Shown here piece after piece: positions 1 through 64,000 of a stretch of DNA of 64,000 nt; position 1 is the first letter of the stretch; every line of letters starts with the position of its first letter. Made by a program: the position numbers and the translations under genes. Location of the stretch: contig NC_134701.1 of NCBI RefSeq assembly GCF_043290135.1, forward strand, positions 7,842,001 through 7,906,000. Reading direction: 5' to 3'. Origin of the DNA: Rhipicephalus microplus (lineage: Eukaryota > Arthropoda > Arachnida > Ixodida > Ixodidae). The notes under the pieces are model-generated. The model worked only from the letters and a program-made list of their open reading frames with translations. It did no database searches and had not been told where the DNA came from.

Positions 1-88
1 GCTCTCCCGGTGGTGGTGCGGCGCTTTTTTTCTGTGGGCTGATAGCTTTGAAGATATGTTCTGATGGTGGTGAGAGTAGAGCAGGTCT

Positions 89-162
89 GTCTCCGTGGCG
101 CAATTGGCTAGCGTGATCGGCTGTTAACCGAAAAGTTTGAGGTTCGAGCCCACCCGGTGGTG
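89..162 (+). tRNA. tRNA-Asn(GTT)-like unit, type A
   Basis: This is the first complete tRNA-like unit, 74 nt including one extra D-loop base. The anticodon GTT lies at 123-125 in the loop CTGTTAA. It differs from the array standard at C25 (T, giving GCGTGATCGG) and in the variable region. The acceptor is GTCTCCG against CGGTGGT: pairs 5-7 are sound, 4:69 is T-T, and the outer two are G-U. No intron and no encoded CCA are seen. A T7 terminator starts 9 nt downstream. It is probably a pseudogene, although a covariance model may still score it as tRNA. Confidence 0.55.
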
Positions 163-235
163 GTGCGGCGCTTTTTTTCTTTGGTCTGATAGCTTTGAAG
201 CTATGTTCTGATGGTGGTGAGAGTAGAGCAGGACT

Positions 236-309
236 GTCTCCGTGGCGCAATTGGCTAGCGCGATCGGCTGTTAACCGAAAGGTTTGAGTTTCGAGCCCTC
301 CCGGGAGTG
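236..309 (+). tRNA. tRNA-Asn(GTT)-like unit, type B
   Basis: This unit shows the type B T-arm: stem GGAGT-like/CCTCC, where the conserved G53-C61 pair becomes T-C. The acceptor 3' side is CGGGAGT. The anticodon is GTT. The trailer GTGTGTTGC is followed by T6, which differs from the type A trailer GTGCGGCGC. Confidence 0.5.
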
Positions 310-381
310 GTGTGTTGCTTTTTTCTTTGCGCTTATAGCTTTGAAGATATGTTCTGATGGTGGTGAGAGTGAAGCACGACT

Positions 382-455
382 GTCTCTGTGGCGCATTTGG
401 CTAGCGCGATCGGCTGTTAACCGAAAGGTTGGAGGTTCGAGCCCACCCGGTGATG
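382..455 (+). tRNA. tRNA-Asn(GTT)-like unit, type A variant
   Basis: The unit has a GTCTCTG acceptor 5' strand, a GCGCATTTGG D-arm and anticodon GTT. The 3' end is CGGTGAT. The T-arm is GGAGG/CCACC with the usual A51-A63 mismatch. A T8 run follows the trailer. Confidence 0.5.
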
Positions 456-529
456 GTGTGGCGCTTTTTTTTCTTTGTGCTGATAGCTTTGAAGATATGT
501 TCTGATGGTGGAGAGAGTGGAGCAGGACT

Positions 530-603
530 GTCTCCGTGGCGCAATTGGCTAGCGCGATTGGCTGTTAACCGAAAGGTTGGAGGTTCGAGCCCACCCGGTG
601 GTG
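530..603 (+). tRNA. tRNA-Asn(GTT)-like unit, type A
   Basis: This is a near-standard type A unit. The anticodon stem strand is ATTGG rather than ATCGG, which makes a T-G wobble opposite the CCGAA strand. Anticodon GTT, intact A box TGGCGCAATTGG and B box GGTTCGAGCCC. A T7 terminator lies in the trailer. Confidence 0.55.
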
Positions 604-676
604 GTGCGGTGCTTTTTTTCTTTGGGCTGATAGCTTTGAAGGTATGTTCTGATGGTGGTGAGAGTGGAGCAGGACT

Positions 677-691
677 GTCTCCGTGGCGCAA
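677..691 (+). repeat. 5' target-site duplication of the LINE
   Basis: The 15 bases GTCTCCGTGGCGCAA are repeated exactly at 5545-5559. They are tRNA nucleotides 1-15. A simple replacement or deletion would not repeat them, so this is a true target duplication. One extra A makes the inner edge uncertain by a base. Confidence 0.85.
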
Positions 692-734
692 ATCATTCTG
701 CTTCCGGCAGTCGTGCTGAACGGATCGCAGGATC

Positions 735-1949
735 ATGAGCTCCAGCGGAGCGGCGACAGCGGCCAATCTTAGCCGCGGAAACAGGAACGGAGATAGCGAA
801 TACCAGTTTATTTTGCCGCAAATGCCAAAAGGACGACTTGTTATCAACACCGTGTTTTTACACGGTGATGTACGAGCGAGGCCATACAAGGTCGAAGATT
901 TCAGGGACGCATTGACGCCAACGGGCCTGCTGCCGGATGTGGTAAGCCTCGGTGCATACCAGGTTAGCCACTTGTGGGCGGTGACATTCAATGATGCCGC
1001 TCCCACAAAACGCCTGCTCGCCTTGAAGGAGCTGCAGGTGAAGGGGCGGCGCTGCGTCGTCGTCGACCCACAGGACCAGCAGGTGCGGCTACGAATTCAC
1101 TGGCTGCTTCACGGGGTGAGCGACGAAGAAGTACGGACGGCGCTGTCGGTTTTCGGCAAGGTCGTGGAGGTGAGCCGTGAGCGATGGCGTGTCCCGGGCA
1201 TGGCCGACAAGTGTTCGACCACGAGAACAGCTCTCCTGAAGCTGAAAAGCGGCGTCAGGGTCGAAGACCTTCCGCACCAGATCAGGATCGATGGAGAGCT
1301 GGCCTTGCTGGTTGTGCCTGGTCGGCCGATGCAATGCTTGCGCTGCCAAGGCAAAGGGCACGTCCGCCGAGAGTGCAAGGTTCCCCGTTGCTCGCGGTGC
1401 AAACGCTTCGGACACGTCGAGGCGGATTGCGTTCGAACGTACGCCAGTGCAATGGGGCCAGCGAAGAACGAGGCGATGGCTGATCACGTCATGGACGCGG
1501 CCGAGGCAGAGGACGCCGCCAAAGGGGTCGGAAGCCCAGTGGTCCCTGTGACTACTGGAGGGGCGGCGCAGGCAGACACACCCAAGTTTCCGGAGACTCG
1601 CCAGCTTTCGACTACACCGGCCAGCGCCCCGTCAGCGGCCGAGCCTGAGCGGGTCGAGACGGACGTGGTTCCAGTGGGGACAGCTGATACAACGGAGGGT
1701 CAGGGAGAGACGGCGGCGGACAGCGACGACGAGATGTGCGTGACCAGCGCCACGCTAAAGCGTCCACTCGACGACTCGGTAGAGCAGGACGGGGCGTCGT
1801 CCACCAGCAGCCAGGAGCCGCCTGCGAAGGCGCCGCAAGGGAGGCGGCGTAGTCTCAAACCTAAGCCGAAAGTCCCTACCGACCAGAGACTGGAGGACAA
1901 GGCAAAAGAAAACAGCGCTGGGAAGCAGGATGGTCCTGGAGGCGGCTAG
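735..1949 (+). CDS. LINE ORF1 protein with two CCHC zinc knuckles
   Basis: This is a 404-aa nucleic-acid-binding protein of the retrotransposon, expected to coat the element RNA and act in the ribonucleoprotein. Two adjacent zinc knuckles have C-x2-C-x4-H-x4-C spacing: C201, C204, H209, C214 and C219, C222, H227, C232. The region before them, about residues 35-190, is mixed alpha/beta-like and may be an RRM-type fold; this is an inference. After the knuckles the protein is low complexity, rich in A, E, T and P, and ends with a basic stretch and GPGGG. It lies 29 bp upstream of ORF2. The frame is open throughout, with a high GC third position unlike the AT-richer ORF2. The start is the first ATG of the element, 43 bp from its 5' edge, so an upstream start lost by truncation cannot be excluded. 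Confidence 0.82.
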   Translation: MSSSGAATAANLSRGNRNGDSEYQFILPQMPKGRLVINTVFLHGDVRARPYKVEDFRDALTPTGLLPDVVSLGAYQVSHLWAVTFNDAAPTKRLLALKELQVKGRRCVVVDPQDQQVRLRIHWLLHGVSDEEVRTALSVFGKVVEVSRERWRVPGMADKCSTTRTALLKLKSGVRVEDLPHQIRIDGELALLVVPGRPMQCLRCQGKGHVRRECKVPRCSRCKRFGHVEADCVRTYASAMGPAKNEAMADHVMDAAEAEDAAKGVGSPVVPVTTGGAAQADTPKFPETRQLSTTPASAPSAAEPERVETDVVPVGTADTTEGQGETAADSDDEMCVTSATLKRPLDDSVEQDGASSTSSQEPPAKAPQGRRRSLKPKPKVPTDQRLEDKAKENSAGKQDGPGGG

Positions 1950-1978
1950 CCGAGGGCTGGTCGTGAAGGGTAAGCGCC

Positions 1979-4900
1979 ATGCTCCGGGCCTACTCCTTTA
2001 GCGAACAAGTCACTATGGAATTAACTCCGCCATTCAGTATAGCTACGCTTAACGTCAGAGGGTTGGCGGCTAGGCGTAGGCAAAGTCAGCTCTATCGGTT
2101 GCTCACAGACCAAGACATAGACGTCCTAGCCGTCCAGGAAACTAAGGTAGACGGAGAGGAGGAGACCGGGAGCATGGTGCGCCGTTTCACTGACCGATAT
2201 TACGCGGTCGTAAGCCACTCGATAGGAACGTCCGCGGGTTGTGTTCTTTTTGTAAAAAAATTGCAAAGCCTTCTTGTGCAAAGTGTTTTTTCATGTCAGT
2301 CGGGCAGAATTGTTTATTGTGACTTTGTTTATGGTGCCACTGAATTCAGAGTTATATGCGTATACGCACCGAATAGTGTAGAAGAGCGTGCTCAGTTTTT
2401 TTCTAACCTGTTTCAGTGGACAAAGTGTAATAAGAGGGTGGTTTTGTTAGGTGATTTTAACTGTGTTTTAAGGGCTCGCGATAGAGTCAATAGCACTGGC
2501 GTTCGTGACAAAAGCAGTGACGTGCTAGGCAAATTAATAACCGAAAATGACTTGGAAGACGTGTATGAATGTGTGGCAGCAAATCGCGAAGTGATCTACA
2601 CGCGATTTCATGGCAATAGCCATGCACGTTTAGACCGCATATACCTATCCCTAGATGTATTGCCTATGTGTCACGATTTTTCGGTTGAGCCAGTGTCGTT
2701 TTCAGATCACTGTTTGGTTGTGTGTCGCATAGGCATGAAGAAACAGCGTAAGGTTTTCAACTGGGATTTATGGAAACTGAACGCATTGTTACTAAAAGAT
2801 GAACCATTTTTAGAAGCAGTGCACGAGACCATTAATGAAGTGCTTATGGAAAAAACGGAAACAGTAGCAGAGAAATGGGAGTGTTTAAAGCAGAAGGTGA
2901 AAATGAAAGCGCTTGACAGATCGAGCACGCTAAAATTCGAAGCGCAAATAAAAGAAAGAAGTCTTAAGAAAACACTGCAGCAGCTGATAGCCCTAGAAAG
3001 TCGGGAGCCTGGGACTTGCAAAGACGAGGTGCGCAGTGTCAAGGAAAAATTAGAACTGCATGACAGAGAGCGTTATCGAGGCGCCTGGGTTCGCGCGCGC
3101 GCAAATGATCTTGCCGCGGGTGAGACGCCCACAAAAAGGGCGCTTGGTCTCGAAAAAGCGCAAGGACGCCGAAACCACATCGATAAGGTCTATTGCAACG
3201 GGACTCTCGCGAGCGACAAGGAAAGCATCGAACGGGCCTTTGTTGCGTATTATCAGTCACTTTTTGCAATTCGAAAAGCGAATGTACATGGTTTTAAAGA
3301 AGAGTTTCTCAAGCGCTTGCCGCGGCTTAGTGACGACACAAAAAAGCTTTTAGAAGGCAGAATAACGGAAGGTGAAGTGGAACGCGCGATTGGTCATCTG
3401 AACCCCGGAAAGTCACCGGGACCCGATGGCCTAACCGCAGCATGGTATAAGACGTTTAGAATAGAACTGTCCCCGGGGTTAGCTGAGCTGTTCAATGAGG
3501 CGTACGAACGGAAAACTCTGCCGCCCTCCTTCAGCAAAGCGCATACGATATTAATTCCTAAAACGGACGAAGAGGAAAAACTTAAACTGGTGACATCGTA
3601 TAGGCCCATATCGCTGACCAATGTCGACTACAAGATTTTTATGAAGGTTCTGGCAGCGCGACTTCAAGGTGTCATTAAAGAAATTGTTGGAGAGCACCAA
3701 ACTTGTGGAATCAAAGGCAGAACCATTAGCTCAAACATTCACAAGATGCGGTGTGTGCTAGAGTGTTGTGACGAAGATTCACTTGGCGTTGCTGTGCTCC
3801 AGATAGACCTGGAGAAAGCTTTTGATTGTGTTGCGCATGATATTTTGTTTGTCATCTTAGATCATATTAATGTCGGTTCCATCATCAAGGAGGGAGTGGC
3901 CTTGGCGTACCAGAACTGCACAACACGTTTAATTGTTAACAAGTCTTTGGGGGCCCCCATTCACGTAATGCGTTCTGTGCGTCAGGGCTGCCCCCTCAGT
4001 CCACTTTTGTTTTGTATTTACATCGAAGCGATGTGCTTAGCGATAAATGAAAATGAAAAAATTCGTGGCTTCAGCTTGGCGGCAGTGGAAGTTAAGCTGC
4101 TGGCATATGCAGACGACATTGCGGTGTGTTGTACGAACAAAGAAAGTGTAGAGGAAACGATAAGTGTTGTGAAACATTTTTGTAGCGTCACAGGAAGCCG
4201 CGTAAACTGGGCGAAATCTCTTGGGCTTTGGCACGGAAGGTGGCCTTCAAAGCCGGACCTTTTTGCGAATGTGCACTGGACGGAAACACCGACAAGGTAC
4301 CTCGGTGTTCCCCTGGAATGTTATAACGGCAGCGAGGAGTATTGGTCGCGTCAAACAAAAGAGACGAAGGAAAAAGCAGACAGGTGGAAAGGCATGAACC
4401 TGTCTGTTTTCGCTAGGGCTACTGTGTGCAACATGTTTTTTATCGCTAAACTGTGGTATGTGATGCAGGTGTTACATTGTTCAAGGATCAACGTGCAAAG
4501 GCTGCACAGAGTGTTCGCAGTTTTTATATGGGGCTCGAAATGGGAAAGGTGCAGACGGACCAACTTGTTCAGGCGCGTGAAGGACGGAGGTCTTGGTTTG
4601 GCGCACCTATTTGTGAGACAAGTAGTAAATAGATTTTTGTTTTTCCGTGACGTCAGGGATCCGTTTTTACGTACGGTATGCCAGCTCAGGTTAGGCAGTG
4701 CCTTACCAGATTTTGTTGTTACTACGGATAGCCGGCCCGTGACGTTGCGTGGGTATCTCAAGGAAGTGGTAGACAGTGTACGTTTTTTATCTGTACGCTT
4801 TTCGATAGATTATCTAGCAAGTGTTAGAAGAAAAGAATTGTACAGAGATGTATGTGCTATGGTTTTGCCAGTACCATTGTACAGGGCCATATACAGTGGA

Positions 4901-5410
4901 AGACCGGGACAAAACGTACTGAAGCGGGTGAGAAACATGCAGGTACCTACAGGGGTGAAAACTTTTTTCTTCAAGTTACACACAGGAACACTATCAGTAA
5001 AGACTTTCACAGAGGAACGGGGTTTTTTTACACTATGGGGGTCACACTGCTTGATATGTAAGAAACCAGAAACAATAGACCATGTTTTTTTGCATTGTTG
5101 GGAAGGGGTACATTTTTGGGACATATTACAGAGGACAATAAAGAAGGATTTTCCACTAGACCCACACGGAATAAGGTACCTCGCAGTAACAAATGATGAT
5201 GGGGTCCCATTCGATGTAGTGATGTTGACCGGTCTCCACTGTATATGGCGTGCACGAATGGCCGGATACCATTTCGACCCGGACGCAAAACCAGCAGTAA
5301 TTTATTTCAGGCAAAGCATGTCTGCATTCATTGAGTGTAGCAAAATAGAGGATATCGAGCCAGAATGGTTGTCAAGGGTTGAACCCCTGGCAAACCTTAA
5401 GTATTTTTAA
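1979..5410 (+). CDS. LINE ORF2: endonuclease, reverse transcriptase and zinc finger
   Basis: This 1143-aa polyprotein performs target-primed reverse transcription. The N-terminal ~235 residues form an exonuclease-endonuclease-phosphatase domain, with the motifs IATLNVRG, QETK, LLGDFN, LDRIY and SFSDH in the usual order. The reverse transcriptase follows, with GKSPGPDGL near residue 476, SYRPISLTNVDYK, the D-containing LQIDLEKAFD, RQGCPLSPLLF, and the catalytic YADD at 710-713. Near the C terminus, about residue 1024, is a C-x2-C-x7-H-x4-C finger (CLICK...DHVFLHC), as in zf-RVT. There is no internal stop or frameshift, so the copy is potentially active. An alternative start is the in-frame ATG at 2015, just before the endonuclease. 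SYRPISLTNVDYK and the zf-RVT favour Tx1/L1 over CR1 or RTE. Confidence 0.88.
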   Translation: MLRAYSFSEQVTMELTPPFSIATLNVRGLAARRRQSQLYRLLTDQDIDVLAVQETKVDGEEETGSMVRRFTDRYYAVVSHSIGTSAGCVLFVKKLQSLLVQSVFSCQSGRIVYCDFVYGATEFRVICVYAPNSVEERAQFFSNLFQWTKCNKRVVLLGDFNCVLRARDRVNSTGVRDKSSDVLGKLITENDLEDVYECVAANREVIYTRFHGNSHARLDRIYLSLDVLPMCHDFSVEPVSFSDHCLVVCRIGMKKQRKVFNWDLWKLNALLLKDEPFLEAVHETINEVLMEKTETVAEKWECLKQKVKMKALDRSSTLKFEAQIKERSLKKTLQQLIALESREPGTCKDEVRSVKEKLELHDRERYRGAWVRARANDLAAGETPTKRALGLEKAQGRRNHIDKVYCNGTLASDKESIERAFVAYYQSLFAIRKANVHGFKEEFLKRLPRLSDDTKKLLEGRITEGEVERAIGHLNPGKSPGPDGLTAAWYKTFRIELSPGLAELFNEAYERKTLPPSFSKAHTILIPKTDEEEKLKLVTSYRPISLTNVDYKIFMKVLAARLQGVIKEIVGEHQTCGIKGRTISSNIHKMRCVLECCDEDSLGVAVLQIDLEKAFDCVAHDILFVILDHINVGSIIKEGVALAYQNCTTRLIVNKSLGAPIHVMRSVRQGCPLSPLLFCIYIEAMCLAINENEKIRGFSLAAVEVKLLAYADDIAVCCTNKESVEETISVVKHFCSVTGSRVNWAKSLGLWHGRWPSKPDLFANVHWTETPTRYLGVPLECYNGSEEYWSRQTKETKEKADRWKGMNLSVFARATVCNMFFIAKLWYVMQVLHCSRINVQRLHRVFAVFIWGSKWERCRRTNLFRRVKDGGLGLAHLFVRQVVNRFLFFRDVRDPFLRTVCQLRLGSALPDFVVTTDSRPVTLRGYLKEVVDSVRFLSVRFSIDYLASVRRKELYRDVCAMVLPVPLYRAIYSGRPGQNVLKRVRNMQVPTGVKTFFFKLHTGTLSVKTFTEERGFFTLWGSHCLICKKPETIDHVFLHCWEGVHFWDILQRTIKKDFPLDPHGIRYLAVTNDDGVPFDVVMLTGLHCIWRARMAGYHFDPDAKPAVIYFRQSMSAFIECSKIEDIEPEWLSRVEPLANLKYF

Positions 5411-6723
5411 GAGGACAACATCAGTACAAATGGGACTGATGGCAATGCTTGTTTTTTTTTTTTTTTTCTTTGTATTGTAATATATGTGTGTGCAATGATT
5501 GCCCTGTACAATGTCCATGCCAGGCAATAAATAAAAAAAAAAAAGTCTCCGTGGCGCAATTGGCTTGCGCGATCTGCTGTTAACCGAAAGGTTGGAGGTT
5601 CGAGCGCACCCGGTGGTGGTGCGGCGCTTTTTTTTCTTTGCGCTAATAGCTTTGAAGATATGTTCTGATGGTGGTGAGAGTAGTGCAGGACTGTCTCCGT
5701 GGCGCAATTGGCTAGCGCGATCGGCTGTTAACCGAAAGGTTGGAGTTTCGAGCCCTCCCGGGAGTGGTGTGTTGCTTTTTTCTTTGCGCTGATAGCTTTG
5801 AAGATACCTTCTGATGGTGGTGAGAGTGGTGCACGACTGTCTCCGTGGCGCAGTTCGCTAGCGTGATCGGCTGTTACACGAAAGGTTGGAGGTTCGAGCC
5901 ATCCCGGTGGTGGTGTGGCGCTTTTTTTTTCTTTGGGCTGATAGCTTTGAAGATATATTCTGATGGTGGTGAGAGTGGAGCAGGACTGTCTCCGTGGCGC
6001 AATTAGCTTGCGCGATCAGCTGTTAACCGAAAGGTTCGAGGTTCGAGCCCACCCGGTGGTGGAGCGGTGCTTTTTTTCTTTGCGCTGATAGCTTTGAAGA
6101 TATGATCTGATGGTGGTGAGAGTGGAGCAAGACTGTCCCCGTGGCGCAATGGGCTAGCGCGATCGCCTGTTAACCGAAAGGTTGGAGGTTCGAGCCCACC
6201 CGGTGGTGGTGCGGTGCTTTTTTTTCTTCGGGCTGATAGCTTTGAAGATATGTTCTGATCGTGGTGAGAGTGGAGCAGGAATGTCTCCGTGGCGCAATTG
6301 GCTTGCGGGATCGGCTGTTAACCGAAAGGTTTGAGGTTCGTACCCACCCGATGGTGGTGCGGCGCTTTTTTTTCTTTGCGCTGATAGCTTTGAAGATATG
6401 TTCTGATGGTGGTGAGAGTGGAGCAAGACTGTCCCCGTGGCCCAATGGGCAAGCCCGATCGGCTGTTAACCGAAAGGTTGGAGTTTCAAGCCCACCCGGT
6501 GGTGGTGCGGCGCTTTTTTTTCTTTGCGCTGATAGTTTGAAGATATGTTCTGATGGTGGTGAGAGTGGAGCAAGAATGTCTCCGTGGCGCAATGGGCAAG
6601 CGCGATCGGCTGTTAACCGAAAGGTTGGAATTTCGAGCCCTTCCGGGAGTGGTGTGTTGCTTTTTTCTTTGCGGTAATAGCTTTGAAGATATGTTCTAAT
6701 GGTGGTGAGAGTGCAGCAGGACT

Positions 6724-6797
6724 GTCTTCGTGGCGCAATTGGCTAGCGCGATCGGCTGTCAACCGAAAGGTTGTAGGTTCGAGCCCACCCGGTGGTG
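6724..6797 (+). pseudogene. tRNA-like unit with anticodon GTC
   Basis: The anticodon loop reads CTGTCAA, so the anticodon at 6758-6760 is GTC (an Asp reading) in an otherwise Asn-type body. The acceptor 5' strand is GTCTTCG and the T-arm is GTAGG/CCACC, with reduced pairing. It is probably a decayed copy and not a tRNA-Asp gene. Confidence 0.5.
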
Positions 6798-9369
6798 GTG
6801 CGGCGCTTTTTTTTTCTTTGGGGTGATAGCTCTGAAGAAATGTTCTGACGGTGGTGAGAGTGGAGCACGACTGTCTCCGTGGGGCAATAGGCTAGCGCGA
6901 TCGGCTGTTGACCGAAAGGTTGGAGGTTCGAGCCCACCCGGTGGTGGTGCGGCGCTTTTTTTCTGTGGGCTGATAGCATTGAAGATATGTTCTGATGGTG
7001 GTGAGAGTAGAGCAGGACTGTTTCCGTGGCGCAATTGGCTAGCGTGATCGGCTGTTAACCGAAAAGTTGGAGGTTCGAGCCCACCCGGTGGTGGTGCGGC
7101 GCTTTTTTTTCTTTGGGCTGATAGCTTTGAAGATATGTTCTGATGGTGGTGAGAGTAGAGCAGGACTGTCTCCGTGGCGCAATTGGCTAGCGCGATCGCC
7201 TGTTATCCGAGAGGTTGGAGTTTAGAGCCATCCCGGGAGTGGTGTGTTGCTTTTTTCTTTGCGCTGATAGCTTTGAAGGTATGTTCTTATGGTGGTGAGA
7301 GTGGAGCACGACTGTCTCCGTGGCGCAGTTGGCTAGCGCGATCGGCTGTTAACCGAAATGTTGGAGGTTCGAGCCCACCCGGTGATGGTGTGGCGCTTTT
7401 TTTCTTTGTGCTGATAGCTTTGAAGATATGTTCTGATGGTGGTGAGAGTGGAGCAGGACTGTCTCTGTGGCGCAATTCGCTAGCGCGATTGGGTGTTAAC
7501 CAAAAGTTTGGAGGTTCGAGCCCACCCAGTTGGTGGTGCGGTGCTTTTTTTCTTTGGGCTGATAGCTTTGAAGATATGTTTTGATTGTGGTGAGAGTGGA
7601 GCACGGCTGTCTCAGTGGCGCAGTTGGCTAGCGCGATCGGCTGTTAACCGAAAGGTTGGAGGTTCGAGCCCACCCGGTGATGGTGTGGCGCTTTTTTTGA
7701 GCTGATAGCTTTGAAGATATGTTCTGATGGTGGTGAGAGTGGAGCAGGACTGTCTCCGTGGCGCAATTGGCTAGCGTGATCGGCTGTTAACCGAAAAGTT
7801 GGAGGTTCGAGCCCACCCGGTGGTGGTGCGGCGCTTTTTTTTCTTTGGGCTGATAGCTTTGAAGATATGTTCTGATGGTGGTGAGAGTAGAGCAGGACTG
7901 TCTCCGTGGCGCAATTGGCTAGCGCGATCGGCTGTTAACCGAAAGGTTGGAGTTTCGAGCCCTCCCGGGAGTGGTGTGTTGCTTTTTTCTTTGCGCTGAT
8001 AGCTTTGAAGTTATGTTCTGATGGTGGTGAGAGTGGAGCACGACTTTCTCCGTGGCGCAGTTGGCTAGCGCGATCGGCTGTTAACCGAAAGGTTCGACGT
8101 TCGAGCCCACCCGGTGATGGTGTGGCGCTTTTTTTTCTTTGGGCTGATAGCTTTGAAGATATGTTCTGATGGTGGTGAGAGTGGAGCAGGACTGTCTCCG
8201 TGGCACAATTGGCTAGCGCGATTGGCTGTTAACCGAAAGGTTGGAGGTTCGAGCCCACCCGGTGGTGGTGCGGTGCTTTTTTTCTTTGGGCTGATAGCTT
8301 TGAAGATATGTTCTGATGGTGGTGAGAGTGGAGCAAGACAGTCTCCGTGGCGCAATGGGCTAGCGCGATCGGCTGTTAACCGAAAGGTTGGAATTTCGAG
8401 CCCTCCCGGGAGTGGTAAGTTGCTCTTTTCTTTGCGGTAATAGCTTTGAATATATGTTCTGATGGTGGTGAAAGTGCAGCTGGACTGTCTTCGTGGCGCA
8501 AATGGCTAGCGCGATCGGCTGTTAACCGAAAGGTTGGAGGTTCGAGCCCACCCGGTGGTGGTGCGGTGCTTTTTTTTCTTTGGGGTGATAGCTCTGAAGA
8601 AATGTTCTGACGGTGGTGAGAGTGGAGCACGACTGTCTCCGTGGGGCAATAGGCTAGCGCGATCGGCTGTTAACCGAAAGGTTGGAGGTTCGTGCCCACC
8701 TGGTGGTGGTGCGGCGCTTTTTTTTTCTTTGCGCTGATAGCTATGAAGAAATGTTCTGACGGTGGTGAGAGTGGAGCAGGACTGTCTCCGTGGCGCAATT
8801 GGCTAGCGCGATCGGCTGTTAACCGAAAGGTTGGAATTTCGAGCCCTCCCGGGAGTGCTAAGTTGCTTTTTTTCTGTGGGCTGATAGCTTTGAAGATCTG
8901 TTCTGATGGTGGTGAGAGTAGAGCAGGTCTGTCTCCGTGGCGCAATTGGCTAGCGTGATCGGCTGTTAACCGAAAAGTTGGAGGTTCGAGCCCACCCGGT
9001 GGTGGTGCGGCGCTTTTTTTTCTTTGGGCTGATAGCTTTGAAGATATGTTCTGATGGTGGTGAGAGTGCAGCAGGACTGTCCCCGTGGCGCATTGGGCTA
9101 GCGCGATCGGCTGTTAACCGAAAGGTTGGAGTTTCGAGCCCTCCCGGGAGTGGTGTGTTGCTTTTTTCTTTGCACTGATAGCTTTGAAGATATGTTCTGA
9201 TGGTGGAGAGAGTGGAACAGGACTGTCTCCGTGGCGCAATTGGCTAGCGCGATCGGCTGTTAACCGAAAGGTTGGAGGTTCGAGCCCACCTGGTGGTGGT
9301 GCGGCGCTTTTTTTTTGTGCTAATAGCTTTGAAGATATGTCCTGATGGTGGTGAGAGTGGAGCAAGACT

Positions 9370-9443
9370 GTCCCCGTGGCGCAATGGGCTAGCGCGATCG
9401 GCTGTCAACCGAAAGGTTGGAGTTTCGAGCCCTCCCGGGAGTG
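9370..9443 (+). pseudogene. Type B tRNA-like unit with anticodon GTC
   Basis: The acceptor 5' strand is GTCCCCG and the 3' strand CGGGAGT; the change to C4 gives a C4-G69 pair. The anticodon at 9404-9406 is GTC. The same variant recurs in many type B units (for example near 11285, 12767, 16927, 40116 and 43014), so it has spread with the array. G53 is replaced by T, which weakens both the T-stem and the B box. Confidence 0.55.
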
Positions 9444-9525
9444 GTGTGTTGCTTTTTTCTTTGCACTGATAGCTTTGAAGATATGTTCTGATGGTGGTAA
9501 GAGTGGAGAAGGACTGTCTCCGTGG

Positions 9526-9599
9526 CGCAATTGGCTAGCGCGATCGGCTGTTAACCGAAAGGTTGGAGGTTCGAGCCCACCCGGTGGTGGTACGGCGCT
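9526..9599 (+). tRNA. Reference type A tRNA-Asn(GTT)-like unit
   Basis: This is the common type A sequence with no private changes. The D-stem GCGC/GCGC and D-loop AATTGGCTA are intact. The anticodon stem is ATCGG/CCGAA (A27-A43 mismatch, other four paired) and the loop CTGTTAA carries GTT. The variable loop is AGGTT. The T-stem GGAGG/CCACC has one A51-A63 mismatch and the T-loop is TTCGAGC. The acceptor is GTCTCCG/CGGTGGT with T4-T69 mismatched and outer G-U pairs. The A box TGGCGCAATTGG and B box GGTTCGAGCCC fit Pol III consensus. The trailer is GTACGGCGC, then T8. Compared with known insect tRNA-Asn the body is clearly homologous; the mismatches argue against normal function. Confidence 0.6.
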
Positions 9600-11144
9600 T
9601 TTTTTTCTTTGCGCTGATAGTTTGAAGATATGTTCTGATGGTGGTGAGAGTGGAGCAAGACTGTCTCCGTGGCGCATTGGGCTAGCGCGATCGGCTGTTA
9701 ACCGAAAGGTTGGAATTTCGAGCCCTCCCGGGAGTGCTAAGTTGCTTTTTTTCTTTGCGGTAATAGCTTTGAAGATATGTTCTGATGGTGGTGAGAGTTG
9801 AGCAAGACAGTCTCCGTGGCGCAATGGGCTAGCGCGATCGGCTGTTAACCGAAAGGTTGGAATTTCGAGCCCTCCCGGGAGTGGTAAGTTGCTTTTTTCT
9901 TTGCGGTAATAGCTTTGAAAATATGTTCTGATGGTGGTGAAAGTGCAGCAGGACTGTCTTCGTGGCGCAATTGGCTAGCGCGATCGGCTGTTAACCGAAA
10001 GGTTGGAGGTTCGAGCCCACCCGGTGGTGGTGCGGTGCTTTTTTTCTTTGGGGTGATAGCTCTGAAGAAATGTTCTGACGGTGGTGAGAGTGGAGCACGA
10101 CTGTCTCCGTGGGGCAATAGGCTAGCGCGATCGGCTGTTAACCGAAAGGTTGGAGGTTCGTGCCCACCTGGTGGTGGTGCGGCGCTTTTTTTTCTTTGCG
10201 CTGATAGCTATGAAGAAATATTCTGACGGTGGTGAGAGTGGAGCAGGACTGTCTCCGTGGGGCAATAGGCTAGCGCGATCGGCTGTTAATCGAAAGGTTG
10301 GAGGTTCGTGCCCACCTGGTGGTGATGCGGCGCTTTTTTTTCTTTGCGCTGATAGCTATGAAGAAATATTCTGACGGTGGTGAGAGTGGAGCAGGTCTGT
10401 CTCCGTGGCGCAATTGGCTAGCGTGATCGGCTGTTAACCGAAAAGTTGGAGGTTCGAGCCCACCCGGTGGTGGTGCAGCGCTTTTTTTCTTTGGGCTGAT
10501 AGCTTTGAAGATATGTTCTGATGGTGGTGAGAGTGGAGCAGGACTGTCCCCGTGGCGCAATTGGACTAGCGCGATCGGCTGTTAACCGAAAGGTTGGAGT
10601 TTCGAGCCCTCCCGGGAGTGGTGTGTTACTTTTTTCTTTGCACTGATAGCTTTGAAGATATGTTCTGATGGTGGTGAGAGTGGAACAGGACTGTCTCCGT
10701 GGCGCAATTGGCTAGCGCGATCGGCTGTTAACCGAAAGGTTGGAGGTTCGAGCCCACCTGGTGGTGGTGCGGCGCTTTTTTTTCTTTGTGCTAATAGCTT
10801 TGAAGATATGTCCTGATGGTGGTGAGAGTGGAGCAAGACTGTCCCCGTGGCGCAATGGGCTAGCGCGATCGGCTGTTAACCGAAAGGTTGGAGGTTCGTG
10901 CCCACCTGGTGGTGGTGCGGCGCTTTTTTTTCTTTGCGCTGATAGCTATGAAGAAATATTCTGACGGTGGTGAGAGTGGAGCAGGACTGTCTCCGTGGGG
11001 CAATAGGCTAGCGCGATCGGCTGTTAACCGAAAGGTTGGAGGTTCGAGCCCACCCGGTGGTGGTGCGGTGCTTTCTTTCTTTGGGGTGATAGCTCTGAAG
11101 AAATGTTCTGACGGTGGTGAGAGTGGAGCACGACTGTCTCCGTG

Positions 11145-12765
11145 GCGCAATTGGCTAGCGCGATCGGCTGTTAACCGAAAGGTTGGAGGTTCGAGCCCAC
11201 CTGGTGGTGGTGCGGCGCTTTTTTTTTCTTTGTGCTAATAGCTTTGAAGATATGTCCTGATGGTGGTGAGAGTGGAGCAAGACTGTCCCCGTGGCGCAAT
11301 GGGCTAGCGCGATCGGCTGTCAACCGAAAGGTTGGAGTTTCGAGCCCTCCCGGGAGTGGTGTGTTGCTTTTTTCTTTGCACTGATAGCTTTGAAGATATG
11401 TTCTGATGGTGGTAAGAGTGAAGAAGGACTGTCTCCGTGGCGCAATTGGCTAGCGCGATCGGCTGTTAACCGAAAGGTTGGAGGTTCGAGCCCACCCGGT
11501 GGTGGTACGGCGCTTTTTTTTCTTTGCGCTGATAGTTTGAAGATATGTTCTGATGGTGGTTAGAGTGGAGCAAGACTGTCTCCGTGGCGCATTGGGCTAG
11601 CGCGATCGGCTGTTAACCGAAAGGTTGGAATTTCGAGCCCTCCCGGGAGTGCTAAGTTGCTTTTTTTCTTTGCGGTAATAGCTTTGAAGATATGTTCTGA
11701 TGGTGGTGAGAGTGGAGCAAGACAGTCTCCGTGGCGCAATGGGCTAGCGCGATCGGCTGTTAACCGAAAGGTTGGAATTTCGAGCCCTCCCGGGAGTGGT
11801 AAGTTGCTTTTTTCTTTGCGGTAATAGCTTTGAAAATATGTTCTGATGGTGGTGAAAGTGCAGCAGGACTGTCTTCGTGGCGCAATTGGCTAGCGCGATC
11901 GGCTGTTAACCGAAAGGTTGGAGGTTCGAGCCCACCCGGTGGTGGTGCGGTGCTTTTTTTCTTTGGGGTGATAGCTCTGAAGAAATGTTCTGACGGTGGT
12001 GAGAGTGGAGCACGACTGTCTCCGTGGGGCAATAGGCTAGCGCGATCGGCTGTTAACCGAAAGGTTGGAGGTTCGTGCCCACCTGGTGGTGGTGCGGCGC
12101 TTTTTTTTCTTTGCGCTGATAGCTATGAAGAAATATTCTGACGGTGGTGAGAGTGGAGCAGGACTGTCTCCGTGGGGCAATAGGCTAGCGCGATCGGCTG
12201 TTAACCGAAAGGTTGGAGGTTCGTGCCCACCTGGTGGTGATGCGGCGCTTTTTTTTCTTTGCGCTGATAGCTATGAAGAAATGTTCTGACGGTGGTGAGA
12301 GTGGAGCAGGTCTGTCTCCGTGGCGCAATTGGCTAGCGTGATCGGCTGTTAACCGAAAAGTTGGAGGTTCGAGCCCACCCGGTGGTGGTGCGGCGCTTTT
12401 TTTTCTTTGGGCTGATAGCTTTGAAGATATGTTCTGATGGTGGTGAGAGTGGAGCAGGACTGTCCCCGTGGCGCAATTGGGCTAGCGCGATCGGCTGTTA
12501 ACCGAAAGGTTGGAGTTTCGAGCCCTCCCGGGAGTGGTGTGTTGCTTTTTTCTTTGCACTGATAGCTTTGAAGATATGTTCTGATGGTGGTGAGATTGGA
12601 ACAGGACTGTCTCCGTGGCGCAATTGGCTAGCGCGATCGGCTGTTAACCGAAAGGTTGGAGGTTCGAGCCCACCTGGTGGTGGTGCAGTGCTTTTTTTTT
12701 CTTTGTGCTAATAGCTTTGAAGATATGTCCTGATGGGGGTGAGAGTGGAGCAAGACTGTCCCCGT
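11145..12765 (+). repeat. Higher-order repeat A, copy 2
   Basis: Second copy of the 1915-bp-offset segment described at 9230-10850. Unit order and private variants match. The right edge is reached where a GTC unit replaces the unit with the GTTCGTGCCC T-arm. Confidence 0.8.
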
Positions 12766-13016
12766 GGCGCAATGGGCTAGCGCGATCGGCTGTCAACCGA
12801 AAGGTTGGAGTTTCGAGCCCTCCCGGGAGTGGTGTGTTGCTTTTTTCTTTGCACTGATAGCTTTGAAGATATGTTCTGATGGTGGTGAGAGTGGAGAAGG
12901 ACTGTCTCCGTGGCGCAATTGGCTAGCGCGATCGGCTGTTAACCGAAAGTTTGGAGGTTCGAGTCCACCCGGTGGTGGTACGGCGCTTTTTTTTTCTTTG
13001 CGCTGATAGTTTGAAG

Positions 13017-13020
13017 ATAT
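13017..13020 (+). repeat. 5' target-site duplication (ATAT) of the Ty3/gypsy element
   Basis: ATAT directly precedes the TGCCGCC terminus and recurs at 15267-15270 directly after the terminal CA. The uninterrupted spacer reads GAAGATATGTTCTG, so four bases are duplicated. Confidence 0.8.
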
Positions 13021-13041
13021 TGCCGCCAGCACGTAGTGGGT
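13021..13041 (+). repeat. Remnant of 5' LTR (21 bp)
   Basis: TGCCGCCAGCACGTAGTGGG plus one T is identical to 15099-15119, the start of the 3' LTR. At 13042 the sequence changes to pol coding sequence (L-T-R-L-T-R-D-D). Confidence 0.8.
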
Positions 13042-14868
13042 CTGACTCGTCTCACAAGGGACGACACACCGTTTGTCTGGGAAAACTAGCAACAAGCAGC
13101 TTTTGATGAGCTGCGACAGCGCATGCAATCAGCGCCCGTTCTCGCTCATTTCGACGATGATGCTGACACGGAGGTCCATACCGACGCTAGTAACATTGGG
13201 TTCGGTGCAGTGCTCGTCCAGCGTCAAGAAGACATCGAAAGAGTGATAGCCTACGCCAGCCGCTCTCTATCGCGTGCTGAGGCGAATTATTCCACTACGG
13301 AGAAAGAGTGCCTCGCAGTCGTTTGGGCAATCACCAAGTTCCGCCCGTACCTTTATGGTCGTCCCTTCAAGATAGTGACGGACCACCACGCCCTCTGCTG
13401 GTTGGCAAGCCTGCGCGACCCTTCAGGATGGCTAGCATGGTGGAGCTTGCGGCTGCAGGAATTTGACGTCACCATCGTCCATAAGTCCGGCCGTAAGCAT
13501 GAAGACGCTGACACACTGTCACGCGCGCCCCTTCATGTCGTCAGTCAGGAAGCAGAGGAAGACGAAAGCTTCCTGGGCGCCATTAGCTCATCAGACTTGA
13601 GTAAACGGCAGTTGTATGACGCAGAGATTCGTCCGATCATCGATCATTTAGAGGGCCAGGACACAATCATACCACGTCATTTATTCCGCTCGTTGCCGTC
13701 GTTCTGCCTTCGAGATGGTGTGCTGTACAAGAAGAACGCTCGTTCGAACAGCCGTGCCTACCTCCTGGTAGTTCCTCGAGACATGCGAGACGACGTCCTC
13801 TTCGCTTGCCATGACGAACCCACATCCGGTCATCTGGGCTACTCACGAACACTTGCCAGAGTGAGTGAGAGGTACTATTGGCCAGGACTTTCGGCAAGCG
13901 TCAAGAAGTACGTCAAGAGCTGTCGGGAATGTCAGCGCCGAAAGCGACCATCTGTTAAGCCAGCTGGTTTGCTTCAGCCCATTGAAGCACCCTGCACGCC
14001 GTTCGACCAAGTCGGCATGGACATTCTCGGGCCTTTTCCTATGTCTGCGGACAGCAACAAAGGGGTGATCGTCGCGACCGACTATTTGACACGCTACGCT
14101 GAAACCCAGGCGATCCCACGAGCCACGGCTTCTGAGGTAGCACAATTTTTCATGCGCCACATCGTGTTACGACACGGTGCTCCTTCCAGTGTAATAACGG
14201 ACAGAGGGACGGCATTCACGGCGCAGCTTACGGACGAAGTTTTCAAACTGAGCAACACCAGACACCGAAGGACAACTGCGTACCACCCGCAAACCAACGG
14301 ACTTACTGAACGACTGAATAAGACCCTCGCAGACATGATCTCAATGTACATCGACGTACAGCACAAAACATGGGACCGGATCTTGCCTTACGTGACCTTC
14401 GCGTATAATACCGCCGTGCAAGAGACCACGCGATTCACGCCATTTCGGCTTCTCTACGGCCGCGAAGTGCAGACCATGCTAGACTCAATGCTACCGTGTC
14501 AGGACGAAGACGAGTTGGCAACAGACGCCGAAGAATTCGCAGAGCGTGCCGAGGAAGCCCGGCAGCTCGCGCGACTGCACATCGGCCAGCAACAGCAGGC
14601 AGACGCACGACGCTATAATACCCGCCACAGAGAAGTGTTTTACAGCCCCGGAGATCAAGTTTGGGTGTGGACGCCCGTCCGCCGCCGTGGCCTTAGTGAA
14701 ACGTTGCTGAGCTGGTACTTTGGCCCATATAAAGTGTTACGCCGCGTCAGTGACGTGAACTACCAAGTGGTTCCGGACTCAACACCCCATGCACGGAGCA
14801 GGACACGGCTGAGGCCGGACGTCGTTCATGTGTTGCGCATGAAGCCATTTATTGCGCGTTGTTCGTAA
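13042..14868 (+). pseudogene. Ty3/gypsy pol fragment: RNase H and integrase
   Basis: The reading frame opens within the end of RT (LTRLTRDDTPFVWEN) and meets an in-frame TAG at 13087-13089. It is then open for 581 codons from the ATG at 13123 to 14868. RNase H follows with TDASNIGFGAVL, YSTTEKE, VTDHHAL and a DADTLSR end. Integrase has an H-x-H-C-C zinc domain (CHDEPTSGHLGY, KSCRECQRRK), then the catalytic triad D300 (GMDILG), D360 (TDRGTAF) and E396 (NGLTERL), which has exact D-35-E spacing. A GPY module (FGPYKVL) lies near the C terminus. The catalytic residues are intact, but the 5' part is deleted and the TAG sits in the remnant, so the ATG at 13123 is unlikely to be a natural start. GC-rich coding contrasts with the flanking array. 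Confidence 0.88.
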
Positions 14869-15098
14869 CTTTTCCTTTACCGTACAGCGTTCTTTGTGTT
14901 TTTTGTTTATTTTGCGAACTTACTTTCTCGTTCATTGACGTTTCCTATGTTGGCACGCTCTTCAATTTTTACTTTCACTTCATCCGAATTTCCATTTTTT
15001 TTTCACGTGCCTATGTAGTAGCATCGCGGTGCTGCTATGTACTTTCCTTTCCTCTTTTTGGTACTTGTTGTTTTTTTTCTTTTCGGAAGGGGGGATAA
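14869..15098 (+). other. 3' untranslated region and polypurine tract of the Ty3/gypsy element
   Basis: This is a pyrimidine-rich non-coding stretch after the integrase stop. It ends in the purine tract GGAAGGGGGGATAA at 15085-15098, directly against the TG of the 3' LTR, where plus-strand DNA synthesis would be primed. Confidence 0.75.
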
Positions 15099-15266
15099 TG
15101 CCGCCAGCACGTAGTGGGTTGGCAGCAAGAGCGGCTCAAAATCTGGAGGAAAAAAGAAGATCGCGTTCTTCTCTGCTCGAGAGCCAGCCACGACTGACGC
15201 ATCGTCCTGGAGCTAGCTACCCGGTCGTTCAATAAATCCCCCCAGTACTTGTGACTCATCGTGACA
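15099..15266 (+). repeat. 3' LTR of Ty3/gypsy element (168 bp)
   Basis: The LTR begins TGCCGCC after the polypurine tract and ends GTGACA before the ATAT duplication. It contains AATAAA near 15231. At 168 bp it is short for a Ty3/gypsy LTR. Its first 21 bases recur at 13021. Confidence 0.8.
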
Positions 15267-17499
15267 ATATGTTCTGATGGTGGTGAGAGTGGAGCAAGAC
15301 TGTCTCCGTGGCGCATTGGGCTAGCGCGATCGGCTGTTAACCGAAAGGTTGGAATTTCGAGCCCTCCCGGGAGTGGTGTGTTGCTTTTTTCTTTGCACTG
15401 ATAGCTTTGAAGATATGTTCTGATGGTGGTGAGAGTGGAGAAGGACTGTCTCCGTGGCGCAATTGGCTAGCGCGATCGGCTGTTAACCGAAAGTTTGGAG
15501 GTTCGAGCCCACCCGGTGGTGGTAAGTTGCTTTTTTTTCTTTGTGCTGATAGCTTTGAAGATATGTTCTGATGGTGGTGAGAGTGGAGCAGGACTGTCTT
15601 CGTGGCGCAATTGGCTAGCGCGATCGGCTGTTAACCGAAAGGTTGGAGGTTCGAGCCCACCCGGTGGTGGTGCGGTGCTTTTTTTTTCTTTGGGGTGATA
15701 GCTCTGAAGAAATGTTCTGATGGTTGTGAGAGTGGAGCACGACTGTCTCCGTGGCGCAGTTGGCTAGCGCGATTGGCTGTTAACCGAAAGGTTTGAGGTT
15801 CGAGCCCACCTGGTGGTGATGCGGTGCTTTTTTTTTCTTTGGTCTGATAGCTTTGAAGATATGTTCTGATGGTGGTGAGAGTAGAGCAGGACTGTCTCCG
15901 TGGCGCAATTGGCTAGCGCGATCGGCTGTTAACCGAAAGGTTGGAGTTTCAAGCCCTCGCGGGAGTGGTGTGTTGCTTTTTTCTTTGCGCTGATAGCTTT
16001 GAAGATATGTTCTGACGGTGGTGAGAGTGGAGCGGGACTGTCTCCGTGGCGCAATTGTCTAGCGCGATCGGCTGTTAACCAAAAAGTTGGAGGTTCGAGC
16101 TCTCCCGGTGGTGGTGCGGCGCTTTTTTTCTGTGGGCTGATAGCTTTGAAGATATGTTCTGATGGTGGTGAGAGTAGAGCAGGTCTGTCTCCGTGGCGCA
16201 ATTGGCTAGCGTGATCGGCTGTTAACCGAAAAGTTGGAGTTTCGAGCCCTCCCGGGAGTGGTGTGTTGCTTTTTTATTTGCACTGATAGCTTTGAAGATA
16301 TGTTCTGATGGTGGTGAGAGTGGATACAGGACTGTCTCCGTGGCACAATTGGCTAGCGCGATCGGCTGTTAACCGAAAGGTTGGAGGTTCGAGCCCACCC
16401 GGTGGTGGTGCGGTGCTTTTTTTTCTTTGGGCTGATAGATTTGAAGATATGTTCTGATGGTGGTGAGAGTGGAGCAGGACTGCCTCCGTGGCGCAATTGG
16501 CTTGCGCGATCAGCTGTTAACCGAAAGGTTGGAGGTTCGAGCCCACCCGGTGGTGGTGCGGTGCTTTTTTTTTCTTTGCGCTGATAGCTTTGAAGATATG
16601 TCCTGATGGTGGTGAGAGTGGAGCAAGACTGTCCCCGTGGCGCATTGGGCTAGCGCGATCAGCTGTTACCCGAAAGGTTTGAGTTTCGAGCCCTCCCGGG
16701 AGTGGTGTGTTGCTTTTTTCTTTGCACTGATAGCTTTGAAGATATGTTCTGATGGTGGTGAGAGTGGAACAGAACTCTCTCCGTGGCGCAATTGGCTAGC
16801 GCGATCGGCTGTTAACCGAAAGATCGGAGGTTCGAGCCCACCTGGTGGTTGTGCGGCGCTTTTTTTTCTTTGTGCTAATAGCTTTGAAGATATGTTCTGA
16901 TGGGGGTGAGAGTGGAGCAAGACTGTCCCCGTGGCGCAATGGGCTAGCGCGATCGGCTGTCAACCGAAAGGTTGGAGTTTTGAGCCCTCCCGGGAGTGGT
17001 GTGTTGCTTTTTTCTTTGCACTGATAGCTTTGAAGTTATGTTCTGATGGCGGTGAGAGTGGAGAAGGACTGTCTCCGTGGCGCAATTGGCTAGCGCGATC
17101 GGCTGTTAACCGAAAGATTAGAGGTTCGAGCCCACCCGGTGGTGGTGCGGCGCTTTTTTTTTCTTTGCGCTGATAGCTTTGAAGATATGTTCTGATGGTG
17201 GTGAGAGTGGAGCAAGACTGTCCCCGTGGCGCAATGGGCAAGCGCGATCGGCTGTTAACCGAAAGGTTGGAGTTTCGAGCCCACCCGGTGGTGGTGCGGC
17301 GCTTGTTTTTTCTTTGCGCTGATAGTTTGAAGATATGTTCTGATGGTGGTGAGAGTGGAGCAAGACTGTCTTCGTGGCGCAATGGGCTAGCGCGATCGGC
17401 TGTTAACCGAAAGGTTGGAGTTTCGAGCCCTCCCGGGAGTGGTGTGTTGCTTTTTTCTTTGCGCTGATAGCTTTGAAGATATGTTCTGATGGTGGTGAG

Positions 17500-19990
17500 A
17501 GTGGAGAAGACTGTCCCCGTGGCGCAATGGGCTAGCGTGATCGGCTGTCAACCGAAAGGTTGGAGTTTCGAGCCCTCTCGGGAGTGTGTGTTGCTTTTTT
17601 TGCACTTATAGCTTTGAAGTTATGTTCTGATGGTGGTGAGAGTGGAGAAAGACTGTCTCCGTGGCGCAATTGGCTTGCGCGATCGGCTGTTAACCGAAAG
17701 GTTAGAGGTTCGAGCCCACCCGGTGGTGGTGCGGCGCTTTTTTTTCTTTGCGCTGATAGCTTTGAAGATATGTTCTGATGGTGGTGAGAGTGGAGCAAGA
17801 CTGTCCCCGTGGCGCAATGGGCAAGCGCGATCGGCTGTTAACCGAAAGGTTGGAGTTTCGAGCCCACCCGGTGGTGGTGCGGCGCTTGTTTTTTCTTTGC
17901 GCTGATAGTTTGAAGATATGTTCTGATGGTGGTGAGAGTGGAGCAAGACTGTCTTCGTGGCGCAATGAGCTAGCACGATCGGCTGTTAACCGAAAGGTTG
18001 GAATTTCAAGCCCTCCCGGGAGTGGTAAGTTGCTTTTTTTTGCGGTAATAGCTTTGAAGATATGTTCTGACGGTGGTGAGAGTGGAGCACGACTGTCTCC
18101 GTGGGGCAATAGGCTAGCGCGATCGGCTGTTAACCGAAAGGTTGGAGGTTCGAGCTCACCCGGTGGTGGTGCGGCGCTTTTTTTCTTTGGGGTGATAGCT
18201 CTGAAGAATTGTTCTGACGGTGGTGAGAGTGGAGCAGGACTGTCTTCTTGGCGCAATTGGCTAGCGCGATCAGCTGTTAACCGAAAGGTTGGAGGTTCGA
18301 GCCCACCCGGTGGTGGTGCGGCGCTTTTTTTTCTTTGGGCTGATAGCTCTGAAGAAATGTTCTGACGGTGGTGAGAGTGGAGCGGGACTGTCTCCGTGGC
18401 GCAATTGTCTAGCGCGATAGGCTGTTAACCAAAAAGTTGGAGGTTCGAGCTCTCCCGGTGGTGGTGCGGCGCTTTTTTTCTGTGGGCTGATAGCTTTGAA
18501 GATATGTTCTGATGGTGGTGAGAGTAGAGCAGGACTGTCTCCGTGGCGCAATTGGCTAGCGCGATCGGCTGTTAACCGAAAGGTTTGAGTTTCGAGCCCT
18601 CCCCTGTGTGGTGTGTTGCTTTTTTCTTTGCGCTGATAGCTTTGAAGATATGTTCTGATGGTGGTGAGAGTGGAGCACGACTGTCTCTGTGGCGCATTTG
18701 GCTAGCGCGATCGGCTGTTAACCGAAAGGTTGGAGGTTCGAGCCCACCCGGTGATGGTGTGGCGCTTTTTTTTCTTTGTGCTGATAGCTTTGAAGATATG
18801 TTCTGATGGTGGTGAGAGTGGAGCAGGACTGTCTCCGTGGCGCAATTGGCTAGCGCGATTGGCTGTTAACCGAAAGGTTGGAGGTTCGAGCCCACCCGGT
18901 GGTGGTGCGGTGCTTTTTTCTCTTTGGGCTGATAGCTTTGAAGGTATGTTCTGATGGTGGTGAGAGTGGAGCAGGACTGTCTCCGTGGCGCAATTGGCTT
19001 GCGCGATCAGCTGTTAACCGAAAGGTTGGAGGTTCGAGCGCACCCAGTGGTGGTGCGGCGCTTTTTTTTCTTTGTGCTAATAGCTTTGAAGATATGTTCT
19101 GATGGTGGTGCGAGTGGAGCAAGACTGTCCCCGTGGCGCAATGCGCTAGCGCGATCGGCTGTTAACCGAAAGGTTGGAGTTTCGAGCCCTCCCGGGAGAG
19201 GTGTGTTGCTTTTTTCTTTGCACTGATAGCTTTGAAGATATGTTCTGATGGTGGTGAGAGTGGATACAGGACTGTCTCCGTGGCGCAATTGGCTAGCGCG
19301 ATCGGCTGTTAACCGAAAGGTCGGAGGTTCGAGCCCACCTGGTGGTGGTGCGGCGCTTTTTTTGCGCTGATAGCTTTGAAGATATGTCCTGATGGTGGTG
19401 AGCGTGGAGCAAGACTGTCCCCGTGGCGCAGTGGGCTAGCGCGATCGGCTGTCAACCGAAAGGTTGGAGTTTCGAGCCCTCCCGGGAGTGGTGTGTTGCT
19501 TTTTTATTTGCACTGATAGCTTTGAAGATATGATCTGATGGTGGTGAGAGTGGATACAGGACTGTCTCCGTGGCGCAATTGGCTAGCGCGATCGGCTGTT
19601 AACCGAAAGGTTGGAGGTTCGAGCCCATCCGGTGGTGGTGCGGCGCTTTTTTTGCGCTGATAGCTTTGAAGATATGTTCTGATGGTGGTTAGAGTGGAGC
19701 AAGACTGTCCCCGTGGCGCAATGGGCAAGCGCGATCGGCTGTTAACCGAAAAGTTGGAGGTTCGAGCTCTCCCGGTGGTGGTTCGGCGCTTTTTTTCTGT
19801 GGGCTGATAGCTTTGAAGATATGTTCTGATGGTGGTGAGAGTAGAGCAGGTCTGTCTCCGTGGCGCAATTGGCTAGCGTGATCGGCTGTTAACCGAAAAG
19901 TTGGAGGTTCGAGCCCACCCGGTGGTGGTGCGGCGCTTTTTTTTCTTTGGGCTGATAGCATTGAAGATATGTTCTGATGGTGGTGAGAGT
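17500..19990 (+). repeat. Higher-order repeat B, copy 1
   Basis: The unit order matches 22800-25290 at an offset of about 5299 bp (5151 bp in the middle, where one unit differs). Shared private markers are the shortened CTCTCGGGAGTG trailer at ~17575 / ~22875, the TTCTTGGCGC unit at ~18243 / ~23395, GTGGATACAGG spacers, and CTCTCC-GGTGGTGGTTCGG at ~19770 / ~25072. The offset includes the LINE that lies between the copies. Edges are approximate. Confidence 0.7.
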
Positions 19991-20591
19991 AGTGCAGGAC
20001 TGTCTCCGGGGCGCAATTGGCTAGCGCGATCGGCTGTTAACCGAAAGGTTGGAGTTTCGAGCCCTCCCGGGAGTGGTGTGTTGCATTTTTCTTTGCGCTG
20101 ATAGCTTTGAAGATATGTTCTGATGGTGGTGAGAGTGGAGCACGACTGTCTTCGTGGCGCAGTTGGCTAGCGCGATCGGCTGTTAACCGAAAGGTTGGAG
20201 GTTCGAGCCCACCCGGTGGTGGTGAGGTGCTTTTTTTTTCTTTGGGCTGATAGCTTTGAAGACATGTTCTCATGGTGGTGAGAGTGGAGCAGGACTGTCT
20301 CCGTGGCCCAATTGGCTTGCGCGATCAGCTGTTAACCGAAAGGTTGGAGGTTCGAGCCCACCCGGTGGTGGTGCGGTGCTTTTTTTCTTTGCGCTGATAG
20401 CTTTGAAGTTATGTTCTGATGGTGGTGAGAGTGGAGAAGGACTGTCTCCGTGGCGCAATTGGCTAGCGCGATCGGCTGTTAACCGAAAGGTTAGAGGTTC
20501 GAGCCCACCCGGTGGTGGTATGGCGCTTTTTTTTCTTTGCGCTGATAGCTTTGAAGATATGTTCTGATGGTGGTGAGAGTGCAGCAAGACT

Positions 20592-20628
20592 GTCCCCGTG
20601 GCGCAATGGGCAAGCGCGATCGGCTGTT
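20592..20628 (+). pseudogene. 5' half of tRNA-like unit split by a LINE
   Basis: The unit runs normally from GTCCCCG to the anticodon GTT at 20626-20628, then changes to a T-rich LINE end. The 3' half resumes at 22256 with GTTAACCG. Confidence 0.8.
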
Positions 20629-22255
20629 TTTTTTATTTTATTTGAATATACTGCAGGCCCTTCACGGCCCAAGCAGGAGTGGGTACACAGATACATCGAA
20701 ATACATACATTGCCAGAGAAAAAAAAATGAACAAACAAAAAAAGAAAAAAAAATCATGGTGCAAATTCAATACACTGTATGCGGTTGATGAAAGAGTCAA
20801 TCGTACTACAACAAACAATGTCGTTGGGTAGGCTGTTCCAGAGGGAGATAGCTGACGGAAAAAGTGAATGTTTGTGAGCGTTTACACGACTTAAAGGTTG
20901 GCGTATTGTTTTAGAATGATTTAGTCGGAATGATTGTTTAAGTGGATCTTGCAGATAATGAGAGCGTGATATGTGGAAATGACCATGATATAATTGGTAA
21001 AGGAATTTTAATCGTGACATTATTCTGCGTTGAAAAAGTTGTTTTAAGTTTTCCCTTGCGAGTAAATCTGCGGTACTGGACTGCCTCGCGAATTCTGAAT
21101 ATACGAACCTTACTGCCAATTTTTGTATTCGTTCTATTTTACTAATCAGGTACTTTTGATGTGGACTCCAGATGAGATCGGCGTACTCTAAACATGGTCT
21201 AATTAGTGTTTTGTAGGCATTTATTTTAATATGTGGTGGTGCATTGCGCAGTTTTCTTCTTAAGAAAGATAATTTCTTTTCCGCTTTCTGACACATGGCC
21301 AAGATGTGTGGTTCCCAGTTAAGATTCGGCGTGAGTGTAATGCCTAGGTATTTTACTTGATTGCATTTTTCGATAATTGAGTTTCCAATCCTATATGTAT
21401 AGTTAAGGGGGGATTTCTTATTTGTAAAAGAAATGCAATGCGTTTTTGATGTGTTTAATTTCATGCCCCAAGTATTGCACCAGGAATAAATTGCCTGAAG
21501 TGAATTGTTAAGTTTAGTTTGGTCGTCTGAATTGCGCACGACTGTGTACACGACACAGTCGTCGGCAAACAGACGCATCTGAATAGGGTTCTCAACGGAA
21601 AAGTGGATGTCGTTAATAAACATTAAAAATAGCAGAGGTGCAAGAACCGATCCCTGAGGTACACCAGAATAAACATCAAGTGGTTCTGATAGCTGATTGT
21701 CAATTTTAACGCTTTGTTTCCGTTTAGTTAGGAAGTTGTTGATCCAGGATATTATTTTGATATCAATACCAAAAGCCGTTAGTTTTTTGACTAAATCCAG
21801 ATGTGGGACAACGTCGAACGCCTTAGAAAAGTCTAAAAATATAGCATCTAATTGGACGTTATCGTTGATTGCGTTGGCTATATCATGAGTTAATTCAGCT
21901 AATTGGGTTATAGTTGAGAGGCCTGATCTGAAACCATGCTGTTGTTTGTAGAGAAGTTCGTTTGTTTCTAGGTGGGTTATTATGGCCTTGAAAATTACAT
22001 GTTCCATTATTTTGCAGCACGAACTCGAAAGTGACACTGGGCGGTAGTTGCTTATTTCTAGTTTGGGGCCTGATTTATGTATAGGAACTACTACAGCATT
22101 GCACCAGTCGTCTGGTATCTGTGAAGTTTGAAGAGATAACGTGTATATTTTAAAGAGATACTTAGATGTCCAATTAGCGTATCGGCTTAAAAATGAGTTA
22201 GTGATTTGATCGGGGCCCGTAGATTTCTTTTGATCAAGCTTTTGTAATAGAGAAA
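20629..22255 (-). mobile_element. 5'-truncated CR1/L2/Jockey-like LINE
   Basis: This 1627-bp element lies on the - strand. Its 3' end (left) is an A/T tail: read on the - strand it ends in AAATAAAATAAAAAAAA. The right end is cut inside the RT domain. The array bases GTT appear on both sides (20626-20628 and 22256-22258), a possible 3-bp target duplication or microhomology. The 3' UTR also holds an A-rich stretch near 20718-20753. The family is assigned from motif style only. Confidence 0.8.
20754..22255 (-). pseudogene. Reverse transcriptase fragment of the truncated LINE
   Basis: The open frame runs from the truncation point at 22255 to the stop at 20754-20756, about 500 codons. The endonuclease and ORF1 are absent. 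RT motifs in order are STGPDQIT, NYRPVSLSS, QHGFRSG, the D-containing FLDFSKAFD, SGVPQGSVLAPLLFL, and the catalytic FADD in LFADDCVVY. The thumb follows, with VKYLGITL, and a C-terminal region ending in SLWNSLPNDI and IEFAP. No ATG occurs near the left edge, because the domain begins midway; a GTG at 22037 is not a true start. No internal stop is seen, so the insertion is probably fairly young. VPQGSVL..LLFL and the WNSLP ending are typical of CR1/L2/Jockey-group elements. Confidence 0.82.
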
Positions 22256-22295
22256 GTTAACCGAAAGGTTGGAGTTTCGAGCCCTCCCGGGAGTG
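22256..22295 (+). pseudogene. 3' half of tRNA-like unit split by a LINE
   Basis: The sequence resumes with GTTAACCGAAAGG and continues through a type B T-arm and CGGGAGTG. It completes the unit begun at 20592. Confidence 0.8.
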
Positions 22296-22799
22296 GTGTG
22301 TTGCTTTTTTCTTTGCGCTGATAGCTTTGAAGATATGTTCTGATGGTGGTGAGAGTGGAGCACGACTGTCTCCGTGGCGCAGTTGGCTAGCGCGATCGGC
22401 TGTTAACCGAAAGGTTGGAGGTTCGAGCCCACCCGGTGATGGTGTGGTGCTTTTTTTTCTTTGTGCTGATAGCTTTGAAGATATGTTCTGATGGTGGTGA
22501 GAGTGGAGCAGGACTGTCTCCGTGGCGCAATTGGCTAGCGCGATTGGCTGTTAACCGAAAGGTTGGAGGTTCCAGCTCACCCGGTGGTGGTGCGGTGCTT
22601 TTTTTTTCTTTGGGCTAATAGCTTTGAAGATATGTTCTGATGGTGGTGAGAGTGGAGCAGGACTGTCTCCGTGGCGCAATTGGCTTGCGCGATCAGCTGT
22701 TAACCGAAAGATCGGAGGTTCGAGCCCACCTGGTGGTGGTGCGGCGCTTTTTTTTCTTTGTGCTAATAGCTTTGAAGATATGTCCTGATGGTGGTGAGA

Positions 22800-25290
22800 G
22801 TGGAGAAGACTGTCCCCGTGGCGCAATGGGCTAGCGTGATCGGCTGTCAACCGAAAGGTTGGAGTTTCGAGCCCTCTCGGGAGTGTGTGTTGCTTTTTTT
22901 TGCACTTATAGCTTTGAAGTTATGTTCTGATGGTGGTGAGAGTGGAGAAGGACTGTCTCCGTGGCGCAATTGGCTAGCGCGATCGGCTGTTACCGAAAGG
23001 TTAGAGGTTCGAGCCCACCCGGTGGTGGTATGGCGCTTTTTTTTCTTTGCGCTGATAGCTTTGAAGATATGTTCTGATGGTGGTGAGAGTGCAGCAAGAC
23101 TGTCCCCGTGGCGCAATGGGCAAGCGCGATCGGCTGTTAACCGAAAGGTTGGAGTTTCGAGCCCACCCGGGAGTGGTAAGTTGCTTTTTTTTGCGGTAAT
23201 AGCTTTGAAGATATGTTCTGACGGTGGTGAGAGTGGAGCACGACTGTCTCCGTGGGGCAATAGGCTAGCGCGATCGGCTGTTAACCGAAAGGTTGGAGGT
23301 TCGAGCCCACCCGGTGGTGGTGCGGCGCTTTTTTTCTTTGGGGTGATAGCTCTGAAGAATTGTTCTGACGGTGGTGAGAGTGGAGCAGGACTGTCTTCTT
23401 GGCGCAATTGGCTAGCGCGATCAGCTGTTAACCGAAAGGTTGGAGGTTCGAGCCCACCCGGTGGTGGTGCGGCGCTTTTTTTTCTTTGGGCTGATAGCTC
23501 TGAAGAAATGTTCTGACGGTGGTGAGAGTGGAGCGGGACTGTCTCCGTGGCGCAATTGTCTAGCGCGATCGGCTGTTAACCAAAAAGTTGGAGGTTCGAG
23601 CTCTCCCGGTGGTGGTGCGGCGCTTTTTTTCTGTGGGCTGATAGCTTTGAAGATATGTTCTGATGGTGGTGAGAGTAGAGCAGGTCTGTCTCCGTGGCGC
23701 AATTGGCTAGCGTGATCTGCTGTTAACCGAAAAGTTGGAGGTTCGAGCCCACCCGGTGGTGGTGCGGCGCTTTTTTTCTTTGGGCTGATAGCTTTGAAGA
23801 TATGTTCTGATGGTGGTGAGAGTAGAGCAGGACTGTCTCCGTGGCGCAATTGGCTAGCGCGATCGGCTGTTAACCGAAAGGTTTGAGTTTCGAGCCCTCC
23901 CGGGAGTGGTGTGTTGCTTTTTTCTTTGCGCTGATAGCTTTGAAGATATGTTCTGATGGTGGTGAGAGTGGAGCACGACTGTCTCTGTGGCGCATTTGGC
24001 TAGCGCGATCGGCTGTTAACCGAAAGGTTGGAGGTTCGAGCCCACCCGGTGATGGTGTGGCGCTTTCTTTTCTTTGTGCTGATAGCTTTGAAGATATGTT
24101 CTGATGGTGGTGAGAGTGGAGCAGGACTGTCTCCGTGGCGCAATTGGCTAGCGCGATTGGCTGTTAACCGAAAGGTTGGAGGTTCGAGCCCACCCGGTGG
24201 TGGTGCGGTGCTTTTTTCTCTTTGGGCTGATAGCTTTGAAGGTATGTTCTGATGGTGGTGAGAGTGGAGCAGGACTGTCTCCGTGGCGCAATTGGCTTGC
24301 GCGATCAGCTGTTAACCGAAAGGTTGGAGGTTCGAGCGCACCCAGTGGTGGTGCGGCGCTTTTTTTTCTTTGCGCTAATAGCTTTGAAGATATGTTCTGA
24401 TGGTGGTGAGAGTGGAGCAAGACTGTCCCCGTGGCGCAATGGGCTAGCGCGATCGGCTGTTAACCGAAAGGTTGGAGTTTCGAGCCCTCCCGGGAGAGGT
24501 GTGTTGCTTTTTTCTTTGCACTGATAGCTTTGAAGATATGTTCTGATGGTGGTGAGAGTGGATACAGGACTGTCTCCGTGGCGCAATTGGCTAGCGTGAT
24601 CGGCTGTTAACCGAAAGGTCGGAGGTTCGAGCCCACCTGGTGGTGGTGCGGCGCTTTTTTTCTTTGCGCTAATAGCTTTGAAGATATGTCCTGATGGTGG
24701 TGAGCGTGGAGCAAGACTGTCCCCGTGGCGCAGTGGGCTAGCGCGATCGGCTGTCAACCGAAAGGTTGGAGTTTCGAGCCCTCCCGGGAGTGGTGTGTTG
24801 CTTTTTTATTTGCACTGATAGCTTTAGAGATATGTTCTGATGGTGGTGAGAGTGGAGCAGGACTGTCTCCGTGGCGCAATTGGCTAGCGCGATCGGCTGT
24901 TAACCGAAAGGTTGGAGGTTCGAGCCCACCCGGTGGTGGTGCGGCGCTTTTTTTGCGCTGATAGCTTTGAAGATATGTTCTGATGGTGGTTAGAGTGGAG
25001 CAAGACTGTCCCCGTGGCGCAATGGGCAAGCGCGATCGGCTGTTAACCGAAAAGTTGGAGGTTCGAGCTCTCCTGGTGGTGGTTCGGCGCTTTTTTTCTG
25101 TGGGCTGATAGCTTTGAAGATATGTTCTGATGGTGGTGAGAGTAGAGCAGGTCTGTCTCCGTGGCGCAATTGGCTAGCGTGATCGGCTGTTAACCGAAAA
25201 GTTGGAGGTTCGAGCCCACCCGGTGGTGGTGCGGCGCTTTTTTTTCTTTGGGCTGATAGCTTTGAAGATATGTTCTGATGGTGGTGAGAG
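22800..25290 (+). repeat. Higher-order repeat B, copy 2
   Basis: Partner of 17500-19990. One unit fewer is present near 22,950-23,050, and there are scattered point differences, so it is a distinct copy and not an exact assembly duplicate. Confidence 0.7.
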
Positions 25291-26333
25291 TAGAGCAGGA
25301 CTGTCTCCGTGGCGTAATTGGCTAGCGCGATCGGCTGTTAACCGAAAGGTTGGAATTTCGAGCCCTTCCGGGAGTGGTGTGTTGCTTTTTTCTTTGCGGT
25401 AATAGCTTTGAAGATATGTTCTGATGGTGGTGAGAGTGCAGCAGGACTGTCTTCGTGGCGCAATTGGCTAGCGCGATCGGCTGTCAACCGAAAGGTTGGA
25501 GGTTCGAGCCCACCCGGTGGTGGTGCGGCGCTTTTTTTTCTTTGGGGTGATAGCTCTGAAGAAATGTTCTGACGGTGGTGAGAGTGGAGCACGACTGTCT
25601 CCGTGGGGCAATAGGCTAGCGCGATCGGCTGTTGACCGAAAGGTTGAAGGTTCGAGCCCACCCGGTGGTGGTGCGGCGCTTTTTTTCTGTGGGCTGATAG
25701 CTTTGAAGATATGTTCTCATTGTGGTGAGAGTAGAGCAGGACTGTCTCCGTGGCGCAATTGGCTAGCGTGATCGGCTGTTAACCGAAAAGTTGGAGGTTC
25801 GAGCCCACCCGGTGGTGGTGCGGCGCTTTTTTTTCTTTGGGCTGATAGCTTTGAAGATATGTTCTGATGGTGGTGAGAGTAGAGCAGGACTGTCTCCGTG
25901 GCGCAATTGGCGAGCGCGATCGCCTGTTATCCGAAAGGTTGGAGTTTAGAGCCCTCCCGGGAGTGGTGTGTTGCTTTTTTCTTTGCGCTGATAGCTTTGA
26001 AGATATGTTCTGATGGTGGTGAGAGTGGAGCACGACTGTCTCCGTGGCGCAGTTGGCTAGCGCGATCGGCTGTTAACCGAAAGGTTTGAGGTTCGAGCCC
26101 ACCCGGTGATGGTGTGGCGCTTTTTTTCTTTGTGCTGATAGCTTTGAAGATATGTTCTGATGGTGGTGAGAGTGGAGCAGGACTGTCTCCGTGGCGCAAT
26201 TGGCTAGCGCGATTGGGTGTTAACCGAAAGGTTGGAGGTTCGAGCCCACCCAGGTGGTGGTGCGGTGCTTTTTTTTCTTTGGGCTGATAGCTTTGAAGAT
26301 ATGTTCTGATGGTGGTGAGAGTGGAGCACGGCT

Positions 26334-26407
26334 GTCTCAGTGGCGCAGTTGGCTAGCGCGATCGGCTGCTAACCGAAAGGTTGGAGGTTCGAGCCCACCC
26401 GGTGATG
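26334..26407 (+). pseudogene. tRNA-like unit with anticodon GCT
   Basis: The anticodon loop reads CTGCTAA, so the anticodon at 26368-26370 is GCT (a Ser reading). The matching unit in HOR C copy 2, near 30565, retains GTT, so this change is private and recent. The acceptor strand is GTCTCAG. Confidence 0.5.
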
Positions 26408-28953
26408 GTGTGGCGCTTTTTTTTCTTTGTGCTGATAGCTTTGAAGATATGTTCTGATGGTGGTGAGAGTGGAGCAGGACTGTCTCCGTGGCGCAATCGG
26501 CTAGCGTGATCGGCTGTTAACCGAAAAGTTGGAGTTTCGAGCCCTCCCGGGAGTGGTGTGTTGCTTTTTTCTTTGCGCTGATAGCTTTGAAGATATGTTC
26601 TGATGGTGGTGAGAGTGGAGCAGGACTGTCTCAGTGTTCGCAGTTGGCTAGCGCGATCGGCTGTTAACCGAAAGGTTGGAGGTTCGAGCCCACCCGGTGA
26701 TGGTGTGGCGCTTTTTTTTCTTTGTGCTGATAGCTTTGAAGATATGTTCTGATGGTGGTGAGAGTGGAGCAGGACTGTCTCCGTGGCGCAATTGGCTAGC
26801 GCGATCGGCTGTTAACCGAAAGGTTAGAGGTTCGAGCCCACCCGGTGGTGGTGCGGCGCTTTTTTTTCTTTGCGCTGATAGCTTTGAAGATATGTTCTGA
26901 TGGTGGTGAGAGTGGAGCAAGACTGTCCCCGTGGCGCAATGGGCAAGCGCGATCGGCTGTTAACCGAAAGGTTGGAGTTTCGAGCCCACCTGGTGGTGGT
27001 GCGGCGCTTGTTTTTTCTTTGCGGTAATAGCTTTGAAGATATGTTCTGATGGTGGTGAGAGTGGAGCAAGACTGTCCCCGTGGCGCAATGGGCTAGCGCG
27101 ATCGGCTGTTAACCGAAAGGTTGGAGGTTCGAGCCCACCCGGTGGTGGTGCGGTGCTTTTTTTTCTTTGGGCTGATAGCTTTGAAGATATGTTCTGATCG
27201 TGGTGAGAGTGGAGCACGACTGTCTCCGTGGGGCAATAGGCTAGCGCGATCGGCTGTTGACTGAAAGGTTGGAGGTTCGAGCCCACCCGGTGGTGGTGCG
27301 GCGCTTTTTTTCTGTGGGCTGATAGCTTTGAAGATATGTTCTCATGGTGGTGAGAGTACTGCAGGACTGTCTCCGTGGCGCAATTGGCTAGCGTGAACAG
27401 CTGTTAACCGAAAAGTTGGAGGTTCGAGCCCACCCGGTGGTGGTGCGGCGCTTTTTTTTCTTTGGGCTGATAGCTTTGAAGATATGTTCTGATGGTGGTG
27501 AGAGTAGAGCAGGACTGTCTCCGTGGCGCAATTGGCTAGCGCGATCGCCTGTTATCCGAGAGGTTGGAGTTTAGAGCCCTCCCGGGAGTGGTGTGTTGCT
27601 TTTTTCTTTGCGCTGATAGCTTTGAAGATATGTTCTGATGGTGGTGAGAGTGGAGCACGACTGTCTCCGTGGCGCAGTTGGCTAGCGCGATCGGCTGTTA
27701 ACCGAAAGGTTGGAGGTTCGAGCCCACCCGGTGATGGTGTGGCGCTTTTTTTCTTTGTGCTGATAGCTTTGAAGATATGTTCTGATGGTGGTGAGAGTGG
27801 AGCAGGACTGTCTCCGTGGCGCAATTGGCTAGCGCGATTGGGTGTTAACCAAAAGGTTGGAGGTTCGAGCCCACCCAGGTGGTGGTGCGGTGCCTTTTTT
27901 TCTTTGGGCTGATAGCTTTGAAGATATGTTTTGATGGTGGTGAGAGTGGAGCACGGCTGTCTCAGTGGCGCAGTTGGCTAGCGCGATCGGCTGTTAACCG
28001 AAAGGTTGGAGGTTCGAGCCCACCCGGTGATGGTGTGGCGCTTTTTTTTCTTTGTGCTGATAGCTTTGAAGATATGTTCTGATGGTGGTGAGAGTGGAGC
28101 ACGACTGTCTCCGTGGGGCAATAGGCTAGCGCGATCGGCTGTTAACCGAAAGGTTGGAGGTTCGAGCCCACCCGGTGGTGATGCTGCGCTTTTTTTTCTT
28201 TGGGGTGATAGCTCTGAAGAATTGTTCTGACGGTGGTGAGAGTGGAGCAGGACTGTCTCCTTGGAGCAATTGGCTAGCGCGATCAGCTGTTAACCGAAAG
28301 GTTGGAGGTTCGAGCCCACCCGGTGGTGGTGCGGCGCTTTTTTTTTCTTTGGGCTGATAGCTCTGAAGAAATGTTCTGACGGTGGTGAGAGTGGAGCAGG
28401 ACTGTCTCCGTGGCGCAATTGTCTAGCGCGATCGGCTGTTAACCAAAAAGTTGGAGGTTCGAGCTCTCCCGGTGGTGGTGCGGCGCTTTTTTTCTGTGGG
28501 CTGATAGCTTTGAAGATATGTTCTGATGGCGGTGAGAGTAGAGCAGGTCTGTCTCCGTGGCGCAATTGGCTAGCGTGATCGGCTGTTAACCGAAAAGTTT
28601 GAGGTTCGAGCCCACCCGGTGGTAGTGCGGCGCTTTTTTAGATGCGGAGCATCTTATACTCGCACCTTGTAGTGCGCCGTCCGCGTCGTCCGCGCCGTCC
28701 ACACCGCTTCTCGAACATTCGACAGCTGACGCACGCGCATGCGCCGTCGCGCCGTCGCCCACTCTTCCACCATCTGTGCATCCCTTCCTCCTCTACACAC
28801 CGCGCGCGCTTCACTCCTCCACCATCTGTGCACCCTTCCTCCTCTACACACCGCGTTCGACATCTACAATTCTCCTGATTCTCCAGTGGACGCGCATGTG
28901 GCGTCGCGCTTCGAGAACATTCAACAGCTGACAGTGCATGCGCCGTCGTGCTG

Positions 28954-28991
28954 TATATATACTCAAGGTCGGCGCTCGCTCGCTCAGTTGC
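28954..28991 (+). promoter_or_regulatory. Pol II core promoter in insert copy 1 (TATA and initiator)
   Basis: TATATATA starts at 28954 and the arthropod-type initiator TCAGTT covers 28984-28989. Taking its A at 28986 as +1, TATA begins at -32, which is the standard distance. No downstream promoter element is seen at +28. Predicted only; transcription is not shown. Confidence 0.55.
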
Positions 28992-29041
28992 CGCTCGTCG
29001 GTTGGTTTGTACGGCGCGTCGACGTCCAATGTCGCGGTGAA

Positions 29042-29182
29042 ATGAATTCCAACGAATCCACAAACACAATGATCGACGTCCCTTCGACCAGCGCCGCCCT
29101 TTCGCATACGTGTGTACGTGTTCACTCATTTAACACCCCCTCCTACAACCACGTTAACCAATTTAGCCATCGACCCAAGTAA
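29042..29182 (+). CDS. 46-codon ORF ending at a splice-donor motif
   Basis: It is the first ATG downstream of the predicted start site, at about +57. The frame encodes 46 residues (MNSNESTNTMIDVP... to ...HRPK). It has no recognised domain, no signal peptide and no membrane segment, and is rich in S, N and T. Its TAA lies inside CAA|GTAAGT at 29176-29184, a consensus 5' splice site, so splicing there would remove the stop and extend the frame. It may therefore be a first exon and not a complete gene. The same ORF exists in all four insert copies, with very few amino-acid differences, which mostly reflects recent duplication. Confidence 0.35.
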   Translation: MNSNESTNTMIDVPSTSAALSHTCVRVHSFNTPSYNHVNQFSHRPK

Positions 29183-29278
29183 GTCGCAATTTAACACCCC
29201 ATTTCACAACCACGTTAACCAATTTAGCCATCGACCCAAGTAAGTCGCACTTTAACACCCCGTTAACCAATTATATGG
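29129..29278 (+). repeat. 61-bp tandem repeat with duplicated splice-donor motif
   Basis: TTTAACACCCC starts at 29129, 29190 and 29251, a 61-bp period with about 2.4 copies. The two full copies each contain GTTAACCAATTTAGCC and CCCAAGTAAGTCGC, giving GTAAGT at 29179 and 29240. The third copy is cut short. The same structure recurs in the other three inserts. Confidence 0.8.
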
Positions 29279-29321
29279 TCCGCATCCTCCTCAGTGTTCC
29301 CCCGAGGGAAGCTGCGGGCAA

Positions 29322-32300
29322 TTTTTTTCTTTGGGCTGATAGGTTTGAAGCTATGTTCTGATGGTGGTGAGAGTAGAGCAGGACTGTCTCCGTGGCGCAA
29401 TTGGCTAGCGCGATCGGCTGTTAACCGAAAGGTTGGAGTTTCGAGCCCACCCGGTGGTGGTGCGGCGCTTTTTTTTCTTTGGGCTGATAGCTTTGAAGAT
29501 ATGTTCTGATGGTGGTGAGAGTAGAGCAGGACTGTCTCCGTGGCGTAATTGGCTAGCGCGATCGGCTGTTAACCGAAAGGTTGGAATTTCGAGCACTTCC
29601 GGGAGTGGTGTGTTGCTTTTTTCTTTGCGGTAATAGCTTTGAAGATATGTTCTGATGGTGGTGAGAGTGCAGCAGGACTGTCTTCGTGGCGCAATTGGCT
29701 AGCGCGATCGGCTGTCAACCGAAAGGTTGGAGGTTCGAGCCCACCCGGTGGTGGTGCGGCGCTTTTTTTTCTTTGGGGTGATAGCTCTGAAGAAATGTTC
29801 TGACGGTGGTGAGAGTGGAGCACGACTGTCTCCGTGGGGCAATAGGCTAGCGCGATCGGCTGTTGACCGAAAGGTTGAAGGTTCGAGCCCACCCGGTGGT
29901 GGTGCGGCGCTTTTTTTCTGTGGGCTGATAGCTTTGAAGATATGTTCTCATTGTGGTGAGAGTAGAGCAGGACTGTCTCCGTGGCGCAATTGGCTAGCGT
30001 GATCGGCTGTTAACCGAAAAGTTGGAGGTTCGAGCCCACCCGGTGGTGGTGCGGCGCTTTTTTTTCTTTGGGCTGATAGCTTTGAAGATATGTTCTGATG
30101 GTGGTGAGAGTAGAGCAGGACTGTCTCCGTGGCGCAATTGGCGAGCGCGATCGCCTGTTATCCGAAAGGTTGGAGTTTAGAGCCCTCCCGGGAGTGTTGT
30201 GTTGCTTTTTTCTTTGCGCTGATAGCTTTGAAGATATGTTCTGATGGTGGTGAGAGTGGAGCACGACTGTCTCCGTGGCGCAGTTGGCTAGCGCGATCGG
30301 CTGTTAACCGAAAGGTTTGAGGTTCGAGCCCACCCGGTGATGGTGTGGCGCTTTTTTTCTTTGTGCTGATAGCTTTGAAGATATGTTCTGATGGTGGTGA
30401 GAGTGGAGCAGGACTGTCTCCGTGGCGCAATTGGCTAGCGCGATTGGGTGTTAACCGAAAGGTTGGAGGTTCGAGCCCACCCAGGTGGTGGTGCGGTGCT
30501 TTTTTTTCTTTGGGCTGATAGCTTTGAAGATATGTTCTGATGGTGGTGAGAGTGGAGCACGGCTGTCTCAGTGGCGCAGTTGGCTAGCGCGATCGGCTGT
30601 TAACCGAAAGGTTGGAGGTTCGAGCCCACCCGGTGATGGTGTGGCGCTTTTTTTTCTTTGTGCTGATAGCTTTGAAGATATGTTCTGATGGTGGTGAGAG
30701 TGGAGCAGGACTGTCTCCGTGGCGCAATCGGCTAGCGTGATCGGCTGTTAACCGAAAAGTTGGAGTTTCGAGCCCTCCCGGGAGTGGTGTGTTGCTTTTT
30801 TCTTTGCGCTGATAGCTTTGAAGATATGTTCTGATGGTGGTGAGAGTGGAGCAGGACTGTCTCAGTGTTCGCAGTTGGCTAGCGCGATCGGCTGTTAACC
30901 GAAAGGTTGGAGGTTCGAGCCCACCCGGTGATGGTGTGGCGCTTTTTTTTCTTTGTGCTGATAGCTTTGAAGATATGTTCTGATGGTGGTGAGAGTGGAG
31001 CAGGACTGTCTCCGTGGCGCAATTGGCTAGCGCGATCGGCTGTTAACCGAAAGGTTAGAGGTTCGAGCCCACCCGGTGGTGGTGCGGCGCTTTTTTTTCT
31101 TTGCGCTGATAGCTTTGAAGATATGTTCTGATGGTGGTGAGAGTGGAGCAAGACTGTCCCCGTGGCGCAATGGGCAAGCGCGATCGGCTGTTAACCGAAA
31201 GGTTGGAGTTTCGAGCCCACCTGGTGGTGGTGCGGCGCTTGTTTTTTCTTTGCGGTAATAGCTTTGAAGATATGTTCTGATGGTGGTGAGAGTGGAGCAA
31301 GACTGTCCCCGTGGCGCAATGGGCTAGCGCGATCGGCTGTTAACCGAAAGGTTGGAGGTTCGAGCCCACCCGGTGGTGGTGCGGTGCTTTTTTTTCTTTG
31401 GGCTGATAGCTTTGAAGATATGTTCTGATCGTGGTGAGAGTGGAGCACGACTGTCTCCGTGGGGCAATAGGCTAGCGCGATCGGCTGTTGACTGAAAGGT
31501 TGGAGGTTCGAGCCCACCCGGTGGTGGTGCGGCGCTTTTTTTCTGTGGGCTGATAGCTTTGAAGATATGTTCTCATGGTGGTGAGAGTACTGCAGGACTG
31601 TCTCCGTGGCGCAATTGGCTAGCGTGATCAGCTGTTAACCGAAAAGTTGGAGGTTCGAGCCCACCCGGTGGTGGTGCGGCGCTTTTTTTTCTTTGGGCTG
31701 ATAGCTTTGAAGATATGTTCTGATGGTGGTGAGAGTAGAGCAGGACTGTCTCCGTGGCGCAATTGGCTAGCGCGATCGCCTGTTATCCGAGAGGTTGGAG
31801 TTTAGAGCCCTCCCGGGAGTGGTGTGTTGCTTTTTTCTTTGCGCTGATAGCTTTGAAGATATGTTCTGATGGTGGTGAGAGTGAAGCACGACTGTCTCCG
31901 TGGCGCAGTTGGCTAGCGCGATCGGCTGTTAACCGAAAGGTTGGAGGTTCGAGCCCACCCGGTGATGGTGTGGCGCTTTTTTTCTTTGTGCTGATAGCTT
32001 TGAAGATATGTTCTGATGGTGGTGAGAGTGGAGCAGGACTGTCTCCGTGGCGCAATTGGCTAGCGCGATTGGGTGTTAACCAAAAGGTTGGAGGTTCGAG
32101 CCCACCCAGGTGGTGGTGCGGTGCCTTTTTTTCTTTGGGCTGATAGCTTTGAAGATATGTTTTGATGGTGGTGAGAGTGGAGCACGGCTGTCTCAGTGGC
32201 GCAGTTGGCTAGCGCGATCGGCTGTTAACCGAAAGGTTGGAGGTTCGAGCCCACCCGGTGATGGTGTGGCGCTTTTTTTTCTTTGTGCTGATAGCTTTGA

Positions 32301-32870
32301 AGATATGTTCTGATGGTGGTGAGAGTGGAGCACGACTGTCTCCGTGGGGCAATAGGCTAGCGCGATCGGCTGTTAACCGAAAGGTTGGAGGTTCGAGCCC
32401 ACCCGGTGGTGATGCTGCGCTTTTTTTTCTTTGGGGTGATAGCTCTGAAGAATTGTTCTGACGGTGGTGAGAGTGGAGCAGGACTGTCTCCTTGGAGCAA
32501 TTGGCTAGCGCGATCAGCTGTTAACCGAAAGGTTGGAGGTTCGAGCCCACCCGGTGGTGGTGCGGCGCTTTTTTTTTCTTTGGGCTGATAGCTCTGAAGA
32601 AATGTTCTGACGGTGGTGAGAGTGGAGCAGGACTGTCTCCGTGGCGCAATTGTCTAGCGCGATCGGCTGTTAACCAAAAAGTTGGAGGTTCGAGCTCTCC
32701 CGGTGGTGGTGCGGCGCTTTTTTTCTGTGGGCTGATAGCTTTGAAGATATGTTCTGATGGCGGTGAGAGTAGAGCAGGTCTGTCTCCGTGGCGCAATTGG
32801 CTAGCGTGATCGGCTGTTAACCGAAAAGTTTGAGGTTCGAGCCCACCCGGTGGTAGTGCGGCGCTTTTTT
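29322..32870 (+). repeat. tRNA-Asn-like satellite array, block 5
   Basis: About 24 units lie between insert copies 1 and 2. They are the body of HOR C copy 2, unit for unit the same as 25,215-28,639. Only array sequence is present. Confidence 0.95.
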
Positions 32871-33552
32871 AGATGCGGAGCATCTTATACTCGCGCCTTG
32901 TAGTGCGCCGTCCGCGTCGTCCGCGCCGTCCACACCGCTTCTCGAACATTCGACAGCTGACGCACGCGCATGCGCCGTCGCGCCGTCGCCCACTCTTCCA
33001 CCATCTGTGCATCCCTTCCTCCTCTACACACCGCGCGCGCTTCACTCCTCCACCATCTGTGCACCCTTCCTCCTCTACACACCGCGTTCGACATCTACAA
33101 TTCTCCTGATTCTCCAGTGGACGCGCATGTGGCGTCGCGCTTCGAGAACATTCAACAGCTGACAGTGCATGCGCCGTCGTGCTGTATATATACTCAAGGT
33201 CGGCGCTCGCTCGCTCAGTTGCCGCTCGTCGGTTGGTTTGTACGGCGCGTCGACGTCCAATGTCGCGGTGAAATGAATTCCAACGAATCCACAAACACAA
33301 TGATCGACGTCCCTTCGACCAGCGCCGCCCTTTCGCATACGTGTGTACGTGTTCACTCATTTAACACCCCCTCCTACAACCACGTTAACCAATTTAGCCA
33401 TCGACCCAAGTAAGTCGCAATTTAACACCCCATTTCACAACCACGTTAACCAATTTAGCCATCGACCCAAGTAAGTCGCACTTTAACACCCCGTTAACCA
33501 ATTATATGGTCCGCATCCTCCTCAGTGTTCCCCCGAGGGAAGCTGCGGGCAA
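32871..33552 (+). mobile_element. Unclassified 682-bp insert, copy 2
   Basis: It is nearly identical to copy 1 and lies exactly 4231 bp downstream in the same unit context, so it was duplicated with HOR C and did not insert separately. The predicted TATA is at 33185, the initiator at 33215-33220, the short ORF at 33273-33413, and GTAAGT motifs at 33410 and 33471. Confidence 0.75.
33185..33222 (+). promoter_or_regulatory. Pol II core promoter in insert copy 2
   Basis: The same TATATATA and TCAGTT arrangement as copy 1, with the same spacing. Confidence 0.5.
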
Positions 33553-34089
33553 TTTTTTTCTTTGGGCTGATAGGTTTGAAGCTATGTTCTGATGGTGGTG
33601 AGAGTAGAGCAGGACTGTCTCCGTGGCGCAATTGGCTAGCGCGATCGGCTGTTAACCGAAAGGTTGGAGTTTCGAGCCCACCCGGTGGTGGTGCGGCGCT
33701 TGTTTTTTCTTTGCGGTAATAGCTTTGAAGATATCTTCTGATGGTGGTGAGAGTGGAGCAAGACTGTCCCCGTGGCGCAATGGGCTAGCGCGATCGGCTG
33801 TTAACCGAAAAGTTGGAGGTTCGAGCCCACCCGGTGGTGGTGCGGCGCTTTTTTCTCTTTGGGGTGATAGCTCTGAAGAAATGTTCTGACGGTGGTGAGA
33901 GTGGAGCACGACTGTCTCCGTGGGGCAATAGGCTAGCGCGATCGGCTGTTGACTGAAAGGTTGGAGGTTCGAGCCCACCCGGTGGTGGTGCGGCGCTTTT
34001 TTTCTGTGGGCTGATAGCTTTGAAGATATGTTCTCATGGTGGTGAGAGTAGAGCAGGACTGTCTCCGTGGTGCAATTGGCTAGCGTGAT

Positions 34090-36200
34090 CGGCTGTTAAC
34101 CAAAAAGTTGGAGGTTCGAGCTCTCCCGGTGGTGGTGCGGCGCTTTTTTTCTGTGGGCTGATAGCTTTGAAGATATGTTCTGATGGCGGTGAGAGTAGAG
34201 CAGGTCTGTCTCCGTGGCGCAATTGGCTAGCGTGATCGGCTGTTAACCGAAAAGTTTGAGGTTCGAGCCCACCCGGTGGTAGTGCGGCGCTTTTTTTCTT
34301 TGGGCTGATAGCTTTGAAGCTATGTTCTGATGGTGGTGAGAGTAGAGCAGGACTGTCTCCGTGGCGCAATTGGCTAGCGCGATCGGCTGTTAACCGAAAG
34401 GTTTGAGTTTCGAGCCCTCCCGGGAGTGGTGTGTTGCTTTTTTCTTTGCGCTGATAGCTTTGAAGATATGTTCTGATGGTGGTGAGAGTGGAGCAGGACT
34501 GTCTCCGTGGCGCAACTGGCTTGCGCGATCAGCTGTTAACCGAAAGGTTGGAGGTTCGAGCCCACTCGGTGGTGGTGCGGTGCTTTTTTTTTGCGCTGAT
34601 AGCTTTGAAGATATGTTCTGATGGTGGTGAGAGTGGAGCAAGACTGTCCCCGTGGCGCAATGGGCTAGCGCGATCGGCTGTTAACCGAAAGGTTGGAGGT
34701 TCGAGCCCACCCGGTGGTGGTGCGGTGCTTTTTTTTCTTTGGGCTGATAGCTTTGAAGATATGTTCTGATCGTGGTGAGAGTGGAGCAAGACTGTCTCCG
34801 TGGCGCAATGGGCAAGCGTGATCGGCTGTTAACCGAAAGGTTGGAATTTTGAGCCCTTCCGGGAGTGGTGTGTTGCTTTTTTCTTTGCGGTAATAGCTTT
34901 GAAGATATGTTCTGATGGTGGTGAGAGTGCAGCAGGACTGTCTTCGTGGCGCAAATGGCTAGCGCGATCGGCTGTCAACCGAAAGGTTGTAGGTTCGAGC
35001 CCACCCGGTGGTGGTGCGGCGCTTTTTTTTCTTTGGGTGATAGCTCTGAAGAAATGTTCTGACGGTGGTGAGAGTGGAGCACAACTGTCTCCGTGGGGCA
35101 ATAGGCTAGCGCGATTGGCTGTTGACTGAAACGTTGGAGGTTCGAGCCCACCCGGTGGTGGTGCGGCGCTTTTTTTCTGTGGGCTGATAGCTTTGAAGAT
35201 ATGTTCTCATGGTGGTGAGAGTAGAGCAGGACTGTCTCCGTGGCGCAACTGGCTAGCGTGATCGGCTGTTAACCGAAAAGTTGGAGGTTCGAGCCCACCC
35301 GGTGGTGGTGCGGCGCTTTTTTTTTCTTTGGGCTGATAGCTTTGAAGATATGTTCTCATGGTGGTGAGAGTAGAGCAGGACTGTCTCCGTGGCGCAATTG
35401 GCTAGCGCGATCGCCTGTTATCCGAGAGGTTGGAGTTTAGAGCCCTCCCGGGAGTGGTGTGTTGCTTTTTTCTTTGCGCTGATAGCTTTGAAGATATGTT
35501 CTGATGGTGGTGAGAGTGGAGCACGACTGTCTCCGTGGCGCAGTTGGCTAGCGCGATCGGCTGTTAACCGAAAGGTTGGAGGTTCGAGCCCACCCGGTGA
35601 TGGTGTGGCGCTTTTTTTCTTTGTGCTGATAGCTTTGAAGATATGTTCTGATGGTGGTGAGAGTGGAGCAGGACTGTCTCCGTGGCGCAATTGGCTAGCG
35701 CGATTGGGTGTTAACCAAAAGGTTGGAGGTTCGAGCCCACCCAGGTGGTGGTGCGGTGCTTTTTTTCTTTGGGCTGATAGCTTTGAAGATATGTTTTGAT
35801 GGTGGTGAGAGTGGAGCACGGCTGTCTCAGTGGCGCAGTTGGCTAGCGCGATCTGCTGTTAACCGAAAGGTTGGAGGTTCGAGCCCACCGGGTGGTGGTG
35901 CGGCGCTTTTTTTCTTTGCGCTGATAGCTTTGAAGATATGTTCTGATGGTGGTGAGAGTGGAGCAAGACTGTCCCCGTGGCGCATTGGGCTAGCGCGATC
36001 GGCTGTTAACCGAAAGGTTGGAGTTTCGAGCCCTCGCGGGAGTGGTGTGTTGCTTTTTTCTTTGCACTGATAGCTTTGAAGATATGTTCTGATGGTGGTG
36101 AGAGTGGAACAGGACTGTCTTCGTGGCGCAATTGGCTAGCGCGATCGGCTGTTAACCGAAAGGTTGGAGGTTCGAGCCCACCCGGTGGTGGTGCGGCGCT
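34090..36200 (+). repeat. Higher-order repeat D, copy 1
   Basis: The unit series recurs at +3535 bp (24 units of 147.3). Markers are the AAAAAGTTGG anticodon-arm unit at 34101 / 37636, the short TTTTTTTTGCGC trailer at ~34585 / ~38120, and CTCGCGGGAGTG at ~36033 / ~39568. Edges are approximate. Confidence 0.8.
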
Positions 36201-37624
36201 TGTTTTTTCTTTGCGGTAATAGCTTTGAAGATATGTTCTGATGGTGGTGAGAGTGGAGAGAGACTGTCCCCGTGGCGCAATGGGCTAGCGCGATCGGCTG
36301 TTAACCGAAAAGTTGGAGGTTCGAGCCCACCCGGTGGTGGTGCGGCGCTTTTTTTTCTTTGGGGTGATAGCTCTGAAGAAATGTTCTGACGGTGGTGAGA
36401 GTGGAGCACGACTGTCTCCGTGGGGCAATAGGCTAGCGCGATCGGCTGTTGACTGAAAGGTTGGAGGTTCGAGCCCACCCGGTGGTGGTGCGGCGCTTTT
36501 TTTCTGTGGGCTGATAGCTTTGAAGATATGTTCTCATGGTGGTGAGAGTAGAGCAGGACTGTCTCCGTGGCGCAATTGGCTAGCGTGATCGGCTGTTAAC
36601 CGAAAAGTTGGAGGTTCGAGCCCACCCGGTGGTGGTGCGGCGCTTTTTTTTCTTTGGGCTGATAGCTTTGAAGATATGTTCTGATGATGGTGAGAGTAGA
36701 GCAGGACTGTCTCCGTGGCGCAATTGGCTAGCGCGATCGCCTGTTATCCGAGAGGTTGGAGTTTAGAGCCCTCCCGGGAGTGGTGTGTTGCTTTTTTCTT
36801 TGCGCTGATAGCTTTGAAGATATGTTCTGATGGTGGTGAGAGTGGAGCACGACTGTCTCCGTGGCGCAGTTGGCTAGCGCGATCGGCTGTTAACCGAAAG
36901 GTTGGAGGTTCGAGCCCACCCGGTGATGGTGTGGCGCTTTTTTTCTTTGTGCTGATAGCTTTGAAGATATGTTCTGATGGTGGTGAGAGTGGAGCAGGAC
37001 TGTCTCCGTGGCGCAATTGGCTAGCGCGAATGGGTGTTAACCAAAAGGTTGGAGGTTCGAGCCCACCCAGGTGGTGGTGCGTTGCTTTTTTTTCTTTGGG
37101 CTGATAGCTTTGAAGATATGTTTTGATGGTGGTGAGAGTGGAGCACGGCTGTCTCAGTGGCGCAGTTGGCTAGCGCGATCGGCTGTTAACCGAAAGGTTG
37201 GAGGTTCGAGCCCACCCGGTGATGGTGTGGCGCTTTTTTTTCTTTGTGCTGATAGCTTTGAAGATATGTTCTGATGGTGGTGAGAGTGGAGCACGACTGT
37301 CTCCGTGGGGCAATAGGCTAGCGCGATCGGCTGTTAACCGAAAGGTTGGAGGTTCGAGCCCACCCGGTGGTGATGCTGCGCTTTTTTTTCTTTGGGGTGA
37401 TAGCTCTGAAGAATTGTTCTGACGGTGGTGAGAGTGGAGCAGGACTGTCTCCTTGGAGCAATTGGCTAGCGCGATCAGCTGTTAACCGAAAGGTTGGAGG
37501 TTCGAGCCCACCCGGTGGTGGTGCGGCGCTTTTTTTTTCTTTGGGCTGATAGCTCTGAAGAAATGTTCTGACGGTGGTGAGAGTGGAGCAGGACTGTCTC
37601 CGTGGCGCAATTGTCTAGCGCGAT

Positions 37625-39735
37625 CGGCTGTTAACCAAAAAGTTGGAGGTTCGAGCTCTCCCGGTGGTGGTGCGGCGCTTTTTTTCTGTGGGCTGATAGC
37701 TTTGAAGATATGTTCTGATGGCGGTGAGAGTAGAGCAGGTCTGTCTCCGTGGCGCAATTGGCTAGCGTGATCGGCTGTTAACCGAAAAGTTTGAGGTTCG
37801 AGCCCACCCGGTGGTAGTGCGGCGCTTTTTTTCTTTGGGCTGATAGCTTTGAAGCTATGTTCTGATGGTGGTGAGAGTAGAGCAGGACTGTCTCCGTGGC
37901 GCAATTGGCTAGGGCGATCGGCTGTTAACCGAAAGGTTTGAGTTTCGAGCCCTCCCGGGAGTGGTGTGTTGCTTTTTTCTTTGCGCTGATAGCTTTGAAG
38001 ATATGTTCTGATGGTGGTGAGAGTGGAGCAGGACTGTCTCCGTGGCGCAACTGGCTTGCGCGATCAGCTGTTAACCGAAAGGTTGGAGGTTCGAGCCCAC
38101 TCGGTGGTGGTGCGGTGCTTTTTTTTTGCGCTGATGGCTTTGAAGATATGTTCTGATGGTGGTGAGAGTGGAGCAAGACTGTCCCCGTGGCGCAATGGGC
38201 TAGCGCGATCGGCTGTTAACCGAAAGGTTGGAGGTTCGAGCCCACCCGGTGGTGGTGCGGTGCTTTTTTTTCTTTGGGCTGATAGCTTTGAAGATATGTT
38301 CTGATCGTGGTGAGAGTGGAGCAAGACTGTCTCCGTGGCGCAATGGGCAAGCGCGATCGGCTGTTAACCGAAAGGTTGGAATTTTGAGCCCTTCCGGGAG
38401 TGGTGTGTTGCTTTTTTCTTTGCGGTAATAGCTTTGAAGATATGTTCTGATGGTGGTGAGAGTGCAGCAGGACTGTCTTCGTGGCGCAAATGGCTAGCGC
38501 GATCGGCTGTCAACCGAAAGGTTGTAGGTTCGAGCCCACCCGGTGGTGGTGCGGCGCTTTTTTTTCTTTGGGTGATAGCTCTGAAGAAATGTTCTGACGG
38601 TGGTGAGAGTGGAGCACAACTGTCTCCGTGGGGCAATAGGCTAGCGCGATTGGCTGTTGACTGAAAGGTTGGAGGTTCGAGCCCACCCGGTGGTGGTGCG
38701 GCGCTTTTTTTCTGTGGGCTGATAGCTTTGAAGATATGTTCTCATGGTGGTGAGAGTAGAGCAGGACTGTCTCCGTGGCGCAATTGGCTAGCGTGATCGG
38801 CTGTTAACCGAAAATTTGGAGGTTCGAGCCCACCCGGTGGTGGTGCGGCGCTTTTTTTTTCTTTGGGCTGATAGCTTTGAAGATATGTTCTGATGGTGGT
38901 GAGAGTAGAGCAGGACTGTCTCCGTGGCGCAATTGGCTAGCGCGATCGCCTGTTATCCGAGAGGTTGGAGTTTAGAGCCCTCCCGGGAGTGGTGTGTTGC
39001 TTTTTTCTTTGCGCTGATAGCTTTGAAGATATGTTCTGATGGTGGTGAGAGTGTAGCACGACTGTCTCCGTGGCGCAGTTGGCTAGCGCGATCGGCCGTT
39101 AACCGAAAGGTTGGAGGTTCGAGCCCACCCGGTGATGGTGTGGCGCTTTTTTTCTTTGTGCTGATGGCTTTGAAGATATGTTCTGATGGTGGTGAGAGTG
39201 GAGCAGGACTGTCTCCGTGGCGCAATTGGCTAGCGCGATTGGGTGTTAACCAAAAGGTTGGAGGTTCGAGCCCACCCAGGTGGTGGTGCGGTGCTTTTTT
39301 TTCTTTGGGCTGATAGCTTTGAAGATATGTTTTGAAGGTGGTGAGAGTGGAGCACGGCTGTCTCAGTGGCGCAGTTGGCTAGCGCGATCGGCTGTTAACC
39401 GAAAGGTTGGAGGTTCGAGCCCACCCGGTGGTGGTGCGGCGCTTTTTTTTCTTTGCGCTGATAGCTTTGAAGATATGTTCTGATGGTGGTGAGAGTGGAG
39501 CAAGACTGTCCCCGTGGCGCATTGGGCTAGCGTGATCGGCTGTTAACCGAAAGGTTGGAGTTTCGAGCCCTCGCGGGAGTGGTGTGTTGCTTTTTTCTTT
39601 GCACTGATAGCTTTGAAGATATGTTCTGATGGTGGTGAGAGTCGAACAGGACTGTCTTCGTGGCGCAATTGGCTAGCGCGATCGGCTGTTAACCGAAAGG
39701 TTGGAGGTTCGAGCCCACCCGGTGGTGGTGCGGCG
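37625..39735 (+). repeat. Higher-order repeat D, copy 2
   Basis: Partner of 34090-36200. The intervening 36,200-37,625 repeats the unit order of 27,000-28,430, so HORs C and D share segments. Confidence 0.8.
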
Positions 39736-40772
39736 CTTTTTTTTTCTTTGCGCTGATAGCTTTGAAGATATGTTCTGATGGTGGTGAGAGTGGAGCAAGA
39801 CTGTCCCCGTGGCGCATTGGGCTAGCGCGATCGGCTGTTAACCGAAAGGTTGGAGTTTCGAGCCCTCGCGGGAGTGGTGTGTTGCTTTTTTCTTTGCACT
39901 GATAGCTTTGAAGATATGTTCTGATGGTGGTGAGAGTGGAACAGGACTGTCTCCGTGGCGCAATTGGCTAGCGCGATCGGCTGTTAACCGAAAGGTTGGA
40001 GGTTCGAGCCCACCTGGTGGTGGTGCGGCGCTTTTTTTTCTTTGTGCTGATAGCTTTGAAGATATGTCCTGATGGTGGTGAGAGTGGAGCAAGACTGTCC
40101 CCGTGGCGCAATGGGCTAGCGCGATCGGCTGTCAACCGAAAGGTTGGAGTTTCGAGCCCTCCCGGGAGTGGTGTGTTGCTTTTTTCTTTGCACTGATAGC
40201 TTTGAAGATATGTTCTGATGGTCGTGAGAGTGGAGAAGAACTGTCTTCGTGGCGCAATTGGCTAGCGCGATCGGCTGTTAACCGAAAGGTTGGAGGTTCG
40301 AGCCCACCCGGTGGTGGTACGGCGCTTTTTTTTCTTTGCGCTGATAGTTTGAAGATATGTTCTGATGGTGGTGAGAGTGGAGCAAGACTGTCTCCGTGGC
40401 GCATTGGGCTAGCGCGATCGGCTGTTAACCGAAAGGATGGAATTTCGAGCCCTCCCGGGAGTGGTAAGTTGCTTTTTTCTTTGCGGTAATAGCTTTGTAG
40501 ATATGTTCTGACGGTGGTGAGAGTGGAGCACGACTGTTTCCGTGGGGCAATAGGCTAGCGCGATCGGCTGTTAACCGAAAGGTTGGAGGTTCGAGCCCAC
40601 CCGGTGGTGGTGCGGCGCTTTTTTTTCTTTGGGGTGATAGCTCTGAAGAATTGTTCTGACGGTGGTGAGAGTGGAGCAGGACTGTCTCCGTGGCGCAATT
40701 GGCTAGCGCGATCAGCTGTTAACCGAAAGGTTGGAGGTTCGAGCCCACCCGGTGGTGGTGCGGCGCTTTTTT

Positions 40773-41455
40773 AGATGCGGAAGCATCTTATACTCGCGCC
40801 TTGTAGTGCGCCGTCCGCGCCGTCCGCGTCATCCGCACCGCTTCTCGAACATTCGACAGCTGACGCGCGCGCATGCGCCGTCGCGCCGTCGCCCACTCTT
40901 CCACCATCTGTGCATCCCTTCCTCCTCTACACACCGCGCGCGCTTCACTCCTCCACCATCTGTGCACCCTTCCTCCTCTACACACCGCGTTCGACATCTA
41001 CAATTCTCCTGATTCTCCAGTGGACGCGCATGTGGCGTCGCGCTTCGAGAACATTCAACAGATGACAGTGCATGCGCCGTCGTGCTGTGTATATACTCAA
41101 GGTCGGCGCTCGCTCGCTCAGTTGCCGCTCATCGGTTGGTTTGTACGGCGCGTCGACGTCCAAAGTCGCGGTGAAATGAATTCCAACGAATCCACAAACA
41201 CAATGATCGACGTCCCTTCGACCAGCGCCGCCCTTTCGCATACGTGTGTACGTGTTCACTCATTTAACACCCCCTCCTACAACCACGTTAACCAATTTAG
41301 CCATCGACCCAAGTAAGTCGCAATTTAACACCCCATTTCACAACCACGTTAACCAATTTAGCCATCGACCCAAGTAAGTCGCACTTTAACACCCCGTTAA
41401 CCAATTATATGGTCCGCATCCTCCTCAGTGTTCCCCCGAGGGAAGCTGCGGGAAA
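40773..41455 (+). mobile_element. Unclassified 683-bp insert, copy 3
   Basis: This is the same element as copy 1 with point differences (GATGCGGAAGCATC at the left hairpin, TGTATATA at TATA, GGGAAA at the right end). The host unit is different: the flanking tRNA has GATCAGCTG and the spacer has GATAGCTCTGAAG, whose empty relatives are at ~18,300-18,360 and ~28,300-28,370. So this is a separate insertion into the same T-run position. TATATA is at 41090, the initiator at 41118-41123, and the ORF at 41176-41316. Confidence 0.75.
41090..41125 (+). promoter_or_regulatory. Pol II core promoter in insert copy 3
   Basis: TATATA begins at 41090, thirty bases before the A of TCAGTT (41120). The spacing is kept although the TATA sequence is altered by one base relative to copies 1 and 2. 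Confidence 0.5.
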
Positions 41456-43667
41456 TTTTTTTTTCTTTGGGCTGATAGCTCTGAAGAAGTGTTCTGACGG
41501 TGGTGAGAGTGGAGCAGGACTGTCTCCGTGGCGCAATTGTCTAGCGCGATCGGCTGTTAACCAAAAAGTTGGAGGTTCGAGCTCTCCTGGTGGTGGTGCG
41601 GCGCTTTTTTTCCGTGGGCTGATAGCTTTGAAGATATGTTCTGATGGTGGTGAGAGTGGAGCACGACTTTCTCCGTGGCACAGTTGGCTAGCGCGATCGG
41701 CTGTTAACCGAAAGGTTGGAGGTTCGAGCCCACCCGGTGATGGTGTGGCGCTTTTTTTTCTTTGTGCTGATAGCTTTGAAGATATGTTCTGATGGTGGTG
41801 AGAGTAGAGCAGGACTGTCTCCGTGGCGCAATTGGCTAGTGCGATCGGCTGTAAACCGAAAGGTTTGAGTTTCGAGCCCTCCCGGGATTGGTGTGTTGCT
41901 TTTTTCTTTGCGCTGATAGCTTTGAAGATATGTTCTGATGGTGGTGAGAGTGGAGCAGGACTGTCTCCGTGGCGCAATTGGCTTGCGCGATCAGCTGTTA
42001 ACCGAAAGGTTGGAGGTTCGAGCCCACCCGGTGGTGGTGCGGCGCTTTTTTTTCTTTGGGCTGATAGATTTGAAGATATGTTCTGCTGGTGGTGAGAGTA
42101 GAGCAGGACTGTCTCCGTGGCGCAATTGGCTAGCGCGATCGGCTGTTAACCGAAAGGTTGGAGTTTCGAGCCCTCCCGCGAGTGGTGTGTTGCTTTTTTC
42201 TTTGCGCTGATAGCTTTGAAGATATGTTCTGATGGTGGTGAGAGTGGAGCACGACAGTCTCAGTGGCGCAGTTGGCTAGCGCGATCGGCTGTTAACCGAA
42301 AGGTTGGAGGTTTGAGCCCACCCGGTGATGGTGTGGCGCTTTTTTTTATTTGTGCTGATAGCTTTGAAGATATGTTCTGATGGTGGTGAGAGTGGAGCAG
42401 GACTATCTCCGTGGCGCAATTCGCTAGCGCGATTGGTTGTTAACCGAAAGGTTGGAGGTTCGAGCAAACCCGGTGTAGTCCGGTGCTTTTTTTGCTTTGG
42501 GCTGATAGCTTTGAAGATATGTTCTGATGGTGGGGAGAGTGCAGCAGGACTGTCTCCGTGGCGCAATTGGCTTGCGCGATCAGCTGTTAACCGAAAGGTT
42601 GGAGGTTCGAGCCCACCCGGTGGTGGTGCGGCGCTTTTTTTTCTTTGCGCTGATAGCTTTGAAGATATGTTCTGATGGTGGTGAGAGTGGAGCAAGACTG
42701 TCCCCGTGGCGCATTGGGCTAGCGCGATCGGCTGTTAACCGAAAGGTTGGAGTTTCGAGCCCTCCCGGGAGTGGTGTGTTGCTTTTTTCTTTGCACTGAT
42801 AGCTTTGAAGATATGTTCTGATGGTGGTGAGAGTGGAACAGGACTGTCTCCGTGGCGCAGTTGGCTAGCGCGATCGGCTGTTAACCGAAAGGTTGGAGGT
42901 TCGAGCCCACCTGGTGGTGGTGCGGCGCTTTTTTTTCTTTGTGCTAATAGCTTTGAAGATATGTCCTGATGGTGGTGAGAGTGGAGCAAGACTGTCCCCG
43001 TGGCGCAATGGGCTAGCGCGATCGGCTGTCAACCGAAAGGTTGGAGTTTCGAGCCCTCCCGGGAGTGGTGTGTTGCTTTTTTCTTTAAACTGATAGCTTT
43101 GAAGATATGTTCTGATGGTGGTGAGAGTGGAGAAGAACTGTCTTCGTGGCGCAATTGGCTAGCGCGATCGGCTGTTAACCGAAAGGTTGGAGGTTCGAGC
43201 CCACCCGGTGGTGGTACGGCGCATTTTTCTTTGCGGTGATAGTTTGAAGATATGTTCTGATGGTGGTGAGAGTGGAGCAAGACTGTCTCCGTGGCGCATT
43301 GGGCTAGCGCGATCGGCTGTTAACCGAAAGGTTGGAATTTCGAGCCCTCCCGGGAGTGGTAAGTTGCTTTTTTCTTTGCGGTAATAGCTTTGTAGATATG
43401 TTCTGACGGTGGTGAGAGTGGAGCACGACTGTTTCTGTGGGGCAATAGGCTAGCGCGATCGGCTGTTAACCGAAAGGTTGGAGGTTCGAGTTCACCCGGT
43501 GGTGGTGCGGCGCTTTTTTTTCTTTGGGGTGATAGCTCTGAAGAATTGTCCTGACGGTGGTGAGAGTGGAGCAGGACTGTCTCCGTGGCGCAATTGGCTA
43601 GCGCGATCAGCTGTTAACCGAAAGGTTGGAGGTTCGAGCCCACCCGGTGGTGGTGCGGCGCTTTTTT
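41456..43667 (+). repeat. tRNA-Asn-like satellite array, block 7
   Basis: About 15 units between insert copies 3 and 4. It includes the GTA-anticodon unit at 41817. Only array sequence is present. Confidence 0.95.
41817..41890 (+). pseudogene. tRNA-like unit with anticodon GTA
   Basis: The loop reads CTGTAAA, so the anticodon at 41851-41853 is GTA (a Tyr reading). The same variant occurs in units starting at 44711, 46328, 48683 and 52069, spread by HORs E and F. The body remains Asn-like, with a type B T-arm and CGGGATT acceptor strand. Confidence 0.55.
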
Positions 43668-44350
43668 AGATGCGGAAGCATCTTATACTCGCGCCTTGTA
43701 GTGCGCCGTCCGCGCCGTCCGCGTCATCCGCACCGCTTCTCGAACATTCGACAGCTGACGCGCGCGCATGCGCCGTCGCGCCGTCGCCCACTCTTCCACC
43801 ATCTGTGCATCCCTTCCTCCTCTACACACCGCGCGCGCTTCACTCCTCCACCATCTGTGCACCCTTCCTCCTCTACACACCGCGTTCGACATCTACAATT
43901 CTCCTGATTCTCCAGTGGACGCGCATGTGGCGTCGCGCTTCGAGAACATTCAACAGATGACAGTGCATGCGCCGTCGTGCTGTGTATATACTCAAGGTCG
44001 GCGCTCGCTCGCTCAGTTGCCGCTCGTCGGTTGGTTTGTACGGCGCGTCGACGTCCAAAGTCGCGGTGAAATGAATTCCAACGAATCCACAAACACAATG
44101 ATCGACGTCCCTTCGACCAGCGCCGCCCTTTCGCATACGTGTGTACGTGTTCACTCATTTAACACCCCCTCCTACAACCACGTTCACCAATTTAGCCATC
44201 GACCCAAGTAAGTCGCAATTTAACACCCCATTTCACAACCACGTTAACCAAATTAGCCATCGACCCAAGTAAGTCGCACTTTAACACCCCGTTAACCAAT
44301 TATATGGTCCGCATCCTCCTCAGTGTTCCCCCGAGGGAAGCTGCGGGAAA
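43668..44350 (+). mobile_element. Unclassified 683-bp insert, copy 4
   Basis: Near-identical to copy 3 and 2895 bp downstream of it in the same unit context, so it was duplicated with HOR E. TATATA is at 43985, the initiator at 44013-44018, and the ORF at 44071-44211 with one N-to-H change near its end. Confidence 0.75.
43985..44020 (+). promoter_or_regulatory. Pol II core promoter in insert copy 4
   Basis: The same TATATA and TCAGTT arrangement as copy 3, with thirty-base spacing. Confidence 0.5.
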
Positions 44351-45196
44351 TTTTTTTTCTTTGGGCTGATAGCTCTGAAGAAGTGTTCTGGCGGTGGTGA
44401 GAGTGGAGCAGGACTGTCTCCGTGGCGCAATTGTCTAGCGCGATCGGCTGTTAACCAAAAAGTTGGAGGTTCGAGCTCTCCCGGTGGTGGTGCGGCGCTT
44501 TTTTTCCGTGGGCTGATAGCTTTGAAGATATGTTCTGATGGTGGTGAGAGTGGAGCACGACTTTCTCCGTGGCACAGTTGGCTAGCGCGATCGGCTGTTA
44601 ACCGAAAGGTTGGAGGTTCGAGCCCACCCGGTGATGGTGTGGCGCTTTTTTTTCTTTGTGCTGATAGCTTTGAAGATATGTTCTGATGGTGGTGAGTGTA
44701 GAGCAGGACTGTCTCCGTGGCGCAATTGGCTAGCGCGATCGGCTGTAAACCGAAAGGTTTGAGTTTCGAGCCCTCCCGGGATTGGTGTGTTGCTTTTTTC
44801 TTTGCGCTGATAGCTTTGAAGATATGTTCTGATGGTGGTGAGAGTGGAGCAGGACTGTCTCCGTGGCGCAATTGGCTTGCGCGATCAGCTGTTAACCGAA
44901 AGGTTGGAGGTTCGAGCCCACCCGGTGATGGTGTGGCGCTTTTTTTTATTTGTGCTGATAGCTTTGAAGATATGTTCTGATGGTGGTGAGAGTGGAGCAG
45001 GACTATCTCCGTGGCGCAATTCGCTAGCGCGATTGGTTGTTAACCGAAAGGTTGGAGGTTCGAGCAAACCCGGTGTAGTCCGGTGCTTTTTTTGCTTTGG
45101 GCTGATAGCTTTGAAGATATGTTCTGATGGTGGGGAGAGTGCAGCAGGACTGTCTCCGTGGCGCAATTGGCTTGCGCGATCAGCTGTTAACCGAAA

Positions 45197-46090
45197 GGTT
45201 GGAGGTTCGAGCCCACCCGGTGGTGGTGCGGCGCTTTTTTTTCTTTGCGCTGATAGCTTTGAAGATATGTTCTGATGGTGGTGAGAGTGGAGCAAGACTG
45301 TCCCCGTGGCGCATTGGGCTAGTGCGATCGGCTGTTAACCGAAAGGTTGGAGTTTCGAGCCCTCCCGGGAGTGGTGTGTTGCTTTTTTCTTTGCACTGAT
45401 AGCTTTGAAGATATGTTCTGATGGTGGTGAGAGTGGAACAGGACTGTCTCCGTGGCGCAATTGGCTAGCGCGATCGGCTGTTAACCGAAAGGTTGGAGGT
45501 TCGAGCCCACCTGGTGGTGGTGCGGCGCTTTTTTTTCTTTGTGCTAATAGCTTTGAAGATATGTCCTGATGGTGGTGAGAGTGGAGCAAGACTGTCCCCG
45601 TGGCGCAATGGGCTAGCGCGATCGGCTGTCAACCGAAAGGTTGGAGTTTCGAGCCCTCCCGGGGGTGGTGTGTTGCTTTTTTCTTTGCACTGATAGCTTT
45701 GAAGATATGTTCTGATGGTGGTGAGAGTGGAGAAGAACTGTCTTCGTGGCGCAATTGGCTAGCGCGATCGGCTGTTAACCGAAAGGTTGGAGGTTCGAGC
45801 CCACCCGGTGGTGGTACGGCGCTTTTTTTTTCTTTGCGCTGATAGTTTGAAGATATGTTCTGATGGTGGTGAGAGTGGAGCAAGACTGTCTCCGTGGCGC
45901 ATTGGGCTAGCGCGATCGGCTGTTAACCGAAAGGTTGGAATTTCGAGCCCTCCCGGGAGTGGTAAGGTGCTTTTTTCTTTGCGGTAATAGCTTTGAAGAT
46001 ATGTTCTGACGGTGGTGAGAGTGGAGCACGACTGTTTCCGTGGGGCAATAGGCTAGCGCGATCGGCTGTTAACCGAAAGGTTGGAGGTTC
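45197..46090 (+). repeat. Higher-order repeat E, partial period 3
   Basis: Matches 42,597-43,490 at an offset of 2600 bp, then diverges before the position of the insert. Confidence 0.7.
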
Positions 46091-46107
46091 GAGCCCTCCC
46101 GGTGGTG
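46034..46107 (+). tRNA. Hybrid tRNA-like unit with fully paired T-stem
   Basis: It joins the type A 5' T-strand GGAGG to the type B 3' strand CCTCC, which restores all five T-stem pairs and keeps the B box GGTTCGAGCCC. Other parts remain imperfect: the GGGGCAATAGG D-arm has a G11-G24 clash, and the acceptor GTTTCCG/CGGTGGT has a T4-T69 mismatch with three G-U pairs. The anticodon is GTT. Confidence 0.5.
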
Positions 46108-46448
46108 GTGTGGCGCTTTTTTTCCGTGGGCTGATAGCTTTGAAGATATGTTCTGATGGTGGTGAGAGTAGAGCAGGTCTGTCTCCGTGGCGCAATTGGC
46201 TAGCGTGATCGGCTGTTAACCGAAAAGTTGGAGGTTCGAGCCCACCCGTAGATGGTGCGGCGCTTTTTTTCTTTGGGCTGATAGCTTTGATTATATGTTC
46301 TGATGGTGGTGAGAGTAGAGCAGGACTGTCTCCGTGGCGCAATTGGCTAGCGCGATCGGCTGTAAACCGAAAGGTTTGAGTTTCGAGCCCTCCCGGGATC
46401 GGTGTGTTGCTTTTTTCTTTGCGCTGATAGCTTTGAAGATATGTTCTG

Positions 46449-49400
46449 ATGGTGGTGAGAGTGGAGCACGACTGTCTCTGTGGCGCAGTTGGCTAGCGCG
46501 ATCGGCTGTTAACCAAAAGGTTGGAGGTTCGAGCCGAGCCGGTGATGGTGTGGCGCTTTTTTTTCTTTGTGCTGATAGCTTTGATGATATGTTCTGATGG
46601 TGGTGAGAGTGGAGCAGGACTGTCTCCGTGGCGCAATTGGCTAGCGCGATTGGCTGTTAACCGAAAGGTTGGAGGTTCGAGCCCACTCGGTGGTGGTGTG
46701 GTGCTTTTTTTTCTTTGGGCTGATAGCTTTGAAGATATGTTCTGATGGTGGTGAGAGTGGAGCAGGACTGTCTCCGTGGCGCAATTGGCTTGCGCGATCA
46801 GCTGTTAACCGAAAGGTTGGAGGTTCGAGCGCACCCGGTGGTGGTGCGGCGCTTTTTTTTCTTTGCGCTAATAGCTTTGAAGATATGTTCTGATGGTGGT
46901 GAGAGTGGAGCGAGAATGTCCCCGTGGCGCAATGGGCTTGCGCGATCGGCTGTTAACCGAAAGGTTGGAGTTTCGAGCCCTCCCGGGAGTGGTGTGTTGC
47001 TTTTTTCTTTGCACTGATAGCTTTGAAGATATGTTCTGATGATGGTGAGAGTGGAGCAGGACTGTCTCCGTGGCGCAATTGGCTAGCGCGATCGGCTGTT
47101 AACCGAAAGGTTGGAGGTTCGAGCCCACCTGGTGTGGGTGCGGCGCTTTTTTTCTTTGCGCTAATAGCTTTGAAGGTATGTCCTGGTGGTGGTGAGCGTG
47201 GAGCAAGACTGTCCCCGTGGCGCAGTGGGCTAGCGCGATCGGCTGTCAACCGAAAGGTTGGAGTTTCGAGCCCTCCCGGGAGTGGTGTGTTGCTTTTTTC
47301 TTTGCACTGATAGCTTTAAAGATATGTTCTGATGGTGGTGAGAGTGGAGCAGGACTGTCTCCGTGGCGCAATTGGCTAGCGCGATCGGCTGTTAACCGAA
47401 AGGTTGGAGGTTCCAGCCCATCCGGTGGTGGTGCGGCGCTTTTTTTTCTTTGCGCTGGTAGCTTTGAAGATATGTTCTGATGGTGGTCAGAGTGGAGCAG
47501 GACTGTCTCCGTGGCGCAATTGGCTAGCGCGATTGGCTTTTAACCGAAAGGTTGGAGGTTCGAGCCCAACCGGTGGTGCTGCGGGGCTTTTTTTTCTTTG
47601 CGCAAATAGCTTTGAAGATATGTTCCGATCGTGGTGAGAGTGGAGCAGGACTGTCTCCGTGGCGCAATTGGCTTGCGCGATCGGCTGTTAACCGAAAGGT
47701 CAGAGGTTCGAGCCCACCCGGTGGTGGTGCGGCGCTTTTTTTCTTTGCGCTGATAGCTTTGAAGATATGTTCTGATGGTGGTGAGAGTGGAGAAGAACTG
47801 TCTTCGTGGCGCAATTGGCTAGCGCGATCGGCTGTTAACCGAAAGGTTGGAGGTTCGAGCCCACCCGGTGGTGGTACGGCGCTTTTTTTTCTTTGCGCTG
47901 ATAGTTTGAAGATATGTTCTGATGGTGGTGAGAGTGGAGCAAGACTGTCTCCGTGGCGCATTGGGCTAGCGCGATCGGCTGTTAACCGAAAGGTTGGAAT
48001 TTCGAGCCCTCCCGTGAGTGGTAAGTTGCTTTTTTCTTTGCGGTAATAGCTTTGAAGATATGTTCTGACGGTGGTGAGAGTGGAGCACGACTGTTTCCGT
48101 GGGGCAATAGGCTAGCGCGATCGGCTGTTAACCGAAAGGTTGGAGGTTCGAGCCCACCCGGTGGTGGTGCGGCGCTTTTTTTTCTTTGGGGTGATAGCTC
48201 TGAAGAATTGTTCTGACGGTGGTGAGAGTGGAGCAGGACTGTCTCCGTGGCGCAATTGGCTAGCGCGATCGGCTGTTAACCGAAAGGTTGGAGGTTCGAG
48301 CCCACCCGGTGGTGGTGCGGCGCTTTTTTTTCTTTGGGCTGATAGCTCTGAAGAAATGTTCTGACGGTGGTGAGAGTGGAGCAGGACTGTCTCCGTGGCG
48401 CAAGTGTCTAGCGCGATCGGCTGTTAACCAAAAAGTTGGAGGTTCGAGCTCTCCCGGTGGTGGTGCGGCGCTTTTTTCCCGTGGGCTGATAGCTTTGAAG
48501 ATATGTTCTGATGGTGGTGAGAGTGGAGCAGGTCTGTCTCCGTGGCGCAATTGGCTAGCGTGATCGGCTGTTAACCGAAAAGTTGGAGGTTCGAGCCCAC
48601 CCGTTGGTGGTGCGGCGCTTTTTTTCTTTGGGCTGATAGCTTTGAAGATATGTTCTGATGGTGGTGAGAGTAGAGCAGGACTGTCTCCGTGGCGCAATTG
48701 GCTAGCGCGATCGGCTGTAAACCGAAAGGTTTGAGTTTCGAGCCCTCCCGGGATTGGTGTGTTGCTTTTTTCTTTGCGCTGATAGCTTTGAAGATATGTT
48801 CTGATGGTGGTGAGAGTGGAGCACGACTGTCTCTGTGGCGCAGTTGGCTAGCGCGATCGGCTGTTAACCGAAAGGTTGGAGGTTCGAGCCCAGCCGGTGA
48901 TGGTGTGGCGCTTTTTTTTCTTTGTGCTGATAGCTTTGATGATATGTTCTGATGGTGGTGAGAGTGGAGCAGGACTGTCTCCGTGGCGCAATTGGCTAGC
49001 GCGATTGGCTGTTAAACGAAAGGTTGGAGGTTCGAGCCCACCCGGTGGTGGTGTGGTGCTTTTTTTTCTTTGGGCTGATAGCTTTGAAGATATGTTCTGA
49101 TGGTGGTGAGAGTGGAGCAGGACTGTCTCCGTGGCGCAATTGGCTTGCGCGATCAGCTGTTAACCGAAAGGTTGGAGGTTCGAGCGCACCCGGTGGTGGT
49201 GCGGCGCTTTTTTTTCTTTGCGCTAATAGCTTTGAAGATATGTTCTGATGGTGGTGAGAGTGGAGCGAGAATGTCCCCGTGGTGCAATGGGCTAGCGCGA
49301 TCGGCTGTTAACCGAAAGGTTGGAGTTTCGAGCCCTCCCGGGAGTGGTGTGTTGCTTTTTTCTTTGCACTGATAGCTTTGAAGATATGTTCTGATGGTGG

Positions 49401-49834
49401 TGAGAGTGGAGCAGGACTGTCTCCGTGGCGCAATTGGCTAGCGCGATCGGCTGTTAACCGAAAGGTTGGAGGTTCGAGCCCACCTGGTGTGGGTGCGGCG
49501 CTTTTTTTCTTTGCGCTAATAGCTTTGAAGGTATGTCCTGATGGTGGTGAGCGTGGAGCAAGACTTTCCCCGTGGCGCAGTGGGCTAGCGCGATCGGCTG
49601 TCAACCGAAAGGTTGTAGTTTCGGGCCCTCCCGGGAGTGGTGTGTTGCTTTTTTCTTTGCACTGATAGCTTTAAAGATATGTTCTGATGGTGGTGAGAGT
49701 GGAGCAGGACTGTCTCCGTGGCGCAATTGGCTAGCGCGATCGGCTGTTAACCGAAAGGTTGGAGGTTCCAGCCCACCCGGTAGTGGTGCGGCGCTTTTTT
49801 TTCTTTGCGCTGATAGCTTTGAAGATATGTTCTG
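46449..49834 (+). repeat. Higher-order repeat F, copy 1 (3386 bp)
   Basis: 23 units of 147.2 bp, directly followed by a second copy. Markers are the CGAGCCGAGCCGG or CCCAGCCGG T-arms, TTGATGATATG spacers, CCTGGTGTGGGTGCGG trailers, and the TTT-anticodon unit at 47505 / 50891. Edges are approximate. Confidence 0.88.
47505..47578 (+). pseudogene. tRNA-like unit with anticodon TTT
   Basis: The loop reads CTTTTAA, so the anticodon at 47539-47541 is TTT (a Lys reading). It is duplicated at 50891-50964 with HOR F. The T-stem 3' strand is altered (CAACC), giving two mismatches. Confidence 0.5.
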
Positions 49835-52800
49835 ATGGTGGTGAGAGTGGAGCACGACTGTCTCTGTGGCGCAGTTGGCTAGCGCGATCGGCTGTTAACC
49901 AAAAGGTTGGAGGTTCGAGCCGAGCCGGTGATGGTGTGGCGCTTTTTTTTCTTTGTGCTGATAGCTTTGATGATATGTTCTGATGGTGGTGAGAGTGGAG
50001 CAGGACTGTCTCCGTGGCGCAATTGGCTAGCGCGATTGGCTGTTAACCGAAAGGTTGGAGGTTCGAGCCCACTCGGTGGTGGTGTGGTGCTTTTTTTTCT
50101 TTGGGCTGATAGCTTTGAAGATATGTTCTGATGGTGGTGAGAGTGGAGCAGGACTGTCTCCGTGGCGCAATTGGCTTGCGCGATCAGCTGTTAACCGAAA
50201 GGTTGGAGGTTCGAGCGCACCCGGTGGTGGTGCGGCGCTTTTTTTTCTTTGCGCTAATAGCTTTGAAGATATGTTCTGATGGTGGTGAGAGTGGAGCGAG
50301 AATGTCCCCGTGGCGCAATGGGCTTGCGCGATCGGCTGTTAACCGAAAGGTTGGAGTTTCGAGCCCTCCCGGGAGTGGTGTGTTGCTTTTTTCTTTGCAC
50401 TGATAGCTTTGAAGATATGTTCTGATGATGGTGAGAGTGGAGCAGGACTGTCTCCGTGGCGCAATTGGCTAGCGCGATCGGCTGTTAACCGAAAGGTTGG
50501 AGGTTCGAGCCTACCTGGTGTGGGTGCGGCGCTTTTTTTCTTTGCGCTAATAGCTTTGAAGGTATGTCCTGGTGGTGGTGAGCGTGGAGCAAGACTGTCC
50601 CCGTGGCGCAGTGGGCTAGCGCGATCGGCTGTCAACCGAAAGGTTGGAGTTTCGAGCCCTCCCGGGAGTGGTGTGTTGCTTTTTTCTTTGCACTGATAGC
50701 TTTAAAGATATGTTCTGATGGTGGTGAGAGTGGAGCAGGACTGTCTCCGTGGCGCAATTGGCTAGCGCGATCGGCTGTTAACCGAAAGGTTGGAGGTTCC
50801 AGCCCATCCGGTGGTGGTGCGGCGCTTTTTTTTCTTTGCGCTGGTAGCTTTGAAGATATGTTCTGATGGTGGTCAGAGTGGAGCAGGACTGTCTCCGTGG
50901 CGCAATTGGCTAGCGCGATTGGCTTTTAACCGAAAGGTTGGAGGTTCGAGCCCAACCGGTGGTGCTGCGGGGCTTTTTTTTCTTTGCGCAAATAGCTTTG
51001 AAGATATGTTCCGATCGTGGTGAGAGTGGAGCAGGACTGTCTCCGTGGCGCAATTGGCTTGCGCGATCGGCTGTTAACCGAAAGGTCAGAGGTTCGAGCC
51101 CACCCGGTGGTGGTGCGGCGCTTTTTTTCTTTGCGCTGATAGCTTTGAAGATATGTTCTGATGGTGGTGAGAGTGGAGAAGAACTGTCTTCGTGGCGCAA
51201 TTGGCTAGCGCGATCGGCTGTTAACCGAAAGGTTGGAGGTTCGAGCCCACCCGGTGGTGGTACGGCGCTTTTTTTTCTTTGCGCTGATAGTTTGAAGATA
51301 TGTTCTGATGGTGGTGAGAGTGGAGCAAGACTGTCTCCGTGGCGCATTGGGCTAGCGCGATCGGCTGTTAACCGAAAGGTTGGAATTTCGAGCCCTCCCG
51401 TGAGTGGTAAGTTGCTTTTTTCTTTGCGGAAATAGCTTTGAAGATATGTTTTGACGGTGGTGAGAGTGGAGCACGACTGTTTCCGTGGGGTAATAGGCTA
51501 GCGCGATCGGCTGTTAACCGAAAGGTTGGAGGTTCGAGCCCACCCGGTGGTGGTGCGGCGCTTTTTTTTCTTTGGGGTGATAGCTCTGAAGAATTGTTCT
51601 GACGGTGGTGAGAGTGGAGCAGGACTGTCTCCGTGGCGCAATTGGCTAGCGCGATCGGCTGTTAACCGAAAGGTTGGAGGTTCGAGCCCACCCGGTGGTG
51701 GTGCGGCGCTTTTTTTTCTTTGGGCTGATAGCTCTGAAGAAATGTTCTGACGGTGGTGAGAGTGGAGCAGGACTGTCTCCGTGGCGCAAGTGTCTAGCGC
51801 GATCGGCTGTTAACCAAAAAGTTGGAGGTTCGAGCTCTCCCGGTGGTGGTGCGGCGCTTTTTTCCCGTGGGCTGATAGCTTTGAAGATATGTTCTGATGG
51901 TGGTGAGAGTAGAGCAGGTCTGTCTCCGTGGCGCAATTGGCTAGCGTGATCGGCTGTTAACCGAAAAGTTGGAGGTTCGAGCCCACCCGTTGGTGGTGCG
52001 GCGCTTTTTTTCTTTGGGCTGATAGCTTTGAAGATATGTTCTGATGGTGGTGAGAGTAGAGCAGGACTGTCTCCGTGGCGCAATTGGCTAGCGCGATCGG
52101 CTGTAAACCGAAAGGTTTGAGTTTCGAGCCCTCCCGGGATTGGTGTGTTGCTTTTTTCTTTGCGCTGATAGCTTTGAAGATATGTTCTGATGGTGGTGAG
52201 AGTGGAGCACGACTGTCTCTGTGGCGCAGTTGGCTAGCGCGATCGGCTGTTAACCGAAAGGTTGGAGGTTCGAGCCCAGCCGGTGATGGTGTGGCGCTTT
52301 TTTTTCTTTGTGCTGATAGCTTTGATGATATGTTCTGATGGTGGTGAGAGTGGAGCAGGACTGTCTCCGTGGCGCAATTGGCTAGCGCGATTGGCTGTTA
52401 AACGAAAGGTTGGAGGTTCGAGCCCACCCGGTGGTGGTGTGGTGCTTTTTTTTCTTTGGGCTGATAGCTTTGAAGATATGTTCTGATGGTGGTGAGAGTG
52501 GAGCAGGACTGTCTCCGTGGCGCAATTGGCTTGCGCGATCAGCTGTTAACCGAAAGGTTGGAGGTTCGAGCGCACCCGGTGGTGGTGCGGCGCTTTTTTT
52601 TCTTTGCGCTAATAGCTTTGAAGATATGTTCTGATGGTGGTGAGAGTGGAGCGAGAATGTCCCCGTGGTGCAATGGGCTAGCGCGATCGGCTGTTAACCG
52701 AAAGGTTGGAGTTTCGAGCCCTCCCGGGAGTGGTGTGTTGCTTTTTTCTTTGCACTGATAGCTTTGAAGATATGTTCTGATGGTGGTGAGAGTGGAGCAG

Positions 52801-53220
52801 GACTGTCTCCGTGGCGCAATTGGCTAGCGCGATCGGCTGTTAACCGAAAGGTTGGAGGTTCGAGCCCACCTGGTGTGGGTGCGGCGCTTTTTTTCTTTGC
52901 GCTAATAGCTTTGAAGGTATGTCCTGATGGTGGTGAGCGTGGAGCAAGACTTTCCCCGTGGCGCAGTGGGCTAGCGCGATCGGCTGTCAACCGAAAGGTT
53001 GTAGTTTCGGGCCCTCCCGGGAGTGGTGTGTTGCTTTTTTCTTTGCACTGATAGCTTTAAAGATATGTTCTGATGGTGGTGAGAGTGGAGCAGGACTGTC
53101 TCCGTGGCGCAATTGGCTAGCGCGATCGGCTGTTAACCGAAAGGTTGGAGGTTCCAGCCCACCCGGTAGTGGTGCGGCGCTTTTTTTTCTTTGCGCTGAT
53201 AGCTTTGAAGATATGTTCTG
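49835..53220 (+). repeat. Higher-order repeat F, copy 2 (3386 bp)
   Basis: Exact tandem partner of 46449-49834 with scattered substitutions (for example GGGGTAATAGG at ~51486 versus GGGGCAATAGG). Confidence 0.88.
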
Positions 53221-54629
53221 ATGGTGGTGAGAGTGGAGCAGGACTGTCTCCGTGGCGCAATGGGCTAGCGCGATCGGCTGTTAACCGAAAGGTTGGAGTT
53301 TCGAGCCCTCCCGGGAGTGGTGTGTTGCTTTTTTCTTTGCACTGATAGCTTTTAAGATATGTTCTGATGGTGGTGAGAGTGGAGCAGGACTGTCTCCGTG
53401 GCGCAATTGGCTAGCGCGATCGGCTGTTAACCGAAAGGTTGGATGTTCGAGCCCACCCGGTGGTGGTGCGGCGCTTTTTTTCTTTGCGCTAATAGCTTTG
53501 AAGATATGTCCTGATGGTGTTGAGAGTGGAGCAAGACTGTCTCCGTGGCGCAATGGGCTAGCGCGATCGGCTGTTAACCGAAAGGTTGGAGTTTCGAGCC
53601 CTCCCGGGAGTTGTGTGTTGCTTTTTTCTTTGTGGTAATAGCTCTGAAGATATGTTCGGATGGTGGTGAGAGTGGAGCAGGACTGTCTCCATGGCGCAAT
53701 TGGCTAGCGCGATCGGCTGTTAACCGAAAGGTTGGAGTTTCGAGCCCACCCGGTGGTGAGGCGGTGCTTTTTTTTCTTTGGGCTGATAGCTTTGAAGATA
53801 TATTCTGATGGTGGTGAGAGTGGAGCAGGACTGTCTCCGTGGCGCAATTGGCTTGCGCGATCGGCTGTTAACCGAAAGGTTGGAGTTTCGAGCCCTCCCG
53901 GGAGTGGTGTGTTGCTTTTTTCTTTGCACTGATAGCTTTGAAGATATGTTCTGATGGTAGTGAGAGTGGAGCAAGACTGTCTCCGTGGCGCAATTGGCTA
54001 GCGCGATCGGCTGTTAACCGTAAGGTTGGAGGTTCGAGCCCACCCGGTGGTGGTGCGGCGCTTTTTTTCTTTGCGCTAATAGCTTTGAAGATATGTCCTG
54101 ATGGTGTTGAGAGTGGAGCAAGACTGTCTCCGTGGCGCAATGGGCCAGCGCGATCGGCTGTTAACCGAAAAGTTGGAGGTTCGAGCTCTCCCAGTGGTGC
54201 TGCGCCGCTTTTTTTTCTGTGGGCTGATAGCTTTGAAGGTATGTTCTGATGGTGGGGAGAGTAGAGCAGGACTGTCTCCGTGGCGCAATTGGCTAGCGTG
54301 ATCGGCTGTTAACCGAAAAGTTGGAGGTTCGAGCCCACCCGGTGGTGGTGCGGCGCTTTTTTTTCTTTGGGCTGATAGCTTTGAAGATATGTTCTGATGG
54401 TGGTGAGAGTAGAGCAAGACTGTCTCCGTGGCGCAAAGGGCGGGCGCGATCGGCTGTTAACCGAAAGGTTGGAGTTTCGAGCCCTCCCGGGAGTTGTGTG
54501 TTGCTTTTTTCTTTGTGGTAATAGCTTTGAAGATATGTTCGGATGGTGGTGAGAGTGGAGCAGGACTGTCTCCATGGCGCAATTGGCTAGCGCGATCGGC
54601 TGTTAACCGAAAGGTTGGAGTTTCGAGCC

Positions 54630-56315
54630 CACCCGGTGGTGGTGCGGTGCTTTTTTTTCTTTGGGCTGATAGCTTTGAAGATATATTCTGATGGTGGTGA
54701 GAGTGGAGCAGGACTGTCTCCGTGGCGCAATTGGCTTGCGCGATCGGCTGTTAACCGAAAGGTTGGAGTTTCGAGCCCTCCCGGGAGTGGTGTGTTGCTT
54801 TTTTCTTTGCACTGATAGCTTTGAAGATATGTTCTGATGGTGGTGAGAGTGGAGCAAGACTGTCTCCGTGGCGCAATTGGCTAGCGCGATTGGCTGTTAA
54901 CCGAAAGGTTGGAGGTTCGAGCCCACCCGGTGGTGGTGCGGCGCTTTTTTCTTTGCGCTAATAGCTTTGAAGATATGTCCTGATGGTGTTGAGAGTGGAG
55001 CAAGGCTGTCTCCGTGGCGCAATGGGCCAGCGCGATCGGCTGTTAACCGAAAGGTTGGAGTTTCGAGCCCTCCCGGGAGTGGTGTGTTGCTTTTTTCTTT
55101 GTGGTAATAGCTTTGAAGATATGTTCGGATGGTGGTGAGAGTGGAGCAGTACTGTCTCCATGGCGCAATTGGCTAGCGCGATCGGCTGTTAACCGAAATG
55201 TTGGAGTGTCGAGCCCACCCGGTGGTGGTGCGGCGCTTTTTTTTTCTTTGGGCTGATAGCTCTGAAGAAATGTTCTGACGGTGGTGAGAGTGGAGCAGGA
55301 CTGTCTCCGTGGCGCAATTGGCTAGCGCGATCGGCGGTTAACTGAAAGGTTGGAGGTTCCAGCCCACCCTGTGGTGGTGCGGCGCTTTGTTTTCTTTGGG
55401 CTGATAGCTCTGAAGAAATGTTCTGACGGTGGTGTGAGTGGAGCAGGACTGTCCCCGTGGCGCCATTGGCTAGCGCGATCGGCTGTTAACCAAAAAGTTG
55501 GAGGTTAGAGCCCTCGCGGGTGGGGTGTGTTGCTTTTTTTTGCGCTGATAGCTTTGAAGATATGTTCTGATGGTGGTGAGCGTGGAGCACGATTGTCTCC
55601 GTGGCGCAATTGGCTAGCGCGATCGGCCGTTAACCGAAAGGTTGGAGGTTCGAGCCCACCCGGTGGTTGTGCGGCGCTTTTTTTTCTTTGGGCTGATAGC
55701 TTGAAAGATATGTTCTAATGGTGGTGAGAGTGGAGCAGGACTGTCTCCGTGGCGCATTTGGCCAGCGCGATCGGCTGTTAACCAAAAAGTTGGAGGTTCG
55801 AGCCCTCCCGGCAGTGGTGTGTTGCTTTTTTCTTTGCGCTGATAGCTTTGAAGATATGTTGTGATGGTGGTAAGAGTGGAGCACGACTGTTTCCGTGGCG
55901 CAATTGGCTAGAGCGATCAGCTGTTAACCGAAAGGTTGGAGGTTCGAGCCCACCCGGTGGTGGTGCGGCGCTTTTTTTTTCTTTAGGCTGATAGCTTTGA
56001 AGATATGTTCTGATGGTGGTGAGAAGGGAGCAAGACTGTCTCCGTGGCGCAAAGGGCTAGCGTGGTCGGCTGTTAACCGAAAGGTTGGAGGTTCGAGCCC
56101 ACCCGGTGGTGGTGCGGCGCTTTTTTTTCTTTGGGGTGATAGCTCTGAAGAAATGTTCTGACGGTGGTGAGAGTGGAGCACGACTGTCTCCGTGGGGCAA
56201 TAGGCTAGCGCGATCGGCTGTTAACCGAAAGGTTGGAGGTTCGAGCCCACCCGGTGGTGGTGCGGCGCTTTTTTTTCTTTGGGCTGATAGCTTTGAAGAT
56301 ATGTTCTGACGGTGG
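54630..56315 (+). repeat. Higher-order repeat G, copy 1
   Basis: Recurs at +2944 bp (20 units of 147.2). Markers are GCTTTGTTTTC at ~55386 / ~58330, the GGCGGTTAACTG anticodon arm, and the GAGAAGGGAGC spacer. Confidence 0.8.
56186..56259 (+). tRNA. Reference type C tRNA-Asn(GTT)-like unit
   Basis: The D-arm reads GGGGCAATAGG instead of GGCGCAATTGG, so position 11 is G and faces G24 in the D-stem. The A box becomes TGGGGCAATAGG. The anticodon is GTT and the T-arm is type A. This variant is linked to the spacer TCTGACGGTGG and to GATAGCTCTGAAG, marking a separate unit lineage. Confidence 0.5.
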
Positions 56316-57573
56316 TGAGAGTGGAGCAGGACTGTTTCCGTGGCGCAATTGGCTAGCGCGATCGGCTGTTAACCGAAAAGTTGGAGGTTCGAGCTCTCCC
56401 AGTGGTGCTGCGCCGCTTTTTTTTCTGTGGGCTGATAGCTTTGAAGGTATGTTCTGATGGTGGGGAGAGTAGAGCAGGACTGTCTCCGTGGCGCAATTGG
56501 CTAGCGTGATCGGCTGTTAACCGAAAAGTTGGAGGTTCGAGCCCACCCGGTGGTGGTGCGGCGCTTTTTTTTCTTTGGGCTGATAGCTTTGAAGATATGT
56601 TCTGATGGTGGTGAGAGTAGAGCAAGACTGTCTCCGTGGCGCAAAGGGCGGGCGCGATCGGCTGTTAATGGAAAGGTTGGAGTTTCGAGCCCTCCCGGGA
56701 GTGGTGTGTTGCTTTTTTCTTTGTGGTAATAGCTTTGAAGATATGTTCTGATGGTGGTGATAGTGGAGCAGGACTGTCTCCATGGCGCAATTGGCTATCG
56801 CGATCGGCTGTTAACCGAAAAGTTGGAGTTTCGAGCCCACCCGGTGGTGGTGCGGCGCTTTTTTTTCTTTGGGCTGATAGCTCTGAAGAAATGTTCTGAC
56901 GGTGGTGAGAGTGGAGCAGGAATGTCTCCGTGGCGCAATTGGCTAGCGCGATCGGCGGTTAACCGAAAGGTTGGAGGTTCCAGCCCACCCTGTGGTGGTG
57001 CGGCGCTTTTTTTCTTTGGGCTGATAGCTTTGAAGATATGTTCTGATGGTGGTGAGAAGGGAGCAAGACTGTCTGCGTGGCGCAATGGGCTAGCGCGATC
57101 GGCTGTTAACCGAAAGGTTGGAGTTTCGAGCCCTCCCGGAAGTGGTGTGTTGTTTTTTTCTTTGCGCTGATAGCTTCGAAGATATGTTCTGATGGTGGTG
57201 AGAGCGGAGCAAGACTGTCTCCGTGGCGCAAAGGGCTAGCGTGATCGGCTGTTAACTGAAAGGTTGGAGGTTCGAGCCCACACGGTGGTGGTGCGGCGCT
57301 TTTTTTCTTTGGGGTGATAGCTCTGAAGAAATGTTCTGACGGTGGTGAGAGTGGAGCACGACTGTCTCCGTGGGGCAATAGGCTAGCGCGATCGGCTGTT
57401 AACCGAAAGGTTGGAGGTTCGAGCCCACACGGTGGTGGTGCGGCGCTTTTTTTTCTTTGGGGTGATAGCTCTGAAGAAATGTTCTGACGGTGGTGAGAGT
57501 GGAGCACGACTGTCTCCGTGGGGCAATAGGCTAGCGCGATCGCCTGTTAACCGAAAGGTTGGAGGTTCGAGCC

Positions 57574-59259
57574 CACCCGGTGGTGGTGCGGCGCTTTTTT
57601 TTCTTTGGGCTGATAGCTTTGAAGATATATTCTGATGGTGGTGAGAGTGGAGCAGGACTGTCTCCGTGGCGCAATTGGCTTGCGCGATCGGCTGTTAACC
57701 GAAAGGTTGGAGTTTCGAGCCCTCCCGGGAGTGGTGTGTTGCTTTTTTCTTTGCACTGATAGCTTTGAAGATATGTTCTGATGGTGGTGAGAGTGGAGCA
57801 AGACTGTCTCCGTGGCGCAATTGGCTAGCGCGATCGGCTGTTAACCGAAAGGTTGGAGGTTCGAGCCCACCCGGTGGTGGTGCGGCGCTTTTTTTCTTTG
57901 CGCTAATAGCTTTGAAGATATGTCCTGATGGTGTTGAGAGTGGAGCAAGGCTGTCTCCGTGGCGCAATGGGCCAGCGCGATCGGCTGTTAACCGAAAGGT
58001 TGGAGTTTCGAGCCCTTCCGGGAGTGGTGTGTTGCTTTTTTCTTTGTGGTAATAGCTTTGAAGATATGTTCGGATGGTGGTGAGAGTGGAGCAGTACTGT
58101 CTCCATGGCGCAATTGGCTAGCGCGATCGGCTGTTAACCGAAATGTTGGAGTTTCGAGCCCACCCGGTGGTGGTGCGGCGCTTTTTTTTCTTTGGGCTGA
58201 TAGCTCTGAAGAAATGTTCTGACGGTGGTGAGAGTGGAGCAGGACTGTCTCCGTGGCGCAATTGGCTAGCGCGATCGGCGGTTAACTGAAAGGTTGGAGG
58301 TTCCAGCCCACCCTGTGGTGGTGCGGCGCTTTGTTTTCTTTGGGCTGATAGCTCTGAAGAAATGTTCTGACGGTGGTGTGAGTGGAGCAGGACTGTCCCC
58401 GTGGCGCCATTGGCTAGCGCGATCGGCTGTTAACCAAAAAGTTGGAGGTTAGAGCCCTCGCGGGTGGGGTGTGTTGCTTTTTTTTGCGCTGATAGCTTTG
58501 AAGATATGTTCTGATGGTGGTGAGCGTGGAGCACGATTGTCTCCGTGGCGCAATTGGCTAGCGCGATCGGCCGTTAACCGAAAGGTTGGAGGTTCGAGCC
58601 CACCCGGTGGTTGTGCGGCGCTTTTTTTTCTTTGGGCTGATAGCTTGAAAGATATGTTCTAATGGTGGTGAGAGTGGAGCAGGACTGTCTCCGTGGCGCA
58701 TTTGGCCAGCGCGATCGGCTGTTAACCAAAAAGTTGGAGGTTCGAGCCCTCCCGGCAGTGGTGTGTTGCTTTTTTCTTTGCGCTGATAGCTTTGAAGATA
58801 TGTTCTGATGGTGGTAAGAGTGGAGCACGACTGTTTCCGTGGCGCAATTGGCTAGAGCGATCAGCTGTTAACCGAAAGGTTGGAGGTTCGAGCCCACCCG
58901 GTGGTGGTGCGGCGCTTTTTTTTTTCTTTAGGCTGATAGCTTTGAAGATATGTTCTGATGGTGGTGAGAAGGGAGCAAGACTGTCTCCGTGGCGCAAAGG
59001 GCTAGCGTGATCGGCTGTTAACCGAAAGGTTGGAGGTTCGAGCCCACCCGGTGGTGGTGCGGCGCTTTTTTTTCTTTGGGGTGATAGCTCTGAAGAAATG
59101 TTCTGACGGTGGTGAGAGTGGAGCACGACTGTCTCCGTGGGGCAATAGGCTAGCGCGATCGGCTGTTAACCGAAAGGTTGGAGGTTCGAGCCCACCCGGT
59201 GGTGGTGCGGCGCTTTTTTTTCTTTGGGCTGATAGCTCTGAAGATATGTTCTGACGGTG
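57574..59259 (+). repeat. Higher-order repeat G, copy 2
   Basis: Partner of 54630-56315. It gains one T in a terminator run near 58,915, so the offset becomes 2945 afterwards. Confidence 0.8.
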
Positions 59260-61252
59260 GTGAGAGTGGAGCAAGACTGTCTGCGTGGCGCAATGGGCTA
59301 GCGCGATCGGCTGTTAACCGAAAGGTTGGAGTTTCGAGCCCTCCCGGAAGTGGTGTGTTGTTTTTTTCTTTGCGCTGATAGCTTCGAAGATATGTTCTGA
59401 TGGTGGTGAGAAGGGAGCAAGACTGTCTGCGTGGCGCAATGGGCTAGCGCGATCGGCTGTTAACCGAAAGGTTGGAGTTTCGAGCCCTCCCGGAAGTGGT
59501 GTGTTGTTTTTTTCTTTGCGCTGATAGCTTCGAAGATATGTTCTGATGGTGGTGAGAGCGGAGCAAGACTGTCTCCGTGGCGCAAAGGGCTAGCGTGATC
59601 GGCTGTTAACTGAAAGGTTGGAGGTTCGAGCCCACACGGTGGTGGTGCGGCGCTTTTTTTCTTTGGGGTGATTGCTCTGAAGAAATGTTCTGACGGTGGT
59701 GAGAGTGGAGCACGACTGTCTCCGTGGGGCAATAGGCTAGCGCGATCGGCTGTTAACCGAAAGGTTGGAGGTTCGAGCCCACACGGTGGTGGTGCGGCGC
59801 TTTTTTTTCTTTGGGGTGATAGCTCTGAAGAAATGTTCTGACGGTGGTGAGAGTGGAGCACGACTGTCTCCGTGGGGCAATAGGCTAGCGCGATCGCCTG
59901 TTAACCGAAAGGTTGGAGGTTCGAGCCCACCCGGTGGTGGTGCGGCGCTTTTTTTTCTTTGGGCTGATAGCTCTGAAGAAATGTTCTGACTGTGGTGAGA
60001 GTGGACCAGGACTGTTTCCGTGGCGCAATTGGCTAGCGCGATCGGCTGTTAACCGAAAGGTTGGAGGTTCGAACCCACCCGGTGGTGGTGCGGCTCTTTT
60101 TTTTCTTTGCGCTGATAGCTTTGAAGATATGTTCTGATGGTGGTGAGAGTGGAGCAAGACTGTCTCCGTGGCGCTATGGGCAAGCGCGATCGGCTGTTAA
60201 CCGAAAGGTTGGAGTTTCGAGCCCACCCGGTGGTGGTGCGGCGCTTTTTTTTCTTTGCGCTGATAGTTTGAAGATATGTTCTGATGGTGGTGAGAGTGGA
60301 GCAAGACTGTCTCCGTGGCGCAATGGGCAAGCGCGATCGGCTGTTAACCGAAAGGTTGGAATTTTGAGCCCTTCCGGGAGTGGTGTGTTGCTTTTTTCTT
60401 TGCGGTAATTGCTTTGAAGATATGTTCTGATGGTGGTGAGAGTGCAGCAGGACTGTCTTCGTGGTGCAATTGGCTAGCGCGATCGGCTGTTAACCGAAAG
60501 GTTGGAGGTTCGAGCCCACCCGGTGGTGGTGCGGCGCTTTTTTTTCTTTGGGGTGATAGCTCTGAAGAAATGTTCTGACGGTGGTGAGTGTGGAGCACGA
60601 CTGTCTCCGTGGGGCAATAGGCTAGCGCGATCGGCTGTTAACCGAAAAGTTGGAGGTTCGAGCCCACCCGGTGGTGGTGCGGCGCTTTTTTTTCTTTGGG
60701 CTGATAGCTTTGAAGATATGTTCTGATGGTGGTGAGAGTAGAGCAGGACTGTCTCCGTGGCGCAATTGGCTTGCGCGATCGGCTGTTAACCGAACGGTTG
60801 GAGGTTCGAGCCCAGCCGGTGGTGGTGCGGCGCTTTTTTTCATTGCGCTGATAGCTTTGAAGATATGTTCTGATGGTGGTGAGAGTGGAGCAAGACTGTC
60901 CCCGTGGCGCAATGGGCTAGCGCGATCGGCTGTTAACCGAAAGGTTGGAGTTTCGAGCCCTCCCGGGAGTGGTGTGTTGCTTTTTTCTTTGCACTGATAG
61001 CTTTGAAGATATGTTCTGATGGGGGTGAGAGCGGAGCAGGACTGTCTCCGTGGCGCAATTGGCTAGCGCGATCGGCTGTTAACCGAAAGGTTGGATGTTC
61101 GAGCCCACCCGGTGGTGGTGCGGCGCTTTTTTTCTTTGCGCTAATAGCTTTGAAGATATGTCCTGATGGTGTTGAGAGTGGAGCAAGACTGTCTCCGTGG
61201 CGCAATGGGCTAGCGCGATCGGCTGTTAACCGAAAGGTTGGAGTTTCGAGCC
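59045..61252 (+). repeat. Higher-order repeat H, copy 1 (2208 bp)
   Basis: 15 units of 147.2 bp, directly followed by a second copy. Markers are CTGCGTGGCGC units, GATAGCTTCGAAG spacers, GGCTCTTTTTTTTC, GCGCTATGGGC and CCGAACGGTTGG. Confidence 0.88.
60898..60971 (+). tRNA. Reference type B tRNA-Asn(GTT)-like unit
   Basis: The acceptor is GTCCCCG/CGGGAGT: pairs 4-7 are Watson-Crick, C3-A70 is mismatched, and the outer two are G-U. The D-loop is AATGGGCTA. The anticodon is GTT. The T-arm is GGAGT/CCTCC, with a T53-C61 mismatch that breaks a near-universal pair and changes the B box start from GGTTCG to GTTTCG. The trailer GTGTGTTGC is followed by T6. The body is Asn-like, but the B box is weaker than in type A. 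Confidence 0.5.
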
Positions 61253-63455
61253 CACCCGGTGGTGGTGCGGCGCTTTTTTTTCTTTGGGGTGATAGCTCTG
61301 AAGAAATGTTCTGACGGTGGTGAGAGTGGAGCACGACTGTCTCCGTGGGGCAATAGGCTAGCGCGATCGGCTGTTAACCGAAAGGTTGGAGGTTCGAGCC
61401 CACCCGGTGGTGGTGCGGCGCTTTTTTTTCTTTGGGCTGATAGCTCTGAAGATATGTTCTGACGGTGGTGAGAGTGGAGCAAGACTGTCTGCGTGGCGCA
61501 ATGGGCTAGCGCGATCGGCTGTTAACCGAAAGGTTGGAGTTTCGAGCCCTCCCGGAAGTGGTGTGTTGTTTTTTTCTTTGCGCTGATAGCTTCGAAGATA
61601 TGTTCTGATGGTGGTGAGAAGGGAGCAAGACTGTCTGCGTGGCGCAATGGGCTAGCGCGATCGGCTGTTAACCGAAAGGTTGGAGTTTCGAGCCCTCCCG
61701 GAAGTGGTGTGTTGTTTTTTTCTTTGCGCTGATAGCTTCGAAGATATGTTCTGATGGTGGTGAGAGCGGAGCAAGACTGTCTCCGTGGCGCAAAGGGCTA
61801 GCGTGATCGGCTGTTAACTGAAAGGTTGGAGGTTCGAGCCCACACGGTGGTGGTGCGGCGCTTTTTTTCTTTGGGGTGATAGCTCTGAAGAAATGTTCTG
61901 ACGGTGGTGAGAGTGGAGCACGACTGTCTCCGTGGGGCAATAGGCTAGCGCGATCGGCTGTTAACCGAAAGGTTGGAGGTTCGAGCCCACACGGTGGTGG
62001 TGCGGCGCTTTTTTTTCTTTGGGGTGATAGCTCTGAAGAAATGTTCTGACGGTGGTGAGAGTGGAGCACGACTGTCTCCGTGGGGCAATAGGCTAGCGCG
62101 ATCGCCTGTTAACCGAAAGGTTGGAGGTTCGAGCCCACCCGGTGGTGGTGCGGCGCTTTTTTTTCTTTGGGCTGATAGCTCTGAAGAAATGTTCTGACTG
62201 TGGTGAGAGTGGACCAGGACTGTTTCCGTGGCGCAATTGGCTAGCGCGATCGGCTGTTAACCGAAAGGTTGGAGGTTCGAACCCACCCGGTGGTGGTGCG
62301 GCTCTTTTTTTTCTTTGCGCTGATAGCTTTGAAGATATGTTCTGATGGTGGTGAGAGTGGAGCAAGACTGTCTCCGTGGCGCTATGGGCAAGCGCGATCG
62401 GCTGTTAACCGAAAGGTTGGAGTTTCGAGCCCACCCGGTGGTGGTGCGGCGCTTTTTTTTCTTTGCGCTGATAGTTTGAAGATATGTTCTGATGGTGGTG
62501 AGAGTGGAGCAAGACTGTCTCCGTGGCGCAATGGGCAAGCGCGATCGGCTGTTAACCGAAAGGTTGGAATTTTGAGCCCTTCCGGGAGTGGTGTGTTGCT
62601 TTTTTCTTTGCGGTAATTGCTTTGAAGATATGTTCTGATGGTGGTGAGAGTGCAGCAGGACTGTCTTCGTGGTGCAATTGGCTAGCGCGATCGGCTGTTA
62701 ACCGAAAGGTTGGAGGTTCGAGCCCACCCGGTGGTGGTGCGGCGCTTTTTTTTCTTTGGGGTGATAGCTCTGAAGAAATGTTCTGACGGTGGTGAGTGTG
62801 GAGCACGACTGTCTCCGTGGGGCAATAGGCTAGCGCGATCGGCTGTTAACCGAAAAGTTGGAGGTTCGAGCCCACCCGGTGGTGGTGCGGCGCTTTTTTT
62901 TCTTTGGGCTGATAGCTTTGAAGATATGTTCTGATGGTGGTGAGAGTAGAGCAGGACTGTCTCCGTGGCGCAATTGGCTTGCGCGATCGGCTGTTAACCG
63001 AACGGTTGGAGGTTCGAGCCCAGCCGGTGGTGGTGCGGCGCTTTTTTTCATTGCGCTGATAGCTTTGAAGATATGTTCTGATGGTGGTGAGAGTGGAGCA
63101 AGACTGTCCCCGTGGCGCAATGGGCTAGCGCGATCGGCTGTTAACCGAAAGGTTGGAGTTTCGAGCCCTCCCGGGAGTGGTGTGTTGCTTTTTTCTTTGC
63201 ACTGATAGCTTTGAAGATATGTTCTGATGGGGGTGAGAGCGGAGCAGGACTGTCTCCGTGGCGCAATTGGCTAGCGCGATCGGCTGTTAACCGAAAGGTT
63301 GGATGTTCGAGCCCACCCGGTGGTGGTGCGGCGCTTTTTTTCTTTGCGCTAATAGCTTTGAAGATATGTCCTGATGGTGTTGAGAGTGGAGCAAGACTGT
63401 CTCCGTGGCGCAATGGGCTAGCGCGATCGGCTGTTAACCGAAAGGTTGGAGTTTC
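61253..63455 (+). repeat. Higher-order repeat H, copy 2 (2208 bp)
   Basis: Tandem partner of 59045-61252, nearly identical; for example ATTGCTCTG at ~59671 reads ATAGCTCTG at ~61879. It diverges near 63,455, where a type B T-arm replaces a hybrid one. Confidence 0.88.
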
Positions 63456-64000
63456 GAGCCCTCCCGGGAGTGGTGTGTTGCTTTTTTCTTTGTGGTAATA
63501 GCTTTGAAGATATGTTCGGATGGTGGTGAGAGTGGAGCAGGACTGTCTCCATGGCGCAATTGGCTAGCGCGATCGGCTGTTAACCGAAATGTTGGAGTTT
63601 CGAGCCCACGCGGTGGTGGTGCGGTGCTTTTTTTTCTTTGGGCTGATAGCTTTGAAGATATATTCTGATGGTGGTGAGAGTGGAGCAGGACTGTCTCCGT
63701 GGCGCAATTGGCTTGCGCGATCGGCTGTTAACCGAAAGGTTGGAGTTTCGAGCCCTCCCGGGAGTGGTGTGTTGCTTTTTTCTTTGCACTGATAGCTTTG
63801 AAGATATGTTCTGATGGTGGTGAGAGTAGAGCAGGACTGTCTCCGTGGCGCAATTGGCTAGCGCGATCGGCTGTTAACCGAAAGGTTGGAGGTTCGAGCC
63901 CACCCGGTGGTGGTGCGGCGCTTTTTTTCTTTGCGCTAATAGCTTTGAAGATATGTCCTGATGGTGTTGAGAGGGGAGCAAGACTGTCTCCGTGGCGCAA

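What the first reader, a model, noticed from the sequence alone, without database searches (positions are those of the whole stretch)
1..64000. A satellite made of tRNA-Asn-like genes with Pol III signals in every unit
Seen: roughly 355 same-strand ~147-bp units, each holding a tRNA-Asn(GTT)-like body, an A box (TGGCGCAATTGG or close), a B box (GGTTCGAGCCC in type A) and a T6-T9 run 9 nt after the tRNA end. Known: these are the internal promoter and terminator of Pol III. Inference: a tRNA gene became a satellite while keeping transcription signals at high density. Tandem tRNA clusters are known (Xenopus tDNA repeats, Entamoeba arrays), but a single-tRNA monomer of nucleosome size over more than 60 kb is unusual.
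Basis: partly seen in the sequence, partly recalled or inferred. Interest (0 to 1): 0.85.

Follow-up and report, generated by a model that had tools for sequence, protein, structure and literature searches.

The report
Tick satellite from a tRNA gene
A tandem cluster of asparagine-tRNA genes in a tick appears to have grown into hundreds of thousands of mostly decayed copies, and a jumping gene that inserts at the start of tRNA genes of many kinds also lands at the start of these copies.

Summary
The window holds 363 same-strand ~147-bp units, with 297 Rfam tRNA matches. It lies in an interrupted array region of about 5.35 Mb. The tick genome holds an estimated 0.59-0.67 million units, 87-98 Mb, about 3%.

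"Pol III signals in every unit" is wrong. Of 350 full units, 145 have consensus A box, strict B box and T-run; 112 share a B box whose first G is T. In the window the tRNA part is no better conserved than the spacer. On contig C45 the same repeat encodes near-canonical tRNA-Asn, up to 68.5 bits against a window maximum of 50.8. Best reading: a tandem tRNA-Asn gene cluster that escaped into a satellite and decays nearly neutrally.

New lead: the LINE at 692-5544. All 83 exact genomic copies of its 3' end abut a tRNA-type sequence (2 of them judged by eye only): 53 at other tRNAs, 30 at satellite units, mostly at tRNA position 1 or 2. This suggests, but does not show, an animal LINE guided by the Pol III machinery. 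Tandem Gly, Ser and Met tRNA arrays with 137-158-bp spacing also occur.

The parts
1..691 (+). Satellite units before the LINE; 677-691 is the 5' copy of the 15-bp target duplication (unit positions 1-15)
692..5544 (+). L1-group LINE inserted at the first base of a tRNA-Asn unit; ORF1 frame 720-1949, ORF2 frame 1967-5410, A-rich end, second copy of the target duplication at 5545-5559
5545..13020 (+). Satellite units
13021..15266 (+). Remnant of an LTR retrotransposon (named from motifs by eye) in the spacer, 4-bp ATAT duplication read by eye; open frame 13090-14868
15267..20628 (+). Satellite units
20629..22253 (-). Antisense fragment of another LINE (reverse-transcriptase frame, named by eye) inserted in the anticodon arm of a unit
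22254..28642 (+). Satellite units
28643..29300 (.). First of four copies of one ~660-bp insertion, placed in the T-run; the others at 32874-33531, 40777-41440 and 43672-44336
29301..64000 (+). Satellite units, interrupted by the three further ~660-bp copies named above
45594..45667 (+). Best-scoring tRNA-Asn-like body of the window (50.8 bits)

Best explanation
A tandem tRNA-Asn(GTT) gene cluster with a ~147-bp repeat (tRNA, short trailer, T-run, ~55-bp spacer) was amplified by unequal exchange and segmental duplication into a megabase satellite of about 3% of a tick genome. Most units are decaying pseudo-tRNA genes without detectable selection on the tRNA part; a block on contig C45 keeps near-canonical tRNA-Asn genes. 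Some units can probably still bind Pol III factors, because an L1-group LINE that inserts at the first bases of tRNA genes of many isotypes also inserts at the first bases of satellite units. Shown: the anatomy, the high copy number (the total is an estimate), the gradient from near-canonical to decayed units, and the insertion positions. Inferred: the direction (cluster to satellite), the amplification mechanism, Pol III binding, and guidance of the LINE by Pol III factors.
For: Same unit, trailer, T-run and spacer in C45 with tRNA scores up to 68.5 bits and in the window with at most 50.8; an intermediate family at L014. Decay: 145 of 350 window units and 151 of 454 sampled units elsewhere keep A + strict B (the window figure also asks for T4). 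No excess conservation of the tRNA in the window (p 0.39) or over 641 unique units (p 0.18), whereas the same test finds it in C45 stretch L187 (p 0.0009) and a tRNA-Gly array (p 0.027). Segmental duplication: exact repeats up to 1,580 bp at offsets of 2,208, 3,386 and 4,231 bp. LINE positions.
Against: Second C45 stretch L186 is only borderline (p 0.053), and the small Ser and Met sets show no significant excess (p 0.11 and 0.29), so the constraint test has limited power; those p values are one-sided and uncorrected. Part of C45 is decayed too (L188, best 49.8 bits). Preference of the LINE for units with a B box is seen with the relaxed motif (13 of 15 against 416 of 794, p 0.0067) but not with the strict one (9 of 15 against 391 of 794, p 0.29). 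No relative outside this genome was found, so the order of events rests on one genome. No expression data.
Confidence: 0.78

Rival explanations
1. The satellite is a working high-density Pol III locus: many units bind TFIIIC/TFIIIB or are transcribed, and this has a chromosomal role (heterochromatin, centromere, insulation).
For: T-run in 349 of 350 units and A + strict B + T in 145 of 350; the LINE uses satellite units at the tRNA start (30 of 83 exact copies) and hints at a B-box preference. Arrays on C3, C6 and C9 lie near contig ends.
Against: No conservation of the tRNA part over the spacer; 112 of 350 window units share a changed B box and in L025 only 4 of 19 units keep a relaxed B box. 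Only 30 exact LINE copies for an estimated 0.59-0.67 million units. Arrays on C4 and C8 are tens of Mb from the contig end.
Confidence: 0.14
2. The unit derives from a tRNA-Asn-headed SINE that became tandem, not directly from a tRNA gene cluster.
For: Ticks carry tRNA-related SINEs (Ruka, described in PMC3160391, passages seen). SINE-derived satellites exist (recalled).
Against: Of 8 solitary A-box loci examined on C1 (38 listed there), 1 is a satellite fragment and 7 have no satellite match, so no dispersed family was seen. Tandem arrays of other tRNAs with no SINE needed occur in the same genome. C45 units carry tRNA-Asn of up to 68.5 bits with a T-run shortly after the tRNA.
Confidence: 0.05
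3. The long arrays are inflated by misassembly.
For: Long repeats are hard to assemble; 1,202 contigs and N runs at some contig starts. Nearly identical stretches recur, such as L040/L041, L042/L045 and L043/L046.
Against: 261 of 350 window units are unique; arrays on several contigs differ in consensus, and most LINE insertions have their own position.
Confidence: 0.03

Closest known systems
Tandem tRNA gene arrays: Xenopus tDNA repeats, Entamoeba tRNA arrays
   Same: tRNA genes in head-to-tail repeats
   Different: One tRNA in a nucleosome-sized unit, an estimated 0.59-0.67 million units, most with decayed signals
Satellites made from Pol III genes, such as 5S-rDNA-derived PcP190 (recalled; one search found no paper)
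   Same: A Pol III gene turned into satellite DNA
   Different: tRNA-Asn instead of 5S, with a near-canonical block of the same repeat in the same genome
Tick satellites: ISR-2 of Ixodes scapularis (passages of PMC4748124); RMR-1 of Rhipicephalus microplus, ~149 bp (recalled)
   Same: Abundant tick tandem repeats; ISR-2 lies in near-terminal heterochromatin
   Different: ISR-2 is 95-99 bp. RMR-1 has a similar length and could be the same repeat; its sequence could not be compared here
tRNA gene expansion in ticks (passages of PMC13105059)
   Same: Many more tRNA genes than other Acari and insects, 20-30 fold
   Different: The paper filters tRNA-derived repeats and reports an even rise over isotypes; its passages do not mention tandem or satellite (0 occurrences)
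Dictyostelid TRE5-A and NLTR-A (review passages of PMC5911963; passages of PMC5006619; abstract of PMC5391098)
   Same: L1-type elements at tRNA genes of many kinds; NLTR-A sits 2-6 bp upstream of the tRNA; TRE5-A insertions were read as marks of Pol III complexes
   Different: Amoebae with compact genomes; TRE5 inserts 40-54 bp upstream. The tick LINE inserts mostly at tRNA position 1 or 2, duplicating the first tRNA bases in the window copy
Single-tRNA-specific elements in animals: planarian LIN15_SM and LIN25_SM (passages of PMC4640811); fish Dada DNA transposons (passages of PMC8869645)
   Same: Insert in animal tRNA genes
   Different: Named for one tRNA type each (Dada not always strict); LIN are NeSL-related, Dada are DNA transposons. 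The tick LINE is L1-like with a PF03372 endonuclease and hits many tRNA types

Membership tests
Satellite DNA | Long head-to-tail arrays of one short unit at very high copy number | tested here: met
   363 units in 64 kb; 299,407 exact A boxes genome-wide
Satellite DNA | Heterochromatic location (centromeric or subtelomeric) | not testable with these tools
   Several arrays lie near contig ends, others tens of Mb away; no FISH or chromatin data
Functional tandem tRNA gene cluster | Units encode a foldable tRNA with intact A and B boxes | tested here: not met
   Window: 145 of 350 full units with A + strict B + T. C45 stretches come close to it: up to 68.5 bits
Functional tandem tRNA gene cluster | tRNA part more conserved than spacer | tested here: not met
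   Window p 0.39; met in C45 L187 (p 0.0009), borderline in L186 (p 0.053)
Functional tandem tRNA gene cluster | Transcription and charging of the tRNA | not testable with these tools
   No RNA data
tRNA-derived SINE | Dispersed single copies with a common tail | tested here: inconclusive
   None among 8 of 38 listed C1 loci, 1 of the 8 a satellite fragment; other contigs not searched for single copies
L1-group non-LTR retrotransposon (the LINE) | APE-type endonuclease plus reverse transcriptase related to LINE-1 ORF2 | tested here: met
   PF03372 and PF00078; best PDB match LINE-1 ORF2, E 2.9e-77
L1-group non-LTR retrotransposon (the LINE) | Place in the Tx1 or the L1 clade by a tree | not tested
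   No tree was built
tRNA-gene-targeting retrotransposon (TRE5/NLTR-A type) | Insertions at a fixed position relative to tRNA genes of many isotypes | tested here: met
   83 of 83 exact 3' ends abut a tRNA-type sequence, 2 judged by eye only, 1 in reverse orientation; 39 of 51 measured flanks start at position 1 or 2
tRNA-gene-targeting retrotransposon (TRE5/NLTR-A type) | Guidance by Pol III transcription factors | not testable with these tools
   Inferred from diverse targets; B-box preference only suggestive

The most novel reading that the evidence does not exclude
In a tick, an L1-group LINE finds tRNA genes of many types through the bound Pol III machinery, the first such element known in an animal, and its insertions are a natural footprint showing that Pol III factors still assemble on part of a ~90-Mb tRNA-Asn satellite, which serves the LINE as a safe landing place and may act as a Pol III sink.
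Probability: 0.35. Interest if true: 0.88.

Novelty: new variant of a known kind. Interest (0 to 1): 0.72.

Why it matters
It catches a likely gene-to-satellite transition with stages side by side: near-canonical tandem tRNA-Asn genes, an intermediate family and very large decayed arrays, all with the same unit. It suggests that tRNA expansion in ticks can happen through nucleosome-sized tandem arrays of several tRNA types, and that tRNA counts in tick genomes depend on how such arrays are filtered. The LINE offers an animal system for tRNA-gene targeting, and its old insertions may serve as a record of Pol III occupancy.

Tried and rejected
Signals in every unit: rejected by counts. Regular two-unit higher-order repeat: period 294 suggested it, but the A/B order is irregular; local segmental duplications fit better. 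Canonical T-stem variant as marker of real tRNA-Asn genes: 477 matches, but all 12 loci fetched were satellite. Antisense reading frame as tracer of the satellite in other ticks: 88 weak hits; none of the 208 proteins then held (and together) carried the spacer peptides searched for. Literature on tRNA-derived satellites: two searches, no papers. Tick repeats and tick genomes; the listings and the passages seen did not describe this unit. LINE literature; no animal L1-group element at tRNA genes of many types was seen in the listings or in the passages and the abstract; papers not held are not covered. RMR-1 is recalled and could not be compared. My automatic sorting of LINE targets was faulty (one non-satellite tRNA, L149, included; several satellite targets missed; the poly(A) of L014 misread). 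The counts used are the nhmmer list and a hand-made list of 15 independent main-type events (L015/L016/L183 counted once, L171/L178/L179 counted once; older-family and C45 events left out); the background of 794 units leaves out L014 and includes a few of the target units. Genome-wide count of canonical tRNA-Asn genes: not completed (search busy).
Full report
What was checked. The window is C2:7,842,001-7,906,000 of an unnamed 3.26-Gb genome in 1,202 contigs. It holds 363 unit matches, all on the + strand, mostly 144-148 bp, and 297 Rfam tRNA matches at or above the gathering score, best 50.8 bits. ARAGORN reads 36 tRNAs in the first 12 kb, 33 Asn(GTT) and 3 Asp(GTC). The anticodon is GTT in 322 of 350 full-length units.

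The host. The best matches to the LINE's reverse transcriptase are unnamed; the closest named ones are tick proteins (Ixodes scapularis, Ornithodoros turicata, Ixodes persulcatus, Rhipicephalus microplus), followed by weaker hits to a lizard and a frog. Large contigs C1-C11 (ten of 110-303 Mb and one of 513 Mb) and TTAGG telomere repeats fit a hard tick. No tool names the species; 'metastriate tick with ten autosomes plus X' is my inference from recalled karyotypes.

Extent. The exact A box occurs 299,407 times genome-wide against 130 for the reversed pattern. It is present in 157 of 350 full window units and in 229 of 454 units sampled elsewhere, which gives 0.59-0.67 million units or 87-98 Mb, 2.7-3.0% of the assembly. 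The samples elsewhere were not random: some were found through the LINE or a T-stem variant. On C2 the first unit match is near 5.1096 Mb, next to degenerate TTAGG repeats. Satellite in + orientation was seen at 5.5, 6.0, 7.0, 7.4, 7.7, 7.76, 7.92, 8.0, 8.5, 9.0, 9.31, 9.4, 9.49, 9.6 and 9.8 Mb and in - orientation at 10.2 and 10.46 Mb; there was none at 7.78 and 10.0 Mb, at 10.6 Mb or at the six places sampled beyond it up to 25 Mb. Satellite was also seen on C3 (289, 290.9, 292.1, 293.3 of 293.3 Mb), C4 (175-180 and 231 of 243), C6 (1.8, 2.0, 2.5 of 205), C8 (125.2, 126 of 154), C9 (136 of 137), C12, C13, C14, C16, C19, C29, C45 and C100. Single 1-kb samples about 2 Mb from both ends of C1, C5, C7, C10 and C11 showed none, which does not exclude arrays elsewhere on them. 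On C1 38 exact A boxes are listed; of the 8 examined, 1 is a satellite fragment and 7 have no satellite match; three others at 119.6 Mb lie 146-148 bp apart and were not fetched.

Signals. Of 350 full window units, 267 have a consensus A box, 186 a strict B box (GGTTCGANNCC), 194 a relaxed one (GWTCRANNC), 349 a T-run of at least four, and 145 have A + strict B + T; the box consensuses are recalled. Two unit types explain much of this. Type A (238 of 350) mostly keeps the B box but has an A-A mismatch in the T stem (by eye from the consensus). Type B (112 of 350) restores that pair but changes the first B-box G to T, and none of the 112 passes even the relaxed test. In sampled stretches elsewhere 151 of 454 units have A + strict B. 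Stretches vary: in L025 4 of 19 units keep a relaxed B box; L025 and L039 have GGTACGA as majority form, and it is common in L024.

Constraint. Singleton variant types per site are 0.507 in the tRNA part and 0.537 in the spacer. Over 641 unique units from 28 stretches (some near-duplicates), rare-variant occurrences are 4.75 against 5.39 per site, p 0.18. An alignment test gives no significant difference in 120 random unique window units (0.943 against 0.926, one-sided p 0.39). The same test finds a better conserved tRNA part in one C45 stretch (L187, p 0.0009), borderline in the other (L186, p 0.053), and in a tRNA-Gly array (12 units, p 0.027), but not in the small Ser (4 units, p 0.11) and Met (3 units, p 0.29) sets. 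So the test can detect constraint, but samples are small and p values uncorrected. In the first comparison, the decayed C45 stretch L188 has a spacer better conserved than the tRNA (0.978 against 0.931).

Origin. C45 (3.26 Mb) carries the same repeat at 2.77, 2.90, 3.05, 3.15 and 3.18 Mb and none at 1.0, 2.0, 2.3, 2.6, 2.7 and 3.23 Mb. Many units at 2.77 and 3.15 Mb have paired acceptor, D, anticodon and T stems (by eye); scores reach 67.0 and 68.5 bits, and units at 2.90 Mb reach 49.8. Their T-run and spacer align with the satellite unit. L014 on C19 is an intermediate family: its consensus T stem is paired and 9 of 10 units keep a strict B box, but only 2 of 10 a consensus A box. I read this as a tandem gene cluster that became a satellite; the reverse order would need near-canonical tRNAs to arise again, for instance by gene conversion, and is not excluded.

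How the array grows. The A/B order is irregular. Mean identity is flat with distance (0.89-0.90), with small rises at 15 and 23 units. Exact repeats of 1,580, 1,329 and 1,027 bp occur at offsets of 2,208, 3,386 and 4,231 bp, and four copies of one ~660-bp insertion sit in similar surroundings. Segmental duplication of blocks of about 15-29 units fits.

The LINE. The element at 692-5544 has two long open frames, endonuclease, reverse transcriptase and zf-RVT domains in the second (no Pfam match in the first), and LINE-1 ORF2 as closest solved relative. It sits at unit position 1 with a 15-bp target duplication read directly from the sequence. Eleven genomic junctions match its A-rich end followed by GTCTCCGTGGCGCA, none for the reversed pattern. 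Its exact 23-base 3' end occurs 83 times. I looked at the 3' flank of all 83: 9 are among those 11, 20 were read, and 54. Thirty are satellite units (9 + 2 + 19; satellite called by nhmmer for the latter 21). Fifty-three are other tRNA-type sequences: 44 pass Rfam tRNA at E 0.01 (18, 26), 7 resemble Rfam-positive flanks (L130, L131, L136, L141, L146, L157, L159; L136 only in part), and 2 were recognised by eye only (L132, L139). L141 is in reverse orientation. ARAGORN calls a tRNA in 11 of the first 20 flanks: Gly, Thr, Arg, Leu, Asn, Cys, Ile, Ala and Ser. Several Thr-like flanks resemble each other and may be tRNA-derived SINE heads or copies of one array; this was not resolved, so the 83 are not 83 independent events. 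Of 51 flanks with a whole-length tRNA match, 39 begin at tRNA position 1 or 2, and the range is 12 bases upstream to position 3 (runs of A blur this by a few bases); flanks with a partial match begin further inside the tRNA. Of 10 stretches fetched for the 5' junction of other satellite copies, 7 show the unit start followed by the LINE start, one (L070) begins 4 bases further in, one (L077) is 5'-truncated, and one (L074) shows only satellite.

What the LINE says about the satellite. The other insertions in the window lie in the spacer, the anticodon arm and the T-run, not at the tRNA start. Among 15 hand-sorted independent insertions into main-type units, 13 have a relaxed B box against 416 of 794 background units (Fisher p 0.0067); with the strict box it is 9 of 15 against 391 of 794 (p 0.29). 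The window's own target unit fails both. A preference for units with a usable B box is thus suggested, not shown. Precedent: the abstract of PMC5391098 reads TRE5-A insertions at A/B-box loci of Dictyostelium rDNA as Pol III complex sites, and passages of PMC5911963 list TRE5 with ORF1-TFIIIB contact and NLTR-A at 2-6 bp upstream of tRNA genes. With 30 exact copies in some 0.6 million units, most units are probably rarely bound.

Other tRNA arrays. The LINE led to clusters of other tRNAs: Gly at 141-146-bp spacing (13 genes in 2 kb, C2:92.15 Mb), Ser mostly at 155-158 bp or twice that (C11:433.76 Mb), Met at 137 bp (C5:127.03 Mb; ARAGORN also labels some Ile or Thr) and Ala at 905 bp (C11:402.8 Mb). 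Tandem tRNA genes are thus not confined to Asn here. This agrees in kind with the 20-30-fold tRNA increase reported for ticks (passages of PMC13105059), though that paper filtered repeats.

Verdict. A real, very large satellite made from a tRNA-Asn gene. 'Pol III signals in every unit' is wrong; function is unproven and probably absent in most units. The C45 block and the LINE make the case more interesting than the array alone. A satellite from a Pol III gene is not new in principle (recalled); the scale, the staged decay and the tRNA-start LINE are, as far as the searches can tell; hence 'new variant of a known kind'.

Noticed in passing
window 692-5544; L109-L185: An L1-group LINE whose 83 exact 3' ends in the genome all abut a tRNA-type sequence, of many isotypes (2 judged by eye only)
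   Followed up: yes
L205 (C2:92.15 Mb), L204 (C11:433.76 Mb), L203 (C5:127.03 Mb), L202 (C11:402.8 Mb): Tandem arrays of other tRNA genes: Gly at 141-146 bp, Ser at 155-158 bp or twice that, Met at 137 bp, Ala at 905 bp
   Followed up: partly
L186, L187 (C45:2.77 and 3.15 Mb): Near-canonical tandem tRNA-Asn units with the satellite's own spacer, up to 68.5 bits: candidate living cluster
   Followed up: partly
window 28643-29300, 32874-33531, 40777-41440, 43672-44336: Four copies of one ~660-bp insertion in T-runs, apparently multiplied together with the surrounding units; its kind is unknown
   Followed up: no
L206 (C2:5,108,700-5,109,800): Degenerate TTAGG telomere-like repeats just outside the left edge of the C2 array, 5.1 Mb from the contig start
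   Followed up: no
L171, L178, L179 (C44, C71, C90); L015, L016, L183 (C29): LINE insertions with identical satellite flanks on different contigs or places, as if blocks of satellite were copied after insertion, or assembled more than once
   Followed up: no
window, minus strand, e.g. 50913-51497: Units of 147 bp (49 codons) give open antisense frames over several units; likely to be mis-annotated as proteins
   Followed up: partly
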